Origin: Burkholderiales bacterium
GTDB lineage: Bacteria; Pseudomonadota; Gammaproteobacteria; Burkholderiales; Burkholderiaceae_C
Direction: 5' to 3'
NCBI GenBank assembly: GCA_018969975.1
Contig: JAGWXI010000020.1
Span: forward strand, 1-36,463
Length of the DNA: 36,463 bases
Shown: positions 1 to 36,463 of the stretch, one piece after another
Layout: each line of letters starts with the position of its first letter
Position numbering within the stretch: the first letter of the stretch is position 1
Position numbers and translations under genes: made by a program
The notes under the pieces: model-generated
The model's input: the letters and a program-made list of their open reading frames with translations, nothing else
What the model was told of the DNA's origin: nothing
Database searches by the model: none

Positions 1-422
1 GGCGCGTCGAAGAATTTGTAATTGCGTTGGTGCTGCAAATGCATCTTGTCTTTGTCGCCTTTGCCAATACCTAGCAGGCCATACAAACTCCAGCCGTTTT
101 CGCGACGCCTGTCGATAAAAGGACTAACCCACTGCGTAGGGTAGTAGTCGTATTGCTCTTGGTATAGCTTGGCCACCTCCGGATCTGCACGGCTAGCGTC
201 GTGCGCAGCACAAACCTTCGCGACCAAGGCGTCACGGCTCTTACCCTGCAAAACATAGACCTTCCAAGGTTGGGTGTTGGTACCAGAAGGCGCGCGACTA
301 GCCACTTGCAAGATCTCAGTGATCAGAGCTTTTGGCACGGGTTGACTGGTGAAGGCACGTGCTGACATGCGCGAAGTGATCGCATGGTCAACGGCTTGAC
401 TGTCGCTTACGGGGGTGCTCAT
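1..422 (-). CDS. nitroreductase family protein, partial (C-terminus beyond window)
   Basis: About 140 amino-terminal residues are present and the reading frame runs off the left edge. The start ATG at 422 overlaps the stop of the upstream thioesterase gene (ATGA). The protein begins MSTPVSDSQAVDHAITSRMS, followed by SARAFTSQPVP and ASRAPSGTNTQPW, the Arg-Ser-x-Arg-x-Phe and Ser-Gly-x-Asn-x-Gln-Pro-Trp signatures through which nitroreductase-fold enzymes bind FMN phosphate. Members are FMN-dependent NAD(P)H oxidoreductases acting on nitroaromatics, quinones or enones; the physiological substrate cannot be told from this fragment. It is the last visible gene of a coupled minus-strand trio with the thioesterase and the deacetylase-like hydrolase, so the three are probably co-transcribed. 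Confidence 0.85.
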   Translation of the reverse strand, partial: MSTPVSDSQAVDHAITSRMSARAFTSQPVPKALITEILQVASRAPSGTNTQPWKVYVLQGKSRDALVAKVCAAHDASRADPEVAKLYQEQYDYYPTQWVSPFIDRRRENGWSLYGLLGIGKGDKDKMHLQHQRNYKFFDA

Positions 423-868
423 TTCAATTTCTCCAAAACATTTTGTAATTCGGGGGGCAGGCTGGTGACGGGTCGTCTGTCATGGGCATTGACATAGACG
501 TGAATGAAGTGCGCCAAGGCAGCGCAAAGGTCTTCGCCCTGTGCAAACAATCCTACTTCGTACCTGACACTGGATTTGCCAGTTTTGCTGACGCGTATTC
601 CCGCCTCAATGGTTTGCGGAAAAGCCAGTGGCGCAAAAAAGTTGCAATGGTTCTCGATCACCAAACCAATTGTTTTGCCTGCATGGATGTCAAGCGCTCC
701 CTGCGCAATCAGGTGGGCATTGACCGCGGTATCAACATAGCTGTAATAAACCGCATTATTGATATGACCGTATACGTCGTTGTCTTCCCAACGCGTAGTA
801 ATTTGTCTAAATACTTTGAAGGCACTGCGCGACTGGGGTAGCACGCGTTCGGTAGGTTTTTCAGTCAT
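419..868 (-). CDS. acyl-CoA thioesterase, YbgC / 4-hydroxybenzoyl-CoA thioesterase hotdog family
   Basis: This is a 149-residue single hotdog domain. The stretch TRWEDNDVYGHINNAVYYSY, near residues 25-44, matches the family signature D-x-D-x-x-G-H-x-N-N, whose Asp is catalytic in 4-hydroxybenzoyl-CoA thioesterase. Such cytoplasmic enzymes hydrolyse short-chain or aromatic acyl-CoA esters and often work as tetramers. The start ATG overlaps the stop of the upstream deacetylase-like gene by ATGA, and its own stop overlaps the nitroreductase start in the same way, so all three are probably translationally coupled. The substrate is not predictable; in Burkholderiales such genes often accompany acyl-CoA or polyhydroxyalkanoate metabolism, and a phasin gene lies close by. 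Confidence 0.85.
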   Translation of the reverse strand: MTEKPTERVLPQSRSAFKVFRQITTRWEDNDVYGHINNAVYYSYVDTAVNAHLIAQGALDIHAGKTIGLVIENHCNFFAPLAFPQTIEAGIRVSKTGKSSVRYEVGLFAQGEDLCAALAHFIHVYVNAHDRRPVTSLPPELQNVLEKLK

Positions 869-1800
869 AAGCTGCGATTTTGCCAGCGAAGCCAGTACGC
901 ATAGGCGACACGGTAGGTGTTCACTTGTACTTGCACGGTGTCGTCGATATTCTCTCCGTAGCCCCCGGCCATAGCAAAAGCCAGCGGAATTGCTTTTTGG
1001 TAAGCCCAGTCAAACACGCGTCTATCGCGTGCTTCTAAGCCATCAAAGCTCAACTTCAGCCGACCCAAGCGGTCGCCTTCATGGGGATCAGCGCCGGCTA
1101 GATATATGACCAAGCCAGGTTCAAAGCGGTTTTCTAGTGTTTCCAAAGCTTGGTTTAAAGCCTGTAAGTAATCGTTGTCTTCGCAACCGTCATGCAGTTG
1201 CACATCGATGTCGCTGATTTCTTTGGCGAAGGGAAAGTTTCTGGCTCCATGCATGGAGAAAGTGAAAACCGAGTCGTCGTCTCTAAAAATGTGCGCCGTT
1301 CCATTGCCTTGGTGCACGTCTAAGTCAATGATGGCTACTTTCAGCGGCTGTCGGTATTGGCGACTCCATTCACTTTGCATTAATCGGGTGGCAACTGCTG
1401 CGTCGTTGAAAACACAAAAGCCACTCCCTTTGTCTGCATAGGCGTGGTGGGTGCCCCCTGCTAAATTAGCGGCAACGCCTTCGCGTCCAAATAATGCGGC
1501 CCTGGCGGCCATGATGGTGGCGCCCGTGGAGCGCCTTGACCTTGCCACCATTTCTGGAGACCAAGGAAAGCCAATTTCACGAAGCGCTTTGTCGCCCAAG
1601 GTACCTTGTGCTACTGCCTGTATGTAATTTGGCGCATGCACCAATGCCAATTCACCATCGCTAGCAGGCTGTGCTACGTTTGTTTGTATTTCAGGAATTT
1701 CAGCAGCTAAGCGGTCACGCAAAACGCGGTACTTGCCCATGGGAAATCGGTGGCCTTGAGGAAGCGGCAACACAAACTGGTCTGAATAAAAAGCGCGCAT
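865..1800 (-). CDS. histone deacetylase-like (class II type) zinc hydrolase
   Basis: The 311-residue protein belongs to the arginase/deacetylase fold. Visible motifs in order are GGTHHA (the paired catalytic His), VFNDAAVATR, IDLDVHQGNGTA (zinc-binding Asp and His), LAGADPHEGDRLG (the third zinc Asp) and MAGGYG near the end. Bacterial members include acetylpolyamine amidohydrolases and acetoin-utilisation AcuC proteins, so the substrate is probably an N-acetylated small molecule or lysine. The ATG at 1800 (MRAFYSDQFVLPLPQGHRF) was chosen because homologues begin at this strand; the frame stays open upstream to 1899, but those 33 residues look non-homologous. No strong Shine-Dalgarno is visible. 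The gene heads the operon with the thioesterase and nitroreductase. Confidence 0.85.
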   Translation of the reverse strand: MRAFYSDQFVLPLPQGHRFPMGKYRVLRDRLAAEIPEIQTNVAQPASDGELALVHAPNYIQAVAQGTLGDKALREIGFPWSPEMVARSRRSTGATIMAARAALFGREGVAANLAGGTHHAYADKGSGFCVFNDAAVATRLMQSEWSRQYRQPLKVAIIDLDVHQGNGTAHIFRDDDSVFTFSMHGARNFPFAKEISDIDVQLHDGCEDNDYLQALNQALETLENRFEPGLVIYLAGADPHEGDRLGRLKLSFDGLEARDRRVFDWAYQKAIPLAFAMAGGYGENIDDTVQVQVNTYRVAYAYWLRWQNRSL

Positions 1801-1903
1801 ACACCCCAAAAGTACTTGTTGGAAGCCATATTGTCTCCCCAGCTTAGAGAGCAGCGTATTTAGGTTGTCACCTCTAAAGCACGTTCCAACCCTTACCAAA
1901 GTG

Positions 1904-1931
1904 TTGAAATTGTTCGGGATAACCCTAAACT
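1904..1931 (+). promoter_or_regulatory. candidate promoter of the phasin gene
   Basis: TTGAAA (1904-1909) and TAAACT (1926-1931) are separated by 16 bases and lie about 60 bases upstream of the phasin start. The predicted start point falls at or just before the hairpin at 1940. This is a consensus-based call only. Confidence 0.4.
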
Positions 1932-1939
1932 CTCACCCA

Positions 1940-1961
1940 TTGCTGAAAAGCAACTTTTTTT
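1940..1961 (+). promoter_or_regulatory. leader hairpin with GAAA tetraloop and T7 tract before the phasin gene
   Basis: TTGCT (1940-1944), loop GAAA (1945-1948) and AGCAA (1949-1953) form a 5-base-pair stem, followed by C and seven T. It sits between the candidate promoter and the phasin ribosome site. It has the shape of a weak intrinsic terminator, so it could attenuate transcription or protect the 5' end of the mRNA. The short stem makes termination efficiency doubtful. Confidence 0.4.
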
Positions 1962-1986
1962 AACTTAACTTTTATCGGAGATTCAC

Positions 1987-2529
1987 ATGGTCACTTCTGA
2001 ACAAATCATTGCTTCTAACAAAGCAGCCCTCAACAACGCTTTCGCTCTCAGCAATGAGGCTTTTGCTAGCGTCGAAAAATTGGTTGAACTCAACTTAACT
2101 GCTGCACGTAGCTCTTTGACTGAGTCTTCTGACTTCTTCAAAAGTCTTTTGAGCGCTAAAGACCCACAGCAATTTTTTACTCTACAAGCTGAGTTCTTCC
2201 AGCCACTGGCAGAAAAATCAGTTTCTTACACACGCCATGTGTATGAAATCACTTCTGAGTCAGGCGCTGAATTGGGCAAAGCTGTTGAAGCCAAAGCTGT
2301 TGAAGCACAAAAACAGTTAGTCAACTTCATTGATTCAGCTTTGAAAAATGCACCTGCTGGCTCTGAGTCTGCAGTTGCTGTATTGAAGCAAGTGTTCAAC
2401 GCTAGCCAAACTGCTGCTGAGTCGGTTCAAAAAGTTGTCAAGCAAGCCACTGATTTGGCTGAAAGCAATTTCAATGCTGTAACTGAATCAGCAACGAAAG
2501 CAACCAAAGTAGCTGCTAAAAAGCGTTAA
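1987..2529 (+). CDS. phaP: phasin family protein (polyhydroxyalkanoate granule-associated)
   Basis: The 180-residue protein has no signal peptide or membrane segment. It is made of amphipathic helices rich in Ala, Glu, Lys, Ser and Val, typical of the Burkholderiales phasin family, which coats polyhydroxyalkanoate storage granules in the cytoplasm and controls their number and size. Recognisable features are the start MVTSEQIIASNKAALNNAFA, the segment SLLSAKDPQQFFTLQAEFFQ, and a basic Ala/Lys tail ending AAKKR. The start ATG follows a GGAG ribosome site (TCGGAGATTCAC). The gene stands alone, with a promoter-like sequence and hairpin upstream and a strong terminator downstream. Abundant phasins are normally highly expressed, which fits this monocistronic layout. 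Confidence 0.85.
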   Translation: MVTSEQIIASNKAALNNAFALSNEAFASVEKLVELNLTAARSSLTESSDFFKSLLSAKDPQQFFTLQAEFFQPLAEKSVSYTRHVYEITSESGAELGKAVEAKAVEAQKQLVNFIDSALKNAPAGSESAVAVLKQVFNASQTAAESVQKVVKQATDLAESNFNAVTESATKATKVAAKKR

Positions 2530-2584
2530 TCTAAAACCTACCTCCCCCTAGATCTCTTTGCTTACTAGTGGCGAGGTCTTCTAC

Positions 2585-2611
2585 AAGGCCCTTCTATCGA
2601 AGGGCCTTTTT
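2585..2611 (+). terminator. intrinsic terminator after the phasin gene
   Basis: A perfect 10-base-pair stem AAGGCCCTTC / GAAGGGCCTT (2585-2594 and 2599-2608), loop TATC, is followed by a T run to 2611. It overlaps the last codon of the convergent patatin gene. The minus strand lacks an equally good T tail, so it mainly serves the phasin transcript. Confidence 0.85.
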
Positions 2612-3521
2612 AACGTGCGCTCAAAGCTGCACGTACCCTGGGAAGCGCAGCCAACATGGCAACGCGGCCTGCTTCAATCGATCTGCGCCTTGCGCTGAAT
2701 TCTGCTGAGCCAATATTTCCCAGAGCAGGTCGGACCACTACGTCCGCCTCTCGCAGTTCAAAGGTATTGATGCTTTTGCCCATGATGGTGAAGGTTTGCA
2801 TCAAAATTTGAAACATATCGCCCGTTTTGGCAGTTTCAGGCGTACTAGAGATATCTACCGCTAGAACAAATTCAGCCCCCATTTGCCGCGCAAATCGCAC
2901 CGGAACTGGTGAAACCAAGCCGCCATCCACAAACTCCCGCACTCCAATCTTGACGGGTTCGAATACCGACGGCACTGAGCTCGATGCCCGAACGGCAGTG
3001 CCTAAATCCCCACGTTGAAACAAAACACCTTGTCCTGTTTGTAAATCGGTTGCGACAACGCCCAGAGGTATCGGTAAGTCCTCTATTTTTTGATTGCCTG
3101 TTTTACTGTTGACATAACGTGCCAGAGCGTCGCCTCGCATCATGCCTCGTCCCAGTAATGGAATGGTCCAGTCAGTGATGGTGGCTTCATCCATGGTTTC
3201 GGAAAGTTGTTGCAGCTGTGAACCGTTTTTACCGCTTGCGTAGAAAGCAGCTACCAAGCTTCCAGCCGAGGTTCCCACGACAAAATCAGGCCGGAACCCA
3301 GCCTCTTCAAGCACTTGAATCACTCCAACGTGCGCAAATCCCCTTGCCGCACCACCACCCAAAGCAAGCCCAAACTTGGGAACACGTTTAGGCAGAGCGG
3401 CTTCTGACGTCGACTCCTTGCTGGGCACTTCGCTTCCCACCCCCGGACTTGTTTTTAAAGGAATCTGCGTACTACAGGCTGAAATCAATACCAGCAAAAT
3501 AATCAGTGGATATTTGTACAT
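2610..3521 (-). CDS. patatin-like phospholipase, RssA-type lipoprotein
   Basis: The 303-residue protein begins with a lipoprotein signal: MYKYPLIILLVLISAC, with lipobox ISAC and the lipidated Cys at residue 16, so the mature enzyme should be membrane-anchored facing the periplasm. The patatin fold is shown by the oxyanion loop GGGAARG, the nucleophile elbow GTSAG (G-x-S-x-G) and the catalytic Asp in VDGGLVSPVP. These give the Ser-Asp dyad of patatin phospholipases/lysophospholipases. The ATG at 3521 was preferred to an in-frame TTG three codons upstream; neither has a strong ribosome site. It is convergent with the phasin gene and divergent from the SDR gene. Whether it acts on phospholipid, lysophospholipid or another ester is not visible. 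Confidence 0.85.
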   Translation of the reverse strand: MYKYPLIILLVLISACSTQIPLKTSPGVGSEVPSKESTSEAALPKRVPKFGLALGGGAARGFAHVGVIQVLEEAGFRPDFVVGTSAGSLVAAFYASGKNGSQLQQLSETMDEATITDWTIPLLGRGMMRGDALARYVNSKTGNQKIEDLPIPLGVVATDLQTGQGVLFQRGDLGTAVRASSSVPSVFEPVKIGVREFVDGGLVSPVPVRFARQMGAEFVLAVDISSTPETAKTGDMFQILMQTFTIMGKSINTFELREADVVVRPALGNIGSAEFSARRRSIEAGRVAMLAALPRVRAALSAR

Positions 3522-3584
3522 AAAAAGCAAAATACTTTACAAGCAGAAAGTGGCAGATTGTCTCTGATCATCGATCTTGCATAA

Positions 3585-3599
3585 TTGACGTAACGTCAA
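3585..3599. promoter_or_regulatory. 15-base palindrome, candidate operator before the SDR gene
   Basis: TTGACGTAACGTCAA is a perfect inverted repeat (7-1-7) 62 bases upstream of the SDR start. Its left half supplies a -35-like TTGACG, followed after 16 bases by TAATAG. A dimeric repressor bound here would block that promoter. It could also serve the divergent patatin gene. Confidence 0.5.
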
Positions 3600-3661
3600 A
3601 GCCAATTAATAGACTGGCTGATTCTTTCCTCCCCTTCATTCACCCAACAACGGAGTAATTC

Positions 3662-4420
3662 ATGGATATCCAAGGCAAGGTTTTTATCGTCACAGGCGCA
3701 GCGTCGGGATTAGGCGAAGGCACAGCCCGCGCCCTTGCGCAACACGGAGGACTGGTAGTAATTGCCGATATGCAAGTTGAAAAAGGCCAAACTGTCGCTA
3801 AAGATATCGGTGGAGCGTTTGTCGCCTGCGACGTCAGCAAAGAAGCCGATGGACAAGCCGTTATTGCCAAGGCTGTGTCTATGGGCAAATTGATGGGTTT
3901 GGTCAACTGCGCCGGTATCGCCCCTGCTGAGAAAACCGTGGGCAAACACGGAGCACACAAATTAGATGTTTTTACGAAGACGATCACAGTCAACTTGATC
4001 GGCAGCTTCAACATGATCCGCTTAGCCGCAGAAGCCATGAGCCAAAATGAACCTGAATCCAGCGGCGAGCGTGGCGTCATCATTTCAACCGCCTCGGTGG
4101 CCGCCTATGACGGACAAATGGGACAAGCTGCTTACAGTGCGTCTAAGGGCGGTGTGGTTGGCATGACACTTCCCATAGCCCGCGATTTGGCGCGTAACGG
4201 TATCCGCAATATGACGATCGCACCCGGCATCTTTCGCACGCCCATGATGTTTGGTCTACCCCAAGAGGTGCAAGACTCTTTGGCTGCCAGCGTTCCCTTC
4301 CCCTCTCGCCTAGGCACACCCCAAGACTACGCCAAACTCGCCCTTCATATTTTTGAAAATGAAATGCTCAACGGCGAAGTTATTCGCTTGGATGGCGCCA
4401 TTCGCCTAGCCCCCAAATAA
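3662..4420 (+). CDS. SDR family 3-hydroxyacyl-CoA dehydrogenase (HSD10 / type II-like)
   Basis: This is a 252-residue classical short-chain dehydrogenase. The NAD-binding motif [10 protein letters not shown] is near residue 12, followed by the acidic Asp that favours NAD (VIADMQ), NCAGIAP in place of the usual NNAG, catalytic Ser in STASVAA and the YSASK active site. The ending, with [15 protein letters not shown] and [15 protein letters not shown], matches type II 3-hydroxyacyl-CoA / 2-methyl-3-hydroxybutyryl-CoA dehydrogenases of fatty acid and isoleucine degradation. The start ATG has a GGAG ribosome site. It is transcribed alone, upstream of dnaG, under the palindromic site at 3585. The closest biochemical role is inferred from family resemblance. 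Confidence 0.85.
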
Positions 4421-4450
4421 CTAGTTGCCACACATTAGCTAGCACGCTTG

Positions 4451-4465
4451 ACTGGTAGCACCAGT
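4451..4465. promoter_or_regulatory. 6-3-6 inverted repeat upstream of dnaG
   Basis: ACTGGT-AGC-ACCAGT lies about 40 bases before the dnaG start and directly beside a -35-like TTGACT (4448-4453). It could be an operator or a small mRNA hairpin. No matching good -10 sequence was identified. Confidence 0.25.
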
Positions 4466-4506
4466 TTGTCTTGCGGGTAGCTAGTGCGCGGGTATGCTTT
4501 GCGACC

Positions 4507-6363
4507 ATGGCGATCCCACAAATTTTCATACAAGAACTCCTCGACCGCACCGACGTGGTAGAGGTGGTGGGACGCTACGTCACCCTCAAAAAAGGCGGCG
4601 CCAATTACATGGGGCTGTGTCCCTTCCATGGTGAAAAATCACCGTCTTTTTCAGTCAGCCCCACCAAGCAGTTCTTCCATTGTTTTGGCTGCGGTAAAAA
4701 CGGGAACGCCATCGGCTTTTTAATGGACCACGCCGGCATGAACTTTGTCGAAGCCGTCAAAGACTTAGCCCAAAACGCAGGCATGCAAGTGCCTGAAGAA
4801 GACGTCTCGCCCCAAGACCGCGAGCGCGCCGCCCAGGCCCGCCAAAAGCAAACCACGCTGACCGAAGTACTAGAAAAAGCGGGGGAAGCCTATCGCAAAC
4901 ACCTCAAGTCCTCCCCGCAAGCCATCGCGTATTTCAAAAATCGGGGATTGAGCGGAGAAATCGCCAGACAGTTTGGCTTGGGCTATGCCCCAGACGGATG
5001 GCGAAGCTTGGCGAGCGTTTTTCCAGACTACCAAGACCCGCTTTTAGTCGAAAGCGGTTTAGTCATCACCCAACAAGAAGGCGATGAAGACGAAAAACGC
5101 TACGACCGTTTTCGTGACCGTGTCATGTTTCCTATTCGCAATATCAAAGGCGAATGCATCGGTTTTGGGGGCCGTGTTTTAGGCGAAGGCACCCCCAAAT
5201 ATTTGAACTCGCCTGAGACGCCCGTATTTAGCAAGGGCCGAGAGCTCTACGGCCTGTTCGAAGCCCGCCAAGCCATGCGCGATCTCGGTTACGCCTTGGT
5301 GACCGAAGGCTATATGGACGTGGTCGCCCTCTCCCAACTCGGGTTTGCCAATGCAGTCGCCACGTTGGGCACAGCCTGCACGGGAGACCACATCCAAAAA
5401 CTTTTCCGATTCACCGACAACGTTGTATTTGCTTTTGACGGCGACAGTGCAGGTCGGCGCGCCGCGAAAAAAGCTTTAGATGGTGCGCTGAGTTATGCGA
5501 CTGACGTAAGAAGCATCAAGTTCTTGTTTTTGCCCACGGAACATGACCCCGACAGCTACATTCGCACCTTTGGCAAAGATGCATTCGCCCACGCCGTCAC
5601 CGAAGCTGTGCCTCTGAGTCGAATGTTGATAGAAGTCTCCCGCGAGGGCTGCGACTTGCTCAGCGCCGAAGGCCGCGCGCACTTGGCCAGCAACGCCAAG
5701 CCCATGTGGATGGCATTACCAGAGGGCGCACTCAAGCGCCAATTGCTCGGCGAAATTGCCAGTCTGTGTGAACTTGGTAACAACGAGTTACAAGACTTGT
5801 GGATACCAAAGAGCCCTAATGCCAAACGCAACATCGATTTCAAGAAAAAACCCCGTACTTGGACGCGTGGCACCCGGCAAATCCCCGCAGGTCGGGCTGA
5901 CCACGCGGCGAGGGTCTTGCTGGCGAATATGGAGATCTGGCAAGAGTTGTCCAGTGAAGACCACGACCTTTTATGTAGCCTCGCGCCCCCCCATGGTCCC
6001 TTGTTTGTGTGGATGGATCACCAGCACCATGAGCACGGAAACCTTGGTTGGGCAGCCTTGTTGGAAGGATTACGTGGCCATGAATGTGAAGCCTTGGCTA
6101 CACGCGTGATGTCCACCAGTTTTGTCCGAGCACGGGACGAATCCGAGTCAATAAAAGCGCAAGATGCTGCACGTGACAAGCAGGCACAAGACGCACGCCA
6201 AGAGTTGCGAAATATTTTGCAAAAAATATTGCTCGAAAGCTTGGACGCTCAAATGAAGCAAGCCATTGAAAACGCATCAGGCGACCCCACCGCCCTCACC
6301 CGCTACAGAGCTTTATATGAGCGGCGCAAACAAATAGGCAATATTGCAACCCAAGACCCTTGA
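4507..6363 (+). CDS. dnaG: DNA primase DnaG
   Basis: The 618-residue protein synthesises RNA primers at the replication fork. It carries the amino-terminal CHC2 zinc finger (C38, H41, C59, C62 in CPFH and HCFGC), then the catalytic core with a TOPRIM domain: VTEGYMDVVAL supplies the acidic Glu, and FDGDSAGRRAA the DxD metal site. A less conserved carboxy-terminal part should bind DnaB helicase. The ATG at 4507 (MAIPQIFIQELLDRTD) was chosen because it matches family amino termini; an in-frame TTG at 4471 would add 12 unrelated residues. No clear Shine-Dalgarno precedes it. Neither rpsU nor yqeY lies upstream, and rpoD, usually next, lies 17.7 kb away. Confidence 0.97.
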   Translation: MAIPQIFIQELLDRTDVVEVVGRYVTLKKGGANYMGLCPFHGEKSPSFSVSPTKQFFHCFGCGKNGNAIGFLMDHAGMNFVEAVKDLAQNAGMQVPEEDVSPQDRERAAQARQKQTTLTEVLEKAGEAYRKHLKSSPQAIAYFKNRGLSGEIARQFGLGYAPDGWRSLASVFPDYQDPLLVESGLVITQQEGDEDEKRYDRFRDRVMFPIRNIKGECIGFGGRVLGEGTPKYLNSPETPVFSKGRELYGLFEARQAMRDLGYALVTEGYMDVVALSQLGFANAVATLGTACTGDHIQKLFRFTDNVVFAFDGDSAGRRAAKKALDGALSYATDVRSIKFLFLPTEHDPDSYIRTFGKDAFAHAVTEAVPLSRMLIEVSREGCDLLSAEGRAHLASNAKPMWMALPEGALKRQLLGEIASLCELGNNELQDLWIPKSPNAKRNIDFKKKPRTWTRGTRQIPAGRADHAARVLLANMEIWQELSSEDHDLLCSLAPPHGPLFVWMDHQHHEHGNLGWAALLEGLRGHECEALATRVMSTSFVRARDESESIKAQDAARDKQAQDARQELRNILQKILLESLDAQMKQAIENASGDPTALTRYRALYERRKQIGNIATQDP

Positions 6364-6381
6364 GTTGAAAAACGTGGCTAC

Positions 6382-7128
6382 TTAAACGACTTGTGATCGA
6401 TAGATCACAGACAACCCGCCCACAAGTAACAGTTGCAACATGATTCTTCGCAAACGTTGCGGGGGTAATTGATGCCTGAGTTTTGATCCAATAACCAAGC
6501 CCAAGAGACAAAATGGAATTAAACCCAAAGCCAATAAGTGCAACTGCTGCTCTAGAAGTAAACCTGAAACGCCAAAAACTACCAGCCGAACAAGCGCACT
6601 AATGAGAACCGTTGCCGCCACTGTGGCCCGTAATGCCTCCACCTCAGGTATGCGACGGATTAAATAAACCGTGTAGATTGGCCCGCCTGTACCAAATGCC
6701 GCACCAAAAACGCCTCCTACTGTACCCGCCATGTAAGCCCAACTAGGAGAAATAGCTTTATGCGAAGCCTGCGCTATCCAAAGACTCCAAACCGAGTGCC
6801 CCACAATAAAAAGTCCCAGTAATAACAACAAGATGCTCGAAGGCAGCTCGCTCAAAGCTTGTACACCTAAAACAACGCCGACCAACATAGGTAACATGAG
6901 TCGAACCAACTCTGAGCGTTGAACTAGGCGCCACTGCCGCAAACCCACAAAAGTAGTTGCTAACAAATCGGTCAACAAGATCAAAGGGACCACGGTGGAA
7001 AGAGGTAACAGATGCGCTAAGACGGGCACGGCCACCATGGCCGCACCAAATCCAGTGATACCAAAAACCGAATAGGCACACAGGACCGTTAACGCAACCA
7101 GAAAAAAAACAGCGTAATCTGTGAACAA
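6382..7128 (-). CDS. TauE/SafE family membrane permease (putative sulfite exporter)
   Basis: This is a 248-residue hydrophobic protein with about seven to eight membrane segments. It has the repeated Gly-rich pattern of the TauE/SafE (DUF81) family: SVFGITGFGAAMVAVPVLAH in the first half and GTVGGVFGAAFGTGGPIY in the second. Family members export sulfite, sulfoacetate or related anions, though many are uncharacterised. The start is TTG at 7128, five bases after the LysR stop, with an AAGAAG-like ribosome site; no ATG occurs before residue 28. Context supports sulfite export, because the upstream operon contains a SuyAB-like pair that would release sulfite. It converges on dnaG with only 18 bases between stops. 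Confidence 0.75.
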   Translation of the reverse strand: MFTDYAVFFLVALTVLCAYSVFGITGFGAAMVAVPVLAHLLPLSTVVPLILLTDLLATTFVGLRQWRLVQRSELVRLMLPMLVGVVLGVQALSELPSSILLLLLGLFIVGHSVWSLWIAQASHKAISPSWAYMAGTVGGVFGAAFGTGGPIYTVYLIRRIPEVEALRATVAATVLISALVRLVVFGVSGLLLEQQLHLLALGLIPFCLLGLVIGSKLRHQLPPQRLRRIMLQLLLVGGLSVIYRSQVV

Positions 7129-7133
7129 TGCAG

Positions 7134-8054
7134 CTACTTCTTGGCTTTTACGCTTCTTAATTGCACCCGTTTGCTTGTTGTCAAGTCCTGTCCAGAGACC
7201 GCTTTCAACGCGTCTGCCAAAACTTGTATGAGGTGCGTGCGCGGACTGTTACGGGGATAGAGCAGGCCCAAGCGACGGGTAAGCGGTGGGTTGCCAAATG
7301 GCGAGGTGACCACCGAAGAAGGAAACTCATTTTTGACGCCACGCGAAGGAACAACCGAAGAGCCTAATCCGTTGGCCACCATCGCAATCACCCCCTCCAA
7401 GGAGTCGATCTCCATCATTGAACGGACCATAATTTTGCGTTTGGTGATTTCTTGCTGAATCAGATTGCCAACACTGGCCGAACGATTAAAGCGAACATAC
7501 GGCGTTCCCTCAAGAATGGCCTTGTCACCCGTCAGAAAAGTCGATTGGTGGGTGATAACCACCAAAACTTCATCTACAAAAGGAATAAATTCATGATCTT
7601 CCAAAATTTTTTCAGGTTGGTTCAAGATGGCCGCATCCAACTGTCGATGGAACATCGTTTTTTCAAGTTCGTGGGTAAGTCCTGTTGTGAGATGGATATC
7701 CATTGGTTGACCCCCTTCTTGCAAACGTTTCAATGCCAGGGGTAATAAACCTGAAACACAGGTATGCACAGCACCTAATTTGATGAGTCCAGCAGTGTCA
7801 TCTCTCTTGAGAGCAGCATTCATGCTCTCCCAGTGTGTGATCAATTCGCGAGCACGTCGCGTGAAATCCAAACCCGCCTCAGTAAGAACTGGTGGCCTGC
7901 GGCTGCGGTCAAAAAGCGTGGTTCCAAGTTCATCTTCCAAAGATCGCATTTGCATACTCACCGCGGAGAGTGAGAGACGAAGAGAAACTCCAGCCTCAGC
8001 AAAACTGCCACGGTCCGCAATTGCAATCAAGGAATAGAGATTTTTGATGTCCAT
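7134..8054 (-). CDS. LysR family transcriptional regulator
   Basis: The 306-residue protein begins MDIKNLYSLIAIADRGSFAE and has the LysR winged helix-turn-helix (residues 1-60), including LSLSAVSMQMRSLEDELGTT and LFDRSRRPPVLTEAG. The effector-binding domain follows, from about residue 90. It lies downstream of the large catabolic operon in the same direction and immediately before the TauE/SafE gene, with which it is almost certainly co-transcribed. It is the natural candidate regulator for that operon. A LysR-type box (ATTG-N7-CAAT) overlaps the candidate promoter at 22655-22669. The effector is unknown. Confidence 0.85.
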   Translation of the reverse strand: MDIKNLYSLIAIADRGSFAEAGVSLRLSLSAVSMQMRSLEDELGTTLFDRSRRPPVLTEAGLDFTRRARELITHWESMNAALKRDDTAGLIKLGAVHTCVSGLLPLALKRLQEGGQPMDIHLTTGLTHELEKTMFHRQLDAAILNQPEKILEDHEFIPFVDEVLVVITHQSTFLTGDKAILEGTPYVRFNRSASVGNLIQQEITKRKIMVRSMMEIDSLEGVIAMVANGLGSSVVPSRGVKNEFPSSVVTSPFGNPPLTRRLGLLYPRNSPRTHLIQVLADALKAVSGQDLTTSKRVQLRSVKAKK

Positions 8055-8088
8055 CGCTTCTTTATTCGTAAGGTGTTTAACCCTCTAT

Positions 8089-8102
8089 TGCGCCTTAGCG
8101 CA
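8089..8102. other. short hairpin between fumarase beta and lysR genes
   Basis: TGCGC-CTTA-GCGCA forms a 5-base-pair GC-rich stem in the 75-base gap. There is no T run on either side, so it is not a convincing terminator. It may mark a processing point between the enzyme operon and lysR. Confidence 0.25.
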
Positions 8103-8129
8103 GGAGATTGATGCAGTTGAAGACAAATC

Positions 8130-8813
8130 TCACATCACTTCATTTTTTCGGTCATCGGTTTCGCCAAAGCGATGGAGTGCGGGTGGTTTCAAGCCTTGGT
8201 AGAGTTTTTCAATACCTGCATTGATTTCCTCGCCGTGTTGCGCAAACAAGGAATTGCCCTCGAGATCGCTCTCTACTATGAAGGGACCAAAATTTTTCAC
8301 CTGAAAAATCCACATCGCCTGTGCAATACCCAAATCATCCAGCCAATGCACTTCTTTCACCTGTTCAATACCCCGCCCGAGAAGTGCGCCAGTTCCATAG
8401 CCAACGGTCGTGAGGTAGATGGCGCCATGGGGGGCTAAAACCTTTTTGTAATCTTCCGCAGGCATGCCGCCCTTACCAATCAAAATGCGACAGCCCGAAG
8501 TTTCAAGCCAACGAGGCATCCATTTAGAAAACCTAAAACTAGCAGTTGCAGTGACAGCCCCCACCTTGTAACTACCATCTGCATTCGGAGCCGCTGCAGG
8601 AGAGCAATGAAAGTTCACATTGGTCAGCGATTTCAGATCAACTGGCAAGGCTTGCCCTTCATCCAAAACCCGTTTATAAACGCCTTCGCGTGCGGTGTAG
8701 ACCAACCCGTTGAGATACACGGCAGCCCCCAATTCGAGTTTGGCAATTTCATCCGTTTTGGCAGGAAGATCTAAATGAAAGATCTTCATCTCATCATTTT
8801 GCTGCGTCACCAT
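8130..8813 (-). CDS. class I fumarase / L-tartrate dehydratase-type hydratase, beta subunit
   Basis: The 227-residue protein corresponds to the carboxy-terminal domain of class I fumarases. Family landmarks are GAAVYLNGLVYTAREGVYKR, IGKGGMPAEDYKKVLAPHGA and VESDLEGNSLF. It should pair with the alpha subunit to form a [4Fe-4S] hydro-lyase adding water to fumarate or a fumarate analogue; family members also accept mesaconate or dehydrate tartrate. The start ATG at 8813 overlaps the alpha stop by seven bases (ATGGTGA), so the subunits are coupled; a longer open frame upstream simply overlaps the alpha gene. A second possible start, ATG at 8789, is eight codons in. Its place after an SDH-like complex suggests sequential dehydrogenation and hydration, or the reverse. 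Confidence 0.88.
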   Translation of the reverse strand: MVTQQNDEMKIFHLDLPAKTDEIAKLELGAAVYLNGLVYTAREGVYKRVLDEGQALPVDLKSLTNVNFHCSPAAAPNADGSYKVGAVTATASFRFSKWMPRWLETSGCRILIGKGGMPAEDYKKVLAPHGAIYLTTVGYGTGALLGRGIEQVKEVHWLDDLGIAQAMWIFQVKNFGPFIVESDLEGNSLFAQHGEEINAGIEKLYQGLKPPALHRFGETDDRKNEVM

Positions 8814-9742
8814 GCCACTGTCTCCCTTCGCATGTAAGGCGTGAACCAGAGGGGATCGGTGCGATAGTCGATTCGACCGTCCGGATAAATACGCGCCGTT
8901 GCGCGCCGTGAAGAAAGGCAAAACGAGTGGATGCTCACCGGCATGCCCCCCGTGTGGGTATGCCCGACCTCGATATGGCAATCCACCACCATCGAAGAAC
9001 CGACAAAACCCATGGCACCCATTCCGATGCTGTTGCCCAGCTTCATCATGTCGACTTCGAGTTCGGCAATTTTGGGGTCGGGGTTGCGATCACCCACCAC
9101 TCGTAAACATGCAGCCTGTTTGCCCAACTGCATGCAAGTGTCTTTGGATCCCCCGATACCAATGCCAACAATAGCCGGCTGGCAAGCCAAACCACGTTTG
9201 CCAAACGCAATCAGTGTGTCGAGCACAAAGCGTTTGATGCCATCAATGCCGTCACCGGGAAACAGCATTCGGTAATCACTGCCGAATAACCCGCCCTTGT
9301 GAACCGTTGTGATATCAATCCAATCGGCGTTTGGCTCAAACGACCATTCAATTTCCGGGGCATTGATGCCCACGTTGTTGTTGTGATCGGTGCGCCACAG
9401 GGGGTGCACACGATTGGGTCGCAATGGAACTGATGCGGTGGCATCCGCCGTGGCTTTTCTTAATGCATGCTCAACTGCAACAAAACCTTGCTCGACAGAT
9501 GCCTCATTACCCACCTTGACGTAGTAACGTGGTAAGCCAGTGTCAGCGCACATCGGTCGACGATCTTGATCGGCTGCCTCCCAGTTTTCCATCATGGCGT
9601 GAATGACAAAACGAGGCAACTTACCGGTTTCTGTTTTTTGTAAGGTCTGGATACCGTTTTTGTAGTCTTCGGGTATTTCAATGGCTGCGCGATGCATGAT
9701 CTCCAAAGCAGCTTGTTGAACTTTTTGAATAGGAATTTTCAT
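8807..9742 (-). CDS. class I fumarase / L-tartrate dehydratase-type hydratase, alpha subunit
   Basis: The 311-residue alpha subunit carries the three Cys expected to hold the oxygen-sensitive [4Fe-4S] cluster: C65 in MCADTG, C187 in LACQPAIVGIGIGG and C275 in IHSFCLSSRRAT. The GHTHTGGMPV segment is also typical. Reaction: reversible hydration of fumarate or a substituted fumarate in the cytoplasm. The ATG at 9742 has a GAGGT ribosome site and begins MKIPIQKVQQAALEIMHRAA. The frame is open 15 codons further up, but that overlaps the preceding flavoprotein gene. It follows the flavoprotein by ten bases. Class I fumarases of Burkholderiales can be promiscuous (fumarase/mesaconase), so the true substrate is open. 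Confidence 0.9.
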   Translation of the reverse strand: MKIPIQKVQQAALEIMHRAAIEIPEDYKNGIQTLQKTETGKLPRFVIHAMMENWEAADQDRRPMCADTGLPRYYVKVGNEASVEQGFVAVEHALRKATADATASVPLRPNRVHPLWRTDHNNNVGINAPEIEWSFEPNADWIDITTVHKGGLFGSDYRMLFPGDGIDGIKRFVLDTLIAFGKRGLACQPAIVGIGIGGSKDTCMQLGKQAACLRVVGDRNPDPKIAELEVDMMKLGNSIGMGAMGFVGSSMVVDCHIEVGHTHTGGMPVSIHSFCLSSRRATARIYPDGRIDYRTDPLWFTPYMRRETVAW

Positions 9743-9752
9743 GCGCTTGACC

Positions 9753-11501
9753 TCAAACTTCCACCACGGGGGGTTTACCAACTTCACCAGTAATCAACGA
9801 CTCGCCTGGTCGAACAATGTCGAAAGAAACTGGAACCATTTCAAGTTCGATCGCCTCTTCCTTGGCGTGAACACGGGTGTAGCAACTGCTTTCAAAATCG
9901 CCGGAATCGGGAAAGTCTTCGCGAAAGTGTGCGCCTCTGCTGTTCTCTCTTGCCAGAGCAGACAAGGCAATAACTTTCGAGATATCAACCAAACTTTGCA
10001 GATTCAGCCAGTCATGCCAGGTTAGGTTGAAACGTCGGTCGCCATCGGCGACGCCCATCTGCAGCAGTTCTTCGCGATGTTGCGCAATCGAGGCCAAGCC
10101 ACGCTGCATGGCTAGCTTGTTGCGCAAGACACCCACGTCATCCCACATCGTGCTAGCCAAGCGATCACGCAATGCGTGCAACTGACCCGGCCCTTTGGCA
10201 AATGGGTACTCCGCGCGCTCGACACCTTGTGCGATAACCCGCTGGTCTGGTTCGCGCCAACGGCTTTGCGTGACTACATACTTCGCCATCGAGTCACCCG
10301 CAATGCCCCCAAAAACGGTTGAATTGGCAACCCCGTTACCCCCCAAACGGTTGGCACCATGCACTCCACCGCAGTCTTCACCAGCGGCAAAAAGGCCCTC
10401 AGAGGCGGTAGAGCCATCTACTTCAAATTCAACCCCACCCATCAAATAGTGTGCGGTGGGAACCACCTCAACACGACCACCCGCTAAATCAAACCCGCAG
10501 TCTTTACAACGGTTGACCATGCCAGGAAAAGACTTAGCAACTTTCTCCGCCCCAAGATGGCTCATTTGAATATAAATACCACCCATGGGCCCTGTACGAC
10601 CGGCACGCATTTCGGCATAAATGCCGCGCGAGACTACATCACGCGTAGCCCTCTCTCCACGCGGATCGTAGTGGGTCATGAAGCGTTCTCCTGCTCCGTT
10701 GATCAGATAGCCACCCGCGCCGCGCAAGCCCTCCTCCAAAACCGTGCCAGTCATTCGCGTATCGGGTCCACCAAGCAGGCCTGTTGGATGGAATTGAACC
10801 ATCTCCATATCTCTGAGCTTGAGGCCATAGCGCAATGCCATGGCCAGTCCATCACATGTTTTATCGCCCGATGGCGTATGAAATTTGTACATCGTGGGCC
10901 CAGCACCTGTGGCCAGCAAAACTGCTTTGGCCTGCACCATGCGGTAATTACCTGTTCGCATGTCAATGAACAATACACCCGCAATGCCAGAACCATCACT
11001 GGCGGGAATCAACTCGATGGCCCGGTGTTCTTCCATCTCTTGCACATCTAGCGCCCTGACCTGCTCCATCAATCGGTTGATGATTTCAATGCCCGTCAAA
11101 TCAGCTTTGTGAACCGTGCGATCAAAACTCTGACCAGCAAAAGCTTTTTGATGCAATGAACCGTCTGGATTGCGATCAAAGAAGCAACCCATTTCATTTT
11201 CAAGTTCACGTACCCGCTCAATCGCTCCTTCAACCAAGCGCCACGCCAAGTCTTGCCTGGGTAGCCATTTGCCGCCTTCTATGGTGTCCATGAAGTGGCG
11301 CTCCACCGAATCTCCACTAGACAGGGCTACGTTGTACCCTCCTTGGACCATACGTGTACAACCGCATTTGCCCAGCAGGCCCTTGACTGCAACTGTGATT
11401 TGCAAGGCTGGATTGGCTTTTTTGGCATGCAAAGCGGCAAAAAGGCCGGCGCCACCGGTACCCAAAATAAGAATGTCCGTCTTGTGTTTGTCTATATTCA
11501 T
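9753..11501 (-). CDS. SDH/fumarate reductase-type flavoprotein subunit, lacking the covalent-FAD His
   Basis: The 582-residue protein has the FAD dinucleotide fold ILGTGGAGLFAALHA near residue 13. Active-site motifs of the family are present: QFHPTGL, EGLRGAGG, PTAHYLMGG and HGANRLGGNG. Two features are odd. At the position of the FAD-linking His (E. coli FrdA His44, in SHTVAAEGG) it has Cys48 in GCTRMVQGG, so FAD is probably not covalently bound. The substrate-side loop normally reading TEGCRGEGG reads EEGLRGAGG, replacing conserved Thr and Glu. The ATG at 11501 overlaps the anchor-subunit stop (ATGA). It forms a complex with the adjacent iron-sulfur and two membrane subunits. A non-succinate dicarboxylate, or operation as a reductase, is plausible. 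Confidence 0.85.
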   Translation of the reverse strand: MNIDKHKTDILILGTGGAGLFAALHAKKANPALQITVAVKGLLGKCGCTRMVQGGYNVALSSGDSVERHFMDTIEGGKWLPRQDLAWRLVEGAIERVRELENEMGCFFDRNPDGSLHQKAFAGQSFDRTVHKADLTGIEIINRLMEQVRALDVQEMEEHRAIELIPASDGSGIAGVLFIDMRTGNYRMVQAKAVLLATGAGPTMYKFHTPSGDKTCDGLAMALRYGLKLRDMEMVQFHPTGLLGGPDTRMTGTVLEEGLRGAGGYLINGAGERFMTHYDPRGERATRDVVSRGIYAEMRAGRTGPMGGIYIQMSHLGAEKVAKSFPGMVNRCKDCGFDLAGGRVEVVPTAHYLMGGVEFEVDGSTASEGLFAAGEDCGGVHGANRLGGNGVANSTVFGGIAGDSMAKYVVTQSRWREPDQRVIAQGVERAEYPFAKGPGQLHALRDRLASTMWDDVGVLRNKLAMQRGLASIAQHREELLQMGVADGDRRFNLTWHDWLNLQSLVDISKVIALSALARENSRGAHFREDFPDSGDFESSCYTRVHAKEEAIELEMVPVSFDIVRPGESLITGEVGKPPVVEV

Positions 11502-11848
11502 CCCATCACCCCCATTACAAACAACACGCCAAACACCGCAGAGGTGACCACACCCCAACTGATCCAAGACAGCCGCGCGTCATGGACACTGCGCCAAGGA
11601 AGTAGCTCTAGTGCCAGCAAACGCAAACCAAACGACATGTGCATGGAGAGAAACACCACAAGCCCCCACTCACCCAATTTAAATGCCGGCATTTCTGCCA
11701 ACTTTATAAATTGGTTGAGCCGATTGGCATCTTCCAACGCCATGCCAAGAACGTAGAAATGAATGGGTAAAAAAATCCCCAAGGCCAAGCCAGATAAACG
11801 GTGTCCTAAAAACGCCCAGTAAGCTTTGTGATTGCGGGATGACTTCAT
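11498..11848 (-). CDS. SDH/FRD-like cytochrome b / membrane anchor subunit 2
   Basis: The 116-residue protein has three hydrophobic segments. HRLSGLALGIFLPIHFYVLG near residue 15 matches the SdhC signature H-R-x-S-G with downstream His, used for quinone and heme contact. Further segments are VVFLSMHMSFGLRLLALEL and ISWGVVTSAVFGVLFVMG. It should anchor the catalytic subunits in the cytoplasmic membrane and pass electrons to or from quinone. The ATG at 11848 overlaps the stop of the other anchor (ATGA), and its own stop overlaps the flavoprotein start (ATGA), giving continuous coupling. Sequence similarity in this family is low, so the SdhC-like label rests on the HRxSG motif and position. Confidence 0.82.
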   Translation of the reverse strand: MKSSRNHKAYWAFLGHRLSGLALGIFLPIHFYVLGMALEDANRLNQFIKLAEMPAFKLGEWGLVVFLSMHMSFGLRLLALELLPWRSVHDARLSWISWGVVTSAVFGVLFVMGVMG

Positions 11849-12180
11849 AGCAAAAGCCCACCTACAGCCACCACCGCACGCATTCCCAACAAAAATAAAA
11901 CCAAGGCCATCAACCACGACAGCGCATTAACCAAGGAGGGGTTCCAGTCAGACCACTCCAACATCACATTACGCATACCTATCGGCACATGGATGCTGAC
12001 GCTGATCACAAACAAAAAATAGAAAAAAATCCAGCCCCAATGGCCTTGGGTTCGAGACAATATTTCTCCGGCACTCAATCCGTCACGCACCGCATACACG
12101 ATCAGCACCAAGTGCATCAGCACCAAGGGTGCCATAACAAGTGCACTCAGTCTTTGAAGCACAAAAAGGGTTTGCGCCAT
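11845..12180 (-). CDS. SDH/FRD-like cytochrome b / membrane anchor subunit 1
   Basis: The 111-residue protein has three predicted membrane helices: LSALVMAPLVLMHLVLIVYA, WIFFYFLFVISVSIHVPIGM and LSWLMALVLFLLGMRAVVAV. His23 and His64 are plausible heme b ligands, and the start MAQTLFVLQRLSALVMAP resembles SDH anchor subunits. The gene begins one base after the iron-sulfur subunit stop and overlaps the next anchor by ATGA. With two anchors, an iron-sulfur subunit and a flavoprotein, this is a complete four-subunit complex of the succinate:quinone oxidoreductase superfamily rather than a soluble enzyme. Confidence 0.8.
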   Translation of the reverse strand: MAQTLFVLQRLSALVMAPLVLMHLVLIVYAVRDGLSAGEILSRTQGHWGWIFFYFLFVISVSIHVPIGMRNVMLEWSDWNPSLVNALSWLMALVLFLLGMRAVVAVGGLLL

Positions 12181-12181
12181 T

Positions 12182-12922
12182 TCAGCCTCTCTTGAAAAAT
12201 GACTTCACCGCGCTTTTCTTCAAACCCGCAATACTGCCGGTTGGGCTCAGACTCACTGGGCAGTGGGTCATACAACTGCCTTGGCTGTGACAGGCCTGCG
12301 CTCCCCCGCCAGCAGTGGCTTGCTTGAGTAATGCATCAGGGTCTGCATGGCGTTCATCGTTGTAAAGCGTCCAAGCACGGTTAAGCGCCGCAGGTCCGAG
12401 GTAGTCTTTTTTCCAAGCCACCACATCGCACGCCGCGTAGCACACACCACAGTTGATGCACTCAATGGCAGCATCAGCCATTTTTCTTTTTTTGCTCTCT
12501 GGGGAAATGGTAGCGGGCGGGTCGTTGCGAGAAGCAGTTCCAACAAAAACATTGCCGGCTTTTCTCCACTTGTCGAAAAACTCTGACATGCTCACCACCA
12601 AATCTTTGATCCTAGGCATATTGCCCAAGGGTTCAATAGTGATAGCGCCGCCTTGCTCGACCACACTGACATGGGTGCGGCAAGTCCAGCGGGGCTTGCC
12701 ATTGACATTCATGGCACAAGAACCGCACACGCCCACCCGACAGGCAAAGCGGTAGGACAGCGTTGGATCTTGTGACCTCTGAACTTCAGTAACCACATCC
12801 AATACGGTTTGGTTGTCACGCCAAGGAACTTGGTAAGCAACCACCTTGCCCTCGTCCTCGCCAACACCACGATTGATGCGCACGGTAAGCATGCGCTGAT
12901 GATTGATAACTGCTTCTTGCAT
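12182..12922 (-). CDS. SDH/FRD-type iron-sulfur subunit
   Basis: The 246-residue electron-transfer subunit has the family layout. The amino-terminal plant-ferredoxin-like domain carries the [2Fe-2S] Cys (CRVGVCGSC and WTC). The carboxy-terminal domain carries CINCGVCYAAC and CHSQGSCMTHCPVSL for the [4Fe-4S] and [3Fe-4S] clusters. It shuttles electrons between the flavoprotein and the membrane quinone site. The ATG at 12922 (MQEAVINHQRMLTVRINRG) was preferred. A GTG at 13006 in the same frame would add 28 residues rich in Pro, Ser and Asn and overlap the preceding lyase gene, so it is a possible but less likely start. It starts the SDH-like block after the SuyB-like gene. Confidence 0.88.
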   Translation of the reverse strand: MQEAVINHQRMLTVRINRGVGEDEGKVVAYQVPWRDNQTVLDVVTEVQRSQDPTLSYRFACRVGVCGSCAMNVNGKPRWTCRTHVSVVEQGGAITIEPLGNMPRIKDLVVSMSEFFDKWRKAGNVFVGTASRNDPPATISPESKKRKMADAAIECINCGVCYAACDVVAWKKDYLGPAALNRAWTLYNDERHADPDALLKQATAGGGAQACHSQGSCMTHCPVSLSPTGSIAGLKKSAVKSFFKRG

Positions 12923-12968
12923 GGATGATGCCTTCAGCCCTAAAGGCTTATTGGTTGTTGCCCCAGGA

Positions 12969-14144
12969 TCAGGCAGATTCAAAGAGTCTGGTGAGAACGA
13001 ACTCACGGTGCCCCAACGCCTCAGCGGCTGTGTGACGGCCGTTGATGGTTCGCATCATCATCTCCAACAACTGGTCCCCTGTCTGGTCCATAGTGCGTTC
13101 GCGTTGCAACAATCCTGAGCAGTCCACGTCAATATGCTCACCCATGGTGCGCACTGTGCGCGGATTGGCGCAGATTTTGATGACTGGAACGATTGCATTG
13201 CCGATCACATTACCCTGTCCGGTAGGGAAAAAGTGCACCACGAAACCAGAGGCGGCACATAAGGTCACCATTTCGGCAGCAGCAGAGGAAGAGTCCATGA
13301 ACCACAAACCAGGATGTGTTGGCTCTTCGGCTTTGTCAAGCACGCCATCGACCGTGCATTTGCGGCCAATTTTCTGAATGTTGCCCAATGCTTTTTCTTC
13401 AATTGTGGTCAGTCCTCCCGCAATGTTTCCTTTGGTGGGTTGTGAATCAGACAGGTCCGTTGTTTTGTGGCGGTTAATCATGTCCTGATAGCGATTGAAC
13501 ATAAACATAAAACGCTCACGCACTGCATCGTTGGCACACCTTGCAGCCACGATGCTCTCTCCGCCAGTCAGCTCAGACGTTTCACCAAAAACCAAGGTGG
13601 TTCCCAAAGCATGCAATTTGTCAAACGCATCGCCCACAGTGGGGTTGGCTCCACAACCGCTGGTGGTGTCGGATTCACCGCATTTGGTAGACACCCACAA
13701 ATCGCTGATGGGGCATACCTCGCGTTGCTTCTCGCTAGCCCATTGCACATACTCTTTGGCAACCTGTGAGGCTTTCATAATGGTTTGGTGGTCTCCATGA
13801 CCTTCGATGCCAAAGCCTGTAACTGGTTTGCCGGTTTTGGCAATGCCATCGACCACTTTTTTGGTCCAACTGTCTTCGATACCAATCACCACCACAGCGG
13901 CTACATTGGGGTTGCTGCCAGCTCCGATCAGGGTGGCAAAGTGCAAATCAAGATCAGCACCAAATTGCAAGCGCCCATAGGGATGAGGAATTGCCATAAC
14001 TCCTTGAATGTTGTGGGCGACCGCCTCAGCTGCCGCGTTGGACAAATCATCCAGTGGCAAGATGACAACATGGTTTCGGACCCCGACTCGTCCGTTTTCG
14101 CGGCGATATCCCCAGAAGGTTGTGTTTTTTGTAAGTAATGACAT
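12969..14144 (-). CDS. suyB: UxaA-family lyase large subunit, SuyB-like ((2R)-sulfolactate sulfo-lyase beta)
   Basis: The 391-residue protein is the large catalytic domain of the altronate/galactarate dehydratase (UxaA) family. Visible landmarks are [20 protein letters not shown] at the start, [20 protein letters not shown] (family metal-site region), [19 protein letters not shown] and [12 protein letters not shown]. Altronate dehydratase carries this domain and the SAF domain in one chain; here the SAF domain is the separate gene just upstream, as in SuyAB, which eliminates sulfite from (R)-sulfolactate to give pyruvate. An AAAGGAT ribosome site precedes the ATG. Neighbouring HpsN-like and exporter genes favour a sulfonate substrate. 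A sugar-acid dehydratase is the main alternative. Confidence 0.68.
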
Positions 14145-14166
14145 GAAATATCCTTTAAGGGTTTGA

Positions 14167-14448
14167 TTACCAGCGTTTGGTTTTGATGTTGTGAACGTGG
14201 GCGTGCTCGCCCACCTTGATGGCTGTAACGACTTTGCCGATGTCTACGCCGTATTTGATGACGGTGTCACCAATCGCCATATTTTTCATGGCTACCTTGT
14301 GACCCAATGGTATGTCTGCCATGCAAGGGATTTCGATGGTTCGGTCTTCATCCAGTATCAACGCAGTCAAGGTTGAACCGGCTTTGACATTTTCGGTGAC
14401 GACCACTGCGACGCTGTCGTCTGGGTCATGTAATACGCAATGAATCAT
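14167..14448 (-). CDS. suyA: SAF-domain UxaA small subunit, SuyA-like ((2R)-sulfolactate sulfo-lyase alpha)
   Basis: The 93-residue protein is a single SAF domain, the amino-terminal domain of altronate dehydratase. It contains [33 protein letters not shown] and [12 protein letters not shown]. As a free subunit of this size it matches SuyA, partner of SuyB. The ATG at 14448 has a perfect AAGGAG ribosome site seven bases away; the frame is open further upstream but overlaps the zinc dehydrogenase gene. It lies 22 bases before the large-subunit gene and 55 bases after the zinc dehydrogenase stop. Specificity for sulfolactate is inferred from context. Confidence 0.68.
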
Positions 14449-14503
14449 GGAGAACTCCTTATAAAAAATGGTTGTGATCGATTGGAAATAGGGGAGAGAA
14501 CTG

Positions 14504-15505
14504 TCAGGGGAGCAGTACAACTTTGCTAGAGGCTAAAGCACCGCTGTCTAAATCGGCAAATGCACGTGCACCCTGTGCCAAAGGCATGCTGCTAACCCAA
14601 GAAAGGTCACCAAACACACCGTCGTTGAGCATCGCGACAGTGGCTCGCAAATCCGCGGTGGTATAGGTGTAGGTTCCCATCAAGGTGATCTCCGCCAGAG
14701 TGAGTTTTCGCATATCAATTTCACTGGCCCAATCTTGTAAGCCAATATGCATGATCACCCCCCCGGGTTTGACTGCTTTCAATGCTGCCTCGCGCGTTAC
14801 TTTGCTGCCCACGGCATCGATCACATAGTCAAAACCATTTTCTTGCGGTTGCTCCTCGCGCGGGTCATAGGTACTTACTTGCGCATGGGTTTGGGCTGAA
14901 GCACGTCGCAGTGGATTTACTTCAGCCAGCACCGTGTGGCGACTTCCATAAGCCTTGAGCAGGAGAGCCGACAACATGCCAATTGCCCCACCACCAATAA
15001 TAAGGGTGCGGTTTTCAGGTAATGGCCGCGCCATTGCTCGCATGCTCATATTGATGGCGTGTAGCGCTGTGGCGGCAGGCTCTGTCAAAGCCGCATTGCG
15101 GGCTGGCATATCTTGAGGAATCTCAATCAACGAGGCGGCTGGTATCGACATGAGTTGCGCAAAGGCGCCTGGTCGGGTCATGCCAACCATGGTTCGATTG
15201 CTGCATAAGTTATCCCTACCTTGCACACAATAGTCGCAGATACCGCAAGTAATTAAGGGGTTGCCGGTGACACGCTGACCAATGGCAAAACCAGGCGCCG
15301 CACTCTGCACAATCTTGCCGCAAAACTCGTGGCCCAGAACGAGTCCAGGCTTGCGTCGCGGGTCGTGGCCATGGTAGGCATGCATATCCGAACCACAAAT
15401 GCCAACCGCCTCAATTTGCAGCACCACTTCCCCCTCTTGCAATAAGGGGTCAGGTTGCTCCAGTAATTGCACTTCAAGGGGCTTTGTATAGACCAAGGCT
15501 TTCAT
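14504..15505 (-). CDS. zinc-dependent alcohol dehydrogenase (MDR; sorbitol/idonate dehydrogenase type), HpsO/HpsP-like candidate
   Basis: The 333-residue medium-chain dehydrogenase has catalytic zinc residues in GICGSDMHAYHG and GHEFCG, structural zinc Cys in TCGICDYCVQGRDNLC, and the nucleotide fold LIIGGGAIGMLSALLL. It should oxidise a secondary alcohol of a polyol-like substrate with NAD(P). In the known DHPS pathway two alcohol dehydrogenases (HpsO and HpsP) interconvert DHPS enantiomers via a ketone, so that HpsN can use the product; this gene and the SDR at 16845 could fill those roles. The ATG at 15505 overlaps the aminotransferase stop by ATGA; a TTG two codons upstream is less likely. 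Substrate assignment is inference. Confidence 0.8.
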   Translation of the reverse strand: MKALVYTKPLEVQLLEQPDPLLQEGEVVLQIEAVGICGSDMHAYHGHDPRRKPGLVLGHEFCGKIVQSAAPGFAIGQRVTGNPLITCGICDYCVQGRDNLCSNRTMVGMTRPGAFAQLMSIPAASLIEIPQDMPARNAALTEPAATALHAINMSMRAMARPLPENRTLIIGGGAIGMLSALLLKAYGSRHTVLAEVNPLRRASAQTHAQVSTYDPREEQPQENGFDYVIDAVGSKVTREAALKAVKPGGVIMHIGLQDWASEIDMRKLTLAEITLMGTYTYTTADLRATVAMLNDGVFGDLSWVSSMPLAQGARAFADLDSGALASSKVVLLP

Positions 15506-16848
15506 TGACAAAACTCACTTTCTTTTGCAACCAACGCAATGGCGTCGGCAAGGCGTTGCACCATGTTTTCAATATCACTGGGGGCGCATACAAACGGGGG
15601 TGCTAAGACCAGCGAGTCACCGGGCGCGCGCGTGAGTAAGCCCAAATCGAATGCAACCTGCTGAACGCGCGCACCATGGCGCCCCGGTTGGTCTTTCACT
15701 GCAGATAACTCAATGCCTGCCGCCAAGCCATAGTTACGCACGCTCACTACGGAGGGCAAACTACTGAGCCGGTGAACGGCATTTTCAAAACAGCGCGACA
15801 GCTCCTTGACACGTTGCACCAAAGACTCTTGCTCAATCACATCGAGCATTGCCAATCCCGCGGCACTGGCTAGGGGATGACCTGAATACGTGTAGCCGTG
15901 CATCAACTCAGAGAGATGGAGCGGGCCTTGCATGATGGCATCGTGGATTCTTCGATGCACGATCACTCCGCCCAAGGGAACGGCGCCATTGCTCACCGTT
16001 TTAGCAAACAAAATCATGTCAGGCACAACGCCAAATACGTCTGCGGCAAACATCCCCCCAAAACGACCAAAGCCAGTAATAACTTCATCAAACACCAGCA
16101 ACAAGCCATGTCGATCACAAATATCACGCAACTTTTGCAAATACCCCACTGGTGGAACCAAGACGCCAGTAGAGCCAGCCAACGGCTCGACAATCACTGC
16201 GGCGATGTTGTTGTCTCCATGCAAAGCCACAATACGATGCTCGAGTTCGTCGGCCATCTCAGCACCCAAGGCTGGTTGACCCCGAACAAATGCCTGCGTG
16301 CTGGGATTCCAAGTGCTTTGCAGATGGTCACTTCGCAACATAGCGTTACCAAACACCCGGCGGTTGTTGAGCATGCCCCCCACGGACATGCCGCCAAAAC
16401 CAACACCATGAAAATCACGCTCGCGCCCAACAAATAGACTGCGTTGCCCCTGTCCAAGTGCTTGCCAGTAAGCCATGGCAATTTTCATGGCTGTATCGCA
16501 GGCTTCTGAGCCACTGTTGACGAGAAAAACCCGGTCCATGCCTGGTGGCGCATGCTCTGCGATGCGTTGCGACAAGGTGAAAGCACCCGGGTGTCCCACC
16601 TGAAAATTAGAAGCAAAATCGAGCTGATCGATTTGTGCCTTCATAGCCTCAGAAATGCGGGGATGGCGATGACCAGCACCCACGCACCACAAACCCGATG
16701 TGCCGTCCAAAATACTGCGTCCGTCCGGAGTGCGGTAGGCAATGCCTTGAGCAGACACCACCATGCGTGGTTCTGCTTTGAACTGTCGATTGGGGGTGTA
16801 GGGCATCCAAAAAGCGTCTAGCTTTTTAGGGTTGGGTGATGGATTCAT
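15502..16848 (-). CDS. class III aminotransferase, omega-amino acid:pyruvate type
   Basis: The 448-residue PLP enzyme begins with [18 protein letters not shown], characteristic of beta-alanine / omega-amino acid:pyruvate aminotransferases. Asp254 in [11 protein letters not shown] should contact the PLP ring nitrogen, and Lys283 in [14 protein letters not shown] should form the Schiff base. The late segment [14 protein letters not shown] carries the Arg that binds substrate carboxylate. It moves a terminal amino group to pyruvate, giving alanine and an aldehyde. In a sulfonate operon it might handle taurine, homotaurine or another aminosulfonate, but beta-alanine-like substrates cannot be excluded. 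It is coupled by ATGA overlaps to the SDR upstream and the zinc dehydrogenase downstream. Confidence 0.82.
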
Positions 16849-17612
16849 TTTGCCGAATACCCTCCATCAAGCATCAGGGTCTGACCCGTAACGTAGGCTG
16901 AGGCATCACTGGCGAGAAAAACAGCGATGCCATCTATATCCCGCAATTCACCATTACGTCCGACACAGGTTTGAGCAGCATGTCGATTTGCCAGAGCGGT
17001 ATCTGCAAACACAGGTGCAGTCAGTGCAGTTGGAAAAAAACCTGGAGCTATGGCATTGCAGGTGATACCAAAAGGCCCCCACTCGACTGCAATCGCACGT
17101 GTTAATTGAACCACCCCCCCTTTGCCAGCGCCATACGGCGCACTGTTGGCAAAAGCACGGTAGCTCTGCAAACTACCCACATTGATAATGCGCCCCCAGC
17201 CACGCTGCTTCATAGCAGGCGCCAGCGCTTGGGTAAGAAAAAAAGGCGCACTCAAATGCACATGGATTTGCGATTGCCAACTAGCAATGGAGACTTCACC
17301 AAACGGTTCTCGCAAATTCACGCCCGCAGCGTTGACCAAGATATCTACCCTATGCTGACGCATCACCTCATGCGCACCTTCAAGCGCCAAAGCTGGATCG
17401 GACAAATCGCATGCCAACGAATGCGATTGAATGCCCGCTTCTTGCAAGCGTTGCGTAGTTTGCGTCAGGTGCGCTGCATTACGCGCCATCAACACCACTT
17501 GTGCGCCAGCCTCACCCAATGCGCGCGCCATGGCTTCCCCCAATCCTGAACTGCCACCTGTTACCAATGCTGTTTTACCTGTCAAATTGAACAGGCTTGG
17601 AGTGCGGCTCAT
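16845..17612 (-). CDS. SDR family oxidoreductase, HpsO/HpsP-like candidate
   Basis: The 255-residue classical SDR has [20 protein letters not shown] (TGxxxGxG), NAAG, the catalytic Ser in [12 protein letters not shown], the YGAGK active site and an ending with [16 protein letters not shown], close to gluconate/polyol dehydrogenases. It likely oxidises a hydroxyl of the imported substrate with NAD(P). The ATG at 17612 ([13 protein letters not shown]) was preferred to a TTG five codons upstream; neither has a strong ribosome site. It follows the HpsN-like gene by 55 bases and overlaps the aminotransferase start by ATGA. Together with the zinc dehydrogenase it matches the pair of DHPS dehydrogenases known from Cupriavidus, by context only. 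Confidence 0.82.
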
Positions 17613-17667
17613 AGATGGTTTGGCCAACTACGACGCGCGTAGAAAATAAACTTGTCAACCATGGCCG

Positions 17668-18999
<1,332 letters not shown>

Positions 19000-19027
19000 T
19001 TAACTTACTTTTCTTCAAACTTCGATT

Positions 19028-19065
19028 TAGAGCCCCATCAGAGGCAAACACCGCCTCAGGCTCTA
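19028..19065. other. intercistronic hairpin B (two-part stem)
   Basis: Outer arms TAGAGCC / GGCTCTA (19028-19034, 19059-19065) enclose inner arms GAGGC / GCCTC (19041-19045, 19053-19057). It lies between the binding-protein gene and the HpsN-like gene. No T run follows on the minus strand, so it is not an intrinsic terminator. An mRNA-stabilising or processing element is likely. Confidence 0.55.
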
Positions 19066-19070
19066 GAGAG

Positions 19071-19105
19071 CCATGCTCCGTGATCGCTGGTCTCATAGAG
19101 CATGG
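19071..19105. other. intercistronic hairpin A
   Basis: CCATGCTC (19071-19078) pairs with GAGCATGG (19098-19105), eight base pairs with a 19-base loop. It lies ten bases after the binding-protein stop in the direction of transcription and next to hairpin B. Such structures often protect the 3' end of an abundant binding-protein mRNA. Confidence 0.55.
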
Positions 19106-19114
19106 GGATCAGGC

Positions 19115-20167
19115 TTAGCGGGTTGAGTTTGCGAAATCGCGCAGCTTGGAGTCAGCTTGCACCATCTTCATGTACTCATCGGTAACAAAGTCTGCGACGT
19201 TGGGGACTTGTTGGACTGCACCGGTTTCACGAATGAAAGAAGACAATTCGGTAAACCACTTATCGATTTCAGAGCCAGACCCCGAGCGGTCCATTGCCTT
19301 GAGTTGTTGCGCCAAAGTGTAGGTGGGGCGAGTCTCAAATTCCTTGTTCATGGCGGCATCGCTGATGCTGACGCCACCCTTGGCGTAAAAATCTTTCATC
19401 ATGCGAATGGCTTCTGGACGATTGGCGCCCATCCAACTCCAGGCACGTAAGTAAACAGCCAAAAACTTCGCAACGTTTTGAGGGTTTTGCTTGGCATAGT
19501 CACCACGGGCAATTAGAGCACCCGGAACAATCGCACCACTGTCTTTACCGCTACAAAGCATTTTTGCTCCAGCTTTCTCTTCAACGGTATAAGTGTTAGG
19601 GGCCCACATACCGGCCAGGTCGGTGCTGTTGGAAGACAAGGCGGAGATGATTTCAGCTTGTCCCATGTTTTTCATCACCACATCTGACTTTTTCAGCCCA
19701 TATTTTTTCAAGCAAGCTTGCACTGCAAAGTCCGCAGTTGAGTTTTGCGTGAGCGTGATAGTTTTTCCCCGCAAAGTGGATGCTGGGTCCTTGGCAAATT
19801 CACCGGCCGCTTTGCTGCTACCGATCAAACCGTTGGCTGCAGACTCGTCGTTGGATACACCAATTGTTTTGATGCCAAAACGTACATGGCCCAGAACCGC
19901 GGGCACAGAACCCGTGCCGCCTACGTCCCAAGAGCCCGCTGCTGCTGCTGCAATTTGTGGCACGCCAGCGGGAAAGGTTGAGAATTCAGGGGCCAAACCT
20001 ACGTCCTTCCACCAACCTTTTTCAGTAGCGATGTGAAACGGAAGCGCCCAATATAGTGATGGTTGGTAGCTGACTTTGATGGGCGTGAGCGCCTGCGCTT
20101 GTGCAACGCTTGATATACCGAACGCAAGACCCACACCGAGGGCCACCGCTGCAATTGAATTTCTCAT
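19115..20167 (-). CDS. ABC transporter periplasmic binding protein, taurine/sulfonate (NMT1/SsuA-like) type
   Basis: The 350-residue protein has a Sec signal peptide (MRNSIAAVALGVGLAFGISS, then a cleavage site at AQA-QA) and the NMT1/THI5-like solute-binding fold: KVSYQPSLYWALPFHIATEK, then FPAGVPQIAAAAAGSWDVGG and ALSSNSTDLAGMWAPN. It should capture the substrate in the periplasm for the adjacent ATPase and permeases. The ATG at 20167 has a GGAG ribosome site; a TTG ten codons upstream overlaps the ATPase gene and would extend the signal region. Family members bind taurine, alkanesulfonates, nitrate, pyrimidine precursors or aromatic acids. Sulfonate is favoured here because of the downstream SuyAB-like and HpsN-like genes. 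Confidence 0.85.
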   Translation of the reverse strand: MRNSIAAVALGVGLAFGISSVAQAQALTPIKVSYQPSLYWALPFHIATEKGWWKDVGLAPEFSTFPAGVPQIAAAAAGSWDVGGTGSVPAVLGHVRFGIKTIGVSNDESAANGLIGSSKAAGEFAKDPASTLRGKTITLTQNSTADFAVQACLKKYGLKKSDVVMKNMGQAEIISALSSNSTDLAGMWAPNTYTVEEKAGAKMLCSGKDSGAIVPGALIARGDYAKQNPQNVAKFLAVYLRAWSWMGANRPEAIRMMKDFYAKGGVSISDAAMNKEFETRPTYTLAQQLKAMDRSGSGSEIDKWFTELSSFIRETGAVQQVPNVADFVTDEYMKMVQADSKLRDFANSTR

Positions 20168-20193
20168 CTTTATGTCTCCATTTAGTTGTGGTT

Positions 20194-20991
20194 TCAATGA
20201 TCTGTGCCTGCATGCTCTTGACGCAAGGACTTCCAGATTCGGGTTCGAAGATGCACGAAACTCTCAAGGTCCATGACATCTTCAATCTTGCTGTAACGGT
20301 CCCAGTCCTGTGACTCGCGAACTTGCTTCACATCAAGAATTTCTTTGATCTTGCCCGGGCGACTGGTCATGATGACCACACGGTCTGCCAAATACACCGC
20401 TTCTTCTACCGCATGGGTAATAAAAAGAACGGTGCGGGGGTTTTTGCGTGCTAACTTGACCAATTCTTCTTGCATCACCACCCGGGTCTGGGCATCGAGC
20501 GCACCAAAGGGCTCATCCATCAATAACACCTGCGGATCGAGTGCGTAAGCACGGGCAATAGCTACCCTTTGCTGCATGCCGCCGGAGAGTTGATGGGGAA
20601 ATGCGCTCTCGTAGCCTTGCAAATTCATGAGCCCGATGTAGTGCATCGTAATTTTGTGGCGCTCTTCTTGGGCAAGGCCCTTGCTTCTGAGGCCAAAGTC
20701 AATGTTGTCGTAAACAGACTTCCATGGAAAAAGCGCAAACTGTTGGAATACAACAGCACGATCGGGTCCAGGGTGCGTGACCTCCACATGGTTAACACGA
20801 ACCGAACCAGAGCTTGGGAACTCCAACCCAGCTGCCATACGCATACAGGTAGTTTTTCCACAACCCGAAGGTCCGACAATCGCAACAAACTCTTGGTCTT
20901 CAACCGTGAGATTGATACCTGCCAAAGAGGTGAAGTCTTTTCCATCACGCTGAAAAATACGGGTGACTTCATTGAATTGAATGACTGCCAT
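20194..20991 (-). CDS. ABC transporter ATPase, TauB/SsuB-like
   Basis: The 265-residue ATPase has Walker A GPSGCGKTT near residue 39, the Q-loop in VFQQFALFPWKSV, signature LSGGMQQRVAIARA, Walker B VLLMDEPFGALD and the H-loop FITHAVEEAVYLAD. This is the TauB/SsuB pattern of the nitrate/sulfonate/taurine uptake family. It energises import through the two permeases encoded just upstream. It precedes the binding-protein gene by 26 bases. Confidence 0.9.
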   Translation of the reverse strand: MAVIQFNEVTRIFQRDGKDFTSLAGINLTVEDQEFVAIVGPSGCGKTTCMRMAAGLEFPSSGSVRVNHVEVTHPGPDRAVVFQQFALFPWKSVYDNIDFGLRSKGLAQEERHKITMHYIGLMNLQGYESAFPHQLSGGMQQRVAIARAYALDPQVLLMDEPFGALDAQTRVVMQEELVKLARKNPRTVLFITHAVEEAVYLADRVVIMTSRPGKIKEILDVKQVRESQDWDRYSKIEDVMDLESFVHLRTRIWKSLRQEHAGTDH

Positions 20992-21031
20992 GAACCTGAA
21001 CTTTCCCTTTAAGTGGTTTTCAAAACTGCAA

Positions 21032-21811
21032 TTAATAGGTGCGATGCTTTAGCAGCAATCGCTCTAGTCGCCTGAGCAACACATCAATCACAACTCCCAC
21101 AATACCGATGGCGATCATGCCTGCCATGACGGTGTCGGTGGCAATAGCGCTTTGTGCACGCACAATTAAATTACCCATTCCGCTGCTAGCAGCTATCAAT
21201 TCAGCACCCACTAGAGACATCCAACCCAAGCCCGCACCTATGCGCAAGCCCGCAATGATCGATGGAACAGCCGCGGGGAACAACACATCTGTAATCATGC
21301 GAAAGCTGTTAACCCCCAAGACACTGGCTGCCTCAAGATAGAGCACATCGACGTTGCGTGCACCACGGTAGGCATTGATCAAACAGGGAGGAAAAGCCCC
21401 GGCAAAAATAATCAGTGCTGGCCCCCCCGCTCCCGTGCCAAACCACAGTGCGGCAAAGGGTACCCAAGCCACTGGCGCGATGAACCGTAGCGCGTCAAAA
21501 AGTGGCGTGACCACATCATCTAACCAACGAAACCAACCCATGGCCAAACCCAAAGGAACGCCAATCACAGCAGCCAAACCAAAGCCCATTGCAAAGCGTC
21601 GCAGACTTGCCAACATGTGCTCATCCAGCGTTGATCCTGCAAATGGTTGGTGAAAGAGAGCAAGAAATTTGGCAACGACTTCGTGCGGCATAGGCAGAAA
21701 CTGGGGCGGCGTTAAATTGACAAAGCGCGCCAAATACCAAAACGCCAGAAAACCAAGTGCGCCCATCACCGTGAGGCTTAAAAATTGTCCGTTCGAAAGC
21801 GGTTTATTCAT
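21032..21811 (-). CDS. ABC transporter permease 2, TauC/SsuC-like
   Basis: The 259-residue integral membrane protein of the BPD-transport family has about six helices. The ATPase-contact loop near residues 160-190 contains YLEAASVLGVNSFRMITDVL and ends FPAAVPSIIAGLRIGAG. The ATG at 21811 is read as TGATG with the stop of permease 1, the usual layout for coupled subunits; an upstream ATG at 21835 in the same frame lacks a ribosome site. It is clearly related to permease 1, so the channel is probably a heterodimer rather than the TauC homodimer. Confidence 0.86.
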   Translation of the reverse strand: MNKPLSNGQFLSLTVMGALGFLAFWYLARFVNLTPPQFLPMPHEVVAKFLALFHQPFAGSTLDEHMLASLRRFAMGFGLAAVIGVPLGLAMGWFRWLDDVVTPLFDALRFIAPVAWVPFAALWFGTGAGGPALIIFAGAFPPCLINAYRGARNVDVLYLEAASVLGVNSFRMITDVLFPAAVPSIIAGLRIGAGLGWMSLVGAELIAASSGMGNLIVRAQSAIATDTVMAGMIAIGIVGVVIDVLLRRLERLLLKHRTY

Positions 21812-22605
21812 CAGGCTGTGCGTCCTTTGCGCCATGGCATAGCGCGGTTCTCAACCTCGCCGAGCAACCAGGTAGTGCTCGCACCACATAAACCAACAAA
21901 GACCATTGCCACCAAAATCATGGCAGGAAAAATATCCTGCGCGGCCTGATTCAAAATACTGCCCAAACCGTACAAAGCGCCTATGAGTTCAGCAGCAACC
22001 AAGGTTGTCCAACTTGCTTGTAAAGACAATCGCAAGCCGGTAAAAATCATAGGCATAGCCCCTGGCAATAGCACCTCCCTGACCAAGCGCCAACCTCGAA
22101 TGCCCAGCATTTGGGAAGCCTCCAAAACCGGCGTATCGATATTTCTCACGCCGGTGTAGGTATTGATAACCGAAGGCACAAAGGCAGCCACAAAAATCAC
22201 CAAAATCTTGGAACCATCCTCTAACCCCAACCAGACAATTGCTAGCGGTATCCAAGCCAAGGGAGGTATGGGCCGTAACAATAAAAAAGCGGGATTGATA
22301 AGCGCCTCTGCCCTACGCGAGTGGCCCATCAATACACCGAGAGAAACGCCTACTGCTACTGCGACGGCAAAACCCATAGCCACTAGTTTCAAACTATGCA
22401 ACACATGCTGCAGCAACTTACCGTTGCCGTATCCCTCATCCTGAATAAAAACAAAGGCCTTCCAAACTTCATCAGGACGTGGGAAACGGGCAGCATTGAT
22501 CCAGCCAAAAACAGATGAACTCAAAAACCACAACAACAACGTGACCACGATGGTGATCCCACCAATCCACGCACGTCTGTTTTTTTGATCTTTGGCTATC
22601 GCCAC
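21811..22605 (-). CDS. ABC transporter permease 1, TauC/SsuC-like
   Basis: The 264-residue permease has about six membrane helices and a contact loop with VLEASQMLGIRGWRLVREVL followed by LPGAMPMIFTGLRLSLQASW. It is the first gene of the large operon. GTG at 22605 was chosen with AGGAG three bases upstream; GTG at 22611 is possible, but its ribosome site would overlap the start codon. The paired but divergent permeases suggest ancient duplication within the nitrate/sulfonate/taurine transporter family. Confidence 0.84.
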   Translation of the reverse strand: MAIAKDQKNRRAWIGGITIVVTLLLWFLSSSVFGWINAARFPRPDEVWKAFVFIQDEGYGNGKLLQHVLHSLKLVAMGFAVAVAVGVSLGVLMGHSRRAEALINPAFLLLRPIPPLAWIPLAIVWLGLEDGSKILVIFVAAFVPSVINTYTGVRNIDTPVLEASQMLGIRGWRLVREVLLPGAMPMIFTGLRLSLQASWTTLVAAELIGALYGLGSILNQAAQDIFPAMILVAMVFVGLCGASTTWLLGEVENRAMPWRKGRTA

Positions 22606-22639
22606 ACACACTCCTCAGTGTTCTTAAATACCTGTGAAT

Positions 22640-22669
22640 ATTGTTAGGTTGGCAATTGGTTTTGTCAAT
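22640..22669 (-). promoter_or_regulatory. candidate promoter and LysR-type boxes of the large catabolic operon
   Basis: On the minus strand, TTGACA (22668-22663) and AACAAT (22645-22640) are 17 bases apart, giving a start about 30 bases before the first permease. ATTG-N7-CAAT (22655-22669) overlaps the -35, and ATTG-N9-CAAT (22640-22656) covers the -10. These dyads have the form of LysR-type binding sites, and a LysR gene ends the cluster. Confidence 0.45.
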
Positions 22670-22829
22670 AATTTTTGAATGATTATTTTTATTGTTCAGG
22701 GAAAACACCGATAAAGTGCTTTCTGTGGGTTAACACCGTGGCAATTTTTTGATGGGATCGCCTAAGATTTAACGGTTTCACCCTAATAAATTGGTGAGAT
22801 AACAAAGCAATCCCCTGTAAGGACAACAC

Positions 22830-23801
22830 ATGCCCCATCCATTCAACCGTAGACATTGCTTGGCCCTGACCTTGGCAGGCTTCATTCCTGCTCTGCATGC
22901 GCAAACCTGGCCCACTAAACCTGTACGCCTGATTGTTCCCTTTGCGCCAGGCGGTAGCACGGATGTAGTTGCGCGCATGCTGGGCCAAAAACTAATGGAT
23001 GTGTGGGGCCAGTCGGTAGTGGTTGAAAACCGCTCTGGTGCCGGCGGTAATCTTGGTGCGGATGTTGTAGCCAAAGCAACACCCGATGGGCACACCTTAT
23101 TGTTTGCATCGGGAAGCATCACTATTAACCCCAATATCTACAGCAATATGCCATTTGATACCGTGCGTGACCTCACGCCAATCACCAACATTGCTAGCGG
23201 ACCCATGTTGGTTGTGGTGCAAGACAAGGCGCCTTGGAAAAGTATTCAGAACCTGATTCAAGACGCAAAAAGCAATCCTGGAAAAATCAATTTCGGCTCT
23301 GCTGGTATCGGAAGTCAAATCCACCTTGCGGCTGAAAATTTTGCTGATGCAGCGGGTATTGAAATCACCCACGTACCTTACAAGGGTGAGTCACTCTCCT
23401 ACAACGATCTGATTAGCAATCAAATTCAAATGATGGTTGGCAATATTGCTGCGGCCTCAGCTCTGCTCGGTCCTGGGCGATTGCGTGCCCTTGCTGTAAC
23501 CGGCGCAACTCGATCTCCACTCCTGCCAGATATACCCACCCTTGCAGAAAGCGGCCTGCCTCGCTTCGAAAATACGGGATGGTTTGGGTTACTAGGGCCC
23601 GCAGGATTACCCAAGCCAATTGTTGAAAAAATTTACCAAGACTGTGTTCGCGCAATGAGCGACTCCCAAATCAAAGGGCGTCTGTATGTCGCGGGCATGA
23701 AACCCGTTTTAAGTAAACCCGAAGAACTTGCAGCACAAATGGACGCAGAACTTAAACGGTGGGGGCAAGTTGTGAAAAATCGCAAAATTAAGACTAGCTG
23801 A
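22830..23801 (+). CDS. Bug-family (TctC-like) tripartite tricarboxylate binding protein, orphan
   Basis: The 323-residue periplasmic protein has a signal peptide with paired Arg (FNRRHCLALTLAGFIPALHA, cleaved near ALHA-Q). The mature start is the Bug signature WPTKPVRLIVPFAPGGSTDV, with NRSGAGGNLGAD after it. Bug proteins bind carboxylates or related small molecules. No TctA or TctB membrane gene is near, so it is an orphan, as is common in Burkholderiales; orphans may serve sensing or shared transporters. An AAGGA ribosome site precedes the ATG. It is divergent from the sulfonate-type ABC operon and shares its 224-base upstream region, so it could be co-regulated with it. Confidence 0.88.
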   Translation: MPHPFNRRHCLALTLAGFIPALHAQTWPTKPVRLIVPFAPGGSTDVVARMLGQKLMDVWGQSVVVENRSGAGGNLGADVVAKATPDGHTLLFASGSITINPNIYSNMPFDTVRDLTPITNIASGPMLVVVQDKAPWKSIQNLIQDAKSNPGKINFGSAGIGSQIHLAAENFADAAGIEITHVPYKGESLSYNDLISNQIQMMVGNIAAASALLGPGRLRALAVTGATRSPLLPDIPTLAESGLPRFENTGWFGLLGPAGLPKPIVEKIYQDCVRAMSDSQIKGRLYVAGMKPVLSKPEELAAQMDAELKRWGQVVKNRKIKTS

Positions 23802-23835
23802 TTCACAAAGTCATTCAATCCAACGAAACTGAAGC

Positions 23836-23864
23836 TTCCCAATTAAGAAGTATGCAGGTATAAT
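23836..23864 (+). promoter_or_regulatory. rpoD promoter
   Basis: TTCCCA (23836-23841) and a perfect TATAAT (23859-23864) with a 17-base spacer form a good sigma-70 promoter about 200 bases before rpoD. It gives rpoD its own transcription independent of dnaG. Confidence 0.65.
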
Positions 23865-23870
23865 CCGTGG

Positions 23871-24066
23871 TTTTGGCAAGTGCGACAGCAGCACCTCCGG
23901 GCCAGGCCAACCGTGACATCAGCGCACGACTCGCCGCTTAACCGCTAGGACTGCACACCAAATGTTCGCCCACCTCGCTTGCCCGATTTCTTGGGTTTAT
24001 CCCCCATCAGCCCTATTGCGCAACAACCTCAGCGCATAAATTTTTATGTGAAGTTCAGGAGTTCTC
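23871..24066 (+). promoter_or_regulatory. long 5' leader of rpoD
   Basis: About 195 transcribed bases precede the rpoD start. The first half is GC-rich with CCGGGCCAGGCC (23898-23909) and then becomes AT-rich before AGGAG (24057-24061). No tRNA shape, convincing leader peptide or terminator hairpin was recognised. A regulatory leader is possible. Confidence 0.35.
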
Positions 24067-26364
24067 ATGCCCGTCGCCTCCAAATCCAAAAAACCAGTGC
24101 CTAAAAAAGTTGTTAAAAAGCTTGCAGCAAAAGCAGCGGCCAAGCCCCTTGCTAAAGCCAAACCTGTAGCCAAGAAAGCACCAACTAAGCCTGCTGCAAA
24201 ACCTGCTGCAAAACCTGCTGCAAAACCTGTTGCGAAAACCGCTTCTAAACCAGCTGCCAAAAAAACTCCCGCAAAAACTCCAGCTAAAAAACCAGCCGTT
24301 GTTGCACACGCCCCCAAAGCTACCGGTAAAAAAGCTGCTAAATCTCCCGCGAAAGGCAAATCTAGCAAAGGCCTAGACGACACCGATTTGAGCGACATCG
24401 AAGCGGATCTAGAAGGAGAAGATGTCGCTTCTGCTGAAAAAGTTAAACCTTTGCGCATGAAAATCAGCAAGGCAAAAGAACGCGCCTTGATGAAAGAATT
24501 CGGCTTAGATGAAATCGTGCTTTCTGAAGAGGATAGACAGAAACGTCGTCAGCGCCTCAAAACCCTGATCAAACTGGGCAAGACCCGTGGCTATTTGACC
24601 CACGGCGAAATCTCTGACCACTTGCCCGACAAACTGGTCGATGCGGAAACCATGGAAGTCGTGATCTCCATGTTGAACGACATGGGTGTGGCGGTTTACG
24701 AGCACACGCCAGATGCTGAAACACTGCTTCTGAACAACAACACCCCAACAGCGGCCACCGAAGAAGAGGCCGAAGAAGAAGCCGAAGCCGCCCTCTCCAC
24801 CGTGGACAGCGAATTCGGCCGCACCACCGACCCCGTGCGCATGTACATGCGCGAAATGGGTACCGTCGAGTTGCTGACCCGCGAAGGCGAGATTGAAATT
24901 GCCAAGCGCATCGAAGGCGGCTTGATGGACATGATGCAGGCGATCAGTGGCTCACCCGCCACCATCGCCGCCATCCTTGCTATGGCCGACGAGATTCGCC
25001 ACGACAAAGTGGTCATCTCCACAGTCGTTGACGGATTCAACAATTTGAACGAAGCCGACGACTACGTGGCGGAAGAAGATTTCGACGAATTCGACGAAGA
25101 CGACGATGACGATGGAAAAGGCGGCTCCAAAGCGCTTACTAAGAAATTGGAAGAGCTCAAAACCCAAGCCCTTGCCCATTTCGACCGCATGCAAATGCAC
25201 TTTGACAAATTGCGTAAGGTCTATGACAAAGAGGGCTACGGATCCCCCACTTACCTCAAAGCCCAACAAGCTTTAACAGCTGAGCTGATGACCATTCGCT
25301 TCACCGCGAAAACAATCGAAAAACTCTGTGACATGGTGCGTGGTCAGGTCGACGAAGTGCGCAAGAAAGAACGCGAATTGCGTCGCATCATTGTCGATAA
25401 GTGCGGCATGCCCCAAGCCACTTTCATCAAAGACTTTCCGCCCAACTTGCTCAATATCAAGTGGGTTGAAAAACAAGCAGCGGCAGGCAAACCTTGGTCA
25501 GCCACCATGGGACGCAATATTCCACCTATCCAAGAGTTGCAGCAAAAATTAATCGACTTGCAAGCGCGCGTGGTCGTTCCTTTGGAACAACTCAAAGACA
25601 TCAATAAGCGCATGAACGAAGGTGAACGAAGCTCGCGTTTTGCCAAGAAAGAGATGATCGAAGCCAACTTGCGTTTGGTCATCTCTATCGCCAAAAAATA
25701 CACCAACCGTGGTCTGCAATTCTTAGACCTGATCCAAGAAGGCAATATCGGTTTGATGAAAGCGGTTGATAAGTTCGAATACCGCCGCGGATACAAGTTC
25801 TCCACTTACGCCACTTGGTGGATTCGCCAAGCCATCACCCGCTCCATCGCCGACCAAGCGCGCACCATCCGTATTCCTGTGCACATGATCGAGACCATCA
25901 ACAAGATGAACCGCATCAGCCGCCAGCACTTGCAAGAGTTTGGTTTTGAGCCAGATGCCAGCGTCTTGGCCGAGAAGATGGAAATTCCAGAAGACAAGAT
26001 CCGCAAGATCATGAAGATCGCCAAAGAGCCTATCTCCATGGAAACACCGATCGGTGACGATGACGACAGCCACTTAGGTGACTTCATCGAAGACAGCGTC
26101 AACACTGCGCCTATCGAAGCGGCCATGCAAGCCGGTTTGCGCGATGTAGTCAAAGACATCTTGGACGGTCTCACCCCACGCGAAGCCAAAGTGCTACGCA
26201 TGCGTTTTGGTATCGAGATGACCAGCGACCACACTTTGGAAGAAGTTGGCAAACAATTCGACGTCACGCGCGAGCGCATCCGTCAAATTGAAGCCAAGGC
26301 TTTGCGTAAATTGAAGCATCCCAGCCGCAGCGACAAATTGCGCAGTTTTATTGACACGATCTAA
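24067..26364 (+). CDS. rpoD: RNA polymerase primary sigma factor RpoD (sigma-70)
   Basis: The 765-residue housekeeping sigma factor directs RNA polymerase to most promoters. An amino-terminal extension of about 100 residues is almost purely Lys, Ala, Pro and Thr. Region 1.1 then spans about 130-220, region 1.2 contains [20 protein letters not shown], and an acidic non-conserved insert follows. Region 2 has [20 protein letters not shown] and [13 protein letters not shown] (the -10 recognition helix), region 3 [14 protein letters not shown], and region 4 [16 protein letters not shown] and [20 protein letters not shown] (the -35 helix). The AGGAG ribosome site fixes the start. Its usual neighbour dnaG is 17.7 kb upstream on the same strand. 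Confidence 0.97.
24190..24237 (+). repeat. 12-base tandem repeat inside rpoD
   Basis: Three perfect copies of CCTGCTGCAAAA (24190-24225) and one diverged copy (24226-24237) encode Pro-Ala-Ala-Lys units in the basic amino-terminal tail of RpoD. Copy number could change by replication slippage without breaking the frame. Confidence 0.9.
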
Positions 26365-26382
26365 CAAGATCTAACCAGCAGC

Positions 26383-26417
26383 AAAAACCCCGCAGGTGTA
26401 AAACTTGCGGGGTTTTT
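26383..26417 (+). terminator. intrinsic terminator after rpoD
   Basis: AAAAACCCCGCA (26383-26394) pairs with TGCGGGGTTTTT (26406-26417), extended by a G-T and a G-C pair around loop TGTAAAA, and T-rich sequence follows. The run of A on the left makes it potentially bidirectional. Confidence 0.9.
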
Positions 26418-26440
26418 CTTTTGAGCGGCGCGGAAAAGTA

Positions 26441-26476
26441 AAAACTATTCAATAGCTTATTTATCTTGTGCTATTG
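26441..26476 (-). terminator. candidate terminator of the quinate operon
   Basis: CAATAGC (26450-26456) and GCTATTG (26470-26476) form a seven-base-pair stem. On the minus strand it is followed by AATAGTTTTTACTTTT. It lies 17 bases after the aldo/keto reductase stop. The loop of 13 bases and modest GC make it weaker than the rpoD terminator. Confidence 0.45.
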
Positions 26477-26493
26477 ACGAAAAATGAAACGCT

Positions 26494-27492
26494 TTAAAAC
26501 TCCTCTGTATCCACCTCAATCGCGCTTTGTGCGTTATAGCGCGCACCTTTGACTGTATGTTGATTCACCAAAGTATCTAGTTCTTGCATCTGCTGCGCAG
26601 ATAAGTGCACATTGAGCGATTGCATATTCTCAGTCAAATGCGCGATATTTTGTGTGCCGGGTATGGGAATCAGAGTACTGTTTTTTTGCAGCAACCAAGC
26701 AAGCGCCAGTTGCGCTGGGGTGCAACCTACTTTAGCTGCATAGGCCAAGTAGGCTTGGCGCAATGGCAAGTTTGAAGCATAGGTTTGTTGCGCAAAACGA
26801 GGCATGCTTCGGCGAATATCTTTTTCTGCAAACTGGTCAATTGCTAGTTCACCAGCGCATAAAAAACCCCGCGCTACGGGGCTAAATGCTACAAACGTAA
26901 CGCCTAATTCACTACAGGCTTGGAGCACTGCAATCTCTGGGTTTCGTGTCCACAAAGAGTATTCCGTTTGCAAGGCTGAAATGGGATGCACTGCATGCGC
27001 CTTACGCAGTGTGTTTGCGGAGACTTCACTCAAGCCAAGAGTTCTAACTTTGCCCGCACGGACCAAATCGCTCATGGCACCTACGCTCTCTTCGATAGGA
27101 ATTTTTTTATCCCAGCGGTGCAGGTAATACAAGTCAATCACATCGGTACCTAATCGACTCAAACTGTCTTCACAGTTTTTGCGAATGGTCTCAGGTCTGC
27201 CATCGATCACACGCTTCACGCCATCGGGGAATTCAACCCCAGCCATGCCACCTTTGCTGCATAAGGTAATTTTTTGGCGATAGCCTTTCAAGACTTTGCC
27301 GACCAGTTTTTCATTCGCACCAAAACCATAAATCGCGGCAGTATCAAATAGCGTGACACCGATATCCACCGCCTTGTGGATCAATGCTTCTCCCACGTCT
27401 GCCGAAGGTGGCTTGCCATAGGCATGGCTCAAGTTCATACATCCCAAACCAATGGCGGAGACAGTAAAAGGACCGAGTTGACGTTGTTGCAT
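26494..27492 (-). CDS. aldo/keto reductase
   Basis: The 332-residue TIM-barrel NADPH oxidoreductase has the catalytic tetrad: Asp in LFDTAAIYGFGANE, Tyr in the same segment, Lys in TLCSKGG and His in YYLHRWDKKIP. The cofactor region IPIPGTQNIAHL is typical. The start MQQRQLGPFTVSAIGLGCMN resembles the YakC/Tas-like group. The ATG at 27492 was chosen; ten further codons upstream overlap the previous gene. It is the last gene of the quinate/shikimate operon, five bases after the dehydroshikimate dehydratase gene. Its role there is unknown; it could reduce a carbonyl intermediate. Confidence 0.85.
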   Translation of the reverse strand: MQQRQLGPFTVSAIGLGCMNLSHAYGKPPSADVGEALIHKAVDIGVTLFDTAAIYGFGANEKLVGKVLKGYRQKITLCSKGGMAGVEFPDGVKRVIDGRPETIRKNCEDSLSRLGTDVIDLYYLHRWDKKIPIEESVGAMSDLVRAGKVRTLGLSEVSANTLRKAHAVHPISALQTEYSLWTRNPEIAVLQACSELGVTFVAFSPVARGFLCAGELAIDQFAEKDIRRSMPRFAQQTYASNLPLRQAYLAYAAKVGCTPAQLALAWLLQKNSTLIPIPGTQNIAHLTENMQSLNVHLSAQQMQELDTLVNQHTVKGARYNAQSAIEVDTEEF

Positions 27493-27497
27493 AAAAA

Positions 27498-28382
27498 TTA
27501 AGCCTTGTGTGGATGCGTCCAAGAAGGAAGCGGAGCAGATCGGTGCAGTACATCATTGTGCAACCAAGTGGCACTTTTTTTAGCACGCTCTGCGACAGTG
27601 CTTAAAGGCAATTGCTGGTAATCGTCGTTGAACACTTCAAAACTATAGTCACCGCGATAACCGATACGGTCTAACCGAATCACCAAATCGGCCAAGTCTT
27701 CGCTGTGCACACCTTCCCCTGGGAACACACGAAAAGTACGTGCTGTCGTCATGCGTTCTTCAAAGGTCGGGGTTTCGTTCCACATGAAGTCTGACAACTG
27801 CACCAGAAAGATTTTTTCTGGGTCTAAATCTTCGATGGCATCCAAAGATGTTTTGGCAGCAAAGATATGGAATGAATCCAAACCAATGCCTAAATTCGGA
27901 CAATCTGCGCGACACACTACATCCCAAGACGTAGTGAATTCGTTGACTGATCTGCCCCACGAGAGACCTTCATAAGCTACTTTGATACCTAAAGGCAAAG
28001 CTAACATGGCCAGCTTTTTCAAGTCTCTGGCGATATGGTCTAAATCCTCCGTGGCATGGCGCGAGGTGGATGAACACACCAACAACACTTTGCTTCCTGT
28101 TGCAGCACACATCTCCAACATGGACTTGGCAATATCGACTTTGTAGCTGTGCAAATGGCCAGACAGACCTTCAAAATCGCGTAAAACTTGAAAGCCAGTA
28201 GGACGCAAGCCACTTGCTTGTATAACTTTGACGGCTTCAGGCACTCCACCGGGGTGCCCCACCAAATCTCGCGCCATCAACATCACTTGTGAAAAACCAG
28301 CTTGCTTCATGGCTAAGAGCTTGGCGTCTAATGCACCCGCCATAGTGATCGTGTCCATGCCAAAGCCATCGAGCAAATTCAT
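27498..28382 (-). CDS. quiC: 3-dehydroshikimate dehydratase, TIM-barrel part of QuiC
   Basis: The 294-residue protein is a sugar phosphate isomerase/epimerase-type TIM barrel. Metal-binding residues of the bacterial dehydroshikimate dehydratases appear as Glu in KVAYEGLSWG, Asp in GIGLDSFHIF, Gln in FLVQLSDFMW and Glu in YSFEVFND. It should convert 3-dehydroshikimate to protocatechuate for ring cleavage. An AAGGAG ribosome site precedes the ATG at 28382. In Pseudomonas QuiC this domain is fused to an HPPD-like domain; here that second part is the separate gene ending nine bases upstream. Other isomerase/epimerase functions are unlikely given the dehydroquinase and shikimate dehydrogenase neighbours. 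Confidence 0.82.
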   Translation of the reverse strand: MNLLDGFGMDTITMAGALDAKLLAMKQAGFSQVMLMARDLVGHPGGVPEAVKVIQASGLRPTGFQVLRDFEGLSGHLHSYKVDIAKSMLEMCAATGSKVLLVCSSTSRHATEDLDHIARDLKKLAMLALPLGIKVAYEGLSWGRSVNEFTTSWDVVCRADCPNLGIGLDSFHIFAAKTSLDAIEDLDPEKIFLVQLSDFMWNETPTFEERMTTARTFRVFPGEGVHSEDLADLVIRLDRIGYRGDYSFEVFNDDYQQLPLSTVAERAKKSATWLHNDVLHRSAPLPSWTHPHKA

Positions 28383-28391
28383 GGCTACTCC

Positions 28392-29282
28392 TTACGCAGC
28401 AATTTTGGTTTGATGGACCAATTCAAAAGACACAGAGCCCAACATACCGCGCGTCAAAGCACCTCTGTCCTCTGGGTGCAGTTGGCTAGATTCGACAAAT
28501 TCCACCCCTTGGGTTTTGAGCACTTTGACCGCTGCGCCCACGTCTGCAACACCCAAACCAATACGTTGCAAAGATTCTGGTGATTCGTCTCCATCCATCC
28601 AAGGCTCGGGTTCTATGAGTTGCCATAAGAATTGACCGCACGGACTTTTCATCAGCTTACCCTTGGGCAAAATGCCGAAACGCTGGTCATCGGGCACAAA
28701 TGTGAAATCAAATATATTTTCGAAATACGCTAGCCAGTCTGCACTGCGACCACTCCCTATGTACTGCACCACACCAAAATACGCCATATCAGCGATGGCT
28801 TTGGGATGTTGATCTACTGTGGGAATGGGTTTGAAGTCGATGTCATAGATGGAGAATTCTTTCCAACGATCAACAAAATAAAACCGTGTGCTTCCAGGCC
28901 CATGAATTGCCGGTATGTGCAACTCCATCGCCTGTGCATGGCTGGGCACAGTCCAAGCGCCTAAATCGATACAACGGGTATGCGCCTTTAAAGCATCTTG
29001 CACCCGAAAAGCTACTGCAGAAATCACGGGTTCACCGTCTGCGGCACCGCTCATACGCGCATCTTCTGGATTGGCATTGACCACCAGGTTCATGCCGCCT
29101 TGACGGTACAAAGTTACCTCACGCGATCGGTGGCGCGCCACGGGTTTAAAACCCATGTTTTCTAAAACTTGTCCCAAAGCCTGGGGGTGTGAAGTGGTGT
29201 ATTCGATGAACTCAATACCTTCAATACCCAAACGGTTGGGGGGGTCGGGGACATGTTCTCTGTGAAGAGGATTAGCATTCAT
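28392..29282 (-). CDS. HPPD-like VOC protein, separate second half of QuiC, iron site degenerate
   Basis: The 296-residue protein closely resembles 4-hydroxyphenylpyruvate dioxygenase: GIEFIEYTTSHPQALGQVLE, ENMGFKPVARHRSREVTLYR and GGMNLVVNANPEDAR match its amino-terminal domain. Of the three iron ligands of true HPPD, the first His (in DHLTHNV) aligns with Gly in YFGVVQY and the second (in IQHVAF) with Arg in LQRIGL. Only the Glu of SFELVHQ remains. It is therefore unlikely to be a dioxygenase. Its position next to the dehydratase gene matches the carboxy-terminal domain of fused QuiC proteins, so a structural or regulatory role is more likely. Start ATG at 29282 has AGGAG. Confidence 0.8.
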   Translation of the reverse strand: MNANPLHREHVPDPPNRLGIEGIEFIEYTTSHPQALGQVLENMGFKPVARHRSREVTLYRQGGMNLVVNANPEDARMSGAADGEPVISAVAFRVQDALKAHTRCIDLGAWTVPSHAQAMELHIPAIHGPGSTRFYFVDRWKEFSIYDIDFKPIPTVDQHPKAIADMAYFGVVQYIGSGRSADWLAYFENIFDFTFVPDDQRFGILPKGKLMKSPCGQFLWQLIEPEPWMDGDESPESLQRIGLGVADVGAAVKVLKTQGVEFVESSQLHPEDRGALTRGMLGSVSFELVHQTKIAA

Positions 29283-29332
29283 CGACAACTCCTAGCAACA
29301 ATTAATTTCAAGATTAAACCCAACGGCGCAAA

Positions 29333-30166
29333 TTAAACAAGTTGCGCCACTTCGCGTAAATTCTCTGCATTTGTTGTAGCAAAACCAAAGTATTCCAAGT
29401 ATGCGGGAATTTGCTCAAACAACATATCTGACCCTACTTGCACGCGACAGCCTCGGTCTTGGGCCGCTTTGAGAAAAGCTGTAACTTCAGTGCGCATCAC
29501 AACTTCACCCACAAATGCATCTGGGGATATACGTGAAACGTCCATAGGTAATGGATCACCTTCGTTCATACCCATGGGCGTGGCATTCACTACCAAATCG
29601 TGGCCGGCAGGGTCGTTCGATCCACAGCGCACTTCGATCTCGGGATAGTGGTGTTGCAAACGGACTCCCAAGGCTTGGGCCGATGCAGTGTTGACATCAA
29701 ATAGAGAAATTGCAGCAATGCCAGTCGCAGCAAGGGACGCAGCAATTGCACTGCCCACCCCACCACTGCCCACCACCAACACCCGCTTGCCCTTCAAATC
29801 AAATCCTTTGCGCTGCACCCCACGCACAAAACCTGCGCCATCGAACATATCTCCGACCAATCGACCATCGCTTGTGCGTTTCACTGCGTTACAAGCACCC
29901 GCCACTTTGACTGTAGCGGTCACCTCGTCTAGCAAAGAAACCGTACTGACTTTGTGCGGCATAGTAATGAGCGCACCGCGGATATTGGTGAGATCAAAAA
30001 CGGAGTTTAGAAATGCAGGGTAATGCGCAGCTTGGCAACCCATGGGCACAACTAAAGCGTTGATACCCGCCTGCTCGAAATACGGGTTGTAAATCAGAGG
30101 AGATTTGAATGCGTGTGTGGGATATCCAATATGAGCGATGAGTTCCGTATTGCCATTGATCGTCAT
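29333..30166 (-). CDS. shikimate/quinate dehydrogenase, catabolic type
   Basis: The 277-residue protein of the AroE family keeps the catalytic Lys (ITMPHK) and Asp (GDMFDGAGF), the nucleotide fold VLVVGSGGVGSAIAASL and the ending SDMLFEQIPAYLEYFG. The substrate-carboxylate motif H-S-x-S-P of biosynthetic AroE reads AFKSP, so one of the two conserved Ser is Phe; this suggests changed specificity or regulation and fits a catabolic enzyme oxidising shikimate or quinate. It lies between the dehydroquinase and the QuiC pair, starting three bases after the dehydroquinase stop. Other substrates of the AroE-like group cannot be ruled out. Confidence 0.82.
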   Translation of the reverse strand: MTINGNTELIAHIGYPTHAFKSPLIYNPYFEQAGINALVVPMGCQAAHYPAFLNSVFDLTNIRGALITMPHKVSTVSLLDEVTATVKVAGACNAVKRTSDGRLVGDMFDGAGFVRGVQRKGFDLKGKRVLVVGSGGVGSAIAASLAATGIAAISLFDVNTASAQALGVRLQHHYPEIEVRCGSNDPAGHDLVVNATPMGMNEGDPLPMDVSRISPDAFVGEVVMRTEVTAFLKAAQDRGCRVQVGSDMLFEQIPAYLEYFGFATTNAENLREVAQLV

Positions 30167-30169
30167 GTT

Positions 30170-30613
30170 TTATTGAGCACCCTTCACCGCTGTTATAGCC
30201 GCACGCAAAGCTAAAAGATAACTGTCAGCACCAAATCCACAAATTTGGCCTTTAACAATTTCGGCAAAAACCGACTTATGGCGGAATTCTTCACGTGCAT
30301 GAATATTAGACATATGCAACTCCACAACAGGGCAAGTCAAGATCGCTAATGCATCGCGGATACCGTAGCTGTAATGCGTCCATGCTCCAGCATTGATTAA
30401 CACGGCATCCACACCATTCAAAAAACCTTGGTGGATACGTTCGCACATAGCACCTTCGTGGTTGGTTTGAAAGCAGTCGACTTCAGCACCTAGTTCTTTG
30501 CCCAACTTTTTGAGACTGGCATTGATTTCATCGAGCGTAATAGTTCCATACTGAGCTGGATCGCGTTTGCCAAACATATCGTGGTTGATGCCATGCAGCA
30601 TGAGAATTTTCAA
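30170..30613 (-). CDS. quiB: type II 3-dehydroquinate dehydratase, catabolic
   Basis: The 147-residue type II dehydroquinase dehydrates 3-dehydroquinate to 3-dehydroshikimate. The active-site set is present: Asn10, Arg17, Tyr22 (KRDPAQYG), Asn in LINAGAWTHYS with its His, His in VELHMSNIHAREEF and the following Arg. The lid motif GPNLN of biosynthetic AroQ reads GINHD, a marked divergence. The start is TTG at 30613, supported by AGGAG six bases away; the next ATG, four codons later, would remove the first strand. It is the first enzyme gene after the TRAP transporter and precedes the shikimate dehydrogenase. The symbol quiB reflects the inferred catabolic role. Confidence 0.83.
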   Translation of the reverse strand: MKILMLHGINHDMFGKRDPAQYGTITLDEINASLKKLGKELGAEVDCFQTNHEGAMCERIHQGFLNGVDAVLINAGAWTHYSYGIRDALAILTCPVVELHMSNIHAREEFRHKSVFAEIVKGQICGFGADSYLLALRAAITAVKGAQ

Positions 30614-30696
30614 AGCAATCTCCTAGTTGGTTTTAGATAGACGCGAAACCCTGATGTCACAGGGTCTCGCCTTACTAAATGGTAATGGGTATTGAA

Positions 30697-31698
30697 TTAC
30701 TTACGAAGTTTGGCTAACTCAGCTTGTAATTCATTAACCGTGGCAGAAATAGCTTCTCCGTGCTTGGCAATTACAGGCTTCATTTTTTCACGAAGAATCG
30801 CCATTTCAGAGGCTGAAAGTGTTGTTACTTCCATGCCGTTTTTCTTTAATGTCTCTAATGTGCCAGCTTCTAAAGCACGGGCAGTAGCACGTTGAAACTT
30901 TGCAGACTCTGTCACGGCATCGGTGAGTATTTTCTTTTCAGCCGCGCTCAATCCGTCCCAGAATTTTTTGCTGATAACAACAGATTGTGGGTTGTATTGG
31001 TGCCCTGTGAGAGTCAGGTGTTTTTGAACTTCAAAAAGCTTTGCGCCAAAAATAGTAGCCAAGGGATTTTCTTGACCGTCCACTGCTTTTTGCTCCAGGG
31101 CAGCATATACCTCTGGAAAAGGAAGTGGCGTGGGGTTTGCACCCAAGGCCTTGACCCAATCCACATTGACTGGGTTAGGAATCACACGTAACTTAAGTCC
31201 TTCGATATCTGTGACTTTGTTGATAGCGCGTCTACCGTTGGTCATATTACGAAAACCTAGTTCGTAATAGCCTAAGCCGACGATCCCTTTTTCTTCCAAC
31301 TTAGAGTGCATTTTGTGGCCGAAATTGCCGTCAACGACGGTGTCGGCCTCTTTGCCATTTGCAAACATAAATGGGAAATCGAAAACAGCAAAGTCTTTTA
31401 CTTGGCTGGCAAAAATACCCGAATTCATGGAGGCCATTTCTAATGAACCACCTTGAATAGCTGATACGTTAGCTTGGTCGCTGCCCAATGCACCACCAGC
31501 AAAAACGTTGACTTTGATCTTTCCACCTGTTTGCTTTTCAACAATCTCTTTGAATTTTTCCATGCCCTGCACAATGGGGTGGCCCACCGCGTTTTGGTTC
31601 GCAAACTTGATCGTTTTTTCTTGCGCGAACGATGTGCCCATAGCAACTAGGGCTACTGAAGCGATCACACTTTTGATAAATACACGTTTCATATCCAT
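30697..31698 (-). CDS. TRAP transporter solute-binding protein, DctP family
   Basis: The 333-residue periplasmic protein has a signal peptide (SVIASVALVAMGTSFA, cleaved before QEK). The DctP fold follows, with KVNVFAGGALGSDQANVSAI, KLRVIPNPVNVDWVKALGAN (the conserved Arg that binds substrate carboxylate) and YAALEQKAVDGQENPL. It should bind an organic acid; quinate or shikimate is inferred from the downstream enzymes. An AGGAG ribosome site precedes the ATG. The operon order is small permease, large permease, binding protein, then enzymes. Confidence 0.9.
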   Translation of the reverse strand: MDMKRVFIKSVIASVALVAMGTSFAQEKTIKFANQNAVGHPIVQGMEKFKEIVEKQTGGKIKVNVFAGGALGSDQANVSAIQGGSLEMASMNSGIFASQVKDFAVFDFPFMFANGKEADTVVDGNFGHKMHSKLEEKGIVGLGYYELGFRNMTNGRRAINKVTDIEGLKLRVIPNPVNVDWVKALGANPTPLPFPEVYAALEQKAVDGQENPLATIFGAKLFEVQKHLTLTGHQYNPQSVVISKKFWDGLSAAEKKILTDAVTESAKFQRATARALEAGTLETLKKNGMEVTTLSASEMAILREKMKPVIAKHGEAISATVNELQAELAKLRK

Positions 31699-31778
31699 GT
31701 CTCCTGATGAACTCTGCGGTCGTACGCGAAAAAAACTTCCAGTGCCTTGCGTACCCGAACAGGCATTGGAATAGAAAA

Positions 31779-33056
31779 TCAGTAGAGCCAGCGCGCTGGA
31801 ACCATCACGATGGCCGGAAATAACACCATTAAAAACATAACCAAGAACTGCACAGCCATGAAAGGCAAAACGCCTCGCGTCACGTCATCCATCCGCATAC
31901 GCCCTACGCCAGCGACCACATTCAAAACAGTTCCTACGGGCGGGGTCACCAATCCGATGGAGTTATTGATAATGAACAGCACCCCAAAGTAAACAGGATC
32001 GATACCCGCAGCTTTGACAATAGGCATAAGAACCGGGGTCAAGATCAAAATGGTGGGCGTCATATCCATGGCAGTACCAACCACCATGCATAAAACCATG
32101 ATGGCCGCCATCAATAACTTGGGGTTATCTAACAAAGGCTGCAAAAGCGTCACCACCTGCGCCGGTAAATTGGCCACCGTAATCAACCAAGCCGACACCA
32201 TAGCAGCGGCCACCAAAAACATCACCACCGAAGTTGTCTTAGCAGCCGATCTAAAGACATCAAACAATTGGTACCAAGAAAGTTCTCGGTAAATAACACC
32301 TGCAACGAACAAGGCATAAACAGCAGCGACCACCGCTGCCTCCGTGGGCGTAAAAACGCCCATACGTAAACCCACCAAAATAATTAAAGGCAGCATCAAA
32401 GCCCAGCCTGCGCTTCGCATTGCCTGAAAAACCTCTGCAGTGGATTTTCGCGGTGGAGGGGTTAAGTCTTCCTTACGCGTGCACCACCACCAAGTAGCCC
32501 ATAAACCAGCAGCTAAGACAATGCCAGGAAAAATACCGGCAAGAAATAATTTACTGATCGACACATTGGCTGCAACTCCAAAAATCACAAAGCCAATGGA
32601 AGGCGGAATGATGGGGCCGATCACGCCACAAGCTGCTATCAATCCCCCGCTACGCGACTTGTCGTGACCAGCTTTGACCATCATGGGTAACAACAAAGCC
32701 GTCAACGCCGCAGCATCTGCTACAGCGGAACCAGATAGCGCTGACAAAAGACAAGCCGCAATAATCGTCACATAACCTAGGCCACCTCGTATATGCCCCA
32801 CCAAGGCCATCGCGAAATCCACAATCCGTCTAGACAAGCCGCCGGTGTTCATCACTTCACCAGCCAGCATAAAAAATGGAACAGCCAGCAAAGGGAAACT
32901 ATTCGAACCCTCGATCAGGTTTTGCGCCAATATTTGTGCGTCAAACATGTTCATATGCCACATCAAGGCGGTGCCACACAAGAGTAATGAAAAAGCGATA
33001 GGGATGCCGAGCGCCATAGCGGCAAGTAAAGATCCCAAAAATACTGCGATAGTCAT
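31779..33056 (-). CDS. TRAP transporter large permease, DctM family
   Basis: The 425-residue membrane protein with about 12 helices has DctM landmarks: FFMLAGEVMNTGGLSRRIVD, GYVTIIAACLLSALSGSAVA, SKLFLAGIFPGIVLA and NNSIGLVTPPVGTVLNVVAG. It forms the ion-coupled import channel with the small subunit encoded 18 bases upstream. An AAGGAA ribosome site precedes the ATG at 33056. Confidence 0.93.
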   Translation of the reverse strand: MTIAVFLGSLLAAMALGIPIAFSLLLCGTALMWHMNMFDAQILAQNLIEGSNSFPLLAVPFFMLAGEVMNTGGLSRRIVDFAMALVGHIRGGLGYVTIIAACLLSALSGSAVADAAALTALLLPMMVKAGHDKSRSGGLIAACGVIGPIIPPSIGFVIFGVAANVSISKLFLAGIFPGIVLAAGLWATWWWCTRKEDLTPPPRKSTAEVFQAMRSAGWALMLPLIILVGLRMGVFTPTEAAVVAAVYALFVAGVIYRELSWYQLFDVFRSAAKTTSVVMFLVAAAMVSAWLITVANLPAQVVTLLQPLLDNPKLLMAAIMVLCMVVGTAMDMTPTILILTPVLMPIVKAAGIDPVYFGVLFIINNSIGLVTPPVGTVLNVVAGVGRMRMDDVTRGVLPFMAVQFLVMFLMVLFPAIVMVPARWLY

Positions 33057-33074
33057 AGTTGTATTCCTTGGTAT

Positions 33075-33614
33075 TTATTTCAGCGGTGCCGATACATCCA
33101 CGGGCTCTTCCTCCGACTCCCGCACACCAATCAATTCACTATCAGCCAATTCGCCACGAAATAAACGCAATAGATGGTCAACCAAAATCAATGCGCCTGA
33201 AATTGCAAGCACCATGCCGCAAGCATAAAAAAGTCCCATAGAAGCTTCCATCACAGCGCTCGTGGAATCCCAATTGATGATGGTCTGCTCCAGCGAACCT
33301 TTGAATAACAACCAACAAATGAACAGCATCAGAACATGGCCTGCGATTAAGAAGATTTTTTGCCACTTCTTAGACAAGCGTGAGACCAGCGTGTCTGAGC
33401 CTAAATGCGCGCCTTCTTTCATCGCAACAATGGCCCCCAAGAAAGTGACCCAAACAAATAACCACCTCGACAACTCTTCTGAAAGCGTAATGCCTGAGTT
33501 GAATGCATAACGCATCACCACATTACCGAAAACCAAAACGACCATGAGCGCTAGGGCGATAGAAATCAAGACTTCTAAAAGGCGACAGTAGTGTTCTAAC
33601 AAACGGTTCAGCAT
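33075..33614 (-). CDS. TRAP transporter small permease, DctQ family
   Basis: The 179-residue protein has four membrane helices and the DctQ motif region RYAFNSGITLSEELSRWLFV with WVTFLGAIVAMKEGAHLGSD. It bridges the binding protein and the large permease. The ATG at 33614 (MLNRLLEHYC) has AGGAA upstream; the frame is open 19 codons further, but that region holds the promoter. It heads the quinate/shikimate operon, with direct repeats at 33642-33658 upstream. Confidence 0.88.
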   Translation of the reverse strand: MLNRLLEHYCRLLEVLISIALALMVVLVFGNVVMRYAFNSGITLSEELSRWLFVWVTFLGAIVAMKEGAHLGSDTLVSRLSKKWQKIFLIAGHVLMLFICWLLFKGSLEQTIINWDSTSAVMEASMGLFYACGMVLAISGALILVDHLLRLFRGELADSELIGVRESEEEPVDVSAPLK

Positions 33615-33641
33615 TGAAAAATTCCTAGAAAAACAAGCCAA

Positions 33642-33658
33642 TACAAAATGTACAAAAT
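33642..33658. promoter_or_regulatory. tandem TACAAAAT repeats before the quinate operon
   Basis: TACAAAAT occurs at 33642-33649 and again at 33651-33658, nine bases apart. The first copy continues into TACAAAATGTA, a palindrome around AAA. They lie about 30 bases before the dctQ start and may be operator half-sites. Confidence 0.3.
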
Positions 33659-33729
33659 AGTTAGTTTGCAATTATTTAGTAGAAACCCTACAACTTCAAA
33701 GTAATAGCGAGATATCTGTTATGTGTTTT

Positions 33730-34371
33730 TTATATGACGCAAAAACGTTGCACCATCTCAATCACTCTCTGTCTTCTGACTGCAAGCGCTTTTGCGGTAT
33801 GTCCATTGCGTTTAAAGATCAAGTCAAACGTATAGCGGTTAGACACATTGAAAAATGTCAATGCGGAAATAGAGGCATGGATATCGATAGGGTCTAGTCC
33901 TTGGCGAAAAACCCCCTCTTTGACCCCGCGTTCATAAAGCTCTTGGATAGAAGCGATAACCGAGACATTGAGGTCTTGTATCAATTTGCTTTGCGCTAAA
34001 TATTCACCACGCTGAATGTTCTCGGACATCACCAAACGGACAAAATCTTGGTTGCCGTAATGGTGGTCAAAAGTAAAGCCCACTAATTTAGCCAAAGCCT
34101 CCACTGGAGGCAAATCAGCCAGTTGCAAATCTGACTCGGTTTGACGAATGCGGCGATATGACTCTTCTAGTACTGCCAAATAGAGCCCCTCTTTACTGCC
34201 GAAGTAGTAATAGATCATGCGCTTACTGGTGTGCGTGGCATCAGCAATCGCATCGATGCGGGCTCCAGTTAAACCCTTCGCAGCAAACTCTTGTGTCGCC
34301 ACTGCCATGATGCCCGCCATCGTACGGGCAGGATCGTTGGTACGGGTCGTCACGCGTTGGCGCTTCACCAT
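33730..34371 (-). CDS. TetR/AcrR family transcriptional regulator
   Basis: The 213-residue protein has a TetR helix-turn-helix: IMAVATQEFAAKGLTGARID followed by ADATHTSKRMIYYYFGSKEG. A ligand-binding domain follows. The ATG at 34371 overlaps the livF stop (TGATG), so it is coupled to the transporter operon; a TTG one codon upstream is in frame. It lies directly upstream of the quinate operon in the same direction and is a candidate repressor of it, of the liv genes, or both. The ligand is unknown. Confidence 0.85.
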   Translation of the reverse strand: MVKRQRVTTRTNDPARTMAGIMAVATQEFAAKGLTGARIDAIADATHTSKRMIYYYFGSKEGLYLAVLEESYRRIRQTESDLQLADLPPVEALAKLVGFTFDHHYGNQDFVRLVMSENIQRGEYLAQSKLIQDLNVSVIASIQELYERGVKEGVFRQGLDPIDIHASISALTFFNVSNRYTFDLIFKRNGHTAKALAVRRQRVIEMVQRFCVI

Positions 34372-35096
34372 CAAACCTTTGCGCTAGCACCCAAAAACAA
34401 ACGATCCATTTCAGGGTCTGCCAAGATTTGCGCTGCCGGCTGATGTAACACCAAGCGACCAGATTCCAATGCAATCGCATCATCGGAATACTTCAAAGCA
34501 CTCTTGACGTTTTGCTCCACCATCAACACGGTTGTGCCCTGGTCTGCCAGTTTTCTTAACAACTTAAAGACATCTTGAACCACCATCGGTGACAGTCCAA
34601 TAGAAGGCTCGTCTATCAATAAGACCTTTGGGCGCAACAACAACGCACGGCCAATCTCTAGCTGCTTTTGTTCTCCGCCAGACAAGGAAGCCGCAGCGGA
34701 GTTGATACGCTCCTTCACTCTTGGGAAAAACTCTAGCACTTCAGGGATGCGCTCATGCGTTGTCTTCATCCCGAGCGTGATACCCCCAAGTTCCAGGTTC
34801 TCATACACAGAGAGTTGCCCAAACAAATTTCGCCCTTGCGGCACGAAGGCAATACCCTTGGCTAGGAGATATTTTTGCGTTGCACCAGTTATCTCTTCGC
34901 CGTTCAAGTAAACATGTCCTTGCTTGGGCGTGAGCAACCCAAATAAAGTTTTGAGAACAGTCGACTTACCCGCACCATTGGGGCCCATTAACAAAGTGAT
35001 GGAACCAGTAGACACGCTAAATGACAAGTCATTGAGGATCATGAAATCCTTGTAACCCGCTACGACATCTTTGAATTCAATGCATGGAGTGGTCAT
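34371..35096 (-). CDS. livF: branched-chain amino acid-type ABC transporter ATPase LivF
   Basis: The 241-residue ATPase has Walker A GPNGAGKST, the LivF-type AFVPQGRNLFGQLSVYENLE, signature SLSGGEQKQLEIGRALL and Walker B VLLIDEPSIGLSPMV. It works with LivG on the cytoplasmic side of the HAAT-family importer. It starts two bases after the livG stop. HAAT transporters also carry aromatic acids and amides, so with a quinate operon next door the substrate need not be an amino acid. Confidence 0.92.
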   Translation of the reverse strand: MTTPCIEFKDVVAGYKDFMILNDLSFSVSTGSITLLMGPNGAGKSTVLKTLFGLLTPKQGHVYLNGEEITGATQKYLLAKGIAFVPQGRNLFGQLSVYENLELGGITLGMKTTHERIPEVLEFFPRVKERINSAAASLSGGEQKQLEIGRALLLRPKVLLIDEPSIGLSPMVVQDVFKLLRKLADQGTTVLMVEQNVKSALKYSDDAIALESGRLVLHQPAAQILADPEMDRLFLGASAKV

Positions 35097-35098
35097 GG

Positions 35099-35857
35099 TT
35101 AATTTCCCAAATAGGCGTCGAGCACTTGCTTGTTGGCGCGAATTTCAGCAGGCGTGCCAATGGCGAGCACCTCACCCTCCACCATCACCATGATGCGATG
35201 GCACAACTCCATCACAAAATCCATGTTGTGCTCGATCACTACAAAGCTGCCTTTGCGCGATTGGTTGAGCTCTTTTAGTAACTTTGAAATACCTCCAACC
35301 AAGGCAGGATTCACTCCTGCGCAGGGTTCGTCTAACAACACCAAGTCGGGGTCACTCATAAAAGCCATGGCGATATCGACCAGCTTTTGTTGTCCATAAC
35401 TGAGTTCACCGGCTTTTTTGTCTGCCACATGGCTGATATGGAATTGATTGATCAGCGCATCTGCTTTGTCACCTAGTCCGGAGTCTCCTGGAGCAAACAT
35501 GCGACTGAATAAATTACCTTGGTGCTCTTGCGCAGCAACTATCAAGTTATCGCGCACTGTCATCTTGCCAAACACTTGCAAGGTCTGGAACGTGCGGCCA
35601 ACGCCTAAACGATTGAGCTCTAGGGGACCTAGGGTCGTCACATCCTGTCCATTGAGTTCGATCTTGCCTTCGTCTGGCGTGATCTGTCCCAACATACTGT
35701 TGAACAAAGTTGTCTTACCAGAACCATTGGGGCCGATAACACCAAATATTTCACCAGGACGTACTTCAAAGGAGACGCCGCCGACAGCTTGAATTGCGCC
35801 GTAGGCTTTTTTCAGGCCAGTTACTTTCAACACGGGGAGGCTGTTTGTCAGTGTCAT
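35099..35857 (-). CDS. livG: branched-chain amino acid-type ABC transporter ATPase LivG
   Basis: The 252-residue ATPase has Walker A GPNGSGKTT, the Q-loop in GVGRTFQTLQVFGKMTVRDN, signature ELSYGQQKLVDIAMAF and Walker B LVLLDEPCAGVNPALVG, with the H-loop VVIEHNMDFVMELCH. Its start overlaps the livM stop by ATGA. It pairs with LivF as a heterodimeric motor. Confidence 0.92.
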   Translation of the reverse strand: MTLTNSLPVLKVTGLKKAYGAIQAVGGVSFEVRPGEIFGVIGPNGSGKTTLFNSMLGQITPDEGKIELNGQDVTTLGPLELNRLGVGRTFQTLQVFGKMTVRDNLIVAAQEHQGNLFSRMFAPGDSGLGDKADALINQFHISHVADKKAGELSYGQQKLVDIAMAFMSDPDLVLLDEPCAGVNPALVGGISKLLKELNQSRKGSFVVIEHNMDFVMELCHRIMVMVEGEVLAIGTPAEIRANKQVLDAYLGN

Positions 35858-36463
35858 GCTTTTAAACCTTCCGATTTGCCAGCGGCGGCGCGCAAAGCAG
35901 ATGCTTCGCGCGACTGGCGCTTGGCGCGTATACGGTCAGGAATACTCAACAAACCATCGGGTAACCAAATCATCAAAACAACCACAGCACTTCCAAATAC
36001 AAACAAATACCAAGCTTGCGCAAATCGCAACCACTCGGGCAAGATCACACCCACTGCAGCACCAAGCATGGGGCCAAAGAAGTAGCCAGGACCACCGACC
36101 ACCACCATGAGGTACATCATGATCGAAGCTTCAACATTGAAAGGTGCTGGGTCAATGAACTGCACCAACGATGCAAACAAGGCTCCTGCAACTCCTGCAT
36201 AGGCTGCACCAATCGCAAAACTCAATAAGGTGTAGTTACGGATATCTACGCCCAAGCTTTCGGCACGGATGGGGTTATCACGCAAAGCAGTGAATGCTTT
36301 GCCCCAAGGCGATCGCAATAACCCCAACAGCAAAACTGCCAAGAATAGAGTCAAGCCTAAAACCAAATAGTAATAAGCCAAATTGCCATCAAAGCTAACG
36401 CCAAAGGCTTCAGGACGTGCGATGTTGTTGATACCGAACGTACCGCCGGTCAACCACTCTTCA
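35854..36463 (-). CDS. livM: branched-chain amino acid-type ABC transporter permease LivM, partial (N-terminus beyond window)
   Basis: About 202 carboxy-terminal residues are present; the frame is open to the right edge. LivM features include LTGGTFGINNIARPEAFGVS, SPWGKAFTALRDNPIRAESL with GVDIRNYTL (the ATPase-contact loop), and VVGGPGYFFGPMLGAAVGVI. Several membrane helices are followed by a basic tail. The stop overlaps the livG start by ATGA. It forms the channel with LivH, presumably encoded outside the window. Confidence 0.9.
   Translation of the reverse strand, partial: EEWLTGGTFGINNIARPEAFGVSFDGNLAYYYLVLGLTLFLAVLLLGLLRSPWGKAFTALRDNPIRAESLGVDIRNYTLLSFAIGAAYAGVAGALFASLVQFIDPAPFNVEASIMMYLMVVVGGPGYFFGPMLGAAVGVILPEWLRFAQAWYLFVFGSAVVVLMIWLPDGLLSIPDRIRAKRQSREASALRAAAGKSEGLKA

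Follow-up and report, generated by a model that had tools for sequence, protein, structure and literature searches.

Degradation of DHPS has been ascribed, in the source passage on Cupriavidus pinatubonensis, to the hpsRNOUPsuyAB cluster (PMC11382572). Homotaurine in Roseovarius nubinhibens ISM is described as passing through 3-sulfopropionate, sulfoacrylate, and sulfolactate (thesis cited in PMC11489063). Cupriavidus necator H16 converts homotaurine to 3-sulfopropanoate according to the passages that cite this work (Mayer and Cook 2009, via PMC11489063 and PMC5320631), and formation of 3-sulfopropionate in Enterococcus gilvus is attributed to HpfXYZ in the corresponding passage (PMC11489063). 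Our literature search found no genes assigned to the chemistry leading from 3-sulfopropanoate through sulfoacrylate to sulfolactate. 3-Sulfopropionate is a product of the anaerobic breakdown of sulfoquinovose and DHPS, and 3-sulfopropanoate is the sulfonate analogue of succinate.

A variant hps cluster between dnaG and rpoD

We examined the whole window, that is, the entire 36,463-nucleotide stretch of Burkholderiales DNA analyzed here. It contains a 16-kb block of 18 open reading frames (ORFs) on the minus strand, running from 22611 to 6382, which confirms the single-strand gene set reported in a preliminary description of this DNA. Many of the ORFs overlap (10 of 17 junctions; longest spacing, 133 bp), some of these overlaps being an artefact of over-long ORF starts. 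The true start of SuyA is likely the ATG near 14448, and those of the SdhA-like flavoprotein and the fumarase-type C part likely lie near 11501 and 8813. The ORFs are listed here in gene order; the two membrane anchors have the weakest matches in the block.

21811..22611, minus strand: ABC importer permease 1 (Pfam BPD_transp_1, 5e-24; best NCBIfam matches SaoP and TauC permeases, below cut-off)
21032..21835, minus strand: ABC importer permease 2 (Pfam BPD_transp_1, 3e-26; NCBIfam SaoP/TauC-like, below cut-off)
20194..20991, minus strand: ABC importer ATPase (Pfam ABC_tran, 3.5e-29; NCBIfam SaoA- and taurine-ATPase-like, below cut-off)
19115..20197, minus strand: SsuA-type ABC importer substrate-binding protein (NCBIfam SsuA_fam, 2e-37, below its cut-off)
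17668..18981, minus strand: HpsN, (R)-DHPS 3-dehydrogenase (PDB 8v35, identity to HpsN, tree, GRYAH motif)
16845..17627, minus strand: HpsO-like SDR dehydrogenase (61% to C. pinatubonensis HN-2 HpsO; PDB 9pvq, 6e-97, and 8wwf, "HpsO," 3.7e-78)
15502..16848, minus strand: class III omega-aminotransferase, homotaurine or taurine proposed as substrate (NCBIfam AptA, 608.4 bits, above the cut-off of 500)
14504..15511, minus strand: HpsP-like zinc alcohol dehydrogenase (60% to the alcohol dehydrogenase at the hpsP place in C. pinatubonensis HN-2)
14167..14520, minus strand: SuyA (60% over 93 residues to its C. pinatubonensis HN-2 partner)
12969..14144, minus strand: SuyB, (R)-sulfolactate sulfo-lyase large subunit (85% to C. 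pinatubonensis HN-2 SuyB)
12182..13006, minus strand: SdhB-like iron-sulfur subunit (Pfam Fer2_3, 1e-28; NCBIfam dhsB, 178 bits, above the cut-off of 88; Cys motifs)
11845..12180, minus strand: SDH-like membrane anchor 1 (Pfam Sdh_cyt, 6.5e-7)
11498..11917, minus strand: SDH-like membrane anchor 2 (NCBIfam succ_dehyd_cytB, 3.8e-13, 49.7 bits, just below the cut-off of 52.3)
9753..11567, minus strand: SdhA-like flavoprotein, proposed 3-sulfopropanoate dehydrogenase (homology to E. coli SdhA/FrdA)
8807..9787, minus strand: class I fumarase-type hydratase N part, proposed 3-sulfoacrylate hydratase (Pfam Fumerase, 7e-71)
8130..8981, minus strand: class I fumarase-type hydratase C part (Pfam Fumerase_C, 3e-25)
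7134..8054, minus strand: LysR-type regulator (Pfam LysR_substrate, 2e-30; HTH_1, 7e-17)
6382..7128, minus strand: TauE/SafE family exporter (Pfam TauE, 3e-31, 109.4 bits, above the gathering cut-off of 32.6)

The block is flanked by dnaG (ending at 6363) and rpoD (starting at 24067) and appears to be an insertion between them. This flanking, the separate SuyA ORF, and the LysR gene between the fumarase and TauE genes had been absent from the preliminary description, which did list the TauE/SafE exporter found here.

Compared with the plasmid copy of the hps cluster in C. pinatubonensis HN-2 (L093), the block encodes orthologues of HpsN, HpsO, HpsP, and SuyAB in the same relative order. In contrast to that cluster, an ABC importer takes the place of the MFS importer and a LysR protein that of the LacI-type regulator, and an aminotransferase, an SDH-like complex, a fumarase-like hydratase, and TauE are added. 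Given the ABC importer and LysR protein, with neither MFS importer nor LacI-type regulator, we regard the block as a variant of the hps cluster. The importer is of the sulfonate type, as first described, but it is not a unique addition: relatives adjoin hpsN in L035, L044, L061, and L084, with substrate-binding proteins 64 to 86% identical in the first three. In many type 1 loci (e.g., L003 to L008 and L010 to L012, at 58 to 68%), the fumarase genes are followed by relatives of the LysR protein. The block probably forms one operon for importing C3 sulfonates and funnelling them to (R)-sulfolactate.

HpsN and SuyAB support a DHPS route

The HisD homologue matched PDB 8v35, "sulfopropanediol 3-dehydrogenase," over 433 residues (E = 8e-233) and was 78.5% identical to HpsN of C. 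pinatubonensis HN-2, compared with 33% to E. coli HisD. In a tree of 9 rows it grouped with HpsN (fork 100/100), apart from the HisD of E. coli and from the HisD that this genome also encodes. According to the passage on CpHpsN residue roles, the enzyme carries a G-R-Y-A/S-H motif in which His126 recognises the sulfonate (PMC11382572). All 11 CpHpsN residues checked are kept in the window protein, among them Lys353, which contacts the sulfonate, and His126, which is specific to HpsN; its motif reads GRYAH with His127, where E. coli HisD has Leu. SuyA and SuyB are encoded as separate small and large subunits, and SuyB is 85% identical over 391 residues to C. pinatubonensis SuyB versus 29 to 30% to GarD/UxaA. 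The HpsN and SuyB matches both lie far outside what chance would give. A tree of 16 rows placed the window lyase with SuyB rather than GarD or UxaA (fork 97/95). Both placements, which had been put forward earlier as checks, thus fall on the sulfonate side, with the lyase SuyAB-like and away from sugar-acid dehydratases. The likeness of the SDR and zinc alcohol dehydrogenases to HpsO and HpsP, also suggested at that stage, is borne out by their identities to the HN-2 counterparts. The HN-2 alcohol dehydrogenase at the hpsP place is annotated as galactitol-1-phosphate dehydrogenase.

These homologies make it very likely that the block breaks down small sulfonates such as DHPS, and the predicted DHPS route is well supported by them. 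The ABC importer would take up C3 sulfonates, HpsO and HpsP would interconvert DHPS enantiomers, and HpsN would oxidise (R)-DHPS to (R)-sulfolactate, a branch we propose because of the close homology to characterised enzymes. SuyAB would then split (R)-sulfolactate into pyruvate and sulfite, the latter being oxidised or leaving through the TauE/SafE protein, a putative sulfite exporter. The original reading of the block as a DHPS operon therefore agrees with the HpsN and SuyB groupings and active sites but is incomplete, since it leaves the SDH-like and fumarase-like genes unexplained.

The SDH-like and fumarase-like genes differ from their citric acid cycle relatives

The SDH-like genes encode a flavoprotein, an iron-sulfur protein, and membrane anchors, as in complex II. 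The module shares subunit make-up, catalytic residues, and cluster Cys with E. coli SdhCDAB, FumA, and TtdAB. However, the flavoprotein is only 35% identical to E. coli SdhA, 34% to FrdA, and 32% to NadB. Across 80 sequences (the window and 79 of 80 loci), His242, Glu255, Arg286, His354, and Arg399 of E. coli SdhA are all kept, whereas Thr254, which we take to be part of the succinate-binding set, is Glu in every one. Beside this site six residues are inserted, among them an Arg in 78 sequences, a Lys in one, and a Trp in one; the inserted Arg/Lys is at most a candidate ligand in a region where the AlphaFold model is of poor quality. The Glu, with a loop one residue shorter, also occurs in Rhodococcus and two haloarchaea. 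An acidic residue in place of Thr254 is not obviously favourable for binding a sulfonate. Because of the Glu in an otherwise SDH-like complex, we take it to work like SDH without filing it as SDH.

Class I fumarases have three cluster Cys and a catalytic set of Asp, Thr, Arg, and Lys. In the hydratase family of the module, the three Cys are kept in the N parts of 43/43 type 1 and 22/22 type 2 proteins (C80, C202, and C290 in the window, with D82). In the C parts, FumA R393, T439, R443, and K463 are kept in 32/32 type 1 and 24/24 type 2 proteins (R98, T146, R150, and K170 in the window). In type 1 hydratases, the window's included, FumA Gln106 is replaced by Ala/Gly, Gly188 by Leu, and Thr440 by Ala, whereas type 2 hydratases retain all three of these substrate contacts.

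That the proteins share superfamilies with succinate dehydrogenase and class I fumarase, and keep the catalytic residues, would fit spare TCA enzymes that process pyruvate and electrons from sulfonate breakdown. We consider this quite improbable: a substrate ligand is replaced family-wide, and the genome encodes a further SdhA on contig C127 (54% identical to that of E. coli) and a further class I fumarase on contig C41 (34% identical to FumA of E. coli), which indicates that the set is not housekeeping.

The module tracks SuyB across genomes

Among 399 genomes from the window's order, 51 carried the SDH-like module. SuyB was present in 50 of these 51 compared with 22 of the 348 others (Fisher p = 6e-45), a pattern unexpected for spare TCA enzymes, and lay within 20 kb of the module in 40. 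Counted by genus, the figures were 25/25 and 7/134. By identity (63 to 71%), this sample is mostly type 2-like; besides the window's, two genomes look type 1 (85% and 79%), both with SuyB on another contig. In genomes without HpsN, SuyB occurred in 40/40 module carriers versus 17/342 others, so the module's product is most simply sulfolactate. The SDH-like complex and fumarase are present as first described, but they are a conserved module rather than mere additions. Because this module tracks SuyB even without HpsN, we prefer to see the operon as leading to sulfolactate along two branches, one from DHPS and another, probable one from 3-sulfopropanoate.

No SuyB match was found in 13 of 49 searched genomes with type 1 loci (11 of the 13 records are titled MAG), and the further type 1 genome of Cupriavidus necator A5-1 has only a 40% SuyB relative. 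The 13 genomes count against a universal role of the module; such carriers must either pass the product on to another route or use a different substrate. The 13 genomes would also suit a module acting on another succinate-like sulfur compound (e.g., sulfosuccinate or 3-sulfinopropanoate) or another dicarboxylate, the SuyB link then reflecting a wider sulfonate island. Varying neighbours (TPP enzyme, amidohydrolase, aldehyde dehydrogenases) and, on one plasmid, a gene annotated as 3-sulfinopropanoyl-CoA desulfinase about 11 kb away point the same way. We nevertheless think this unlikely in view of the invariant SuyB pairing in HpsN-less genomes.

Within the fetched flanks, where many contigs end early, SuyB (sometimes cut) appeared in only 13 of 80 loci. 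Several plasmids carry TauE, YeiH/sulfate-exporter-type genes, or sulfite dehydrogenases near the module, and two haloarchaeal plasmids bring together SdhA/SdhB-like, ArgH-family, TauE, and SuyAB-like genes. The Sulfitobacter S190 plasmid speaks against the proposal, as no gene annotated for sulfite or sulfonate lies closer than 12 kb to its module. Since the flavoprotein resembles FrdA about as much as SdhA, the module might run in reverse and serve as an electron sink in the manner of fumarate reduction, with sulfolactate reduced by way of sulfoacrylate to 3-sulfopropanoate. This is hardly credible, because SuyAB, encoded in one operon with the module, would draw on sulfolactate as well, and the sulfite dehydrogenase/oxidase genes near the module on two plasmids point to oxidative mineralisation.

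A proposed 3-sulfopropanoate branch and its possible feeders

We infer that the SDH-like complex and hydratase form a sulfonate copy of succinate-fumarate-malate. The membrane-bound complex would oxidise 3-sulfopropanoate to 3-sulfoacrylate, passing electrons to quinone, and the class I fumarase-like hydratase would hydrate this intermediate to sulfolactate. With the L stereochemistry of fumarases, the product would be the (R) form, since under the priority rules L-malate is (S) but L-sulfolactate is (R). Overall, we assign a probability of about 0.65 to this two-branch explanation, in which DHPS and 3-sulfopropanoate meet at sulfolactate. We lean slightly toward the broader proposal that the Thr254-to-Glu flavoprotein is the missing 3-sulfopropanoate dehydrogenase, and its partner hydratase the missing 3-sulfoacrylate hydratase, across Pseudomonadota, Actinomycetota, and haloarchaea (the last with a different hydratase); in this genome the pair would share an operon with DHPS degradation and perhaps with the use of homotaurine.

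Homotaurine might be a further substrate, with the aminotransferase converting it to 3-sulfopropanal, which HpsN itself or an aldehyde dehydrogenase elsewhere could oxidise; the block's own genes include no aldehyde dehydrogenase. The closest solved structures to the aminotransferase are omega-amino acid and beta-alanine:pyruvate transaminases (about 1e-119). At E 1e-160 it matched in only 3 of the other 398 order genomes (57% each), and its role has no conserved neighbourhood behind it. Taurine is also a possible substrate, as the genome encodes Xsc; on contig C137, a stretch of about 9 kb holds Xsc together with SauS and a Pta-type protein. The enzyme could then be a taurine:pyruvate aminotransferase feeding that Xsc instead of the 3-sulfopropanoate branch, and by analogy its beta-alanine:pyruvate-type relatives would fit, taurine being the sulfonate analogue of beta-alanine. 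We hold this possibility only tentatively, given that the gene lies inside the hps-suy operon, between the HpsO- and HpsP-like genes, with overlapping ends.

The proposed branch shares its intermediates with the Roseovarius route, for which the citing passage names no genes, whereas a specific gene module is proposed here. Aminotransferase and aldehyde oxidation to 3-sulfopropanoate would be common to C. necator H16, where the cited passages make 3-sulfopropanoate a by-product; here it would go on to sulfolactate and sulfite. As with HpfXYZ, succinate-pathway relatives would be adapted to 3-sulfopropionate, but the HpfXYZ passage describes an end product of fermenting bacteria and different enzyme families. 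If correct, the proposal names testable genes for the missing step in 3-sulfopropionate degradation, makes metagenomes searchable for the module, and shows that a sulfur compound has its own version of part of the citric acid cycle. Annotation would also become sharper for genes such as the plasmid copies, which currently go under the names fumarate hydratase, succinate dehydrogenase, or FAD-binding protein.

The operon encodes a putative DHPS branch

The preliminary description proposed a one-strand operon for catabolism of 2,3-dihydroxypropane-1-sulfonate (DHPS). The one-strand claim was borne out: all 18 open reading frames (ORFs) from 22611 to 6382 lie on the minus strand. Ten of the 17 junctions between them overlap and the largest gap measures 133 bp, the pattern expected of an operon, with part of the overlaps being an artefact of over-long ORF starts. 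Our evidence for the operon comprises family matches and cooccurrence counts. The HisD-like protein matched the solved "sulfopropanediol 3-dehydrogenase" HpsN of Cupriavidus pinatubonensis (CpHpsN; 8v35) at E = 8e-233, and is 78.5% identical to HpsN of C. pinatubonensis HN-2 and 33% identical to Escherichia coli HisD. It contains GRYAH, a form of the motif G-R-Y-A/S-H that, in one study, sets HpsN apart from HisD (PMC11382572). Mapped through the HN-2 protein, 11 of 11 checked CpHpsN residues are identical in the window HpsN, including His126 and Lys353, at which E. coli HisD has Leu and Tyr. A separate gene on contig C23 encodes the genome's own HisD, which is 41% identical to E. coli HisD and clusters with it in a tree. 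The short-chain dehydrogenase is 61% identical to HN-2 HpsO, the zinc alcohol dehydrogenase 60% to the gene at the HN-2 HpsP place, and SuyA and SuyB 60% and 85% to their HN-2 counterparts. Judged by homology alone, the DHPS reading stands, and the block is predicted to contain a DHPS branch.

An SDH/fumarase-like module as a candidate 3-sulfopropanoate branch

The preliminary description had left the succinate dehydrogenase (SDH)-like complex and fumarase as additions. Along the block, 3′ of SuyB, these genes encode an SdhB-like protein, two membrane anchors, an SdhA-like protein, and a two-part class I fumarase-type hydratase (FumN and FumC), here called the module. 3-Sulfopropanoate, 3-sulfoacrylate, and 3-sulfolactate are analogues of succinate, fumarate, and malate, respectively. 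The SDH-like dehydrogenase would convert 3-sulfopropanoate to 3-sulfoacrylate, and the fumarase-like hydratase would convert 3-sulfoacrylate to sulfolactate, which the SuyAB lyase would then consume. Because both enzyme families are tied to a sulfolactate-consuming lyase, formation of sulfolactate from 3-sulfopropanoate is the simplest reading of the product. Since the priority rules make L-sulfolactate the (R) isomer, a hydratase with fumarase-type stereochemistry would yield a form directly suited to SuyAB. According to a thesis cited in PMC11489063, Roseovarius nubinhibens breaks down homotaurine through 3-sulfopropionate, sulfoacrylate, and sulfolactate. In the open-license PMC literature, we found no genes assigned to the chemistry from 3-sulfopropanoate to sulfolactate; subscription papers or theses may have them. 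We regard the SDH/fumarase-like branch as a strong candidate for this step, so far without assigned genes. Gene content, family membership, active-site pattern, and cooccurrence are reported here as observed, and what the SDH-like complex, hydratase, aminotransferase, and importer act on is our inference.

The module cooccurs with SuyB

Using the SdhA-like protein as query, we scanned a genome collection and retained the 80 best loci, at 65 to 86% identity, the nearest relatives being in Cupriavidus and Achromobacter. Of these loci, 74 gave an SdhB-like match, 72 a match to the hydratase N part, and 69 one to the C part, with several contigs stopping inside the module. By gene order and identity we divided the modules into two types of our own definition: type 1, including the window's (SdhB-C-D-SdhA-FumN-FumC), and type 2 (SdhB-C-D-FumN-FumC-SdhA), in which the hydratase N part is about 34 to 38% identical to that of the window.

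Among 399 genomes sampled from the order of the window, 51 had the SdhA-like family (E ≤ 1e-150), 72 had SuyB (E ≤ 1e-100), and 17 had HpsN (E ≤ 1e-150). SuyB was carried by 50 of the 51 SDH-like genomes (the sole exception being G211) and by 22 genomes without the SDH-like family (Fisher p = 6e-45, related genomes being treated as independent); leaving out the window's own genome gave 49 of 50 (p = 3e-44). A genus-level tally, which corrects in part for relatedness, placed SuyB in 25/25 SDH-like genera versus 7/134 others. SuyB lay within 20 kb of the SDH-like gene on the same contig in 40 of the 51 genomes; in the remaining 11 it was on another contig (9 genomes), 1.9 Mb away on the same contig (G098), or absent (1 genome). 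HpsN was found in 11 of the 51, and among HpsN-less genomes SuyB was present in 40/40 SDH-like genomes versus 17/342 others. Given the scarcity of HpsN (17/399 overall) and the presence of SuyB in every HpsN-less carrier, the module tracks SuyB rather than DHPS.

Most of the 51 genomes are type 2-like by identity (63 to 71%); besides the window, only G158 (85%) and G138 (79%) look like type 1, with SuyB on another contig in both. A separate SuyB search started from 50 of the 80 loci, mostly type 1, and covered the genomes of 49 of them (all but L076); the other 30 loci were mostly type 2 plus short fragments. SuyB matches were detected in 36 of the 49 genomes, including Cupriavidus necator A5-1 with a mere 40% relative, and not in the other 13, a distribution that speaks against the proposed role in every carrier. 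Eleven of these 13 are titled MAG, the exceptions being Pseudothauera nasutitermitis and Rhodobacteraceae WD3A24. Clustering of mechanically called ORFs around the module, with families lying mostly over or against known module genes filtered out by script, revealed a TPP enzyme family in 18 loci, one of them a plasmid (e.g., L006:6929-8560, L009, L012, L035, and L056). It is present in L009 and L014, whose genomes are without SuyB. None of the four members scanned reached the curated cut-off of any NCBIfam model among those shown, which include acetolactate synthase and Xsc. This enzyme is possibly another outlet for sulfolactate or sulfopyruvate.

Neighborhoods of the module in other genomes and plasmids

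In Cupriavidus pauculus (L005), a type 1 module has SuyAB about 7 kb upstream. HpsN was found in 4 of the best 80 loci (L035, L044, L047, and L061), with a fragmentary 42% match in a fifth. On Paracoccus versutus pTAV3, the module, hpsNOP-like genes, and the ABC importer fall in a stretch of about 23 kb, and SuyB lies just outside it. Cupriavidus necator N-1 and Paracoccus versutus UW1 are further soil bacteria with the SDH-like gene, UW1 having an hpsN-like gene as well. The L061 contig is titled Cytophagales, and its HpsN (87%) and importer genes (77 to 88% identity to the window) probably reflect a wrong bin or recent transfer.

Among the matches listed (60 of 115 records), 18 plasmid records had an SdhA-like protein at ≥45% identity. 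A SuyB match was present on 8 of these 18, two of them haloarchaeal (34 to 35%), and in P. seriniphilus SuyB is on a sister plasmid. Module neighbors on plasmids included TauE, YeiH, or other sulfate-exporter-type genes, a sulfite dehydrogenase or oxidase with cytochrome c (two plasmids), and an aldehyde dehydrogenase (two plasmids); none of these was found within 12 kb of the module in Sulfitobacter S190. The two haloarchaeal plasmids (L087:7416-14413 and L088:7485-14453) group SdhA/SdhB-like genes, an ArgH-family gene, TauE, and SuyAB-like genes, the SuyB-like proteins being just 34 to 35% identical to window SuyB; no class I fumarase match was detected in the fetched stretch of either. ArgH and the class II fumarases belong to one superfamily, so the hydratase family may have been swapped in these plasmids, although the low SuyB identity makes this no more than suggestive.

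An aldehyde dehydrogenase ORF cluster was found in eight loci (L003, L005, L006, L007, L012, L056, L089, and L090); the two members scanned, from L003 and L090, exceed the MMSDH cut-off. Such an enzyme would fit oxidation of 3-sulfopropanal. The window block is without an aldehyde dehydrogenase, and several are encoded elsewhere in the genome. Upstream of the module in L038, L039, L050, and L052 lie ORF clusters with a glutamine-synthetase-like member (identified by scanning L038), an enzyme that might add a gamma-glutamyl group to an amine substrate; in L038 and L052 a Peripla_BP_6-type binding protein is also encoded downstream.

Active sites of the SdhA-like protein and hydratase

We aligned the window SdhA-like protein and those of 79 of the 80 fetched loci (passing a length and no-stop filter) with E. 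coli SdhA and FrdA. His242, Glu255, Arg286, His354, and Arg399 (E. coli SdhA numbering) are retained in 80/80, and Thr254 is replaced by Glu in 80/80; for the roles of these residues we assume those given to them in SDH. Just before the Thr254 position lies a six-residue insertion bearing Arg in 78 sequences, Lys in 1, and Trp in 1 (n = 80). NadB also has a longer loop but retains Thr, unlike the Glu of the window family. The Glu is also present in Rhodococcus RHA1 and two haloarchaea, where the loop is one residue shorter and bears Arg or Lys.

Hydratase alignments, window included, were drawn from 72 N-part and 69 C-part loci after a similar filter and comprised 43 type 1 and 22 type 2 sequences for the N part and 32 and 24 for the C part. 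The three cluster Cys are retained in 43/43 type 1 and 22/22 type 2 sequences, and FumA R393, T439, R443, and K463 in 32/32 and 24/24. FumA Q106, G188, and T440, which we take to be substrate-contact positions, are altered in type 1. From these alignments, the SdhA-like protein and hydratase look like a catalytically intact pair with altered substrate contacts. The genome also encodes a second SdhA, with 54% identity to its E. coli counterpart, and a second class I fumarase, with 34% identity to FumA of E. coli. An AlphaFold model of the SdhA-like protein (14-row alignment; mean pLDDT 68.6) was set aside for the pocket because of low pLDDT there (<50 over residues 260 to 276).

The aminotransferase

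The aminotransferase of the block scored above the AptA cut-off, and its nearest solved structures are beta-alanine:pyruvate-type transaminases. At E 1e-160, only three other matches were found in the 399 genomes (57% each), and in G322 and G329 the match is on a different contig from the module; we therefore drew no inference from the neighborhood of this gene. Homotaurine as substrate would fit the operon, and taurine would suit both the family and the presence of Xsc on contig C137. For cysteinolic acid, a conceivable further substrate, nothing was found in the open-license PMC literature.

Apparent gain of the block and the rest of the genome

The block is flanked by dnaG and rpoD, which are 17.7 kb apart (window 6364-24066). 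By match ends, this gap is 0.3 to 1.2 kb in 10 of 11 same-family relatives; in the eleventh the genes are on different contigs. All 11 are without the SDH-like family, and SuyB is present in one. Given the short gap and the absence of the SDH-like family in relatives, the block appears to have been gained in this lineage, perhaps together with the TctC gene at 22830-23801, and likely inserted by gene transfer. We looked for repeats or mobile-element ends at the borders of the block and found none convincing.

The draft genome totals 2.72 Mb in 167 contigs (89% completeness), with the window on contig C44. Contig C137 (15000-34500) encodes Xsc, a Pta-type protein, the acylating sulfoacetaldehyde dehydrogenase SauS, a SulP permease, and a 996-amino-acid PhsA-related molybdopterin protein with two smaller ORFs. 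This molybdopterin set, which by size and order we take to be SoeABC-like, may oxidize sulfite. With Xsc, the phosphotransacetylase-type protein, SauS, and the molybdopterin set, the organism has the appearance of a broad sulfonate user.

A second, partial RpoD on contig C67 (4233-4952) is 97% identical to the C terminus of the window RpoD and points to strain mixture or contamination in the draft. Among plasmid-collection records, those of Caballeronia and Burkholderia gave the best matches to the window RpoD, at 66 to 69% identity over about 75% of its length; together with the SdhA-like relatives, this places the organism in the order Burkholderiales. Near the rpoD start, a run of 12-base repeats lies within coding sequence (window 24118-24285). 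Finally, window 27498-33056 encodes on one strand, in a row, AP_endonuc_2, an HPPD N-terminal-type glyoxalase, a shikimate dehydrogenase N-domain, DctP, and DctM, possibly a quinate/shikimate-type catabolic cluster.
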